From positions 347,291-411,290 of the forward strand of contig JADWOT020000292.1 in assembly GCA_036345935.2 (NCBI GenBank): a stretch of DNA of 64,000 nucleotides, in the 5' to 3' direction. The translations under genes and the position numbers were made by a program. Positions 1 through 64,000 of this stretch are shown here, piece after piece; position 1 is the first letter of the stretch; every line of letters begins with the position of its first letter. The notes below the pieces were generated by a model that was given only the letters and a program-made list of their open reading frames with translations, was not told the origin of the DNA and ran no database searches. Source of the stretch: Taenia hydatigena. Its lineage: Eukaryota > Platyhelminthes > Cestoda > Cyclophyllidea > Taeniidae.

Positions 1-304
1 GATTTGCTCGACTTTTTCGTTTACTGAAGCCAATTGGGACGCATTACCAAAGCTAAACTATTCCACGAAATTTTAAGAGGCTGTCAAGCGTTCGTCAGGG
101 TGAGTGAGGAATGTTGCCAAAACTAGCTGAAACAGGGATAATGCTTTTTGGAGTACCAGTGGGGAGTAGCATAAATACTTGCTTTCAGCTTGTATCTGTC
201 TTAGTCTACCATTTACAATGCTCACTCAGATGCGTTAAAATAAGGAAGACTACCCACCATTCCGTGGCCGATAACTTCGTCGTGCCCATTCACTGTCATG
301 CTAC

Positions 305-376
<72 letters not shown>

Positions 377-1210
377 GACTAGCTTTGATGCGCGGTGGTC
401 TCAATCAAAATCCGCTCTGCAATGAAGAGAAATTTAATCATTTCACCACCAGGAGTAGTGGCCAATGCTGAAGTTGACTAGCCTTCATATGCATTCTGCC
501 GCAAGCATTGGTTGCACTAACTACCAAATATCTCCACGTACAAGTTCGACCCTTTTTAATTCCACTCTGCGAAGGCCCACACAGAGTGCTGGGGAAACGA
601 ATACTTCGGCAGTGGCTGCAACGCCACAGATGGTATAGCCGGCGTCGACAAGGCTTGAGTTGCTCACGATGACATGTGGTCCTTTCCTCCTTCCTTCCCC
701 GTTCCAAATGAAGTGGTCTTTGTTCAAACGGTTCCAACTCACAGTCTGACTACAAACCCGCATGAAAATTGCTACTGAATCTATCGTCAAAAGACAAATG
801 CTTCCTTAGTCATCGCACAAAGAAGGTTTGACCAAATTAATGGCTTGTGTGCGGATATAGACGCCCAGCTATGCCTGATCCAGTTAATCCCTATGGCACC
901 ACATGTCACGGTCGCCTGGTGGTCGAGTGTTAGTGGGAGTGCTTTCCTACATATGCAATTGTTGTTCAACTTTCAGCTGTATTTGATCACCTTTGCTATT
1001 GTCGAGCATTTTCATTGTTTGTGCTTTTGCACATGCATGTCTTGACAACCGCAAATTGCTTAACTCGGGCAGCATCAAAATGTTAGTTGCTTGCGAGGTT
1101 TGAAAGAAAATAAAGTGCTTGCTGCTGTTCTCTTGTTGGTGCTATCAGTTCCACCTGAGCAAAAGGTGACACATTTTAAAAGTTTAATCGCAAATGGATA
1201 TTCGGAGGTC
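1..1210. other. Outer arm segment, no gene recognised
   Basis: Outer segment of the left arm, mirrored at 47425-48634. Apart from the CTG array at 301-375 I see nothing coding; the open frames here are short and run through the triplet repeat or lack any recognisable family. An AATAAA hexamer occurs near 1110 but has no gene upstream of it. The third U copy, which starts at 56990, does not include this segment, so it belongs to the palindrome and not to U. Confidence 0.6.
301..375 (+). repeat. Interrupted CTG triplet array, left arm
   Basis: Twenty-five triplets: CTA, seven CTG, CTA, sixteen CTG. The mirror array in the right arm has the same total length but the inner CTA sits two triplets away. 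Poly-alanine and poly-serine open frames across the array are by-products of the repeat. Confidence 0.97.
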
Positions 1211-2248
1211 GATTAGGTAAACTCAGATGATCTGCAAATCGGAAGGATAATAGTTTTACCAGAGTGTTACCGTGGGTCCGCAGCGTGAGGAGTTGGAATG
1301 GCATGTGATTTGTTGCCTTTATAAAGATTGGTTGCCACGACATACACAAAAGAGGGCACCACGGTATCGAAGTCGTGGGTGAATCACCAAGGCATTGAAT
1401 CGAGGCCATGGAACTAACATCGTTTCATTCGCTTACAATGGAAGCATGAGTAAGTCAAATTCAGGACGGGAGGAGAGTGCTTAAACCGTCCGAAATATGG
1501 TTGGGTGCGTCTATATTATAGGCCATTCACATGGCCTATAGCCTGAGGGAAGCGTTGGGGCTATGGTGAATTGAGTCAAAAATCGTTGCATCTAGTTGGC
1601 TGTGCGAGTGGCAAATGCGGTGTGATAGGCATGTCCCTGCCAATCAGCGTATTTATGGCTAAGTAGTCCCAAGGTAAATTGGGATGCACTCAATTCCCGT
1701 GTATTGGTGGTGGTAGGGAAGGTGGGCGCAGATTGTGCGTCTCCCTCTTAATTGCATGCATTCCTATCAGGACAGGTGTCCGTGCGTTCCGTCGTACAAC
1801 AGCCTATGGTAGAGCGTGGGAAGCAGTGCCTAAGCCTACAAGTAGAATTGTGAGTGTTTAGTACTTGCTGCTATCCATTCCAAAGTGTTGTGTTGGGTGG
1901 ACGAGGGAGGGATGGGATAATATTGACCAAGAAGCACAGCATCGGTCAAGATGACAGGCTGCAATCGTTGCAAAAAGGCAAACGACGAACATGGATGTCA
2001 TTAAGAATTACAAATACACGGGGTTCGGGAGACGTTTATTGATGATGATGACATCATTCGAGAGGTGGGAGGGGTCTGTCGAAGCAGAGACGTTTGGAAT
2101 CTAGGAAATCGGCGGCATTCTGCTTTGGCAAACGCACCATTCCTGCGTTTGATTGATACATGAAACCGCACAATTGACGGTCCAACCTGCCTGGTTTCTA
2201 GAATGCAGAATGTGGAATCTCCGTGAAAACCTCATTCGTTCATCCAGT
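1211..2248 (+). repeat. Direct repeat B, first left-arm copy
   Basis: Aligns to 7984-9021 at a constant offset of 6773 bp. The first ~35 bp differ at several bases, the middle is almost identical, and the last ~120 bp and a site near 1946-1960 carry diagnostic differences. Homology ends abruptly after the sequence GTTCATCCAG at both copies. I find no TG...CA ends, poly(A) tail or open frame that would make B an LTR or a LINE. Confidence 0.93.
1517..1540. repeat. Short perfect hairpin inside B
   Basis: TATAGGCCAT, a 4-base loop, then ATGGCCTATA: a perfect 10-bp inverted repeat. It recurs at 8290-8313 and 47095-47118 in the other B copies. Function unknown. Confidence 0.9.
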
Positions 2249-2250
2249 GC

Positions 2251-2272
2251 CACATTTTAAGAGTTGAATCGC
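2251..2272 (+). repeat. 22-bp direct repeat flanking first B
   Basis: Matches 1170-1191 at 20 of 22 positions (CACATTTTAA core, then AATCGC). The two copies lie just outside the two ends of the first B. It could be a target-site duplication or the trace of an older junction. Confidence 0.7.
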
Positions 2273-2730
2273 TTTGCAGATAATTACTCAACACCACTTT
2301 TATTCATTAAGGCGCATCATGTTCTACAATTTCGTGGAAAGTTCGCTTAAATTTGAAGGCACCTGTGTTTGTTGATGCAGAGAGGGAGTTTTAGTGCTTA
2401 TATAAGGCGCTACCACAAAACTTTTGCGTGAATAGAGGCGATCCTAGTTCTACTAGATGCACACAGGAGGTTGTGCAAACTGCTGTTTTGTCTACTGGGA
2501 ATTCCTCGATCCTCCTTTCCTTGATCATGATCGCATTTACCTCCGTCCACAGATATTCCAGTCCAAAGTGCAAACGATCCCTCCATTATTGTGTACTGGA
2601 AGCGATTCAGTACGTCGTGGTGGTGCTTTCTGCTGTTGTGACATGCGATTGTCAAAGACTATTGACAAGCAAGCATTTTTTGCAGTTTTCTGGTGATACC
2701 AAAGACCGCATAATGTCTGCGCCAGCATAG

Positions 2731-2997
2731 GTACTGAGAAAGACGAATTACTTTGAGCGGAGGAAGAAGCAGAAAGCCAATAAGAATGAGGGACGAATCG
2801 AAGAGAATTACTCGAAGAAGAAAAATAATTTACACTGTGACTTGTTGGAATGGGATTTATTTGGTAGAGGAGAATGTTTTGTACAGTTGACTTAGAGGAT
2901 AAAAGAATGGAACTATTATAGAAAAGCAAGGGAAAGGCTCATTAAGGCGGGATTTAAGCTGAATAAGGTTCCAACGGAATGCATTACTCCTCAGTAT
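2731..2997 (+). pseudogene. Exon-like fragment with one in-frame stop, unidentified
   Basis: A plausible acceptor (AG at 2729-2730) is followed by a K/E-rich frame broken by a single TAG. It continues in the same frame (RIKEWNYYRKARERLIKAG and on) to a good donor, GTAAGC, at 2998. Its composition is protein-like, but I do not recognise a family. It lies just upstream of the fucosyltransferase relic on the same strand and could be its 5' exon, but nothing in the sequence proves that. Confidence 0.35.
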
Positions 2998-3091
2998 GTA
3001 AGCACCTTAGCTTGCCCTAAAGTCGACTAGTTTGTGTGAATTAAGAATTGGCATTGCTTTATTGATAAAGATAGATCTCTTCATCACATAC

Positions 3092-4039
3092 ATGGCCAAA
3101 TCCCCGGTGCCCTTTGTGTACTCCGTCTTCCTTCGCAACAAGAATCCGAAGCATCGATTTACCGCAAAAGAGGCTGAACTCATGCTATCCAAGAATTATT
3201 TGCATTTGCTGCCCCCTCATCATCGGAGAAGAAAGAAGCTGATCGCCTGGGCCATCTCTAATCTCCAATCCCATAATAACAGGATTGAGTATGCAAATGC
3301 AATCGCTAAATTCATCCCCGTAAGGTTATCATTTGATCTTAAATTCCTCATTTGCCAAAGTCATGTAGATAAAATCATAATTTAATGCTCTAAAAACTAG
3401 CACCTTCTTTCACAGCATTGGTCGTCAAAGCATGTTCAGCGTTTGATTTGACGCAGTTCATGCATTATCCTATTTGCTTCGGTCAGAAATATTAGGATGA
3501 AAACACAAAATAAGCCAGCGTTCTCTCATCTATATCGTAATATGCGACTTAATCTTGTGTTACTGTTCTCAAACCAATTGACGTCTACAAGTGTCACTTC
3601 TCTGCACCACTCAAACGGGCCTGTTGAAAGACTAACCTTGTTTCTATTGGTTCGTTCGTATGACCAATAAGTGGTAACATAAAAGGTATGTGTGCCTCCA
3701 TTGCACCTGTTTTCTAAATTCATAATCCAAGCTTACATTTAGAGTGTAAATCATTTTTACTGCCACCGTGTTATAGATATGCATAGCTGAAAAACTGGTT
3801 TAAAGGCAAATATAGGCAGCTTTCACTTTGAATAAAACGATTCAAACTCTACTTTGTAGGTGGATATATACGGTCGCAACGGAAGGCAGTTACCGCGAAA
3901 CTCCGAGGCATTTTATTTGCTATCGATGGACTACAAATTCTACCTCGCCTTTGAGAATTCCAACTGTCGCAATTACATTACAGAAAAGGTCTACTTTAAT
4001 GCGATGCAGTGCGTAACGATTGCTCTCGAATTCATTTGA
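3092..4039 (+). pseudogene. Alpha-1,3-fucosyltransferase (GT10) pseudogene fragment
   Basis: GT10 enzymes are Golgi type II membrane proteins that transfer fucose from GDP-fucose to N-acetylglucosamine-containing glycans. Three pieces in family order are visible on the plus strand. The first is an exon ending at a GTAAGG donor (3320) with RRRKKLIAWAISN, then R..Y...I.KFIP, the family's 'LVAW..SN...R..Y...L..I' block. The second, about 3577-3624, reads IDVYKCHFSAPLKRAC, like the family's VDVYG.CG segment. The third, 3905-4039, contains YKFYLAFENSNCRNYITEK, the nearly invariant GT10 donor-binding motif. The frame is then lost and a TGA follows at 4037. Exon spacing is kept, so this is a duplicated and not a processed copy. 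The N-terminal membrane anchor and the C-terminal end are missing, and the second piece lacks a clear acceptor. It is probably dead. Confidence 0.75.
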
Positions 4040-4822
4040 ACGGAATGTGGGCCTCACCATGAAGCAGCCAAACGCAGGCCTTAAAGTTGTTGCTTTGCAT
4101 GGGAGACTGCGTTGGTCTTTTACCACCCTTTTATTTTAAGATACGGATAAATATGCGTTCTGCATAGCTAAACAGGGAGTATCTATACAGAACAAAGCAA
4201 ATCAACATGGGTTACTGGTAGTTTCTACCCTAGAGTTAGTTATTCCGATGTGGCCATCGAGGAAGGCAAAATGCGTAGTATGACACGTGGTGCAAATGGT
4301 AGAGATCGCGTAGATTGAAGACTCGCGAACCCTCTGCTGAAGTCTGTGTGGACAAGAAGAGTAATCTGCAGCACACTTTACAACTGCTGCACACAGCACT
4401 TATCACACACCATGGGAGATGCAGCAAAGATGTTATTCAAATGAGGTTGGATGCGTGTTAAATTTTGCGAATGAGACTCGTGGTTATAGGAATATAAACA
4501 TAACAGGCACCTAGGAAATGGTCATAAGAAATTTGCAGAACGAATAAGAGACCTCTCGATTCACTGAAACGTCCTATGCCAGTAGACGCTTGCCTCTTCG
4601 CTGTTTAGCAATTGAACATGAAGGCTAAGTATTGGAGTGCATTCTGCAATGCTACGAGAATTCCCAACTTGAAAGGCGTTTCTCTTATATTTTGGGCCAA
4701 GACTTCTATTTTGCCAAAGCCAACTACTTTCTGACCTGTCGTATGCCAATAATAAATTCGTGAAGGAGATTAATTGCAAAACAACTAATCAAAGGGTTTT
4801 GGTGTTGAACAAAGACTCTATG

Positions 4823-4879
4823 TTAGCTGCGATCAAATTTTTCAAAAGGAACCTTCCCTCAACTTGCCGCAACAGGCAT
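4823..4879 (-). pseudogene. FARSB-like 5' stub in the left-arm extra block
   Basis: The minus strand reads from an ATG at 4879-4877 into the same beginning as the FARSB relic at 19556: MPVV, a premature stop and frame slip, then GRFLFEK. Homology to the other copies is lost around 4823. It is a truncated, non-functional fragment. Confidence 0.6.
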
Positions 4880-7800
4880 TGCCAAACACCTGGAAAGCAA
4901 TTCTACGGTACGCGTCCTCGTAAGCATACCGTCTTGGTGGCAGCGAAAATCAACGACGTGGAAAGTCGTAGCAAAGACTAGCTTCCATCACACACAGAAA
5001 TACGATTTCGATATTACTGACTCTCTATTTTAATGACAAAGCAGACACTTCAAGTCAGCAGGGAGGATAGCACTCATTGCCACCGAACTTGCATGACAAG
5101 CAGGCCACCCGGATGGATGAGAAGCAGTAATGCCAATTCGCACAAATACAAATGGTGGATAGCTCGCCATACTACACCAGTGAAGTAAAATGATAATCAG
5201 GCAGGCATTGAGACGACAACAGGCTCCAAGTTATCAACAAAGCAACTTGCTGCTAAGGCGGATGACTCAATACCAAGTGAGCGCATCAACACAGCCCAAT
5301 ATTTGGAAAGGGTAAGCTGGCAGAAGTAGTATCGACACTTATTTTGCAATACGACTGACATGGGGCTAATGCCGACAGCCAGAAAGTCTGAGCTACTCAA
5401 ACCCCATCAGATAACGCAATTTTAAAAGCAAACAATTGCAAGCAAACATCTAAATTAACAAAGCGAAGCGCCTACCAAATCTCAACCAACGAACAGCGCG
5501 CACATTCCGTAACAAGAAGCGCCTACAGTAGAGAAGGATGTGATCAGCATGTGGTGATGCTTCGATGAGTCTCACTATAATCTATTCATTAACAAAAGAG
5601 ATTTACTTATTTACGTGTCCAAAACCCTAATTGCTGTCTTGAAAAAGGGCTGTTACATTCGCATAATCCACAACTTTGCATGGCTTTAAAAATGATTTGT
5701 TGGTTTTATGTCAGAAAACAGTGCCATTTTAATATGCTGCTAACAGTTGCAATTCGTGGACAGTGCGTACATCATTAAAGAATTTTATTTCTGTCAGCTG
5801 TAATTGGTCACAGCTTCCGCGGTCTTTTGAAGCGCACATCCGCGTCTGCAGTCTGCAGTCTACAGTCTATTGTTGTCACTGCGACTTGTTTGGCCTCCGT
5901 GGAATTGCTCCTTAGGTACGCAAACTGTAATATTTACATTTCGGATGGGAACGAAGTGTCTGCAATGTTATCTGGTTCGAGTTTGTGATATGTCCGGTCC
6001 TGTGCGCAATTATTCTATGGGTGTTTCGCCTCGCATTTAATTCCCCTTTGCCTATTCGCCGTTTTAAGTCTTTGAAGCCTATTTGATCGCAAGACTTTGT
6101 TGGTCGAAATTGTTTGCCTTATTTCCTATATGTCTGCACCTTAGTTTATTATCAATGCACTTGCTTTTAGTGATTGCACTACATAAAATTGCTTCCATGT
6201 TCTTTGAACTGCAGAATGTTTGTATGCCTTTGTCTTTATTGTGAGGAGTCATGCGACGTCCTTTCAGTGGATTTCGTGTTGGTTCTTACGTGAACACTAC
6301 ATCCCGGCGATGATGGGAGCAGTTCTGTGCTATACTTTGGTCCGATTGACGCGTTCTTTTTATTAATGCCACAGAGCGGGCTTGTATTCAACGGCACATC
6401 TTCGCTCGTTACGTCGGTTTCTTTTTCCGCCTCATTGATAGGACCATTTATTCGCAGGACGGGCTTCGATTTCCGACGCCGAGAAATCTTATCGCTGCTG
6501 GTTCGTTTGGCACTTCGGAGTAGTAGTTTTTATTTTTGGCACACTAATGTGGAGGCTACAAAGTTTGAATCTAAAAGTCCACCTCTCGTACTCAGGAGCA
6601 TTCACGTTATCGAGGATATTTACTGCTTTCCGACCCTATCCGTCTTACTGTGCTTCGTAAACGAGTTACTAGTCTTTAGTAGCTTACGAGTTTCCTCCGT
6701 CGCTGTTGGGTTGTCTCGTGTTAATTCCTGCTTACCGTTTTAAACTCAACCCCTCCGTCGTGCAGTCAAAAATAGGATTTGAAGTTGCTATTGTATGCAC
6801 ATCCTCCTCCTTTTTCCAATCAATTGATTAAGGAGTAAAATGTGCAATTCGATTAATGCTTGTGCGCCTACTCCATCAGTGAGATGGAGTGTCTGCATTT
6901 TCGAGCAAATGCCGAATTTTCAAGTCGGTGGGAGCTTGTGCAGTCTGCGAAGGCTCGGAAGTTGCAAGGGTGCTCTTCTTCATTTCTTTTTTTGTGTTGC
7001 GTTTCTCGCGGGTAATGCTCACTAGCCTAGGCTTCTACTCCGTCTCTTTTTAAGCAGTTTAAAGTGTCGGTGTTGCGGAGCAGAGGGCAGATACCACGAC
7101 TTCATGTGGTTGCATTCAAATACTAAGCTTCGTTTTTGAAGTGCCATTGGTTTTCAGGCAAGTAATTATTGGTACTTTGGCGCAGTTATTTTGTCCACCA
7201 ACCCATCAACACCGAGGCTCACGGTAGAGTAGAAAGCCTTCTTTCGTAACGGAGTTGGCAGACCGCGTCTGAAATCTCGATATTTGAGTGTTCATAGTGA
7301 AAGTCCCCTTCAACGTTTTCACCCGAAGTATAGTTTCCTTTATGGAACTATTTGCAGCAAGATATGTCCGCGCACTCAGGCAAGGTAGTACATGCTTCGA
7401 AGTGGGGGTCACGCGACAGCACACAACGGTACGTTGGGACGTGAATTGACTCCACACGTATAGCAATGGCCTTACATTCGAGTCGAACCGGAGCTTACGA
7501 CTTGGCGGAAGAAGAGGCTAGCTTTTGAGGCGTGGAAATAGGATTGGTGCACTTATACACTTATCTCAACATCGTGTAGTCAATCCCCAGGGAGCTTCGG
7601 TATAGACTTTGTGCGGCTGAGCCACCCTAGGGTAGCTTGATTGAGAATGTCTTGGTGACACGAGCAGTAGATTGTTGGGATCGAAACCGCTCGTAAACGC
7701 CTTTGTTGTGCTCACCGTCTGCGTTGGAAGAATTGCGGCATTCTGCGCCGTTGATAGGTACAGGGCTCCTGCTGGCAGGGATCGCAGCTGTATTGTGAAC

Positions 7801-7978
7801 GGAGGGTCACCGAAATCAAGATCTTCACCGATATCCATCCAAACGTCTGGGAGGATGTTTCATTCATTGCATGAACGTTCGGACTGCTTATTTTGATTGG
7901 GTTGGATTTGGTCATTGGGTCAACCCACTTGTGGCATGTGGGCCGACCCTTGCTAGTTGCAAAAGGCCGAACTTGGGA
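4823..7978 (-). repeat. Inverted partial copy of unit U
   Basis: Homologous to 16.6-19.6 kb of the left arm in reverse orientation, and so co-linear with 35.8-38.7 kb of the right arm. It is visibly diverged. Around 7430-7640 it has ~180 bp absent from both arms but shared with the third U copy as far as the window end allows comparison. It is thus closer to the third copy than to the arms. The homology stops at the start of the second B on one side and inside the FARSB-like first exon on the other. Confidence 0.9.
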
Positions 7979-7983
7979 GATTT

Positions 7984-9021
7984 GATTAAGTAAACCCAGA
8001 CAGTCCACAAATTGGAAGGATAATAGTTTTACCAGAGTGTTACCGTAGGTCCGCAGCGTGAGGAGTTGGAATGGCATGTGATTTGTTGCCTTTATAAAGA
8101 TTGGTTGCCACGACATACACAAAAGAGGGCACCACGGTATCGAAGTCGTGGGTGAATCACCAAGGCATTGAATCGAGGCCATGGAACTAACATCGTTTCA
8201 TTCGCTTACAATGGAAGCATGAGTAAGTCAAATTCAGGACGGGAGGAGAGTGCTTAAACCGTCCGAAATATGGTTGGGTGCGTCTATATTATAGGCCATT
8301 CACATGGCCTATAGCCTGAGGGAAGCGTTGGGGCTATGGTGAATTGAGTCAAAAATCGTTGCATCTAGTTGGCTGTGCGAGTGGCAAATGCGGTGTGATA
8401 GGCATGTCCCTGCCAATCAGCGTATTTATGGCTAAGTAGTCCCAAGGTAAATTGGGATGCACTCAATTCCCGTGTATTGGTGGTGGTAGGGAAGGTGGGC
8501 GCAGATTGTGCGTCTCCCTCTTAATTGCATGCATTCCTATCAGGACAGGTGTCCGTGCGTTCCGTCGTACAACAGCCTATGGTAGAGCGTGGGAAGCAGT
8601 GCCTAAGCCTACAAGTAGAATTGTGAGTGTTTAGTACTTGCTGCTATCCATTCCAAAGTGTTGTGTTGGGTGGACGAGGGAGGGATGGGATAATATTGAC
8701 CAAGAAGCACAGCATCGGTCAAGATGACAGGGTGTAATCCGTGCAAAAAGGCAAACGACGAACATGGATGTCATTAAGAATTACAAATACACGGGGTTCG
8801 GGAGACGTTTATTGATGATGATGACATCATTCGAGAGGTGGGAGGGGTCTGTCGAAGCAGAGACGTTTGGAATCTAGGAAATCGGCGGCATTCTGCTTTG
8901 GCAAACGCACCATTCCTGCGTTTGGTTGATACATGAAACCGCACAATTGACAGTCCAACCAGCCTGGATTCTAAAATGCAGAATGTGGAATCTCCGTGAA
9001 AACCTCATTCGTTCATCCAGT
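7984..9021 (+). repeat. Direct repeat B, second left-arm copy
   Basis: Second copy of B, directly upstream of the unit U that starts near 9043. Diagnostic bases: GTAGG near 8047 where the first copy has GTGGG, and several changes between about 8719 and 8970. The right arm matches this copy at the inner sites but the first copy at the outer sites. Confidence 0.93.
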
Positions 9022-9549
9022 TATTCGTTCCTTCCTGTCTCGCCGTCAACCGAAAGCTGCTATTATGTCTAAATCCAACTACATTGGAAGGTAGGTTTTG
9101 CAGATAGCCATACTAAGGCTCTGATCCTCTCCTTTCACCCGAATTGGTATCTTTACTGCCATTTACTATCCTGCAGAAGCACTCAATGATGTCCTCACCA
9201 CTAGTGAGGTTAATCTTACCTCGCACGGAACCTACCACAAGCATTTAATCCCCGCACCTCATGCGATCTGCGATTTATGGAGCGATTGTGCAGGTGAGAC
9301 AGTAGGTTGTAAATGTTATGAAGCCAAACTGTTTCGCAACATTAGCACTTCAAACAGAGGCGATCTACAAAAAGCGCAAAATAAGCGAAGAGGAAGTAGG
9401 CAAAACGAGGTTCTGAGCAATGATGAATGCTCTATTGTAATGGCTAAAAGTGCTCATATTCCGTGCCACCAGTTCTCCTTATTATATCCTCAACAATTTT
9501 CGGCCCAGTTTGACTCCTTGTACGATTTGTGCCTGTCTGCTACACGGGG

Positions 9550-9747
9550 TTACAAAGTTGGTTCACAGACAGTGAGATCTTCTAGGACAACTTTTTTTAT
9601 CCATGGGAGGGGCAGAGCAGCACAGCACACTCGCTTGAAAATGTAATACGAAGACTTGAATTCGGTAGTGAAGCCTTTAAATTTGCGCGCAGTGCATTCA
9701 GAAATAGCCTTGTTCACCAAAAGTTCTGCCAACACCAGCATATTATG
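9550..9747 (-). pseudogene. Exon-like fragment with strong acceptor, unidentified
   Basis: On the minus strand a pyrimidine-rich tract ending in TTTTTACAG precedes an open frame (HNMLVLAELLVNKAI..., later SSYYIFKRVC) that runs to a TAA at 9550. A GTGAGT donor lies ~50 bp upstream on the same strand, near 9800, after DTLRFGDALPMLLS in another frame. Mirrored at 45661-45858. The third U copy carries the same pieces, but with deletions near 57595-57640. I do not recognise the protein. It could be the last exon of a lost gene or chance. Confidence 0.25.
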
Positions 9748-11164
9748 CTGTAAAAATGGAGGTTAGTGGCGTAAGGCAAGTGACCAGCCCACTCACCGGC
9801 ACTCAAGGCGGCAGACAGCAGCATTGGTAGTGCGTCACCAAAGCGGAGGGTGTCTGATCTCGTAAAAAGCCACAACACTGGTATTTCATCTCCTTGTTAG
9901 CCATAGCCTGATGTTTGTGCGAGAGGGCTTGTGTCCTGTCCAGCTTCCCACTAGGGTTGGTAGTCATCAAACCGGACCGCAATGCAGGTGGCTTTGTTAG
10001 CCGTCGGCTGAGCAAGCGAGGGAGCACCATGTTCGTGTTCACCGTGAACAGCTGGCTACCCGGCTGAGAGTGCTGCACACCAGACGAGACATGTTTCTAC
10101 TTGCACGTGGTCATAGTATTTGATGCAACTTGGTTTTGTGCTGTGTCAGTGAGCGTAAAGTGAGTGTCATCAGCCAACCAGGAGGAGTTGGAGGGAGAGT
10201 GCAATGCTAGAGAAGTGGCTGCGAAAGCCAAGAGCCCTCCCACTGTCCCAACTACGTACATCATGTCCTCGACCTCGACCACTCGCGGTGAAAAGCAGAA
10301 AGACCGTCGGTGGAAACTCAATTCGATTTTCAGACAGTCAATAAAGTGCTTTTCATCTTGCCATTTTTTTAATACTTAGCTCTAACAGCTACCTCTACAA
10401 TAGCATGAGAACAAGGCGCTTTCTCCTCAGCCTTTCATCTCCTCCCCCTCGCCCTCCCAACAAGCGTGCTCATCTGCCCACGACATTGTATAGCATTGAG
10501 GACTTCTGCTAGAAACAAACTGCGAGCATAATAGTTCTCCAACTCACAGAACTTAAATTCAATTACTTAAGGCTGAACCATCACTTGCGCGATAATCAGC
10601 GACGATTTCATGATTTCAAGCACACACAAACCAACAGTTCTTCTCTCACTACCAAAACACCTAGTTTCATCAAGTGCTGAACTTGTCTAGACTCAGATCC
10701 ACTGATAGTAGTCTGTGAGGAAATACGGTTAAAGTGAGCTTGACAAATCAGTTCATGAGTTAAGTCAGTCAGGTAATGCGCCCCAATGTAGTAAGATCTT
10801 CGGCAGGTGTGAATTCGCCTTATCTACCAAGCATTGGTTCCATTTGTGCTCTCATCGTAATCAACCAAACCCAACACGGAGGTGGGTAAGAACAGGTTTT
10901 GAGGTGAAACTGAGCGGATGCCAGTACCATGAGTGTATAACCTTCTACGACAGTTTGGACGCATCCTTGTCTCTTTGAAACTACAGGATGAGCGGCTCCT
11001 TTTACCTTCATAACGTCACCTCACAGAGTGATGACGTTGATGTTTGCGAGGACACACGCCACCTCAAAATGACCCACTCAGCCCCTCAATACCTCCCCTC
11101 AACCTTAGAACTTATGCTCAATCAGGCTTTGACAACTTCTACTTCATGACAATAGATGAAAAGG

Positions 11165-11350
11165 AGAATACAAAACCAAGCACAATTGACAGTTTCCATC
11201 TTCCTCATACGCCTTCAATCTGGCCATTTATCCACATCTTTCACTTTAGGAGGGTAGGTCTTGACACAGCAGAATACAAAACCAAGCACAATTGGCAGTT
11301 TCCATCTTCCTCATATGCCTTCAGTCTGGCCATTTATCCACATCTTTCAC
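11165..11350 (+). repeat. 80-bp tandem duplication
   Basis: 11165-11244 and 11271-11350 match at about 76 of 80 positions with a 106-bp period (mirror 44058-44243). They lie within the arm-specific 1.0-kb segment. Confidence 0.92.
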
Positions 11351-11632
11351 CAGCAGTTGAGCTCATGGCGCGATCCAAGAAATCGGACCACAAACAATCC
11401 TCTACAGGTGTGTACAGACCCTTCGGCAAACATTGGCATCCAGCACACCGCAATCCCACGAGCCACCTTTCTGCGTACTGCTCCTCGAGTAGGGATGTTA
11501 GCGTCCCCAACCCCCTTTCACACGCAGCAGATAAACCAGCCTCGTCCAGTTCTTTCCATGCAATCCGTTGTTTAGCATGTGCGCATTCGTCCAACGTCGC
11601 CTTGTTCCGAGCTCTGAGCATGGATGAAACAG

Positions 11633-11798
11633 CCTACAATTCTGTGATGAAGACGTGGTTGGTGGGAGCGGTCGATACATGCACAAAATACGGACTCTAC
11701 TGAATCCCGATGAGATTGAATCGTCATTCTTTACTCCAAAGCACGACTCCTTGTTCATGGATGAACCTCTATGGTTCGTTGTGTCTATCGCCTTCTAA
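11633..11798 (+). pseudogene. Possible terminal exon with poly(A) signal, unidentified
   Basis: After an AAACAG acceptor-like site the frame reads LQFCDEDVVGG, then MHKIRTLLNPDEIESSFF and HDSLFMDEPLWFVV, to a TAA at 11796. An AATAAA hexamer follows at 11819. The composition is protein-like and the arrangement is that of a 3' exon, but I do not know the family and no upstream exon is convincing. Mirrored at 43610-43775. Confidence 0.22.
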
Positions 11799-12451
11799 GT
11801 GTAATTTCCTTCATTGCAAATAAATGTTTACCTGCCTTGCAACCGAAGAAGTCGGGTGCCGGGTTCTGGGTCCACTCACCCACTCACGTTTTCGCATATA
11901 CGCGTTGTGAGTAAGCACGTCTGCGGAATGTCACTGTGGTGAAATTGACTTTGAGGTGATGGCATGCCTTAAATAAGTGAGCCGTTCTAGTGAGAATTGC
12001 TTTGGCGGGAATCATTCGGTCTCGCATTGGGGGCAGAGACGTCAATTCATTGGCGGTGGTGGTCATGACTATCATCTTGATGATGGTGAAGAAGAAGAAG
12101 AACATCACACACTGTGTTATGCTATCAGATCATAGAAATGAAGTGCCCTCTTCCACTTAATCAAAATCAAAGTAATCAGACACCGATAAATGCATGTTAG
12201 AATGGTCTGACGATGAGGCCTTGGTGACGGTTCTCGCAGTCAGTGCAAATGACCAAGTAGCGTCAATTTGCACCCGTCAGTCTACGCAGAGCACCTGCGA
12301 ACGGGATGGAGTCAATTAAGTGAATGACTGCACAACTACTAGTTGCTTTGGTTCGAGCGTCGTAGATTATTGGTTGTCTTGTTAGAGGGGAGCTATTTGG
12401 TCCAGTTCGCCAATCCAGGCATTTATCGTCTGCGCAACCTAAAATGAAGTT

Positions 12452-13188
12452 TTAGCATCGTCATGCTCACGTGTGCATTTCACAAGCCGGTTTGTAGCTA
12501 AAACACGCTCCTCTTGAGGCGCATACAAGCCTAGTCAGAAAGCAGTTCATTTAGTCAACAGCAGGTTGATGGCAGGACGCTTCTACCTGTGCACTCTCCA
12601 TGATTGCCCAAGTAAAGCCCTTTATCCTCTCAGGGGTGTCATTTTCTCCATGGAAGTCATGAAGGCGAATACACGGTGGGGAGTTGAACAGTGTGGTGCG
12701 TGGGCATGACGAGGTCAGCTGGAGTTGAAGAGGTGGTAATTGGAGTTGTTGAGACGTGGCGGAGTTCTGCGAGAACGTCTGGCAGCGAATGCTTCAGACG
12801 GAGCAGATTCAGGCCCCATTTGAAAATGCTGATGCTGGAGTTGACAACATCACCAACGCTGCACGCCAAGGTGGTACAAGTACCCGGTCCAAGTACTCTA
12901 GAGGAATCCTGCTCGAAGAGGATGGTACAACACCTAACGCCACTGGTGAAGGGAGACAAAGTGGGCGAGAGAGCAGTGATGCACAGAAAGAAGAAAATGG
13001 AAGCAGAAGTGGAACTATTTCAGCAAAAATTGTCGCCTTGATGCCTTACTTCCAGTAAATTTGGAAACTCAGCCATAATTTTTGGATTCGATACGTGGCA
13101 GCCTTACTTGGACAATTGCGGGCACCGTGTCGAGATGACCAGCACGGCAGTTCTTCTGAAAACAGGCAGAGGTAACAACTGACTAAAG
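12452..13188. other. Arm-specific ~740-bp segment absent from third U
   Basis: The third copy joins the two flanks (near 60040-60075) with only ~25 bp of other sequence. Mirrored at 42220-42956. Two overlapping ~100-116-codon open frames (12691-13041 and 12756-13058) lie inside. One is Asp/Glu/Ser/Gly-rich, but neither shows a known domain. Confidence 0.7.
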
Positions 13189-15950
13189 GAATGCTCCCTA
13201 AAAGACGCATTTCAGAACGTGGTATAGATTCACAAAGAGTAAGCACTTTGTTGCTGGAACGCATAGACTGTGTGTTCTAACAGATGAGTGCAGCGAACCC
13301 GTGCACATGATCTAAAAGCCTATATTGTGCGCCCAGCGACATGTGCACATTGCCACTCTTGTCTAGCTTTGTCCACACTTTTAATTCACCAGTCACCTTT
13401 TGCTTGGCAGAGAGTCTTCGTCCAGAAAGCCTATCCCTACTTTGGAGCAACAACTTCACACACCCACCGACAGTAGTGGGACCTTGGTTTTGAGACAACG
13501 TAGACGCAGCAAGCTGCTCAGACTACTCTTTAATTTGACTGCTTTATTTATTGCTCCCTACCTTCTAAACAAAGTCGTCCCAAGGCCGAGATCGCAAACG
13601 AGTGGACGTTTCAATCTGCAACTTAAATTAACAACTGTATGAAATTCAATCCTAGCCAGGAGACAAGGTCGAGACCTTGGAATCACCAAAACACGGCTGT
13701 TGAAGCGGTCGGCGTAAGGCCTAAGGTAAAGCGTTTCTACTGCACACCCGGTACCGCCTTGTCGCGCCTTCTAGCAGGTGGAGCGAGGTCGCTGACCGCA
13801 GCCGCGGCGTCTCTTTGGACCAAAAGGAACCAAGTGTTTACACCCACTCGCGGAGGATACTGCTCAGCTTCCCACACACACCCAAACTATCACAGCCGAT
13901 TTCGGATATGCAGCATGCAACTTCATCCCGCAGAAGTTTAATCATTTCAGAGGTGGGTTGATGTCAAGCATTCATCTTTGGGGAAGCATTGGAACGCTAT
14001 AGCTGCTTAACCCTTGGTCAAGACAACGGGTCCACCGAGGATCCCTGCACCTGGGATGTATCATTTGTCCCAAGCACTACTCTACCTCGAATATGCACAC
14101 TATGCCCAAGCACAACGCCTCTCCTCCGCCTTCAGGGTAGTCGCGGCACGTCGCATCACTGACGGCGAAAAGCCATCCCACCTCAGAAGGCATCTATCCT
14201 GATGTCTACTGCTGAGTGCTAAAACCTAGTGGAGCAAAAGAAATTGACACCCACCTTCGACCACCACCCCGTCCAGAAAAGCTTCGTCACAATCACTCTC
14301 ACAAACACCTGCATAACAATGTCAATTAAGTGAACCCGCAATACCACCTCCGCTTCCTCACTAATGCGATAGAAACCACGCAGACATAATTACTAGGCAG
14401 CTCTGAAGTGAAAAATGTGCCGAAGAGTAATGGAGGCAGAACCCTATCTCCACAGAACTATGCTACATCCCGTCCTCTGCCGCACGACCCTCCTCTTGAG
14501 TCAGTGTCCCTACAACTAGCGAGCACACTTCTCCCTCCCCAAAGCCTTTTCCCATACAGGACGAAGCCCCAAATCCAGCTCCATTGCCAAGTGGAAGCAG
14601 TGCCCTTGCAGCCAAATGTCTCCTTGGAAGCACAGGAACTTGATGACTAGCATGGTTGACTCGTAGGTGCTCCCTTACAGCCCTGCCTTCGTTGTGATGG
14701 CTAAGGCGGAACGTTGATAGGAGAGGAGCGCCAAGCACAACGCCATGAGATTTCGACAGTAGAACTACCTATGGACATCCGCCATTGCGCCTTTACCGAG
14801 TGAGCCACTCCCAGACCACGCCAATAGCCTCCATCGCCTTGTGAGTTGAATATGCACGTCCTGCCAGTCAAGGGAAGTATCGAGACAGAGAATGCAATTC
14901 CTCGGTCACTACACTTGCACAATCACTTCTGCAGTGATGGTGATTAGACCACCTTATTTGTGTGAAGCAGATCCCGCCTACCCAACCACCCATTTCAAGC
15001 CTGACCGGCAACACAATGCCAACTATTTACCATTTGGATGAACTTAACTTGACCCTCGCTCAAGATTGGTCTCGTGTGCAGATAGCACATCCTCAAGCCC
15101 ATCGGTTGCTCAATTCGACGGCACTTTCAAAACGCGAGAATATAAACAACTCATCTTCCCGTATCAGTACATAAGAAAGGTACTTTGGTGATCCACTCCA
15201 CAGTTCTGGCTTAAATCATGCAGCTCCACACAGCCCTACCCTAACGGCACAGTCATGGCCACCAAACGGGGATAGAAACCGAAAAAACTGGCGATGCGGC
15301 GAGTGAGGGGAAACGCAAGACGATTAATGGACAAAGATAGACACTTTACGACATTCGGCAAAAGAACCAGGAAAGGAAATCCTCACTGGCACAGAAGATG
15401 CTGCGTTGTCGAGTTCCACTGCCCTCCACTACTGACACCCAACCGGACGGATTGATGTCCTCCGCGTCCCACTATTTGGCATTTGGCACAACTCGTGACA
15501 TCACATCTTTGCATGCGCGGTCGCAGAATTCCGTCAACTGAAGCAAAGTAAAGTGATGATAGTTTCAGCACAACAAATAATGCCAATGAGAGAAGCATCC
15601 ACCTTGCATCGAGACTTTTTCATTTCCCATTAAGGGATAAAGGAGTGGCCAAGATATTTGCCCGTGAAAACTAGCCGAACAGGTGTTGTGAACTCATCCA
15701 TACACCGTTATTCCAAATGGCAGGCCACAGTGGTACCACCTGTGTGCAAGAGCGCACGACGATAATTGGCATTGTGAAAAAGGACTTATAACCCACACAC
15801 GCCTACCTACAAATAAAAAGTTAAGTGAAGGTCAAGTAGAGATGAATTACTCGAGGACAGTTCAAGTCCGTGCCGCAGATGTTCTAGACTCGAAATGTCA
15901 AAGCGGTGAGTGTTGGACCAAACCAACTAGTCATCTGGGCAGTGCATTCA

Positions 15951-16295
15951 ACGCACTCCTCAATTTCGAAGTCGTCCTCATCTTCACCCAATGGACTGAC
16001 AAGCGTCTCCGCGATCTAGACCAAAGTAGAAGCAATTGAGAGCGATCGTGCGTAGGTGATTTTATGCTTCACTTCGACAAACACACCGACAGTATACAGT
16101 CGCATTCAGACTACCCCTCCTCCCAGTCTCACAGGTCTCCCACATGTGCTAGAACTCTCACTTACCTTGAGCCAACTCATATGGAAGAGGATACCAAGTA
16201 GACCCGAAATCGGCACGTGGAGATCCACGCTGATTATGGTGTTGCCATGGAAGCGGAGCCACCATGAAGTAGGCGTAGACAATCAGTGTTGCTGC
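15951..16295 (-). pseudogene. Bestrophin-like pseudogene fragment, left arm
   Basis: Bestrophins are membrane chloride channels whose conserved core runs '...VDLYVPIF..LQFFFY.GWLK' then 'VAE.LINPFGEDDDDFE'. Here the minus strand gives an exon (16295-16166) containing VDLHVPISGLLGILFHMSW and ending in K exactly at a GTAAGT donor. A 150-bp intron ending in TCTAG follows, then the next exon from 16015 with IAETLVSPLGEDEDDFE, the calcium-clasp signature. The intron position and phase between WLK and (V/I)AE are kept, so the copy was duplicated as genomic DNA. A 14-bp deletion relative to the third U copy breaks the frame of the first exon. Only this core is identifiable; upstream and downstream exons were not found. 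Confidence 0.82.
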
Positions 16296-17721
16296 CTAGA
16301 AAATGTTGCACCAGTCTTCTAAAATAACAGAGAAAATATTCCCTCTCATGTGTGCGCTGAGAAGGTAAGATAACAGTTAAACTGCTCTATCGAAAACGAT
16401 GCTCCTCTCCCGATACATCGCTGTGGCCACCCCTTAAGCCCAGCACAAGAACATGAAAGGGCTTGCTACATGCCGTCAGTAGGGCTCTACTAAGAGCAAA
16501 GCATTTCCTCTGGTGTGATCAGACCTTCAGGGCAGCATGGAAAGCAAGGATTCACTAACCAGTCAGTTGCGGAAATTGTCCGACCTCACAATTCCCAGCC
16601 CCGCGTTCAGAACGAGTCGGAGGTGAGCTTTGCAAATACCTCTTATAATACGTACTTCCCCGGCCTCACCACACCTAGTGGCATCCACCAAGTGCGTCCT
16701 TTTGCAACTAGCGAGAGTCGGCCCACATGCCACATGTGGGTCAATCCAATAAACCATTCCAACCCAATCGATATAAGGAGTCCGAACGTGCATGCAATGA
16801 ATGAAACATCCTCTCAGACGTATGGATGGACATCAATAAAGATCTTGGTTTCGGTGGCTCTCAATTCACAATACAGTTGTGATCACCGTGAACAGGAGCC
16901 CTGTACTTATCAACAGCGTAGACAGGGACTGTGAACACCACAAAGGCGTTTACGAACAGTTTTGATCCCAACAATCTGGCGCTCCTGCCACCAAGACAGC
17001 CACCATCAAGCTGGCCTAGGCTGCCTCAGCCGTTGTGTGCTGTCGCGTGACCCCCACTTCGAAGCATGTACTACTTTGCCTGAGCGCGCGGAAACATCTT
17101 GCTGTGAATAGTTCCACAAAGGAAACTATGCTTCAGGTGAAAATGTTGAAGGGGACTTTTACCATGGACACTTAACTATCGGGATTTCAGACGCGGTCTG
17201 CCGACTCCGTTACGAAAGAAGGCCTTTTACTCTCTCGTGAGCCTCGCTGTAGATGGATTGGTGGACAAAGTAACTGCACCAAAGTACCGGTAATTACTTA
17301 CCTGAAAACAAATGACACTTCACAAACGAAGCCCAGCCGTTAAATGCAAACACGTGCAGTCTCGGCATCTGCCCTCTGCTCCGCAACACCGACACTTTAA
17401 ACTGCTCAGAAAGAGACGGAGTAGAAGCCTAGACTAGTGAGCATTACCCACGAGAAACGCAACACAAAAAAGAAATGACGAAGAGCACCCTTGCAACTTC
17501 CGAGCCTTCGCAGACTGCACAAGCTCCCACCGATTTGAAAATTCGGCAAATAAATTCAGAAGTCGAAAATGTAGACACTCCATCTCACTGATGAAGTAGG
17601 CGCACGAGCATTCATCGAATTGCACATTTTACTCTTTAATCAATTGATTGGAAAAAGGAGGAGGATGTGCATACAATAGCAACTTCAAATCTTATTTTTG
17701 ACTGCACGACGGAGTGATTGA

Positions 17722-18231
17722 GTTTTGAATGATAAGCAGGAATTAACACGAGACAACCCAACAGCGACGGAGGAAACTCGTAAGCTCCTCAAGGCCAGTA
17801 ACTCGTCTACGAAACACAGTAAGACGGATAGGGTCGGGAAGCAGTAAATATCTTCCATAACGTGAATGCTCGTGAGTACGAGAAGCTGACTTTTAGATTC
17901 AAACTTTGTAGCCTCCACATTAGTGTGCCAAAAATAAAAACTACCACTCCAAAGCGCCAAACGAACCAGCAGCGATAAGATTTGCCGGCGTCGGAAATCG
18001 AAGCCCGTCCTGCGAATAAATGGTCCTATCAATGAGGCGGAAAAAGAGATTGACGTAACGAGTGAAGATGTGCTGTTCAATACAAGCCCGCTCTGTGGCA
18101 TTAATAAAAAGAACGCGTCAATCGAGCCAAGGTATAGCACAAAGCTGCTCCCATCATCGCCGCGAAGTAGTGCTCACGCAAGAACCAACACAAAACCCAC
18201 TGAAAGGACGTCGCATGACTCCTCACAATAA
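17722..18231 (+). pseudogene. Coding-like relic, frame-broken, unidentified
   Basis: Three consecutive open pieces in different frames have hydrophilic, Lys/Ser/Thr-rich protein-like composition: VLNDKQELTRDNPTATEETR and on to a TAA at 17844; NAREYEKLTFRFK to a stop; then SDKICRRRKSKPVLRINGP through PSSPRSSAHARTNTK to a TAA at 18229. The inverted copy in the left-arm extra block has the same breaks, so they are old. Differences between the copies in the third piece are mostly amino-acid-changing, which argues against constraint. A 151-codon frame on the opposite strand (17685-18140) is also open in both copies. Mirrored at 37177-37686. Family unknown. Confidence 0.3.
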
Positions 18232-19555
18232 AGACAAAGGTATACAAACATTCTGCATTTCATAGAACATGAAAACAATTTTATGTAGTGCAATCACTAA
18301 AAGCAAGTGCATTGATAAGAAACTAAGGTGCAGACATATAGGAAATAAGGCAAACAATTTCGACCAACAAAGTCTTGCAATCGAATAGGCTTAAGAGACT
18401 TAAAACGGCAAATAGGGAAAGGGGAATCAAATGCGAGGAGATACATCCATATAGTAATTGCGCACAGCACCGGACATATCACAAATTCGAACCAGATAAC
18501 ATTGCAGACACTTCGTTTCCACCCAAAATGTAAATATTACAGTTTGCGTACCTAAAGAGCAATTCCACGGAGGCCAAACAAGTCGCAGTGGCAACAGTAG
18601 ACCGCGGACTGCAGACACGGACGTGTGCTTCAAAAGACCGCGGAAGCTGTGACTAATTACAGCTGACAGAAATGAAATTCTTCAATGCTTTACGTACTGC
18701 CTGCGAATTGCAACTGTTACCAGCACATTATGAATGGCACTGTTTTCTGGCATAAAGCCAACAAATCATTTTTGTTAAGCTATACAAGGCCGCGGATTTT
18801 GCGAATGTAATATTTCTTTTTTAAAAAAGCAATTGGGGTTTTGGGCACGTAAATAAGTAAATCTCTTTTACTGATGGATAGATTATCGTGAAACTCATCG
18901 CAGCATCTTCACATGCTGATCACATCCTTCTCTACTGTAGGCGCTTCATGCTACGGAATGTGCGCGCTGTTCGTTGGTTGAGGTTTGGTAGGCGCTTCGC
19001 TTTGTTGATTTAGATGTTTGCTTGCAATTATTCACTTTTAGCATTACCCTATCCGATGGAATTTGAGTAGCTTAGACCTTCTGGTTGTCGGCATTAGTGT
19101 CGATACTACTTCTGCCAGCTTACCCTTTCCAAATATTGGGCTGTATTGATGCGCTCACTTGGTATTGAGTCATCCGCCTTAGCAGCAAGTTGCTTTGCTG
19201 ATAAATTGGAGCCTGCTGTCGTCTCGATGCCTGCCTGATTATCATTTTATTTCACTGGTGTAGTATGGCGAGCTATCCACCATTTGTGTTTGTGCGAAGT
19301 GGCATTGGTGCCTCTCATTCATCCAGGTGGCCTGTTTGTCATGCAGGTTCGGTGGCAATGAGTGCTATCCTCCCTGCTGACTTGAAGTGTCAACTTTGTC
19401 ATTAAAATAGAGAGTCAGTACGATCGAAATTGCATTTCTGTGTGTGATGGAAGCTAGTCTTTGCTACGACTTTCCACGTCATTGATTTTCGCTGCCACCA
19501 AGATGGCATGCTTACGAGGACGCGTACCGTAGAATTGCCTTCCAGGTGTTTGGCA

Positions 19556-22500
19556 ATGCCTGTTGTGGCAAGTTGAGGGAAGGTTCCTTTTTGAAAAGTT
19601 CGATCGCAGCTATAGTGGCACACCACTGTGCCTGTCACGAAGCTCTCAGTAGCTGACGAGGAACTGAACAGCCTCTGCTTCACTTACGACATGAGACTTG
19701 ATGGAGCAATAAGTAGTCTCTTTCTTCGGGTGGCAAATATTACCGCCGAATGGCAGTTGGTGGTTGGAGGGCACGGAATTGTTGTCGGCCCAGGTGGGGG
19801 CTTGGAGACTATCTACAAGATTAAGGTGCCTGTCAGTTGATGTGATCGCCATTGCGCTAAGGGTTCCACGTGAGCTCTGCCCTTTCTTTAAAGCAAGTAT
19901 TATGCTGTGTCTCCTGCTGACCAACACGCATTGTCTTTGTAACCAACAGACTGCGATGTTCATTGCATCGAGGTTAGTCATTTTGGAACATCAAGCTATC
20001 GTACCGTGGAATGCGACAAAGTTGACAGACCCAGAGGGCGTAGGAGTCATGCACTTTCCCTTGGAGGGTTCAAAATATGCCGAAGCCTTTGAGGTGTGCT
20101 ATCCCATTGAATGTTTTCCTTGAAAGTGAAGCTTGTTCGCCCCTACGTTGTCTGTGCGGCGTTACGCGAGTCTCATTGGTCTACAGTATAAATTACGCCA
20201 GAATATTGGTCGGTGACGATGATTATTTTGGTGATTGTCACCTTTTCTTGGGGTTGTCATTGGCATTGAACGTCCCATGATCAAACGCGAATTGGACTAG
20301 CCGTTCACAGATCAAAAGTGGTTTGACCGTTAGGAAATTTGAACCATTGCGGGAGTCCTTCGAGAACACTTTGTTTGTTGAAATACCTGTCATTAAGATT
20401 TGCTGTTAGACTCCTTTCCGCCAAGATAGGCTCGCAACAAATCGCAAGAGACAAGGTATTCTGCTGGTTTATTCGACCTCCTAATGGGTCGGAGATGGAT
20501 CCTGTGGAACTCGTAAAATTTTGTTGTTAATACATTTTCGTATTTGTAGAAGACTGGCATTCCCGGCTCCAATTGATAAGCATTTTCACACAAATCCTTG
20601 AAGGCGTGGGATAAGGCGCTAGTGTCTTTTGTCTGACATCGATCTACCGACTTCAGGCAATGACAGGTACTCTGTTGATGGAAGAGCCTGGTGTTTCCCC
20701 CGAGCCGGGTTCTACGAAGAGATTGCGCTAATCTGGGGTCATCAAGTGCGTTTTGCACTAGTCAGCTGTTAACTCTAATGTACTCAAGGAGGTGTTTCCA
20801 ATGCCTATCGAGGCCGGGAGAGGGCAATTTCAAAAGGACTGATCAGTCTGTCTGCCAAGGATTGATAAGGTCCACCTCTACTATCATTCCTCAAACCAAC
20901 AGGTAGTGTAGTCTTGTCACTGTAAGAACGCGAGGTTTAACCTCTAATACCGCTCTTTGTCTACAATGTGTTGCCACTTGAGGAGACTAAGGCGTGCACA
21001 GCTGTTGAACTAGTGCAGCTCTAGTCGGTGGGTGCGTGACTTTCCCCACGCCCAACTTTTAGTTTTCATTCGATCGTTCACTTGTTTATGTCCTTTTGTG
21101 ATTGCGTTGTAGAGTGAATGGGAGTGAGAGCCTGCTTGGATAACATTCACGAGAAGTTGGTATATTCTTTGATTGAAGCTTCGAAAGGTGTGGTGATCCC
21201 CACACCTCCTATCATTAATGATGACTTTCTGACAGTTTCTGTGACTACCGTTGGCATGTTTGTTCACTCTTGTAATAGCCGTTTGTCTCCAAGCTTCATC
21301 ACTTTCTTGTTTCCCTCATCACCTCATCCGCGCCTCGCATTTGCGCAATTTAAATGCTTTTGTGCTGGAAGTTCAGTCAGAAAGCAGGCATCTTCGACTT
21401 TTTAAGCGTTGGAATGTTGCATTTTGTGGCTATATGTCTAAAAATAGTCTTAGCGCACTCGCCACTTGCATCAGTTACATACGAAACCCCGGTTTTCATA
21501 ATCAAGCCGGTCGTCACATGCTCCTTCCCGGTTTATGCTGACTGATTGCGTCTGGATGTCTCGTTGACGGATTGATTGAGGCTAAGCCGAGAAAGTAGAT
21601 GCGAAGTGTTCTGATCTGGGGATAGTTGCACTAATTGGAGAACTTGATGGAGCTGTTAAATGATAAGTTGGTAGCACAGACATGGACGTCATACTGGATT
21701 AATGGGGCGTCTTAATGCCTTGATTAGTTGACTTTCCCTTGAGGCTCTGGTGACGGACCTATTAAAAGGAGGTTCTGACGCTACTAGCTTAAGTCAGTCA
21801 TGTTATGGAAACATGGAAGGGTAATAGGGATGGGGTGGAATTCAGTGATATCCTTCTATGTAGTTCCCTCTCCTACAGGTGGACAATCCAAAATCACTTG
21901 GGCCTCCTAGACGGGCTTTATAGGGTGCACCGTAACCGATCTCGCCAAGACCAGCATTGTCGTGGGTACCATAGTGCCTATGTTCTCGAAGTAATGTGTT
22001 CGTGCGTTCAAGTAAGATCACATTTTCGTTTGCGCGTCCTCTGAGGTTGTGTTGTGGTTTATTTGCATCGCTCTTGTAGCGCTGATGCCTCACGAAGCTG
22101 AAGTGCTCAAATCTCATCACCTTATCCTTGTTCCGTCTGTCTCTGCAGTTTGAAGTTAGTCTAGTTGCATGTTCGATGTACCCTTAAGATCTTGGGGAAA
22201 AGAAATTGCCTTTTCTCATCTAGACGTTAAACCATAGTTTTCATTAAGATTTTGTTAGGGTGCCCGCTTGCTTATCCACCTCTGCAGTGTCTGTCGAATC
22301 ATGCACTGGAAACGATTCTGTAAATGGCAATTAGCGAAGGCCCTTGGAAATTCAGTTGTCATTCATTTGTTCACTGTTCCCACCATATTAGTTTAGTTTG
22401 TTGAGCCACAAGGTGGATTTTTGTGAGTTTTTGTTGCATGGTCTTTTCTACATTTGCTGGCTCTGTCACATCCTTGTTATCGAGCGTCCTGGTGTTAGTT

Positions 22501-24229
22501 TTTTATTCCAACTTTTGTTTCCTTTCTCCCAAGACTTGGGAGACAAGTGTTTAGAGTGCGCGAAATTTTCGTCGTTAATATTGCTGTTAAAGTGTGTGTT
22601 GCACGTAAGGTTTCGAAGCAGTTTTCACTTTTGAGGCTCGAGCTACAGTTTCCGGTTGTCTTGGGTCTGTCAAATGGCCATTTCCGTCCGTCAAACCAGT
22701 TGCCCCTAGAGTTGAATGAGGGCTGCTCATAGGTGGATGCTCGAATGCTGTTTTGATCTTGTGTGTACGGATGTTAACACGAACCTGGGGGAAAGACTGA
22801 AACATCAAGCCGGTGTCCATAATTGGAACCCGGGAACCCTCGATTAGGGATGTTGGTAATCTGTGAGCAAGTTGTTACTTTGAAGGGGAGAGGGAGGGCA
22901 GAACAACAATGATTAGGTCAGCTAATCCTCGACACTGGAGTCTTGCTTTCTAAAATGCGATACATGCTGGATTGTCGTTGTCTCTTTCGCTTTTGGGACT
23001 ATAGGTGAAATCGCACCCAACCGCCACCTGTTGTTCTCCCTAACTGGACCATTCAAATTTGGAAACACAACGGGCTCTCATTTATGAATTAATCCTAACG
23101 TCAGTTGCCCATTGAACATCTCTGCCAGGGTCTGCACAGCCAAACACCTTGCCGCACAAATCGTCGTACTTTCGGTGACCCTCGTGCAAGGGATTCTAGC
23201 ATGGTGTACCCTGTGTCCACTTGCAATACTTTTTGACCCGAGTGGTGTGCACATGCTCGTTAACCTTGCTGGAACACGTAACTGTGCGTCAGTTGTTCCA
23301 ACATTTTGACACCTGCAGGTGCTTTCAAGGTACTCTAAAAGCGGGGCTTTCTGGATGGTATTGGAAGCGGGAAACGTGCATAGGCACAGGCAAGTCTATT
23401 GGTCGGTGCTTCTCAGAAGTTCCGTGGATTACCCTGATAGCAAGTGTATTCCACTTGGAACGTGCTTTGCGTACAGGAGATAAAACTGTGGTTAATGAAT
23501 TACAAGTTACAGCTTGTGAGGCTTTTAGGATGCCGAAACGAATCTCTATGGCCTCTGAAGTATTCTTGGGGGCACTGGGGCATGGGAGGCTTGAAGAAGG
23601 CTTCGCTAGGGTCAACCTTGCAAGAGTCGACTTGCGAACGAATGAAAAGACCCATGCAGCAGCAGATATTTCGAAATGGTGCCATTCTTTTGTGCCTCTA
23701 TAACGTCTTAAAGCATGCTAGTTTTGTTCTATGTGTCTGCAATGGTATACAAGCACTCTCCAATCACCTGAAGCCTTTTGGCCCAAAGTGGCTGATTGAC
23801 ACGTACTCTGGGTTGGAGTGTAAGATCCCTTCGAAACACATCCCTCCGCTCTTATTCTATCATCTTCAGGTAGTGGTATGGCGCTGGTAGTCGTCAGTAG
23901 TGTTCTGATCCATCGTCTTCATTTTAGTTCAGTCTTCAGTATTGTGACTCGCTGCTGGTCCTGAATTCGGTGCGATTGTGTTCTTTTAGTTGCTTCATGC
24001 AAACGCTAGTTCCAAAGAAATAACTCGAAGTCTGCACGGATTATTTAGGCGTATTATCAGTGCGTCCTGCCGCTGCTTACCGAATGTGTCCACATTGTTT
24101 GGTTCAATGCATTTGCCCCCGGGGAATTCGATCGGCCGGCTGGACGTTGTGCGTCTGAACGTGCTGCGCAACTCCGATCCCTCTCTCTGTATCTCCACCT
24201 TTGTGATTGACATTGAAGCCTTCCTATGA
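19556..24229 (+). pseudogene. FARSB: Phenylalanyl-tRNA synthetase beta subunit pseudogene
   Basis: The cytosolic PheRS beta subunit pairs with alpha to charge tRNA-Phe. Pieces appear in the family's order over 4.7 kb. ATG 19556 reads MPVVAS, then after a stop and slip GRFLFEKFDRSYS. VADEELNSLCFTYDMRLD (about 19650) equals the N-terminal 'T.DEEFDELCFE.GLELD'. ETIYKIKVPVS (about 19805), then a slip and VDVIAIAL, equals 'YKIDVPANRYDLLCLEGL'. RPYVVCAALRE and, frame-shifted, GLQYKLRQNIGR (20132-20213) equal 'IRPF.V.AVLR...F.ELQEKLHQNI.R'. KFEPLRESFENTL follows near 20335. GVVIPTPPIIN (about 21190) equals 'GVVLSMPPIING'. KTSIVVGTIVPMFSK then a TAA codon (about 21940) equals 'AKIVLDIIVTMFSEYC'. Finally CISTFVIDIEAFL and the stop at 24227 equal the C-terminus 'CSSLEI.VGPFL'. 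The central B5 and catalytic-like regions were not identified. Many stops and slips mark it as dead; retained spacing shows it kept introns. Its first ~110 bp lie in the inverted-repeat arm. Confidence 0.88.
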
Positions 24230-24906
24230 GTGGTCCGCCATACCTCATCATCCTCGCCCCTCTGTGTCTATGCGTCTACTTTGCTGCTTACGTCTTGAGG
24301 TGGCTGCGAACCAGTAAAAGATCTAAAATAGCGTCATTACATGGAAAACCTTGCAGTTCCCTAGTCATGTAAGCAATTCGTGGGAGATTGAAGTAGGAGG
24401 ATTCGTTTATTGTGGAGATAAGTTTAATGAATCAGCGGGAATGTCAGTTCACACTGGACAAGGTTACGGTTATGCAACTGCGATGGATAGAAGGAGAGCT
24501 AATTAGTGCATCATGTTGGAGCTGACAAAATCGAATCTGACGCCTCAAGATGCTCGAGATGGGGATGATTTCTGGCAGAGTACCCGAACTCAGTGACCCA
24601 ACTTGTCAATAGCCTAACTAGGGTAGCTGTCTTCAGGAGCGTAGCGCTGTGGTGGTGGAGGGTCGCGGTAACGAAGCGAGTCGATGGATGGGAGTGTCCT
24701 CGACTCGAGCTCTGAACATATTCAGAAATGATATAAAGTCAGCGCTCTTATGACAGTCATTGGCTTATCCCGTCAGGCAAGTTCTTAAATGCATTCAATT
24801 CAAATGAAGTCGTTTCGCTGGTGACGATAGCAGGCGAGTCGATTGAATCTGGCCTTAACTCTTGAAATGAAGCAGACGTTGGGGTGGGTACAACCAGTGA
24901 TTTCCA

Positions 24907-25218
24907 TTGAGTGCTGGATGCTCAGATTACCGGGAAGAAACGGTGTTCAAACCGAAAAAAAGTCGTGCACAGATTCGGGAAGGTTCATTGACTCGCCACA
25001 AATCGGCGCTTTTCAATGTGGTGTCCCCTTCTTTGGAAAGTGTTCTTGACCTGAAGTGTTTTGGTAACAAATTTAAGAAGGTGGTTCTTTCGAACCACGA
25101 GAGTGAAGCCTTCGAAAAGACCAAAAAGTGGGTGAGGCATGGACTGATTGGAATTGTGGCCATCAATATTAACTACTTCTGGTCGCTAGCCAAGTTTAAA
25201 CACGTTTCTTGCCACTGA
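24907..25218 (+). pseudogene. BTB/POZ-like exon, probably a relic
   Basis: An open frame with the BTB pattern: an H-K-S-A-L-F-x-V-V-S-P-S-L-E stretch (family: 'CHK.VLA..SPYF'), then KKVVLSNHESEAFEKTKKW (family: '..V.L....AFE.LL.W.Y.G'), then GLIGI...ININYFWSLAKF..VSC (family: '.I.I...NV..LL.LAD.LQ.....'). It stops at 25216. BTB domains dimerise and often act as Cul3 adaptors, frequently with kelch repeats; neither a BACK domain nor kelch motifs are recognisable downstream. No start codon context or splice sites are convincing, so this is probably an exon remnant. Identification rests on pattern only. Confidence 0.45.
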
Positions 25219-28120
25219 ATGCTAACTGCTAGCCTTGCATCAGAGTGCATCAATAGTGTGGCACTCAAAGCAGGCCTTTCAAAGTGACACTTTTTCTACA
25301 TTTTCGCAGACTGGAACGACCTCCCTTGAGGACCGCCATGGAAATCTGCAACGAGACTTATCTCCGTCTTGTCAGTCAAACATTGCACCGATTGGCCTGC
25401 ATTAATCTCACAAAACTGAAACCATTCATTCACATGGAGTACTGTGGCATTTAGAAGGGACGAATGTGTCCATTTCTCTCCAACTCATTCTGCAAAAGGA
25501 AAAGGCAAGATGGATGAAGCCAACGTTATTGGATTTCCCACCTACCAATAATGGCGTCTTTGCAGCCACAACCGCCGAAGGATGGTGTAAGAATGCATGC
25601 ACAAAAGGAATGAGAGGGTGAAGACGGCTGGATTCCCGCATTTGCCTCCCAAAGCTGAGGCAGGCAATGATTTTTCGTCACAGTGACTTGCCCTACCAAA
25701 TTCTGCCCCCATCACTACAATGGTACTTTGTCTGTGGGAAGAAAATCCTCCGATAGGGTCGTGCGCAACAAATCCTTCGATCGGGACCAGAACGCACCTC
25801 CCACAAAAAACAATACCCAATTTCATGAACGGCATTGCGATGCAAGCCTTTGTTGGAGTAATATGCCCCACAGATGTCCCCTTTCTCCACATTAGGTTCG
25901 CCAGATATTACTTCCTTCGTAGTCCAGTGAACAAGGTTCTCTATTTGCATCAGTCTTACCCGCACAGCCTCTTCGAAAGGGCCCTCGCTCCATCTTCATT
26001 TGACAAACAGAGGAGCATCTCTTGAGGGCGGCGCCCACCACCGTGGCGAAGCAAGGTTTCGCAGTACATCCGTAAAATATGAGTACAATAAAAAGGCTGG
26101 ATGGATCAAAACGCAGTCACCATGGCACATCGACCAGACTTCACCAAAATCTGGAGGACAGATCTCTGCGACGTAATTGATGAGTAGTAAGGGAGGTAAC
26201 CTTACTCGCCCGTCCAAAATCTGATGGCCACGGAGCTATCGCGAACCCCTTGTACCAAATCAGTCCAGCAGCAGATTGTGCCATAAGGGTAGCAACATTC
26301 ACCGTAGCTACACAAATGGCCAAATCGACGCCTGGCGGCTATGGGTAGGTGTTACAACTGCCGTGGCACGTTCATTAACAGCCATGGACAACAGTGTGCC
26401 ATTAAGAGGCTCCCAGGGGGAATAATGGATGGTGGACTGGTGCTGAAAGGTTCTTAGAAGGGTGTTAGCACCTTTGAGGAGAAGTCTGAGTGTAGGCACT
26501 GATGTAAGATCGAGTGGTTTGACAACACAGATCCTGTTGAGCCACTCCTGAAGGAAGGAGGTTCACATAGTCTCGTCAAGTAGCTTCTTGATTGCAAAAA
26601 ACACTCAAGTATTCTTCAGAACCATTTTAGTTATGATCAGAAGCAGAATTTCGCCTCCGTGATAACAAAGTTTCAGCAAGAATATCGGCATCGAGAAAGC
26701 AAGGCACGTGGCGCACCGCACGGCTCAGCGTTTCTTCCGACCTTGTCACCTGAACTTTAACACTGGTCATCGGAAGGGCCCAAACAGCATGAGTGGTGAT
26801 TGCCGTCACCTACTTGAGGAATACACCGATAGAATGTGTCTAGTTGCTAATGCCTATGACCAATGGCCCCTTCAAAGCCAGTTTATCAAAACGGTCAAGA
26901 CCTAATGCGTTAGGGTTGGCCTTCACTATGTGGCACATTTTATTCAGAATAATGATGTGTCGTGGAGTGATTCACAGTACAGCGGTGGTCCGTAGAGCTC
27001 TAAACAGCCATTGTTCACACCAGTGACAGTTCGTAACGTCCCATGGATCGGCAATTACTAAGTGGACGCCATAGTTTCTCCGATATGACAGTCACGCCGG
27101 AGCCAGCATCAAGCCGTATTCTCGCCTTAAAACATTCAGTCTGACTGCAGTGAGCCTTTGGTCACCGAAAGCGTTCGTCATGTCGGATAATTACTAACAT
27201 TCTTGAACTTCTTTTGACCACCCATGCTTACTGATGTCTCCATTGGAGGTGGATAGGCGAGACTGACAGTACCTACCCTTGTGACTAAAAGTGTTGCACC
27301 AACGGTACAAGTGAATTCTGCAGGGCCAGTACTTGACAAAATGCCGCGTCACTCAGTATCAGCAGAGGAAAGAGGCGTTCTCACGTCCTCAACATTGGTG
27401 TGCTGCTTGGTGAGACGTCGGTTAGGTTTGGACGGACTGCATCTACAAGAAGCATCAACCTGGGAATTGTGCCCCCACTTGAGCTGAAACAAAGCAATAT
27501 CATGCCTGAGGTTGACCAAAGGTTGACACCTGGTTATTGCTGTTTGTATCGCCATAGAGAGATTCCCTACAACCCTAACAACCGGACGAGCTCAGATACT
27601 TGGGTCTGTCAAACGATCGAAAACCGATGAAATTGATGAGCCATGTAAATTGCCAGTTTAGTTCCTCAATCTGGGGCGTTGGCACTAATAATTAACCCTT
27701 CTGCATCGGCTTAATAGCCCTCATCAGCGTACTTAGTCAACTAGAGACAGTTATAATGCCGACCGAGCGGTGGAGACTGCTCACCAAAAAGTGACACAGG
27801 CTAGTTAAAGTTTGGATCCTTTGGAGCCTTAGAAAGAATTAAGTTTCTATAGCTTTGGCATTCAGCCGTTCCGAGTTCCCCCAACAAGTAGAACTTGCCA
27901 CTCATTATCAATGCCAGCAATTTCAAATTTCAAAACATCTCCATACGCCTGAGCCAGGAGCCGAATTAGAATTGGAACCTGGCTCACAGTTGAACTCCGT
28001 GGTGCCGTTCGCAAAAGGCAACGGGCTGGCACTTATTGTGCAGCTTAAAGATTCCGCCTCAGAAGTGTTATAAGCAAAACACAAAGGGATACGAAAATAT
28101 GCATTCGATAACATTAAGAC

Positions 28121-28375
28121 ATGCCTTGTCGGTGCAATTTGAAAAATCTAGCACATTCACCTCGAATCCGCCGCATTGTTGAACCGGACGAATGCGAAAT
28201 GGTACGTTCCAGAATTGCAGACGTTCCTGTTGAGGTTCTAGATCCTTTGCGGGCTAAGCTAACGCCGTCGTTGGAGACTGTTCCACCTCTTCAGGCGACT
28301 CTGTTAGACTCGTCTGTTGCATGGCGCGATAAGGGAGGGACTTTTGCTCGCTGCTCTGTAGGTAAGGACAGTTAA
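28121..28375 (+). pseudogene. Exon-like fragment, weak Tudor-type pattern
   Basis: An 84-codon open frame contains VEVLDPLRAKLTPSLETVPP then LQATLLDSSVAW. This resembles the stretch that ends an extended Tudor domain ('V....L..L...L...PPQA..C.LA'). The aromatic cage residues that should precede it are not visible. Treat as a weak suggestion only. Confidence 0.18.
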
Positions 28376-29343
28376 AATGAAACAGTCGCCTACTGCGCTA
28401 CATTGCTTCTGGTGTCAAAGAGCTCAACCGAACGATATTGGTGGCCTTCAGTGGGACCTCATAGTAGGAACAGTACAGCTTCCTCCCATTGAACAGACGC
28501 CAGTCCGCGCTCCTTAAAATTGGGCCCAAGAGGGTAGAGTTAAGGGTGGCGAGTGTGTTAGCGATCTAGAAAAGGTGCTGAGGACTCATAAATGTTGACT
28601 ACACAATTGAATTCAACACTGAGTTCTAGGTACTGAGAGGCTGCTTCAGGAAAGGTTTGGCGATCAGACACATCCTTCTTCAAAGCCCTCTGCAAGGAGG
28701 ATGAGCACTCGTTTATCCACAAAGTCGGTTTCGGTCTCGAGACTAGGGATCGGACGGGTCCGAGCATGGATCGATCAAACTGCAATCAACTGAGTCGGCT
28801 ACTTGACGCGAGCTGTGTAAAGGATCATCCAGAAACCAGAGTGAATGAAAGCATACCATAACTCCACTTCAGAAACTGTCGATCGAACTGAGAGTCTAAA
28901 AACTTGGCGGCATGCAAAACTTGCGACAGGGATTAGCACGTGACAATTGCTGAAGCATTTGTCTAATGATAGTTGAATGTTATCGGGTTCACGTGATTTA
29001 TTATCACCGAACCGACCCATATCCCCACTTGTTTTGTGTGCACACCAAGCCTTCCCGCCTTTGACAAAAAACACTGTTGGCTCCATGATTGGGAGCATCG
29101 GCCAGTCTCATGTGTTTTGATCTGCAGAAAGGGCCTTAACGGACTCAATCATTAACGCACACCATTACATAATGGCCGCCTCAAATAGACTCGTCATTCC
29201 TTGAGATCATTATTTACTCAAAGCTTATCCATCAACACGTGCATCAAAACAGGCATGAACACATCCCCTACAAAAACGAAAGCATGCACTCCCGTAACGC
29301 TTTGTTGGATGGACTGTCGCCTCAGGTTGCGGTCACTTGGGTG

Positions 29344-29580
29344 GCCATGTTGCCTTTGTCGGGTGGGCTGGCCTCTGGGCCATGCCAGCAGTCCCAATTC
29401 CTTTCTGTTTACTAAATGCTTATGCTCTGCCTGAGTATTATTATGCTGTACTTCCTTTCACTTCTTTTCTAAAACCAGTAAGTGGGAATCCAGAGATAAT
29501 CTGCCGTAGATTCAAAGCTCATGTGCGAGTAATGTTTTATAGAATCTTCATTGGTTAAAAGTAAGGAGCTTTCGATGTCC
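29344..29580 (+). repeat. Short dispersed repeat, reference copy in spacer
   Basis: Its first half (about 29350-29460) recurs inverted at 31748-31859 with high identity, and a ~65-bp core recurs in direct orientation at 31284-31348. Its second half (29461-29580) recurs directly at 34510-34611 with a ~22-bp deletion. The pieces behave like parts of one element of at least 240 bp, scattered within 5 kb. No coding capacity, tail or terminal repeats were seen. Confidence 0.8.
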
Positions 29581-31283
29581 TTATAGCATTTTCAAAAAAA
29601 TTAAAGCCAATGGCCTCCCAGCAACGGAGAACGCAATCTTCTACCCAAGCACCGAACTCGAGTTTCATTCCCGCATCTCGCTCAAAAGGTACCTTTAATG
29701 AAGCATCAATGTTACGGATTTATCAAACTACCAGAAAGTTAGTGTTCAGTTCACGAGTGGTCTGGGTTCTAAGCTCTAGAACCTAATTTTACTACTGAAG
29801 GCAATTAGCGTCCGATGCATGTTGCTACAGAGCACCGTCCGTCCGACTTTCTTCCTGCAGTGTTGACCTCAAGCATGCTTTTGGTTGGTCCTGTGCACCA
29901 CCCCAAATCCCACATCCACTAATCCTGCAATCTTACTAACCCCATGATGAGCTGTAACTACTTACAATCTACTCTACTGGATCGTTTAATGTGTGGACAG
30001 GTAGCAGAAGAAGTCGACCGATATTGATGGCGTACTTATTGTAACAAACTTGGCAACTGGCTATAAATGCATAACTTGATGCGGATAGGCAGGTGGATAA
30101 GTGGATGGACAGCTGATGGATTGTTGGATGAATACGGGGTGGGTGAATCCGAGATTGGCTTGACTACAGCCATCGTAAGCTGTTAAAGACCATCCTTGAT
30201 GCACGATTAGAGGCAGGAAAATCGAGAGGTCTCACATATTTGGCTCTGTTCAAGATACTGGAAAGATGTTGTGAGTTGATAATTATGCTTTGCGCTCAAG
30301 CCGAGCAAGCTACCCAGTCATCAGTCAGTTCGAGGTTGACCTGGTGCTAACTCGCACGACACCCGTCCCACAGAAGGTCCACCGTTTACCCAGATTTGTT
30401 TGTATTTCCTCTCGAATGTGCTAACAACTTGTGAATATACCTCAGTTTTGCTAGAAACCCCACCACCCGTGAGGTCGTGCGTATAAGTATGACCAAGAAG
30501 CAGCATAATACGCTCTCCATAGGCAATTCGCTTTTCCTTAAATGGCCGTTTTAAAATCGCATTATTGAAAACCACCCTCTATCAATTTTGTTGTTTTGAA
30601 TGCAAATAAACCTTTTGTGATACATACTTTGGCACAAATCCAGTTTTCATTAGCTGCTAAGGGATACATGCCACATACGGACGGCGCGGCAAACAAATAG
30701 TTCCGATGAAGGGTGTAAAAGTCGTCTCTAAGCAGCACAACTTCGATCAGAGAGACTATCGAAATTATGGAAAGAAAAATCGCTCACACGGGCGAAACGG
30801 TAATTCCAAGGTGTAGCGACACCGACATAGGAGTGAATACAGGGACTAGACAAGCACTTTTAGCCTCCTAAGCAGAGGCGACGCGCGTGCATTCTGCCAC
30901 ATGAATATCTGAACCGTTATTGATGGCAGACATTGATTTGTGGCAAGTCGCTGACCATCTAGGTTAGAGAAGGCCGAATCCACAGCGCGGCTACCAGGGT
31001 AACGACGCAGGTATTAATTCTTGCTGGAAATTGTGTTAGTCCAATGGTACTTTAAGACTCCTCAGTAGAGTGATTTCAAGCTGTTTGGGTTTGGCAGGTC
31101 CGGCACTTCACGGAGGCGTGAACATATTGACACACACCATAACCCTGCAAAAAGGAATAAACACAGTCTTCGAAAGCAATAAATGTACCATAAAATATGA
31201 GAAACACATGCACAAAGCTAAAAGGGAAATCGATGTCAACTCACCTTAGGTCGTGAATACTCTTAATTATGAGATGCCATAAT

Positions 31284-31348
31284 TGCCATATTGCCTTTGT
31301 CGGGTGAGTCTGGCCTCTGGATCATGGCGGTAATCCCAATTTCTTCTG
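31284..31348 (+). repeat. Dispersed repeat, core copy
   Basis: Direct, diverged copy of 29344-29410, recognised by TTGCCTTTGTCGGGTG and TCTGGCCTCTGG. Confidence 0.75.
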
Positions 31349-31747
31349 CTCCCAAATGTGTCCATTCCGTCTTCAGGAAAACCTCGGGGTGCTACACATG
31401 TTTCATTATACAAGCCCCATCAGCTGGTAAACCACACAAAAGGAATCAGTTTTGTCCTCTCGGTGGGCATTGCATAAGCAATTTGAATTTCTTCAAAAAT
31501 TTACCTCGACTGATGATAATTAAGGGTTTTCATGCAACACACAAACACTTCAGGGGACAGCCTTTTAAATAATACTTTTTGCGTAAATTCACTTGACACC
31601 TTTTACAAAGGTAACCTGGTGAAAATTGCGTGAGAAGACAGTAAAAACAAGACAGATGTTCATAAATCACGGGTTCCCGTGGCATAAATGTGTTGAGGAT
31701 AAAGGTCTTTCAAAGTACTTCATACTTGAAATACCATGATTGATCCA

Positions 31748-31865
31748 CTGAAAGTAAGTATAGCATAATAATACTCAGGCAGAGCATAAGCATTGAGTAA
31801 AGAGAAAGGAATTGGGACTGCTGGCATGGCCCAGAGGCCAGCCCACCCGACAAAGGCAAGGCAAA
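31748..31865 (-). repeat. Dispersed repeat, inverted copy
   Basis: Reverse complement of about 29345-29460 with few differences. It makes a local inverted pair about 2.4 kb apart with 29344-29460. Confidence 0.85.
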
Positions 31866-31921
31866 ATGGTCAACCGAGTGCTCGTAAATGAAACTGAGAG
31901 TTGAACAAACACCAAACTCAC

Positions 31922-32172
31922 CACAATATGCAAGTGTCTGAGTCTCGCCTGAAGACGAAAGAACCCGTATTACCCGGATGAAGCGGGTACTGTTGACGTA
32001 CGGAATGGCTTGGAGGTTACCTGCATGGTCCAACGCCATGCAGACCGACAGAGACACTGGTAGAGCTCCTATGCGGTCCACCGCCAACACCGAGAGCTAT
32101 ACAAACAATTAATTCACCGCACCCAATTGTAACCAACTTGACGCTCACCTCTTCCACTTCTGGCTTCGTAGC
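31922..32172 (-). pseudogene. Exon-like fragment with good donor, unidentified
   Basis: The minus strand reads KATKPEVEEVSVKLVTIGCG from an AAG acceptor-like site. After a frame slip it gives DRIGALPVSLSVCMALDHAG, then VNSTRFIRVIRVLSSSGETQ, ending at TGTG|GTGAGT (donor at 31921-31916). It is protein-like but broken by the slip. I do not recognise the family. Confidence 0.25.
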
Positions 32173-34509
32173 CTTGAAATGAGAAAGTTGCGGAGAGGAT
32201 GACATTAGCACAGATTGTAAAGTGTGTATAGGGCATCAGAGTTTTCTTCCTCCATGGCCTCAAGGCGTCTGCTCCATCACACGATTGACGTGAACTGGCC
32301 TAATAAGCACATCCACCAAGCACGCACGTACCAGACAGTACGTTTAATTCAGTCATAACCACTTATCCTTTGCAATTAGTTCCCAAAGCGACACCCACTA
32401 TGCCAACTATTCAATGCACTTGAAGATGTGGAATTAAACACAAAAAGAAGTGATCAAACACTGGGAATCCCAGTCTCCTTCGCCTCCAAATAAGGCGTTC
32501 GTGGCTCATCTTCTGATGGTTACAGCCCAATGGGGTGGGTCCGATCTGACGCCTTCCGGTGGAATAACGGCAATGCTCAAGAAGAAATAACATGCTCCTG
32601 GCAATGGGAGGTGAAACTTGAGGCCATTTGGGTCTTAATGCAAAACCTCGTCAAAAGGTGAGTTCATTGAAACATGAGCTTATAAGCACATAACATGAAA
32701 GAAGTTACTATTGATGAATAGTCACACTCGGACGGAAAAGCTGCTCATTCCGCAATCGAATTGTGGTCTCGTCCCAATCCACAAGTAAAGCAAAAGGAGG
32801 AAAATGAAAAAGCATGATATTAAGGCACATTCCAACTTGACTCCCCTTCTGAGTTTGTCCATATTCTGGTCTGTTTTCCTTTGACAATGCGCACACCTTG
32901 TTTTACGAACCTGTGAGATGCTAGAGTAGATTTTTGGGCATTAGCGGCATCGGCGAACGGCAACATGGCTGGCTTTCGGGTAACAATGCAATTAACACCT
33001 CACCAGAGGGGTGAAAATATCACTAATAAATTAAAGATGAATTCAGAAGAAGCATCAAGATGAGGTAAGCCAGGGCACCACCGGGTATGAGGAGGCATTG
33101 GAGAGATTCGATTCTAAAAGACCATCCCACAATTGTTCATTATTTCCCTTAGATTACTAAAAGTTCACTATGCATGAAAAAAGCAAGAAAAAACGACAAA
33201 CTAACTATTCAAAGGCAACAACCCAACTTCCAATCGCCCTCAAGCATAGAAAGTTTAAAAGAATAAAAGAATATACGTGAACCATCTTCATGAGTCACTT
33301 ATGAAATGCAGCATCATAGACGAACGTCAATAGCGCAATCAACGCTTAGAAATAAGAATCGGAACACTGACCACTGATTTGAAACAATGAGAAAAAACGT
33401 CCCTAGGAAAGATTGGAAGTAAAATTAATGTAGAAAAGGGTTCGGCTGAGATCTTTCAATTATTTCAACGTTAATGCCGACAGAACACTGAAGCCTCCGA
33501 GACAAACCCAAAACTTTAGCCCTTGGGGAGGCAAAAGGAATGCCAACATTATTTTTTACAATGAAATGCTCAACGAACTGTGAACAATGAAGAGGACCTG
33601 CCAAATAGCGACAAAAGAGACCTGAACATAAAACAGCATAGTGCTCAGCAGTTGCGGAATGAATTGAAAGATAAAGACCTAATTACTAGTCAACCCCTGA
33701 TGCCACATAATGTGATGAATGTTGGACAATGATTCGAGAGTGGCGATTGAACTGATTTGCGGAAACTCTAATATGAATGGTAACAAGGTGAGATTGGCGA
33801 AGAAGCCAAAATAAGCCTTATACTCCTTTCACCCTAACTCATTCCTCGAAGGAAGAGACAACGACACAGACGGCACTTACTAACTACCATTGCGAAAAGT
33901 CGAATGGCATTGTAAGGTGAATGCCAATGACGTCGATTACCCAAAATTAGCGGTTTAACCATTAACCAATCGTTAATACAAAAAAACACTGAAGAATGCA
34001 ATCTTATTTTAAAAGCAACAGATGTTTTTATGGAGGGCAGAGAGACTTTCTTTTCTTTTTCACCTGAGAGCCAGCGAAATGCGCCCTCTTCTCGCGTTAA
34101 TGCTGACATTGGTGAGGGCTATTGCAAAAAACGGAGATGCAACGCGAAATCTCCGCCGTGAAGTTTTGTCGCTGACTGCCCGGATGTTCCGTTACCTCTA
34201 ATAGCACACCGCGAACTAGTAGAGGCATTTGTTCGTACATCAAAAGCCACGATGTGGTAGTTTATCCACGAGCGAAAAGGAGCTGGCGTCCAATTGCTTA
34301 CTGACAAGAGACAAACAACAACACCTTCAATACCCTGCATCCGCAAACATGATTCCACGTAGCGCGTCGGACGCTGAGATGGAGCGCTTTGACAGTAACT
34401 CCTTTTGGGTAGCGAGATAGGAGGCATTCCATGCCTCAATTTGTCGAGAAACTTTTTGCGTTTCTCAAAGCATTTTTAACTGGCTCATCTTGCTTCAAAT
34501 GCTTGTTTC

Positions 34510-34611
34510 CACTTTTCTAAAACCAGTGAGTGAGAATCCAGAGGTACTCTGCCGTAGATTCAACGTCTTATAGAACCTTCATTGGTTAAAAGTAAGGAGC
34601 TTTCGACGTCC
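34510..34611 (+). repeat. Dispersed repeat, second-half copy
   Basis: Direct copy of 29461-29580, lacking ~22 bp after TAGATTCAA. Confidence 0.85.
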
Positions 34612-35649
34612 GAAGAAACAGATGCACTAGCAGGACGGTGAGCGACTTGCGGAACTAAATGCCCACATGAAGTCGAAGATTGATCTGCATTAGCCGACAG
34701 CAACTAACCCGTGGAAAGCAATCTAGCTCGCAAGTAACGAGTGCGCGTTGCCAGAATAAATAGGATTAACGTATTGTGTGATGGTGCGCCCTTGCATTCG
34801 GACATGCTCAGAGCGGTTACGAGTGTAGGCACCCAGACACAGCTAAGTTGTCCGGCCAGGCAATGTTGAGAAACTGATCGCACCAGCACCATACTATGGC
34901 GCCCACGAAGAAACTCGACGCAAAGTAGACAGGATGCACTTTCTTAGGTGCTTGTGGAAGCTGCAATATTCCCAGAATGTGCCAACAAAAACGAGCACTA
35001 AGTAATGCTATACATTTTACTCGCAAACCACATTTCCCAAGTTGTCGATGAATGCATAAATTTTGATGAGTGGCATTTCTAACAGTGTCTACTCAACTGC
35101 TCCAGCTCTTAGTGCCTTCATGGTTTCTACGCTACTCCAGCGGCATGGATGTCCATTCATACACAGACCAACAGACCTTCAAAGCTACTATGCGCATTAT
35201 CGGCTTTAGGGACACCTAAACGCAGAGTCGTTATGTTTGCACTGCGTAAAGTTTGGTGGCAGATTCACCATTGTAACCACTGCTACCGTCACATAAGAAA
35301 TTGCTGATCATCGTGGCTTGATCAGTTCAGCAAAAGACGCACAATAATCTAGAAAATCCTCTACTTCTGCTTGCAGATTGCTTACTATAGTGCATTTTGC
35401 GGTTTTAGGAGAAGATTGTGCCTTAATTTCCTAGAGTCGAAATGAGATTCGTGAGATAGCGAGGCCAGCATTGGATCTTATCAGACTTAATGGACCCACG
35501 AGTCTTTTACCGTTTTGACCTGCGTTGCTGCAACTCAGTGACACTGCGTTGTTAGGTGCTACACAGTGCTCCACGTCAAAGCGTATTTTCACTGTAACCA
35601 TTTGTAAAGGCAATAGACTCATAATGAAATGCTTCATGCTCCAAACACC

Positions 35650-35852
35650 CACTGCTATTCGGAGGTAATATTTACCACTCGGAAAAAGAGGCTACGTGTT
35701 GCCTCGTCAAGTCTCATGTCGTAGCTAAAGCAGAGGCTGTTGAGTTCCTCGTCAGCTACTGAGAGCTTCGTGACATGCACAGTGGTGTGCCACTATAGCT
35801 GCGATCGAACTTTTCAAAAAGGAACCTTCCCTCAACTTGCCACAACAGGCAT
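35650..35852 (-). pseudogene. FARSB-like 5' fragment, right arm and spacer edge
   Basis: Minus-strand partner of the start of the FARSB relic. 35852-35743 is near-identical to the left copy. From 35742 down to about 35650 it still reads VADEELNSLCFSYDMRLD and onward to VNITSE then a TAG codon, but differs from the left copy at roughly one base in seven. Beyond that the FARSB match cannot be followed. It is a truncated relic that straddles the palindrome's inner border. Confidence 0.8.
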
Positions 35853-38800
35853 TGCCAAACACCTGGAAGGCAATTCTACGGTACGCGTCCTCGTAAGCAT
35901 GCCATCTTGGTGGCAGCGAAAATCAATGACGTGGAAAGTCGTAGCAAAGACTAGCTTCCATCACACACAGAAATGCAATTTCGATCGTACTGACTCTCTA
36001 TTTTAATGACAAAGCAGACACTTCAAGTCAGCAGGGAGGATAGCACTCATTGCCACCGAACCTGCATGACAAACAGGCCACCTGGATGAATGAGAGGCAC
36101 CAATGCCACTTCGCACAAATACAAATGGTGGATAGCTCGCCATACTACACCAGTGAAATAAAATGATAATCAGGCAGGCATCGAGACGACAACAGGCTCC
36201 AATTTATCAACAAAGCAACTTGCTGCTGAGGCGGATGACTCAATACCAAGTGAGCGCATCAATACAGCCCAATATTTGGAAAGGGTAAGCTGGCAGAAAT
36301 AGTATCGACACTAATGCCGGCAACCAGAAAGTCTAAGCTACTCAAATTCCATCGGATAGGGTAATTTTAAAAGTGAATAATTGCAAGCAAACATCTAAAT
36401 TAACAAAGCGAAGCGCCTACCAAACCTCAACCAACGAACAGCGCGCACATTCCGTAGCATGAAGCGCCTACAGTAGAGAAGGATGTGATCAGCATGTGAA
36501 GATGCTGCGATGAGTTTCACGATAATCTATCCATCAGTAAAAGAGATTTACTTATTTACGTGCCCAAAACCCCAATTGCTGTTTTAAAAAAGAAATATTA
36601 CATTCGCAAAATCCGCGGCCTTGTATAGCTTAACAAAAATGATTTGTTGGCTTTATGCCAGAAAACAGTGCCATTCATAATGTGCTGGTAACAGTTGCAA
36701 TTCGCAGGCAGTACGTAAAGCATTGAAGAATTTCATTTCTGTCAGCTGTAATTAGTCACAGCTTCCGCGGTCTTTTGAAGCACACGTCCGTGTCTGCAGT
36801 CCACGGTCTACTGTTGCCACTGCGACTTGTTTGGCCTCCGTGGAATTGCTCTTTAGGTACGCAAACTGTAATATTTACATTTTGGGTGGAAACGAAGTGT
36901 CTGCAATGTTATCTGGTTCGAATTTGTGATATGTCCGGTGCTGTGCGCAATTACTATATGGATGTATCTCCTCGCATTTGATTCCCCTTTCCCTATTTGC
37001 CGTTTTAAGTCTCTTAAGCCTATTCGATTGCAAGACTTTGTTGGTCGAAATTGTTTGCCTTATTTCCTATATGTCTGCACCTTAGTTTCTTATCAATGCA
37101 CTTGCTTTTAGTGATTGCACTACATAAAATTGTTTTCATGTTCTATGAAATGCAGAATGTTTGTATGCCTTTGTCTTTATTGTGAGGAGTCATGCGACGT
37201 CCTTTCAGTGGGTTTTGTGTTGGTTCTTGCGTGAGCACTACTTCGCGGCGATGATGGGAGCAGCTTTGTGCTATACTTTGGCTCGATTGACGCGTTCTTT
37301 TTATTAATGCCACAGAGCGGGCTTGTATTGAACAGCACATCTTCACTCGTTACGTCAATCTCTTTTTCCGCCTCATTGATAGGACCATTTATTCGCAGGA
37401 CGGGCTTCGATTTCCGACGCCGGCAAATCTTATCGCTGCTGGTTCGTTTGGCGCTTTGGAGTGGTAGTTTTTATTTTTGGCACACTAATGTGGAGGCTAC
37501 AAAGTTTGAATCTAAAAGTCAGCTTCTCGTACTCACGAGCATTCACGTTATGGAAGATATTTACTGCTTCCCGACCCTATCCGTCTTACTGTGTTTCGTA
37601 GACGAGTTACTGGCCTTGAGGAGCTTACGAGTTTCCTCCGTCGCTGTTGGGTTGTCTCGTGTTAATTCCTGCTTATCATTCAAAACTCAATCACTCCGTC
37701 GTGCAGTCAAAAATAAGATTTGAAGTTGCTATTGTATGCACATCCTCCTCCTTTTTCCAATCAATTGATTAAAGAGTAAAATGTGCAATTCGATGAATGC
37801 TCGTGCGCCTACTTCATCAGTGAGATGGAGTGTCTACATTTTCGACTTCTGAATTTATTTGCCGAATTTTCAAATCGGTGGGAGCTTGTGCAGTCTGCGA
37901 AGGCTCGGAAGTTGCAAGGGTGCTCTTCGTCATTTCTTTTTTGTGTTGCGTTTCTCGTGGGTAATGCTCACTAGTCTAGGCTTCTACTCCGTCTCTTTCT
38001 GAGCAGTTTAAAGTGTCGGTGTTGCGGAGCAGAGGGCAGATGCCGAGACTGCACGTGTTTGCATTTAACGGCTGGGCTTCGTTTGTGAAGTGTCATTTGT
38101 TTTCAGGTAAGTAATTACCGGTACTTTGGTGCAGTTACTTTGTCCACCAATCCATCTACAGCGAGGCTCACGAGAGAGTAAAAGGCCTTCTTTCGTAACG
38201 GAGTCGGCAGACCGCGTCTGAAATCCCGATAGTTAAGTGTCCATGGTAAAAGTCCCCTTCAACATTTTCACCTGAAGCATAGTTTCCTTTGTGGAACTAT
38301 TCACAGCAAGATGTTTCCGCGCGCTCAGGCAAAGTAGTACATGCTTCGAAGTGGGGGTCACGCGACAGCACACAACGGCTGAGGCAGCCTAGGCCAGCTT
38401 GATGGTGGCTGTCTTGGTGGCAGGAGCGCCAGATTGTTGGGATCAAAACTGTTCGTAAACGCCTTTGTGGTGTTCACAGTCCCTGTCTACGCTGTTGATA
38501 AGTACAGGGCTCCTGTTCACGGTGATCACAACTGTATTGTGAATTGAGAGCCACCGAAACCAAGATCTTTATTGATGTCCATCCATACGTCTGAGAGGAT
38601 GTTTCATTCATTGCATGCACGTTCGGACTCCTTATATCGATTGGGTTGGAATGGTTTATTGGATTGACCCACATGTGGCATGTGGGCCGACTCTCGCTAG
38701 TTGCAAAAGGACGCACTTGGTGGATGCCACTAGGTGTGGTGAGGCCGGGGAAGTACGTATTATAAGAGGTATTTGCAAAGCTCACCTCCGACTCGTTCTG

Positions 38801-41800
38801 AACGCGGGGCTGGGAATTGTGAGGTCGGACAATTTCCGCAACTGACTGGTTAGTGAATCCTTGCTTTCCATGCTGCCCTGAAGGTCTGATCACACCAGAG
38901 GAAATGCTTTGCTCTTAGTAGAGCCCTACTGACGGCATGTAGCAAGCCCTTTCATGTTCTTGTGCTGGGCTTAAGGGGTGGCCACAGCGATGTATCGGGA
39001 GAGGAGCATCGTTTTCGATAGAGCAGTTTAACTGTTATCTTACCTTCTCAGCGCACACATGAGAGGGAATATTTTCTCTGTTATTTTAGAAGACTGGTGC
39101 AACATTTTCTAGGCAGCAACACTGATTGTCTACGCCTACTTCATGGTGGCTCCGCTTCCATGGCAACACCATAATCAGCGTGGATCTCCACGTGCCGATT
39201 TCGGGTCTACTTGGTATCCTCTTCCATATGAGTTGGCTCAAGGTAAGTGAGAGTTCTAGCACATGTGGGAGACCTGTGAGACTGGGAGGAGGGGTAGTCT
39301 GAATGCGACTGTATACTGTCGGTGTGTTTGTCGAAGTGAAGCATAAAATCACCTACGCACGATCGCTCTCAATTGCTTCTACTTTGGTCTAGATCGCGGA
39401 GACGCTTGTCAGTCCATTGGGTGAAGATGAGGACGACTTCGAAATTGAGGAGTGCGTTGAATGCACTGCCCAGATGACTAGTTGGTTTGGTCCAACACTC
39501 ACCGCTTTGACATTTCGAGTCTAGAACATCTGCGGCACGGACTTGAACTGTCCTCGAGTAATTCATCTCTACTTGACCTTCACTTAACTTTTTATTTGTA
39601 GGTAGGCGTGTGTGGGTTATAAGTCCTTTTTCACAATGCCAATTATCGTCGTGCGCTCTTGCACACAGGTGGTACCACTGTGGCCTGCCATTTGGAATAA
39701 CGGTGTATGGATGAGTTCACAACACCTGTTCGGCTAGTTTTCACGGGCAAATATCTTGGCCACTCCTTTATCCCTTAATGGGAAATGAAAAAGTCTCGAT
39801 GCAAGGTGGATGCTTCTCTCATTGGCATTATTTGTTGTGCTGAAACTATCATCACTTTACTTTGCTTCAGTTGACGGAATTCTGCGACCGCGCATGCAAA
39901 GATGTGATGTCACGAGTTGTGCCAAATGCCAAATAGTGGGACGCGGAGGACATCAATCCGTCCGGTTGGGTGTCAGTAGTGGAGGGCAGTGGAACTCGAC
40001 AACGCAGCATCTTCTGTGCCAGTGAGGATTTCCTTTCCTGGTTCTTTTGCCGAATGTCGTAAAGTGTCTATCTTTGTCCATTAATCGTCTTGCGTTTCCC
40101 CTCACTCGCCGCATCGCCAGTTTTTTCGGTTTCTATCCCCGTTTGGTGGCCATGACTGTGCCGTTAGGGTAGGGCTGTGTGGAGCTGCATGATTTAAGCC
40201 AGAACTGTGGAGTGGATCACCAAAGTACCTTTCTTATGTACTGATACGGGAAGATGAGTTGTTTATATTCTCGCGTTTTGAAAGTGCCGTCGAATTGAGC
40301 AACCGATGGGCTTGAGGATGTGCTATCTGCACACGAGACCAATCTTGAGCGAGGGTCAAGTTAAGTTCATCCAAATGGTAAATAGTTGGCATTGTGTTGC
40401 CGGTCAGGCTTGAAATGGGTGGTTGGGTAGGCGGGATCTGCTTCACACAAATAAGGTGGTCTAATCACCATCACTGCAGAAGTGATTGTGCAAGTGTAGT
40501 GACCGAGGAATTGCATTCTCTGTCTCGATACTTCCCTTGACTGGCAGGACGTGCATATTCAACTCACAAGGCGATGGAGGCTATTGGCGTGGTCTGGGAG
40601 TGGCTCACTCGGTAAAGGCGCAATGGCGGATGTCCATAGGTAGTTCTACTGTCGAAATCTCATGGCGTTGTGCTTGGCGCTCCTCTCCTATCAACGTTCC
40701 GCCTTAGCCATCACAACGAAGGCAGGGCTGTAAGGGAGCACCTACGAGTCAACCATGCTAGTCATCAAGTTCCTGTGCTTCCAAGGAGACATTTGGCTGC
40801 AAGGGCACTGCTTCCACTTGGCAATGGAGCTGGATTTGGGGCTTCGTCCTGTATGGGAAAAGGCTTTGGGGAGGGAGAAGTGTGCTCGCTAGTTGTAGGG
40901 ACACTGACTCAAGAGGAGGGTCGTGCGGCAGAGGACGGGATGTAGCATAGTTCTGTGGAGATAGGGTTCTGCCTCCATTACTCTTCGGCACATTTTTCAC
41001 TTCAGAGCTGCCTAGTAATTATGTCTGCGTGGTTTCTATCGCATTAGTGAGGAAGCGGAGGTGGTATTGCGGGTTCACTTAATTGACATTGTTATGCAGG
41101 TGTTTGTGAGAGTGATTGTGACGAAGCTTTTCTGGACGGGGTGGTGGTCGAAGGTGGGTGTCAATTTCTTTTGCTCCACTAGGTTTTAGCACTCAGCAGT
41201 AGACATCAGGATAGATGCCTTCTGAGGTGGGATGGCTTTTCGCCGTCAGTGATGCGACGTGCCGCGACTACCCTGAAGGCGGAGGAGAGGCGTTGTGCTT
41301 GGGCATAGTGTGCATATTCGAGGTAGAGTAGTGCTTGGGACAAATGATACATCCCAGGTGCAGGGATCCTCGGTGGACCCGTTGTCTTGACCAAGGGTTA
41401 AGCAGCTATAGCGTTCCAATGCTTCCCCAAAGATGAATGCTTGACATCAACCCACCTCTGAAATGATTAAACTTCTGCGGGATGAAGTTGCATGCTGCAT
41501 ATCCGAAATCGGCTGTGATAGTTTGGGTGTGTGTGGGAAGCTGAGCAGTATCCTCCGCGAGTGGGTGTAAACACTTGGTTCCTTTTGGTCCAAAGAGACG
41601 CCGCGGCTGCGGTCAGCGACCTCGCTCCACCTGCTAGAAGGCGCGACAAGGCGGTACCGGGTGTGCAGTAGAAACGCTTTACCTTAGGCCTTACGCCGAC
41701 CGCTTCAACAGCCGTGTTTTGGTGATTCCAAGGTCTCGACCTTGTCTCCTGGCTAGGATTGAATTTCATACAGTTGTTAATTTAAGTTGCAGATTGAAAC

Positions 41801-44800
41801 GTCCACTCGTTTGCGATCTCGGCCTTGGGACGACTTTGTTTAGAAGGTAGGGAGCAATAAATAAAGCAGTCAAATTAAAGAGTAGTCTGAGCAGCTTGCT
41901 GCGTCTACGTTGTCTCAAAACCAAGGTCCCACTACTGTCGGTGGGTGTGTGAAGTTGTTGCTCCAAAGTAGGGATAGGCTTTCTGGACGAAGACTCTCTG
42001 CCAAGCAAAAGGTGACTGGTGAATTAAAAGTGTGGACAAAGCTAGACAAGAGTGGCAATGTGCACATGTCGCTGGGCGCACAATATAGGCTTTTAGATCA
42101 TGTGCACGGGTTCGCTGCACTCATCTGTTAGAACACACAGTCTATGCGTTCCAGCAACAAAGTGCTTACTCTTTGTGAATCTATACCACGTTCTGAAATG
42201 CGTCTTTTAGGGAGCATTCCTTTAGTCAGTTGTTACCTCTGCCTGTTTTCAGAAGAACTGCCGTGCTGGTCATCTCGACACGGTGCCCGCAATTGTCCAA
42301 GTAAGGCTGCCACGTATCGAATCCAAAAATTATGGCTGAGTTTCCAAATTTACTGGAAGTAAGGCATCAAGGCGACAATTTTTGCTGAAATAGTTCCACT
42401 TCTGCTTCCATTTTCTTCTTTCTGTGCATCACTGCTCTCTCGCCCACTTTGTCTCCCTTCACCAGTGGCGTTAGGTGTTGTACCATCCTCTTCGAGCAGG
42501 ATTCCTCTAGAGTACTTGGACCGGGTACTTGTACCACCTTGGCGTGCAGCGTTGGTGATGTTGTCAACTCCAGCATCAGCATTTTCAAATGGGGCCTGAA
42601 TCTGCTCCGTCTGAAGCATTCGCTGCCAGACGTTCTCGCAGAACTCCGCCACGTCTCAACAACTCCAATTACCACCTCTTCAACTCCAGCTGACCTCGTC
42701 ATGCCCACGCACCACACTGTTCAACTCCCCACCGTGTATTCGCCTTCATGACTTCCATGGAGAAAATGACACCCCTGAGAGGATAAAGGGCTTTACTTGG
42801 GCAATCATGGAGAGTGCACAGGTAGAAGCGTCCTGCCATCAACCTGCTGTTGACTAAATGAACTGCTTTCTGACTAGGCTTGTATGCGCCTCAAGAGGAG
42901 CGTGTTTTAGCTACAAACCGGCTTGTGAAATGCACACGTGAGCATGACGATGCTAAAACTTCATTTTAGGTTGCGCAGACGATAAATGCCTGGATTGGCG
43001 AACTGGACCAAATAGCTCCCCTCTAACAAGACAACCAATCATCTACGACGCTCGAACCAAAGCAACTAGTAGTTGTGCAGTCATTCACTTAATTGACTCC
43101 ATCCCGTTCGCAGGTGCTCTGCGTAGACTGACGGGAGCAAATTGACGCTACTTGGTCATTTGCACTGACTGCGAGAACCGTCACCAAGGCCTCATCGTCA
43201 GACCATTCTAACATGCATTTATCGGTGTCTGATTACTTTGATTTTGATTAAGTGGAAGAGGGCACTTCATTTCTATGATCTGATAGCATAACACAGTGTG
43301 TGATGTTCTTCTTCTTCTTCACCATCATCAAGATGATAGTCATGACCACCACCGCCAATGAATTGACGTCTCTGCCCCCAATGCGAGACCGAATGATTCC
43401 CGCCAAAGCAATTCTCACTAGAACGGCTCACTTATTTAAGGCATGCCATCACCTCAAAGTCAATTTCACCACAGTGACATTCCGCAGACGTGCTTACTCA
43501 CAACGCGTATATGCGAAAACGTGAGTGGGTGAGTGGACCCAGAACCCGGCACCCGACTTCTTCGGTTGCAAGGCAGGTAAACATTTATTTGCAATGAAGG
43601 AAATTACACTTAGAAGGCGATAGACACAACGAACCATAGAGGTTCATCCATGAACAAGGAGTCGTGCTTTGGAGTAAAGAATGACGATTCAATCTCATCG
43701 GGATTCAGTAGAGTCCGTATTTTGTGCATGTATCGACCGCTCCCACCAACCACGTCTTCATCACAGAATTGTAGGCTGTTTCATCCATGCTCAGAGCTCG
43801 GAACAAGGCGACGTTGGACGAATGCGCACATGCTAAACAACGGATTGCATGGAAAGAACTGGACGAGGCTGGTTTATCTGCTGCGTGTGAAAGGGGGTTG
43901 GGGACGCTAACATCCCTACTCGAGGAGCAGTACGCAGAAAGGTGGCTCGTGGGATTGCGGTGTGCTGGATGCCAATGTTTGCCGAAGGGTCTGTACACAC
44001 CTGTAGAGGATTGTTTGTGGTCCGATTTCTTGGATCGCGCCATGAGCTCAACTGCTGGTGAAAGATGTGGATAAATGGCCAGACTGAAGGCATATGAGGA
44101 AGATGGAAACTGCCAATTGTGCTTGGTTTTGTATTCTGCTGTGTCAAGACCTACCCTCCTAAAGTGAAAGATGTGGATAAATGGCCAGATTGAAGGCGTA
44201 TGAGGAAGATGGAAACTGTCAATTGTGCTTGGTTTTGTATTCTCCTTTTCATCTATTGTCATGAAGTAGAAGTTGTCAAAGCCTGATTGAGCATAAGTTC
44301 TAAGGTTGAGGGGAGGTATTGAGGGGCTGAGTGGGTCATTTTGAGGTGGCGTGTGTCCTCGCAAACATCAACGTCATCACTCTGTGAGGTGACGTTATGA
44401 AGGTAAAAGGAGCCGCTCATCCTGTAGTTTCAAAGAGACAAGGATGCGTCCAAACTGTCGTAGAAGGTTATACACTCATGGTACTGGCATCCGCTCAGTT
44501 TCACCTCAAAACCTGTTCTTACCCACCTCCGTGTTGGGTTTGGTTGATTACGATGAGAGCACAAATGGAACCAATGCTTGGTAGATAAGGCGAATTCACA
44601 CCTGCCGAAGATCTTACTACATTAGGGCGCATTACCTGACTGACTTAACCCATGAACTGCTCTGTCAAGCTCACTTCAACCGTATTTCCTCACAGACTAC
44701 TATCAGTGGATCTGAGTCTAGACAAGTTCAGCACTTAATCAAAATAGGCGTTTTGGTAGTGAGAGAAGAACTGTTGGTTTGTGTGTGCTTGAAATCATGA

Positions 44801-46365
44801 AATCGTCGCTGATTATCGCGCAAGTGATGGTTCAGCCTTAAGTAATTGAATTTAAGTTCTGTGAGTTGGAGAACTATTATGCTCGCAGTTTGTTTCTAGC
44901 AGAAGTCCTCAATGCTATACAATGTCGTGGGCAGATGAGCACGCTTGTTGGGAGGGCGAGGGGGAGGAGATGAAAGGCTGAGGAGAAAGCGCCTTGTTCT
45001 CATGCTATTGTAGAGGTAGCTGTTAGAGCTAAGTATTAAAAAAATGGCAAGATGAAAAGCACTTTATTGACTGTCTGAAAATCGAATTGAGTTTCCACCG
45101 ACGGTCTTTCTGCTTTTCACCGCGAGTGGTCGAGGTCGAGGACATGATGTACGTAGTTGGGACAGTGGGAGGGCTCTTGGCTTTCGCAGCCACTTCTCTA
45201 GCATTGCACTCTCCCTCCAACTCCTCCTGGTTGGCTGATGACACTCACTTTACGCTCACTGACACAGCACAAAACCAAGTTGCATCAAATACTATGACCA
45301 CGTGCAAGTAGAAACATGTCTCGTCTGGTGTGCAGCACTCTCAGCCGGGCAGCCAGCTGTTCACGGTGAACACGAACATGGTGCTCTCTCGCTTGCTCAG
45401 CCGACGGCTAACAAAGCCACCTGCATTGCGGTCCGGTTTGATGACTACCAACCCTAGTGGGAAGCTGGACAGGACACAAGCCCTCTCGCACAAACATCAG
45501 GCTATGGCTAACAAGGAGATGAAATACCAGTGTTGTGGCTTTTTACGAGATCAGACACCCTCCGCTTTGGTGACGCACTACCAATGCTGCTGTCTGCCGC
45601 CTTGAGTGCCGGTGAGTGGGCTGGTCACTTGCCTTACGCCACTAACCTCCATTTTTACAGCATAATATGCTGGTGTTGGCAGAACTTTTGGTGAACAAGG
45701 CTATTTCTGAATGCACTGCGCGCAAATTTAAAGGCTTCACTACCGAATTCAAGTCTTCGTATTACATTTTCAAGCGAGTGTGCTGTGCTGCTCTGCCCCT
45801 CCCATGGATAAAAAAAGTTGTCCTAGAAGATCTCACTGTCTGTGAACCAACTTTGTAACCCCGTGTAGCAGACAGGCACAAATCGTACAAGGAGTCAAAC
45901 TGGGCCGAAAATTGTTGAGGATATAATAAGGAGAACTGGTGGCACGGAATATGAGCACTTTTAGCCATTACAATAGAGCATTCATCATTGCTCAGAACCT
46001 CGTTTTGCCTACTTCCTCTTCGCTTATTTTGCGCTTTTTGTAGATCGCCTCTGTTTGAAGTGCTAATGTTGCGAAACAGTTTGGCTTCATAACATTTACA
46101 ACCTACTGTCTCACCTGCACAATCGCTCCATAAATCGCAGATCGCATGAGGTGCGGGGATTAAATGCTTGTGGTAGGTTCCGTGCGAGGTAAGATTAACC
46201 TCACTAGTGGTGAGGACATCATTGAGTGCTTCTGCAGGATAGTAAATGGCAGTAAAGATACCAATTCGGGTGAAAGGAGAGGATCAGAGCCTTAGTATGG
46301 CTATCTGCAAAACCTACCTTCCAATGTAGTTGGATTTAGACATAATAGCAGCTTTCGGTTGACGG
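35743..46365 (-). repeat. Unit U, right-arm copy
   Basis: Mirror of 9043-19665. All left-copy features recur on the opposite strand at 55408 minus their coordinate. Confidence 0.93.
39113..39457 (+). pseudogene. Bestrophin-like pseudogene fragment, right arm
   Basis: Mirror of 15951-16295: exon 39113-39242, intron with a GTAAGT donor, second exon from 39393. It carries the same 14-bp deletion as the left arm, so the loss predates the inverted duplication or has been shared since by conversion. Confidence 0.82.
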
Positions 46366-46386
46366 CGAGACAGGAAGGAACGAATA

Positions 46387-47424
46387 ACTGAATGAACGAA
46401 TGAGGTTTTCACGGAGATTCCACATTCTGCATTTTAGAATCCAGGCTGGTTGGACTGTCAATTGTGCGGTTTCATGTATCAACCAAACGCAGGAATGGTG
46501 CGTTTGCCAAAGCAGAATGCCGCCGATTTCCTAGATTCCAAACGTCTCTGCTTCGACAGACCCCTCCCACCTCTCGAATGATGTCATCATCATCAATAAA
46601 CGTCTCCCGAACCCCGTGTATTTGTAATTCTTAATGACATCCATGTTCGTCGTTTGCCTTTTTGCACGGATTACACCCTGTCATCTTGACCGATGCTGTG
46701 CTTCTTGGTCAATATTATCCCATCCCTCCCTCGTCCACCCAACACAACACTTTGGAATGGATAGCAGCAAGTACTAAACACTCACAATTCTACTTGTAGG
46801 CTTAGGCACTGCTTCCCACGCTCTACCATAGGCTGTTGTACGACGGAACGCACGGACACCTGTCCTGATAGGAATGCATGCAATTAAGAGGGAGACGCAC
46901 AATCTGCGCCCACCTTCCCTACCACCACCAATACACGGGAATTGAGTGCATCCCAATTTACCTTGGGACTACTTAGCCATAAATACGCTGATTGGCAGGG
47001 ACATGCCTATCACACCGCATTTGCCACTCGCACAGCCAACTAGATGCAACGATTTTTGACTCAATTCACCATAGCCCCAACGCTTCCCTCAGGCTATAGG
47101 CCATGTGAATGGCCTATAATATAGACGCACCCAACCATATTTCGGACGGTTTAAGCACTCTCCTCCCGTCCTGAATTTGACTTACTCATGCTTCCATTGT
47201 AAGCGAATGAAACGATGTTAGTTCCATGGCCTCGATTCAATGCCTTGGTGATTCACCCACGACTTCGATACCGTGGTGCCCTCTTTTGTGTATGTCGTGG
47301 CAACCAATCTTTATAAAGGCAACAAATCACATGCCATTCCAACTCCTCACGCTGCGGACCCACGGTAACACTCTGGTAAAACTATTATCCTTCCGATTTG
47401 CAGATCATCTGAGTTTACCTAATC
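46387..47424 (-). repeat. Right-arm B, chimeric copy
   Basis: The only B in the right arm. Read on the minus strand, its start (outer side, through the GTGGG site) matches the first left-arm B. From the site paired with about 1946 onward it matches the second left-arm B, including the changes near its 3' end. The switch lies in the intervening identical stretch. It therefore looks like a recombinant of the two left copies. Confidence 0.9.
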
Positions 47425-48258
47425 GACCTCCGAATATCCATTTGCGATTAAACTTTTAAAATGTGTCACCTTTTGCTCAGGTGGAACTGATAGCACCAAC
47501 AAGAGAACAGCAGCAAGCACTTTATTTTCTTTCAAACCTCGCAAGCAACTAACATTTTGATGCTGCCCGAGTTAAGCAATTTGCGGTTGTCAAGACATGC
47601 ATGTGCAAAAGCACAAACAATGAAAATGCTCGACAATAGCAAAGGTGATCAAATACAGCTGAAAGTTGAACAACAATTGCATATGTAGGAAAGCACTCCC
47701 ACTAACACTCGACCACCAGGCGACCGTGACATGTGGTGCCATAGGGATTAACTGGATCAGGCATAGCTGGGCGTCTATATCCGCACACAAGCCATTAATT
47801 TGGTCAAACCTTCTTTGTGCGATGACTAAGGAAGCATTTGTCTTTTGACGATAGATTCAGTAGCAATTTTCATGCGGGTTTGTAGTCAGACTGTGAGTTG
47901 GAACCGTTTGAACAAAGACCACTTCATTTGGAACGGGGAAGGAAGGAGGAAAGGACCACATGTCATCGTGAGCAACTCAAGCCTTGTCGACGCCGGCTAT
48001 ACCATCTGTGGCGTTGCAGCCACTGCCGAAGTATTCGTTTCCCCAGCACTCTGTGTGGGCCTTCGCAGAGTGGAATTAAAAAGGGTCGAACTTGTACGTG
48101 GAGATATTTGGTAGTTAGTGCAACCAATGCTTGCGGCAGAATGCATATGAAGGCTAGTCAACTTCAGCATTGGCCACTACTCCTGGTGGTGAAATGATTA
48201 AATTTCTCTTCATTGCAGAGCGGATTTTGATTGAGACCACCGCGCATCAAAGCTAGTC

Positions 48259-48259
<1 letters not shown>

Positions 48260-48334
<75 letters not shown>
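48260..48334 (-). repeat. Interrupted CTG triplet array, right arm
   Basis: On the minus strand this reads CTA, nine CTG, CTA, fourteen CTG: twenty-five triplets, as in the left arm, with the internal CTA shifted by two units. Confidence 0.97.
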
Positions 48335-48634
48335 CATGACAGTGAATGGGCACGACGAAGTTATCGGCCACGGAATGGTGGGTAGTCTTCCTTATTTTAA
48401 CGCATCTGAGTGAGCATTGTAAATGGTAGACTAAGACAGATACAAGCTGAAAGCAAGTATTTATGCTACTCCCCACTGGTACTCCAAAAAGCATTATCCC
48501 TGTTTCAGCTAGTTTTGGCAACATTCCTCACTCACCCTGACGAACGCTTGACAGCCTCTTAAAATTTCGTGGAATAGTTTAGCTTTGGTAATGCGTCCCA
48601 ATTGGCTTCAGTAAACGAAAAAGTCGAGCAAATC

Positions 48635-49633
48635 CACATTCACTTTTACAAGCTGCCCTGATTACATCCAGCCCGAGCCAAGTCATGTGGCAAACAGTTC
48701 AGCTGAGTTGAAAGCAAAGCCTCACATGCAATGCATTTTAGTCTGCGCGTGGTTTTGCCTTCGGCGATTAAAACAACAACCCAATTCGCCCAAATGCTGG
48801 TGGTGCGTGCTCCATTTTGCGGCAACAAAACGTGTTGACTGTTCCTTCAATACCATCCTTTATTGGTTCTTGCTGTGTGTTGCATCATTCCTTATCTTTT
48901 AGTACCAATTTCACCATTTATGATGATGACCGATTTGTATCTTTGGCATGGGCAGTTCAACCTGTCGCGGTCAAGCCTGTCTACACCGCACATTTCTGCG
49001 TTTGTCTGTTCGCCAGTTGTGTAAAACCCTTTCTCTCCCGAAAATTCTTTGAAGAGAACAGACAAGTGCAAAAAGCATGTGTAGCCATAAGCACATGAAG
49101 GAGGCACACATGTAAGTCTACAGGCAAAGTGATACGAAAACAGCAGTCACAGTGTACCACTTTGTGGCGTTTTCGAAAGTCACACTAAGTAGTCTAGCAT
49201 TGGAAAAGTGACGTTTCATTCAGGGAATTCGGCTGTGTGCAGCATAAGCGAAAGGAACACGCCAAAATGAAAACCATTAGATTGCATTCATTTGCGCATT
49301 TTAAGCCACAAATAGTGCTATTTTTGATGATTAGGACACAACACTTTGATTTTCATGAAAAAACATGCCCATTAATTGGAATCGTAAGATTCCTTTCAAA
49401 AACCCCTCGATTCTTGCTTAAATATCCGTGAACTTTTCACATGCACAATCGGACCATATTTATTTAGGCAGTCTTAACTAGTTTTGTTGTGAAAACTCCA
49501 TTTTTCCTTATTCTACTGCTGGGTTAGTCAGTTTTGTCACTGAGACATTCGACTAACCAATGGGTATCACACATCGCTACAAATACTTAAGTTGAAGCTG
49601 TTAAAGCCTGACACCATTCACACTTTCCGAAAG
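48635..49633. other. Intergenic, right arm to GT31 gene
   Basis: About 1 kb with no recognisable gene or repeat. It presumably includes the promoter and 5' UTR of the downstream gene, but I see no clear TATA box or initiator that I would assert. Confidence 0.5.
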
Positions 49634-50035
49634 ATGCGCTATCGGTGCTCAAGGCTAGTGCTCATCTGCATCTTCTCTTTCATCTTTGCCTCCATCTTCT
49701 TATTCCCCGCCAACAAACATCAGGATAGTTCCGCCTGTAAGTGGCCACCCGAAACACCAATCTACATGCCCTTCGAGGGCATTATCAATCTAACCATCTG
49801 TGTACGATCGAATGGGGAATTCGGCGAGCATCCGCCACCCAAATATAGCCTGAGAAAGCTGTTTCGAATACCAGGGACGGAAAAAGGAGAGCCTGCCACC
49901 TTCGATGACCTTGCGTACCTGCCCGGTGAAATGTGGGAAAAGGCCAGGTATCCGGAAATATACTGGACCTATCCCCAGGACGTACCACTGAGGAGCATTG
50001 TGAAGAGAATTAAGAAGGGACAGACTGTGGATCAT
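49634..50035 (+). CDS. GT31 beta-1,3-galactosyltransferase-type enzyme, exon 1
   Basis: First coding exon (134 codons). The ATG at 49634 is the first methionine of the frame; an earlier in-frame TTG at 49592 is not a eukaryotic start. Residues about 6-25 (SRLVLICIFSFIFASIFLF) form a signal anchor after basic residues, as expected for a Golgi type II membrane protein. The rest is the luminal stem, with an NLT glycosylation sequon. The exon ends after codon 134 in phase 0 at a GTGAGT donor (50036). The following ~1.04-kb intron (50036-51079) contains nothing else that I recognise. The exon belongs with 51080-51959, whose phase matches. Confidence 0.85.
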
Positions 50036-51079
50036 GTGAGTTGACCATTCCATCTGCCCATCCCCAATCGACAAGTTTCATGGAAGGGTTCAGTCAAGTT
50101 ATCGAGGAGACCCCACAGCGTTAAATGTTGTGCAATTGAAGAGGCCTATTTGTGGCATTCATTTTCCGCTTAATGCTGAAGCATTCACCATAAAGACCGC
50201 TTGGTAATGAAAAGTAATCAAACGCATTCTGTTGATTTTATACCTTATAAAATGAGAGATCGCATGTTTGTCCCATCGACACGGTGCTCTCTACTATGGT
50301 CTGCGCTACTTTTCTCCAATTTTGAAACACCCAAAGTTATTTGCTGCATTTCAGACTCGACTGCTTTGCCTAGTAGAGCCAAAAAGTATACTAAAGCTAA
50401 GGAAATGCCTTATCAAAGTTTAAATTAGTTTATTTAAGTTTGTGGAAGTCGAATTTGTGCGGTGACGTTACAGATCACCAGATGCTCATGCGCCATTTGG
50501 AGGAGACTCCTCTTTCGTTGGGAATAAGCATTAGCTAATTTTAGTTAGTTAATGATGAATCGAGTTGGACGAATCTTGCTTGTTGTTGTAAGATACAGGT
50601 AGCGCTAAAGCAACTCTTTTTGCACTATTCATTTTGGACTCGTCGAGTGATCACTTTTTGGAACCTCAAATTAAGTTTATCCGCTGTTTGTCCTTAAAAT
50701 ATTAGGCAAGTGTTGATTCGCCCTTTTTAATTCACAGACGAATTATTTGCTCCAGCCGACTTTATAATTTCCTTACCGAGATCCTTGATTTCCAAAACTA
50801 TTTTACAGGCTTACGTAAATCAGCCATTTGGAATCCCTAGTTATATTTTGCCATTTGTAAAAGCAGAAGCGATGTCCTGTCATGTCATACAATGCCATGA
50901 CGCGTTTTTACATCCTATTTCACTCTTGCGATCAGGACCATGCAACGTGTTTCACTGAAGATTATACAAGTAGTGAGTTGCGCAGTGACCCACCTCTGGT
51001 CAGTTCTGCTAGTCATTGCAATATAGTCAGACAAGGCAGGAGTAAGACTGTAATGGCGACTGCCTTTTTTCATCGCCAG

Positions 51080-51959
51080 ATGCCAAATTACAATTTCCCA
51101 CTCGGACTGTTAACTTCCAGCAAGTCGGTTTGCCGTGGTGACAAAGAGCACGACCTCATCATAGTCATCAAAAGCGCTGTTCTGGGATGGCAGGCCCGAG
51201 AGTCATTTCGAGCCTTCATGCGAATCGAAACACAGCGAAATCCTGACTTCAATGTTGGCTACGTCTTCAGCGTCGGCTTGCCTCGCGAAAAAGGCGGACG
51301 CGTGTTTAATCGCGATGGTTATCGCTTCATCCTCAGAGGATCAGCTGGAGACTTATTGGAGGCGAATATGGGAAAGAGTGAACAAGTGATCTCTAAACTC
51401 TATCAAGAAATTGAACAGTACGATGACATTTTGTTAGGGGACTATGAAGACACTTACTTTAACCTTACCTGGAAGACGGTGACAAATCTACGATGGATTT
51501 CGGCATTCTGTGATAAAAAGCGTCACCATACCTTCATGCTACTTGATGACGATCATAGAGTAAATTTGTCAATGGTGAAAAATTTCTTGAAAAACACCCC
51601 ACAAGTAGAGAAACGGAGGTCAATTTTCGGTTACATAAGGACAACGGAGAGAGCAGGGCGAGACCCCAATAAAAAATGGTTTCTATCTATACGAGAATTG
51701 CCCTGGGATAAGGTTCATCCATTTCCAAATGGATTTGCACAATTCATAGGAGCTGACATAGTTGACGATTTGGCGATCGCGTCGGCGTACACCAAGTACA
51801 ACTACTTCCCAGAGGACCTGTTTCTTGGAATTATGGCGTTTAAATTGGATATTGCGTTGAGGAATGAAACATCAATGTTTAGCCATCAAGTCTATGAATA
51901 TGCGAACAAGGACAAACGGCCGGCCATGGTGGCATGGCAGCGTTATTTTAAAATAAACA
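51080..51959 (+). CDS. GT31 beta-1,3-galactosyltransferase-type enzyme, exon 2 (catalytic)
   Basis: Begins in phase 0 after TTTTTTCATCGCCAG and continues exon 1 from residue 135. It carries the GT31 catalytic domain in order: IIVIKSA (about residue 161), R..FRAFMR where the family has R..IR.TW, EQYDDILLGDYEDTYFNLTW (about 246-265; family 'YGDIL..DF.DSY.NLT'), the metal/UDP-binding DDD in LLDDDHR (residues 290-292), PNKKWFLS, then PNGFAQFIGA, and EDLFLG (379-384; family 'EDV..G'). A GTAAGT donor at 51960 leaves one base over (phase 1), so at least one short 3' exon should follow; I did not find it. Members transfer galactose or GlcNAc from UDP-sugars in the Golgi. The acceptor cannot be told from sequence. 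No disabling change is seen; the altered R..TW motif is the main oddity. Confidence 0.88.
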
Positions 51960-54900
51960 GTAAGTGCGGGCTCACTTTCTCCCTTTCTGCACAAAACGCT
52001 ATTTTTTTATACTTTCCTTTTGTGAATTTTAATTGAACGCCTCACCCATGAATATCCTCTCGAGGAAATGAAGTCGCTTTTTTGTGAATTGGTGTCATGG
52101 CTGACAGCTTGAGTCTTGTGGGGCTCCCAACACTAGTGAGTGGTGAACGGACAAGGCTCCAACAAAGGGGTCTTAATGTGCCGAAGCATTGAGTGGACAG
52201 GTGTCTAACTGCCAGGATGAGAATGCCAGAGATCTGACCAGCGATGATTGCAGTCTTGCGTCTTTATTAACATGATCATCCCTCGACTTGACCGGAAATT
52301 CGTGTGTCATTAGATGCATCGGCCCCAACTTTAATTCCTTGCGCTTAGTTTGCCAATGCCTATTTTGAGGAGTGATTTGGAATAAATGCGCTGAAAACAG
52401 CATCAGTCACTTATTATTGCAAAACTGATGAAACGACCTCTTGCACCAACACCACCAACGGCGACTAGACAAAGTCGACCCACCAGTTAGGTATCAAAAT
52501 GAAAGACCCTTTTCATGCGATTTGTCAATCAAATAATCGACTGACACAATTGCGCTAAGGAATGCCCAAGACATTGCGGAATTGGCTAAATGCAAGCATG
52601 TGCCATCGGTTAAGGCGAATAACTCTACCACCATCTATGCTGCATTTCTAAAACACCGTTCCAGCACCAAAACACCATGTTTGTTTTGTTTATGTGTGTG
52701 CATTAAAGTGCGCATAAAGTCGTTCACGAAATCGGCTTGGCTGGGCAATATCCAGCCAGGCTTCAGCAGGGTATTGCCAGCGTTGCTTCGATAAAATTTT
52801 GCATTTGCATCTTTCAACTGTCTTTAAAGCGTCAAGAGCAACGGCCACCTGCTATTCTGATAAATGGGGTAGTTTTAAAGAGCTCTGTTGCGTAGTTTAA
52901 TTTGGCAATAATTATTTCGTAATGCTCCTTAAAGAATACACTAAATCGGCTTAGCATACATCACTAAAAGCTAGTTGCTCGGTTCTGCGGAATGTTGCTG
53001 CACTGTAAGTTTGCTTGTTGTGATAAGAACCTCACGGCAAGGAAATACTCCCTTTGTGTACACGAGGTTCCAGTAAGTGCACTTGCATTGTGCCCAACCA
53101 TAAAAAAACTACAAGACCTGCAGGTACAAAGACAGTCGATGGTGTGCCAAAATCGAAAGGCGAAATTGCACTAAGGTTTTGGTAGCTCTGTGAAACGGTG
53201 CCCTCCATGGGAAATATCTCCTGTTAGTCCTCATCATCATTTCGCTTTGTGCTACCAATGCAATGCACTTTTGTACTGGTGATGCGGGACATCTTGTTCC
53301 CTTTCATCGTGGTCGAGATGTGGACGAATAAGCCAGTTGGACTGAGTGAGCGAACACAACTGCTCGGGTGGCAAATGATAAAGGTGGGCAGTTGCTGCAG
53401 TTAGCGTTGGCGCTCACTACTGTTCAGATGTGCCCACGACGTCTGACTAGCAAAATCAAATTTTATGGGCCATTTAATTAATTAATTCATTCATTTCCAC
53501 CACTTTATCATTCTCGCTCAAATTCTAACCCAGTCACTCTGGCTTTTATCTTTTCCGTCTTTGAAATTGATGGCGGGCACCACGCAATAGGATGAAACAT
53601 CTGTATGTCCACCTACTTCCTAAGCAAAACATGACTGCGCAGGTTCAAGATATCATTCGGCAGCGAAGCAACTGTAACACTGAGCCGAACTGTTCAGATA
53701 GGCTGTGAAGAATGTAGTCTTCGATACTGTACCCCAAACAAACCACAGCTTATTGGGCTTTGTAAAGACACTGTTTCAGCACACTTTTACAATCCAGTCA
53801 ACAAAAACTCTGAACAGTGGGATAAATCGGCTAAACGCTTCCAATTCTTCGTTAGGCACGCCTCGCATCTCAATGCGGTTTGTGATGTAGCATCAAGTGG
53901 AGTTAAGACTAATCGTAACAGTCACTTTGGTCATTTTGAACGCATTAGTGAGAATTAATCAAGTAAGAAACGCGAAGCCTGACGTTTTGCCTTACATGCT
54001 TAACCGTGCTGATAGACTGCAAGAGAACAGTAGATAATGATTCGTTCCAAATGAGCACAGCCTAATAGTACGCAACTGTTTCGCTGAACTGCTTCAGTCG
54101 AACCTAACGCAAGCCCTAAGAACAGAAAAAGTCATTTTACCGCTGAAGCTGTACTCAAGCACTTTAGTCCTTTATGCCATTCCTTATTCTCAAGAATTTC
54201 TTTTTCCATCCCACATTCTGTGCTTCCCTTTTGCAATCTAACGCTTTCCAAAACGCTCATTACTTTGGACAACATAAATGGCATAACACCCAAATTCAGT
54301 GTTAGCCTGAACGTCTAATGTGCAGATTTTCGCTTTTGTTCAAATTAAATTGATCGAAACGATGCCTCGTAGACACTGCTTTGCCGATTTCTTGTGTACC
54401 TCAGTCGAAAATCTACATTTTCTCAACTAACTGGTGTATGGATGGCCTCATGTGTGTGGCGGCTGAAGAGGGTGCATGCTGAGCCTTTCTCTTTTCGTTG
54501 AAGTTGACAACGCAAAAGAACCGTCTCACAGGCCGATGCAGAATGGTTGTTGTTCTTCATGCTGAAGAACAGAGAAAACTTTCGGAATTAGTGCCTCGAT
54601 TTCCTAACTCTTTTTCTGAATGGTAAGGCTTCACTACTGTTGCTTCCCCAAATCTTTAACAAGAAACCTGCTGAGAAACTTCCACGGCTTTGCAACTGAG
54701 CTGAAGGCAGAGAGCTGATGCATCTCTTGTATTTCCTCACTACATACTTTAGTAAGTTGGCGCTGATCTTCAACTCACCATGGCAACAGACTACGGGTTG
54801 GACCTTCAACTGTGTAAAAGAAATGCTGTCGTAGCAACTAATGCATCCTATCTTCTCCCACTAATGGCAGCCGACGTGGTGTGCGTCGACGTGAATAGCT

Positions 54901-56989
54901 TAAGACTCCGACGCGAAAAAATGTACTTCTAAATCAAAACTCGGGTCCAATTGGTGGGAACATGCGGCCATACCAAGGTTTCAGTTCCGAAATTGAGGTG
55001 GAGCATCCTGTCCCACGACAATTTAGCATCGGTGTCAAATAGTTAGCAATGAAGTGACTTCTGGTGTACCAACTCAGCACTGAAAAGGGTCCTTAACAGT
55101 CCTAATGAGTTGTACCGAGCTTTAAGAATCCAGTGCTTCACCCGGACCCATTCCATTGGTAAAGCTCACAAAGCAGAGTTCGGCCTCAACATCAGGTAAT
55201 ATGTAGGCATTCATGTGCAAATAGATCGTCAAGAGCATCCTAATAGCTGAGTTTGTACAGAAGGCGATGCCAAGATTGACTAGACTGGTACAATCTGACT
55301 TACGAAGATGTGAGATGGTAATCAACCTCCTGCAAATTGAGCTACTCCTCCAATCGCCTGTTGGTTCCCAAATCCACCTCCATAACGGTGCAATCTGTCG
55401 TGCAATGATGCTGCATGCGGATGGCAATGGGAGCAAGATGTGTGCCAACAAAGAACCACTCACCATGTCGTCCTCAGCGATTAAAGAGAATTCCCATTCC
55501 ACAAGGGGAAAAGGCGATGCACCGTCAAGGACCTTTCCGCTTATAGATTACCATTGCCAAATATTCGTTTCGTCATGGCTGCATTTAGCCAGCGTCTTGG
55601 CTGCCTATTATAGCCAGACACTGATTCCAACCCCTTGAGATATGTTGTTCTTGGCACAGGTCTTCATCAATGCATAGAGAGCACCCGACAAAGCGTATAA
55701 TCTACGAAGTAGTGTTCCATCACACAGAGTGCCATCATGCCTAGTTTAAGCCAGAAGATATTTAGTGTGATCATAGTGCTCAATCGCGCAATGATTGCCA
55801 TCTGGACCGTTCTAGGATCGTATCGTTCATGGAAATAATCCGTAAATTCGTCAGAAAAAATCGTTCGTGACATTTACGGTGGCTAAAATGTTACCAATAG
55901 GGAAGAAATGCAGGGTGATACAACACTCTGAGTTGGAGTTGAGTAGAGACTTTTGCCTGTAGGTAAAATCGAGTAAGCTGCAGATTAAAAGATTTTCCAG
56001 CATAGATAGGTAGTACCTAGTCCATCTAAACGTAGAAGATGATCTGGCATCACCATGCTAGCGAGCATAAATGCATTTGTGCGCACAAGCACCTCCACTG
56101 ACTCTAACGCAACATAAACGATTGTTTTACAAACTTTGAATGCGAACTATGTTATTCGATGATGTGCCAAACGACATGCACATGTAAGCTTCAGGCCGCT
56201 GACATAAACACATCTAGCTATTCACAATTCTACATCCACATATGCCCTCCCTCCTTAATGCAAATTGCATCCACGTGTGCATGCCCACGTGAATTCTCGG
56301 TTTTACTTATACAACGTTACATCTTAACGGGCATGTGTGCATGTCAGCATAAATACATGCATGAATGCACGCAAAATTTTTGTGAATGGGCAAATTTCCT
56401 AAAATTGGCTTTGCAGTGAACACTAGTGTGGATTGCATCTCCTCTGAAAGGACAGTTTTGAAAACTAGGAATTGATCCACCTCTCATCCTCTAGCGTTCT
56501 GACTCTGAACTCAACTGATTTGAGCAATGCCTACGCAAACATTTTCTTCTCTTGCGCTTCCCTTGCCGTTTCTTACCCTTTATTCAAGGCTCCTTCCTCT
56601 GGTTTTCTTCATTCATGCCTATCCATTATTTTGCCTCTGCGATCGCGCCACCTCAAACACAAATATGTGCAGACTTCATTAGCAAAGTCAATTGCACTCA
56701 CTTCTGGTGCATTTCCTTGTCCAATATTCCGAACATCTTCATAAATATCCACTTGAAAATACCACTGGATAAATTCATTCAACTACTTCACCTATGCTAA
56801 ACTCTATTGGTCTTTTTGCATGTTGCATGCACCCTCACTCACAGTCAATCAAACACACGTCGATTCGTGGCCACCCTTCATTGATACACTCGCAACACGT
56901 TCCATGGACCGCGGCCAACAGTTTGCGCTTCTGCTGTTCTGAAATCAGTGGTGCCTGTTTTAGCGTCACTAGATAAGTGCGTTAAGTGT
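51960..56989. other. Intron/intergenic DNA, no gene recognised
   Basis: Should contain the missing last exon of the GT31 gene, but no stretch is convincing. Both strands of 55122-55638 are open for more than 120 codons (hydrophobic on the minus strand) without any family I can name. No palindrome or U sequence is seen until 56990. Confidence 0.55.
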
Positions 56990-57766
56990 TTTCACCGCCA
57001 AACGAAAGTTGCTATTATGCCTGAATCCGGCTACATTGGATGGTAGGTTTTGCAGACAGCCATACTAAGGTGCTGATCGTCTGCCTTCACCCGAATTGGT
57101 ATCTTTACTGCCATTCACTATCCTGCAGAAGCACTCAATGATGTCCTCACCACTAGTGAGGTTAATCTTACCTCGCACGCAGCCTACCACAAGCATTTAA
57201 TCCCCGCACCTCATGCGATCTGCGATTTATGGAGCGATTGTGCAGGTGAGACGGTAAGTTGTAAATGTGAAGCCAAACCGTTTCGCATCATCAGCACTTC
57301 AAACAGAGGCGATCTACAAAAAGCGCAAAATAAGCGGAGAGGAAGTAGGCAAAACGAGGTACTGAGCAATGATGGATGCTCTGTTGTGGTGGCTAAAAAT
57401 GCCCACGTTCCGTGCCACCAGTTCTCCTTATTATGCCTTTAACAATTTTCGCCCCAGTTTGACTCGTTGTACGATTTGTGCCTGTCTGCTACACGGGGTT
57501 AAAACTTGGTTCACAGACAGTGAGATCTTCCCGGACAACTTTATTTATCCATGGGAGGGGCAGAGCAGCACAGCACACCAGCTAGAAATTGTAAAATGCC
57601 TTTAGATTTGCGCGCAGTTCACCAAAAGTTCTGCCAGCACCAACTTATTCTGCTGTAAAAATGGGAGTTAAAGGCGTAGGTTAAGTGACCAGCCCACTCA
57701 CCGGCATTCAAGGCGGCAGGCAGCAGCACTGGTAGTGTGTCACCAAAGCAGAGGGTGTTGGCAATG

Positions 57767-57960
57767 CTCGTGGTGGACAAGTGGCCACAGTATAAATGGA
57801 GCATAGTCAGGTGATGAGACACTCAGTAGATCTGTAGTGGAACAGTGGAATGATGTACATGTTGCAATGCTGCAGTCCGTAAAAGTCAATGCTACGAGGG
57901 AAGCATTCGTGTCAACTAGTTTACTTTACTCGTCTGTGTTACTGCTGGATCCTTCAAAAA
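57767..57960. other. ~195-bp insert specific to third U copy
   Basis: Lies between GAGGGTGT and TCTGATCTCGTAAAAAGCC, which are adjacent in the arms near 9870. No target-site duplication or tail is evident, so it may equally be a deletion in the arms. Confidence 0.75.
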
Positions 57961-58913
57961 TATCTGATCTCGTAAAAAGCCACAACATTGGTATTTCATC
58001 TCCCTGTTAGCCATAGCCTGATGTTTATGCGCGAGGTCTTGTGTCCTGTCGAGCTTCCTACTAGGGTTGGTAGTCATCAACCCAGACCGCAATGCAGGTG
58101 GCTTTGTTAGCCGACGGCTGAGCAAGCGAGGGAGCACCATATTCGCGTACGCCGTGAACAGCTGGCTACCCGATTGAGAGTGCTGCACACCAGACGAGAC
58201 ATGTTTCTACTTGCACGTGGTCATAGTATTTGATGCAACTTGGTTTTGTGCTGTGTCAGTGAGCGCAAAGTGTGTGCCATCAGCCAACTGGGAGGAGTTG
58301 GCGAGAGAGTGCGATGCTAGAGAAGTGGCTGCGAAAGCCAAGAGCCCTCCCACTGTCCCAACTACGTACATCATGTCCACGACCGCAACCACTCGCGGTG
58401 AAAAGCAGAAAGGCAGTCGGTGGATACCCAATTCGAGTTTCAGACAGTCAAAAAAGTGCCTTTCATCATGCTATTATTTCAATGCTTAGCTCTAGCAGCT
58501 ATCTCTACAATAGCACGAGAACAAAGCGCTTTCTCCTCAGCCTTTCATCTCCTCCCCCTCGCCCTCCCAACAAGCGTGCTCATCTGCCCACGACATTGCA
58601 TGGCATTGAGGACTTCTGCCAGAAACAAACTGCGAGCATAATAGTCCTCCAACTCGCTGAACTTATATTCAATTACTTGGGGCTGCACCATCACTTGCGC
58701 GATAATCAGCGACGATTTCACGATTCCAAGCACACCCAAACCATCAGTTCTTCTCTCACTACCAAAACACCTATTTTCATCAAGTGCTGAACTTGTCTAG
58801 ACTCAGATTCACTGATAGTAGTCTGTGAGGAAATGAGGTTGAAGTGAGCTTGACAAATCAGTTCATGAGTTAAGTCAGTCAGGTAATGCGCCTCAATGTA
58901 TTAAGACCTTCGG

Positions 58914-59396
58914 GAGTGCCAAACCGTTCTGGCACTTCATGCAGCTAAGAGGTTTAAAGTGAGGTGAGACTTGCCTCGATTTATTGGTCAGTAGAGTAAC
59001 TTTTGTGGGAACACGAACTGATTGCGTTAGAGATGACTTGTGTGCCGGTGTAGCCCGACACATCTCACCCTTCCCCCACATCCACCCATCATGCATTGTG
59101 ATAGAATGTTGAAGCACACAACCCCTTTGATGTTGTCGCCTGCATTATGAGTGTGTGCTCGCGGCGTAATTGGAAAATGCAATTACGCCTCCTCAACCTG
59201 CAGTCACAGCAGCTATTCGGCTTGGCTTCGCGGGGCTTGTGTTTGCGTGAATTGTGGGTCCACCCTAGGGCGTGACTCTTGGCTCATGTCGGCAGCCTCT
59301 CAGCCCTTCTAAACCATGGTAGCGCATCATCATCGGCTACAGTGCGATGAGTGTAATAGTTCGTCACGTGCTTTTTGAATTCAAAATAGACTCAGT
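58914..59396. other. ~485-bp segment specific to third U copy
   Basis: Replaces the arms' 10803-11813 segment. It begins with an inverted pair (AGTGCCA...TGGCACT) and ends in a short run of AAATAAATAAATG where homology with the arms resumes. No coding sequence is recognised. Confidence 0.7.
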
Positions 59397-62300
59397 TGTA
59401 ATTGAAATAAATAAATGCTTACCGGCCTAGCAACCAAAGCGATTGGGTGTCAGGTTCTGAGTCCACTCACGTATTCGCATATACGCGTTGGGAGTAGGCA
59501 AATGTCCGCGTAATGTCACTGTGGTGAAATTGACGTTGAGGTGATGGCATGCCTTTTATAAGTGAGTCGCTCCAGTGAGAATTGCTTTGGTGGGAATTAT
59601 TGGGTCTCGCATTGGGGGCAGAGGTGTCAATTCATTGGCGTACGCGGCGTGTCTTAGGTGGTGGTCATGACTATCATCTTGATGATGGAGAAGAACATCA
59701 GACACTGCGTTATGCTATCAGATCATAAAAAGGAAGTGCCCTCTTCCACTTAATCAAAATCAAAGTAATTAGACACCGAAAAATGCACGTTGGAATGGTC
59801 TGATGATGAGGCCTTGTTGACAGTTCTTGCAGTCAGTGCAAATGATTAAGTAGAGTCAATTTACGCCCGCCAGTTCACGCAGATTACCTGCGAACCGGAT
59901 GGAGTCAATTAAGTGAAGTAGGGTTTATTCACAACTACTGGTTGCTTTGGTTCGAACGTCGTAGTCCATGGGCTGCCTTGTTGGAGGGGAGCTATTTAAT
60001 CCAGTTCGCCATTCCAGGTATTTCTCGTCTGCGCAACCTAAAATGAAGTAACAATAGTTTGAAACAATGTTTCTCAAAAGACGCGTTTCAGAAAGTGGCA
60101 TAGATTGACAAAGGGCAAACATTCTGTTGCCGAAAATAATGGACTGCGCATTGTAATAAATGAGTGAAGCATACCTGTCTATGCTGTGTGTCCTTCAACA
60201 CCCCTGCATTGCCACCCTTGTCCAGCATTGTCCACACTTTTAATTCACCAGTCACCTTTTGCTTGGCAGAGAGTCTTCGTCCAGGAAGGCTATCATTAAT
60301 TTGGAGCAACAACTTCACACACCCACCGACAGTAGTGGAACCTTAGTTTTGCGACAACGTAGACGCAGCAAGTTGCTCAGACTACTCTTTAATTTGACTG
60401 CTTTATGTATTGCTCCCTACCTTCGAAACAAAGTCGTCCCAAGGCCGAGATCGCAAACGAGTGGACGCTCTAATCTGCAACTTAAATTAACAACTGCATG
60501 AAATTCAATCATTGCCAGGAGATAAGGTCGAGACCTTTGAATCACCAAAACTCGGCTGTTGAAGCGGTCGACGTAAGGCTTAAGGTAAAGCATTTCTACT
60601 GCACACTCGGTACCGCTTTGTCGCGCCTTCTAGCAGGTAGAGCGAGGTCGCTGACCGCAGCCACGGCGTCTCTTTGGACCAAGAGGAACCAAGTGTTTAC
60701 ACCCACTTGCAGAGGATACTGCCCAGCTTCCCGCACACACCCGACCTATCACAGCCGATTTCGGATATGCAGTATGCAACTTCATCCCGCAGAAGTTTAA
60801 TCATTTCAGAGGTGGATTGATGTCAAGTATTCATCTTTGGGGAGGCATTGGAACGCTATACCTGCTTAACCCTTGGTCAAGACAACGGGCCCACCGAGGA
60901 TCCCCCCCCCTCGGATGTACCATTAGTCCCAAGCCCTGCTCTACCTCGAGTATGCACACTATGCCCAAGCACAATGCCTCCTTTCCGCCTTCAGGGTAGT
61001 CGCGGCACGTCGCGTCACTGACGGTAAAAAGCCACCCCACCCCACCCCAAAAAGCATCTATCCTGATGTCTACTCCTGAGTGCTAAACCCTAGTTGAGCA
61101 AAAGAAATTGCCGCTCACCTTCGACTACCACCCCGTCCAGAAAAGCTTCGTCACAATCACCCTCAACGCACCTGCACAACGATGTCGATTAAGTGAACCC
61201 GCAATACCACCCCCACTTCTTCACTAATGCGATAGCAACCACGCAGACATAATTACTAGGCAGCTCTGAAGTGAAAAATGTGCTGGAGAGTAATGGAGGC
61301 AGAACCCTATCTCCACAGAACTGTGCTACATCTCGTCCTGTGTCGCATGACTCTGATCTTGAGTCAGTGTCCCTACAACTAGCGAGCACACTTCTCCCTC
61401 CCCAAAGCCTGTTCCCATACAGGACAAAACCCCGATTCCAGCTACATTGCCAAGTGGAAGCAGTGCCCTCGCAGCCAAATGTCTCCTTGGTAGCACAGGA
61501 ACTTCATGACTAGCATAGTTGACTCGTAGGTGCTTCCCTACAGCCCTGCCTTCGTTGTGATGGCTGAGGCGGAACGTTGATAGGAGAGGAGCGTCAAGCA
61601 CAACGCCCTGAGATTTCGACAGTAAAACTACCTATGGACATCCGCCATTGTGCCTTCACCGAGTGAGCCAACTCCCAGGCCACGCCAATAGCCTCCATCG
61701 CCTTGTGCGTTGAATATGCACGTCCTGCCAGTCCAGGGAAGTATCGAGACAGAGAATGCAATTCCTCGGTCACTACACTTGCACAATCACTTCTGCAGTG
61801 ATGGTGATTAGATTACCTTATTTGTGTGAAGCAGATCTCGCCTGCCCAACCACCCATTTCAAGCCTGATCGGCAACACAATGCCAACTATTTACCATTTG
61901 GATGAACTTAACTTGAACCTCGCTCAAGGCTGATCTTGTGTGCAGATAGCTCATCCTCAAGCGCATCGGTTGCTCAATTTGACGGCACTTTCAAAACGCG
62001 AGGAAATAAACAACTCATCTTCCAGTAGCAATACACAAGGTACTTCGGTGATCCACTCCACAGTTCTGGCTTAAATCATGCAGCACCGCACAGCCCTACC
62101 CTAACGGCACAGTCATGGCCACCAAACAGGGATAGAAACCGACAAAAGTGCCGATGCGACGAGTGAGGGGGAACGCAAGACGATTAATGGACAAAGATAG
62201 ACACTTTACGACATTCGGCAAGAGAGCCAGGAAAGGGAATCCTCACTGACACAGGAGATGCTGCGTTGTCGAGTTCCACTGCCCTCCACTACTGACACCC

Positions 62301-62811
62301 AGCCAGATGGATTGATGTCCTCCGCGTCCCACTGGTTGGCATTCGGCACAACTCGCGGCATCACACCTTTGCATGCGCGGTTGCAGGATTCCGTCAAATG
62401 AAGCAAAGTAAAGTGACGATAGTTTCAGCACAACAAATAATGCCAATGAGAGAAGCATCCACCTTGGATCGAGACTTTTTAATTCCCCATGAATGGATAA
62501 AGGAGTGGCCAAGATATTTTTTCCGTGAATACTAGCCGAACAGGTGTTGTGAACTCATCCATACACCGTTATTCCAAATGGCAGGCCACAGTGTTACCAC
62601 CTGTGTGGAAGAGCGCACGACGATAATTGGTATTGAGAAAAAGGACTTATAACCCACACACGCCTACCTACAGATAAAAAGTTAAGTGAAGGTCAAGTAT
62701 GGATGAATCACTCGAGGACAGTTCAAGTCCGTCCCGCAGATGTTCTAGGCTCAAAATGTCAAAGCGGTGAGTGTTGGACCAAACCAACTAGTCACCTGGG
62801 CAGTGCATTCA

Positions 62812-63170
62812 ACGCACTCCTCAATTTCGAAGTCGTCCTCATCTTCACCCAATGGGCTGATAGGCGTCTCCGCGATCTAGACCAAAGTAGAAGCAAGTGA
62901 GAGCGATCGTACGTAGGTGATTCTATGCTTCACTTCGACAAACACGCCGACAGTATACAGTCGCATTCAGACTACCCCTCCTCCCAGTCTCACAGGTCTC
63001 CCACATGTGCTACAACTCTCACTTACCTTGAGCCAACTCATATGGAAGAGGATACCAAGTAGACCCGAAATCGGCACGTGGAGATCCACGCTGATGATGG
63101 TGTTTGGCTCAAGGCATTGCCATGGAAGCGGAGCCACCATGAAGTAGGCGTTGACAATCAGTGTTGCTAC
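62812..63170 (-). pseudogene. Bestrophin-like fragment, third U copy, frame better preserved
   Basis: The exon at 63170-63027 is 144 nt and fully open: it starts VATLIVNAYFMVA, passes through SVDLHVPIS and ends WLK at the GTAAGT donor. The 14 bp missing from the arms are present. The 150-bp intron leads to IAETPISPLGEDEDDFE from 62876. This copy shows best that the sequence is bestrophin-derived (VVT.AVY.YF...GRQ, then VDLYVP in the family). Substitutions in normally conserved positions (PLPWQ for the GRQ region, IEEC for the N-W-x-x-DRN stretch after the acidic cluster) and the lack of neighbouring exons suggest a relic. Confidence 0.8.
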
Positions 63171-64000
63171 CTAGAAAATATTGCACCAGTTTTCTAAAGG
63201 TAACAGAGAAAAGATTCCCTCTCATGTGTGCGCTGAGAAGGTAAGGTAACTTGTCTCAATACACACAAATGGAACGCTCATCCTATCAACACTTCAACAG
63301 CTCTATCGAAAACGATGCTCCTCTCCCGATACATCGCTGTGGCCAGCCCTTAAGCCCAGCACAAGAGCAAGAAAGGGCTTGCTACTACTAAGAGCAAAGC
63401 AATTCCTCTGGTGTGATCAGACCTTCAAGGCAGCATGGAAAGCAAGGGTTCATTAACCAGTCAGTTGCGGAAATCGTCCGACCTCACAATTCCCAGCCTC
63501 GGATTCAGAACGAGTCGGAGGTGAGCTTTGCAGATACCTCTTGTAATATTTACTTCCCCGGCCTCACCACACCTAGTGGCATGCACCAAGTGCGTCCTTT
63601 TGCAACTAGCAAGAGCCGGCCCACATGCCACATGTGGGTTGATCCAATGACCAAATCCAACCCAATCAAAATAAGCAGTCCGAACGTTCATGCAATGAAT
63701 GAAACATCCTCCCAGACGTTTGGATGGATATCGGTGAAGATCTTGATTTCGGTGACCCTCCGTTCACAATACAGCTGTGATCCCTGCTAGTAGGAGCCCT
63801 GTACCTATCAACGGCGCAGAATGCCGCAATTCTTCTAACGCAGACGGTGAACACAACAAAGGCGTTTACGAGCGGTTTCGATCCCAACAATCTACTGCTC
63901 TTGTCACCAAGACATTCTCAATCAAGCTACCCTAGGGTGGCTCAGCCGCACAAAGTCTATACCGCAGCTCCCTGGGGATTGACTACACGATGTTGAGATA

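Follow-up and report, generated by a model that had tools for sequence, protein, structure and literature searches.

A near-identical inverted repeat in tapeworm-like DNA raises the question of how its two arms came to be so alike. A sequence-only reading of the 64,000-nucleotide stretch analysed here (the window) had offered three answers: the arms are very young, they are kept alike by arm-to-arm gene conversion, or they were created by assembly. The DNA is tapeworm-like as judged by the protein homologues of its galactosyltransferase (GT31) and fucosyltransferase genes, and the inverted repeat is present in the sequence as such. The pattern of its mismatches favours conversion-type homogenization of an old pair.

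Extent of the Inverted Repeat

Two arms, each with an inner copy of a repeated segment U, flank a spacer.

1–2248 (+): left arm, outer part (X), an inverted match to 46387–48634
7984–19769 (+): left arm, inner part, with U1 (about 9040–19612), a match to 35639–47424
19770–35638 (unstranded): spacer, 15,869 bp of DNA between the two arms
35639–48634 (−): right arm, without the extra block and with U2 (about 35796–46368), an inverted match to the left arm

When each base is taken once, and the left-arm partner is switched inside a direct repeat designated x, the right arm (35639–48634) differs from its partner at 51 of 12,996 aligned bases (99.6% identity) with no small indel, bearing out the near-identical inverted arms and roughly 16-kb spacer first proposed. 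The match is made up of two inverted pairings: left 7984–19769 with right 35639–47424 (58 mismatches in 11,786 bases, 0 gaps), and left 1–2248 with right 46387–48634 (99.5% identity; 12 mismatches in 2,248 bases, 0 gaps). Since left 1211–2248 and 7984–9021 are direct repeats of each other, a 1,038-bp stretch of the right arm takes part in both pairings. At 12,996 bp (right) and 12,996 + 6,773 = 19,769 bp (left), the arms are close to the 12.9 and 19.7 kb originally estimated, but such values are minima. Base 48634 mirrors the first base of the window, which makes 13.0 kb a minimum arm length; the window cuts off the outer end of the palindrome, and homology may extend past base 1. The inner borders had been placed at 19665/19666 and 35742/35743, where mismatches do turn dense, but homology runs 104 bp further, to 19769/35639.

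Past 19769/35639 the spacer ends showed no homology to each other (best E 0.63). The sole match in a Pfam scan of the spacer (E 0.01) was a diverged bestrophin fragment at 34835–34951 (−), with a sub-cut-off score of 17.1 bits, and Rfam (gathering scores) and ARAGORN scans of the whole window gave 0 matches each.

Distribution of Mismatches

Differences between the arms, initially described as scattered, are strongly clustered. Reading inward along the left arm, we counted 9 mismatches in 64 bp (7984–8047), 3 in 2,611 bp (8048–10658), 9 in 126 bp (10659–10784) and 2 in 7,346 bp (10785–18130), with 0 of these last within 12369–18130. The next 876 bp hold 4, and the inner end has 12 in 387 bp (19007–19393), 0 in 238 bp (19394–19631) and 19 in 138 bp (19632–19769). 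The cluster at 7984–8047 is due to the copy A/copy B pattern of x described below. The longest mismatch-free run, 5,762 bp, was reached by 0 of 10,000 random placements (maximum 2,416 bp), and the observed clustering variance by 0 of 5,000. Divergence is 0–0.1% across most of the arm, as against 3% at 19007–19393 and 14% at 19632–19769, where the 14% figure begins at a mismatch picked post hoc and the rim is only 138–157 bp long. In the part of the rim outside U (19613–19769), 19 of 157 bp are mismatched (12%).

19007–19769 (unstranded): diverged inner edge of the left arm, from mismatch counts against the right arm

Given this clustering, the inner edge of the arm pair appears old, and the remainder recently homogenized. 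At 27 sites the change could be polarized with U3 or U4, two further copies of U, and was assigned to the left arm 14 times and to the right arm 13 times; both arms have therefore changed within the unhomogenized patches. Interior differences at 10021–10784 and 12272–12368 comprise 13 sites, and at 9 of the 11 that are polarizable the left arm has the U3 base. AT-to-GC changes outnumber GC-to-AT changes by 16 to 9, a bias that is not significant (p = 0.23). GC content is 47.2% in the arms, 45.5% in the spacer, 43.3% in the right flank and 48.5% in U3, outside the palindrome. The shift of a CTG interruption between the arms (327/333), also pointed out in the sequence-only reading, is real.

Diverged Copies of U

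Four copies of U, in mixed orientation, are clustered within the window: U1 and U2 in the arms, and two elsewhere.

4824–7976 (−): U4, a partial, diverged, inverted copy of U inside the extra block, from alignment to U1/U2
56992–64000 (+): U3, a diverged U copy that lies outside the palindrome and is truncated where the window stops, from alignment to the arms

As expected from the earlier description of a third and a partial U, both are clearly diverged. U4 is about 90% identical to 17030–19612 and 35796–38378, falling to about 79% in its outer 363 columns; the aligned pieces of U3 are 83–93% identical to the arms, with an additional 415 bp at 97% to the extra block. U3 and U4 are 97% alike at 63586–64000/7562–7976, where the arms are only about 79% like U4, so the other copies too have had exchange or are closer kin. 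The rim at 19613–19769 lies outside the U4 match, so U1 and U2 share one duplication spanning X, U and rim. X lies within both arms and outside the match to U3.

The 6.8-kb Extra Block

1211–2248 (unstranded): direct repeat x, copy A, 1,038 bp
7984–9021 (unstranded): direct repeat x, copy B, 1,038 bp
2249–9021 (unstranded): extra block, 6,773 bp, consisting of 2249–7983 and x copy B; in the left arm only, missing from the right

The two copies of x differ at 18 positions: 9 lie within the first 64 bp and 9 within the last 290, with none in the 684 bp between. In a three-way comparison, the single x of the right arm equals copy A at 9/9 outer sites and copy B at 9/9 inner sites; at one further site, 2244, it is unlike both. 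This order, A outside and B inside with a single switch, has a chance probability of 1 in 48,620. A homologous crossover leaves this kind of footprint, and the simplest such event is a deletion of the block from the right arm. The 6.8-kb difference had been held to argue against simple duplication of one contig. The difference is real and carries a recombination footprint, but collapse of the arm interior during assembly keeps some probability, as weighed below.

Gene Content

Arm gene content was judged by Pfam-domain scans, and a six-frame scan of 1–23102 (E 0.01) matched bestrophin and GT10 only.

17959–18195 (−): bestrophin (PF01062) relic exon in U1 with two internal stops; Pfam 6.6e-05, 22.6 bits, below the curated cut-off of 24.2
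15935–16024 (−): second bestrophin fragment in U1; Pfam 0.0014, 18.3 bits, below cut-off
63015–63170 and about 62849 (−): bestrophin exons in U3; PF01062 1e-07, 31.8 bits, above cut-off, and a motif
3056–3328 (+): fucosyltransferase (GT10) exon in the extra block; 77% to Taenia asiatica P0059 over 91 residues
3860–4027 (+): second fucosyltransferase exon in the block; 86% to P0059 over 56 residues
2057–2212 (−): terminal fucosyltransferase exon in x copy A; 67% to residues 351–402 of 402 of P0063
8830–8985 (−) and 46423–46578 (+): the same terminal exon in x copy B and in the right arm
49592–52036 (+): galactosyltransferase (GT31) gene in the right flank, with coding stretches at about 49592–50044 and 51080–52036

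The U1 bestrophin exon matched bestrophin-1 structures weakly (best E 0.018), and a protein search with it gave 981 candidates, 0 of them at E 0.001. The same two stops occur in U1, U2 and U4, the three copies read; selection on bestrophin is therefore unlikely as the reason for arm identity. Literature matches for bestrophin and tapeworms, judged by title, deal with other matters. The second fucosyltransferase exon is supported by PF00852 at 9.3e-16 on 3800–4040; a DUF7193 match there (E 0.0066, below its cut-off) was regarded as chance. In all three copies of the terminal exon, the fifth matched residue is a stop. For the GT31 gene, PF01762 matched the second stretch at 4.1e-21 and tapeworm homologues span both. 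A pattern search for relatives of this gene returned 13 stretches in genome contigs and 1 in viral contigs, with 0 confirmed.

Origin of Arm Identity

We lean, at somewhat better than even confidence, towards an old inverted segmental duplication whose arms were recently homogenized by arm-to-arm repair, followed by loss of the block from the right arm. The duplication would belong, in a tapeworm-like genome, to the group of four clustered U copies seen here, which carry bestrophin relics beside fucosyltransferase exons. Homologous repair between the arms would have made them alike, whether through gene conversion or through one long tract of break-induced copying. The tract or tracts would have spanned at least window base 1 to about 18.1–19.0 kb and halted short of the inner edge, leaving an older rim, 3–14% diverged, at the spacer. 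Later, the right arm most likely lost the 6.8-kb block through a crossover between the two 1-kb direct repeats. The structure, the mismatch clustering, the rim, the single switch in x and the shared stops are direct observations, whereas conversion as the cause, the direction of the block change, the sequence of events and the reality of both arms in the animal are inferred. Of the three answers offered at the outset, conversion is thus favoured by the contrast between the 14% and 3% rim and the 0–0.1% interior; the "very young" option is not preferred, and assembly collapse retains a modest share of probability. Clustering and an old rim fit conversion, but a seeded young duplication or an assembly collapse yields a similar pattern.

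A truly young duplication is an unlikely but serious competitor. Here, a broken U would invade an older inverted U where the inner edge is diverged, and break-induced replication would then copy outward, so that the arms are new and the seed region alone is old. Such a single copying event predicts almost the same mismatches as those observed; near-identity of the arms extends from about 18.1 kb outward across U and X as far as the edge of the window, and X is in the arms yet outside the U3 match. Two papers, in their available parts, describe how inverted duplications can form by fold-back or break-induced mechanisms (PMC3907307, PMC10622511). What speaks against a fresh copy is the interior patch at 10659–10784, whose 9 mismatches in 126 bp would be unexpected without later exchange.

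We assign a similarly low probability to an assembly artefact, in which an assembler merged two real but more diverged arms, or two haplotypes, and used one consensus in both places, recovering their differences only close to unique sequence. The mismatch-free middle is about the farthest point from unique sequence, and the paired arms lack any small indel. Long reads from whole-genome-amplified DNA are also on record as containing artificial palindromes (PMC6218980, in the portion accessible), but chimeras of this sort would not be expected to place diverged rims and a 15.9-kb spacer between arms. The junctions of the two arms with the spacer are unlike at 19 of their final 138 bases, which disfavours a single locus simply written twice. 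The artefact must also contend with a 6.8-kb block difference that has a one-switch recombination pattern and with the 13 interior sites at which the left arm tends to the U3 base (9/11), and an N-free 64 kb spanning such a repeat suggests that long reads were used.

We think it very improbable that the palindrome acts as a recombination engine in a hermaphrodite without sex chromosomes, with continual conversion, spacer flips and fucosyltransferase exons in and beside the arms shuffled and lost by x–x crossover; if true, this would diversify sugar-modifying enzymes that face the host. A giant, Polinton-like mobile element, its terminal inverted repeats 13 kb long and its cargo 16 kb, to which the inverted arms around a spacer and the several U copies in one window might point, is less credible still: homology fades at the inner edge rather than ending sharply, and a six-frame Pfam scan of 1–36302 and 48601–63999 (E 0.01) detected no transposase, integrase or polymerase domains.

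Tapeworms are hermaphrodite as a rule. The sex-chromosome amplicon likeness suggested by the sequence-only reading, with arms kept alike to protect germ-line genes, has therefore scarcely any probability in tapeworm-like DNA in whose arms the scans found a bestrophin relic and a single terminal exon of a fucosyltransferase, with no intact multicopy germline genes among the Pfam-domain matches (six-frame, 1–23102, E 0.01), although its shape is that of mammalian and willow palindromes as presented in the consulted parts of PMC8981503 and PMC7023750.

If the arms are real in the animal, long-range arm-to-arm homogenization of palindromes, a process known chiefly from work on sex chromosomes, would also occur around an apparently dead gene in a probably hermaphrodite flatworm, and arm identity could be a side effect of repair between inverted repeats, with no selection on the arm genes. 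This type of locus is also a place where tapeworm genome assemblies may go wrong.

Relation to Known Systems

The structure is of a known type, in an animal group where it has been little studied. Like inverted segmental duplications (low-copy repeats), it has diverged mixed-orientation copies with high-identity patches, and a segment lost or gained when direct repeats recombined. Its host, a tapeworm-like genome, sets it apart from described segmental duplications with conversion. Sex linkage, which mammalian X/Y palindromes have, is improbable here in a hermaphrodite. Those palindromes likewise consist of large inverted arms with identity above 99%, separated by a spacer of different sequence (PMC8981503, in part), and show structural variation by ectopic recombination (PMC6790999, in part); unlike them, this locus has a bestrophin relic, a still diverged inner edge and a non-significant GC bias. 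Interlocus conversion occurs in human segmental duplications, according to the accessible text of PMC3790853.

Among the matches listed from the open-licence literature, mostly non-tapeworm, none described a large palindrome from the nuclear genome of a tapeworm. In the available text of the E. canadensis genome paper, "palindrom-" is used for CpG islands alone (PMC5327563). Ectopic conversion in tapeworm genomes has been tested for in small retroelements (ta-TRIM) of five taeniids, with tracts in one species only, Taenia solium (four examples); these elements differ in being small, and the part of the paper at hand does not mention a large inverted repeat (PMC4558846). That conversion was seen in just one of five taeniids (same source and extent) counts against a conversion reading.

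The available sections of a paper on glycosyltransferase expansion, in which palindromes are not mentioned (PMC4265353), bear on the genes of this locus. The fucosyltransferases reported there as expanded are nearest to the alpha-1,6 kind, in Spirometra, whereas those found here are GT10 (PF00852). The family of the flanking galactosyltransferase is reported in the same sections as expanded in tapeworms.

Organization of the inverted repeat

Self-comparison of the window confirmed the large inverted repeat proposed in the sequence-only reading. The inner part pairs 7984-19769 on the left with 35639-47424 on the right (58 mismatches in 11,786 bases, no gaps), and the outer part pairs 1-2248, designated X, with 46387-48634 (12 mismatches in 2,248 bases, no gaps). 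Within the right arm these pairings overlap by 1,038 bp; with the overlap counted once, 51 of 12,996 bases differ between the arms. The left arm equals the right arm in length plus a 6,773-bp block. Both lengths are lower bounds, since the last base of the right arm pairs with window base 1 itself and the outer end is out of view. A repeated unit, U, of ~10.6 kb is present in four copies in the window, two of them (U3 and U4) incomplete.

Spacer and copies of U
19770-35638, spacer, 15,869 bp
9040-19612, U1
35796-46368, U2, inverted
56992-64000, U3, third copy, cut by the window end
4824-7976, U4, partial and inverted, inside the block

The feature is probably real and instructive, not exotic: an old inverted segmental duplication whose arms were recently homogenized and which later underwent a homologous deletion. 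Both arms carry a CTG/CAG triplet array of ~25.7 units (299-375 and 48260-48336), with an interruption shifted by two units between them. The spacer contains a 111-bp inverted repeat (29350-29460 and 31749-31859, 96% alike) with a weaker third copy at 34512-34611, possibly a short interspersed element.

Recombination at the 6.8-kb block

A repeat of 1,038 bp, x, flanks the block on both sides in direct orientation (A, 1211-2248; B, 7984-9021), and the right arm has a single x. Between A and B there are 18 differences: the first 64 bp hold 9, the middle 684 none and the last 290 the other 9. At the outer 9 of these sites the right-arm x matches A, and at the inner 9 it matches B; the single switch falls within the identical stretch, and one further site is unlike both. 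This is the pattern that an A-B crossover removing the block would produce or, in reverse, an insertion by the same route. Deletion and insertion are equally compatible with it; we favor deletion as the simpler course, given the old copy of U inside the block. As both sides of the block are nearly identical between the arms, the change most likely came after the last homogenization. Short similar sequences in direct orientation, noticed by eye, lie on either side of copy A (1169-1201 and 2248-2283).

Uneven divergence between the arms

Mismatches in the inner part, 58 in all, are distributed very unevenly, and no mismatch-free run as long as that at 12369-18130 arose in 10,000 random placements.

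Mismatches between the arms (left-arm positions)
7984-8047: 9
2,611 bp after 8047: 3
10659-10784: 9
7,346 bp after 10784: 2 (0 in 12369-18130)
18131-19006: 4
19007-19393: 12
19394-19631: 0
19632-19769: 19

At 27 sites U3 or U4 served as an outgroup that polarized the change, assigning 14 changes to the left arm and 13 to the right. In 10021-10784, 9 of 11 sites retain the U3 base in the left arm; in 18131-19393, 12 of 16 retain the U4 base in the right arm; and U3 has a third base at interior sites 12272 and 12368. Because changes polarize to both arms, the patches look like longer histories in both, the remainder having been made alike recently. GC bias of the changes was not significant. The inner edge of the arms outside U, or rim (19613-19769), has 19 mismatches in 157 bases and is absent from the U4 match; U1 and U2 thus seem to derive from a single larger inverted duplication that included X, U and the rim.

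From this mismatch pattern we infer homogenization by repair copying. After a break, the two close inverted copies of U would pair and repair would copy one onto the other, with repeated or long tracts holding the bulk of the arms alike. The rim, which adjoins unlike spacer ends, would lie where tracts end and so retain its age. In shape and identity the repeat matches palindromes under gene conversion (PMC8981503), and among small retroelements of taeniids ectopic conversion is described in one species of the five studied (PMC4558846). The proposed likeness to sex-chromosome amplicons, which are marked by sex linkage and intact germline genes, is unsupported: the Pfam scans found no intact germline gene in the arms. 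No report of such a palindrome in a tapeworm nuclear genome appeared among the papers listed, but many of these were off the subject, so the evidence that none exists is weak.

One event of break-induced copying, started at the old rim, would produce an almost identical mismatch pattern, although the interior patch at 10659-10784 argues mildly against it. An assembly artefact, also raised in the sequence-only reading, we consider unlikely; it survives chiefly as a collapse of the arm middles onto one consensus, which would likewise yield a mismatch-free interior. Its simplest form, one locus laid down twice, is disfavored by the two unlike junctions and by the recombination pattern at the block.

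Gene content

In six-frame Pfam scans covering 1-36302 and 48601-63999, with 36303-48600 represented by its copy in the left arm, the only matches at E 0.01 were to bestrophin, GT10 and GT31.

Glycosyltransferase sequences
49592-52036, right flank, GT31 galactosyltransferase gene (PF01762, 4.1e-21)
3056-4027, + strand, fucosyltransferase middle exons, in the block
2057-2212 and 8830-8985, - strand, left arm, and 46423-46578, right arm, fucosyltransferase terminal exon, one per x copy

The middle exons are 77% and 86% identical to a Taenia asiatica protein; the terminal-exon match in each x spans 52 residues at 67%, and its fifth residue is a stop in every one of the three copies. Middle and terminal exons lie on opposite strands of the left arm, indicating that the family has been rearranged at this locus, and their presence in the block and x implies that the block change altered gene content too. 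The GT31 gene has two coding stretches without internal stops and 57 homologues at E 0.001, the best-scoring 61% identical across 76% of the query. Among homologues with a named source, those scoring highest (P0002, P0005-P0009; 54-58%) come from Mesocestoides, Echinococcus and Hydatigera, with Taenia and Hymenolepis next. Together with the two middle exons in the left arm, this right-flank gene places the host among the cyclophyllidean tapeworms or close to them. Glycosyltransferase families, GT31 among them, are described as expanded in tapeworms (PMC4265353).

U holds bestrophin exons (PF01062), scoring 31.8 bits in U3, above the 24.2 cut-off, and below it in U1 (17959-18195, 22.6 bits; 15935-16024, 18.3 bits). 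An additional diverged fragment in the spacer (34835-34951, 17.1 bits) also falls below the cut-off. Two stops interrupt the exon at 17959-18195, at positions common to U1, U2 and U4, so that the gene had probably died by the time these copies formed; alternatively, conversion spread the stops among them. U3 and U4 are 97% alike at 63586-64000 and 7562-7976, where the arms are ~79% like U4, which suggests that these outer copies exchanged sequence separately or share a kinship of their own.
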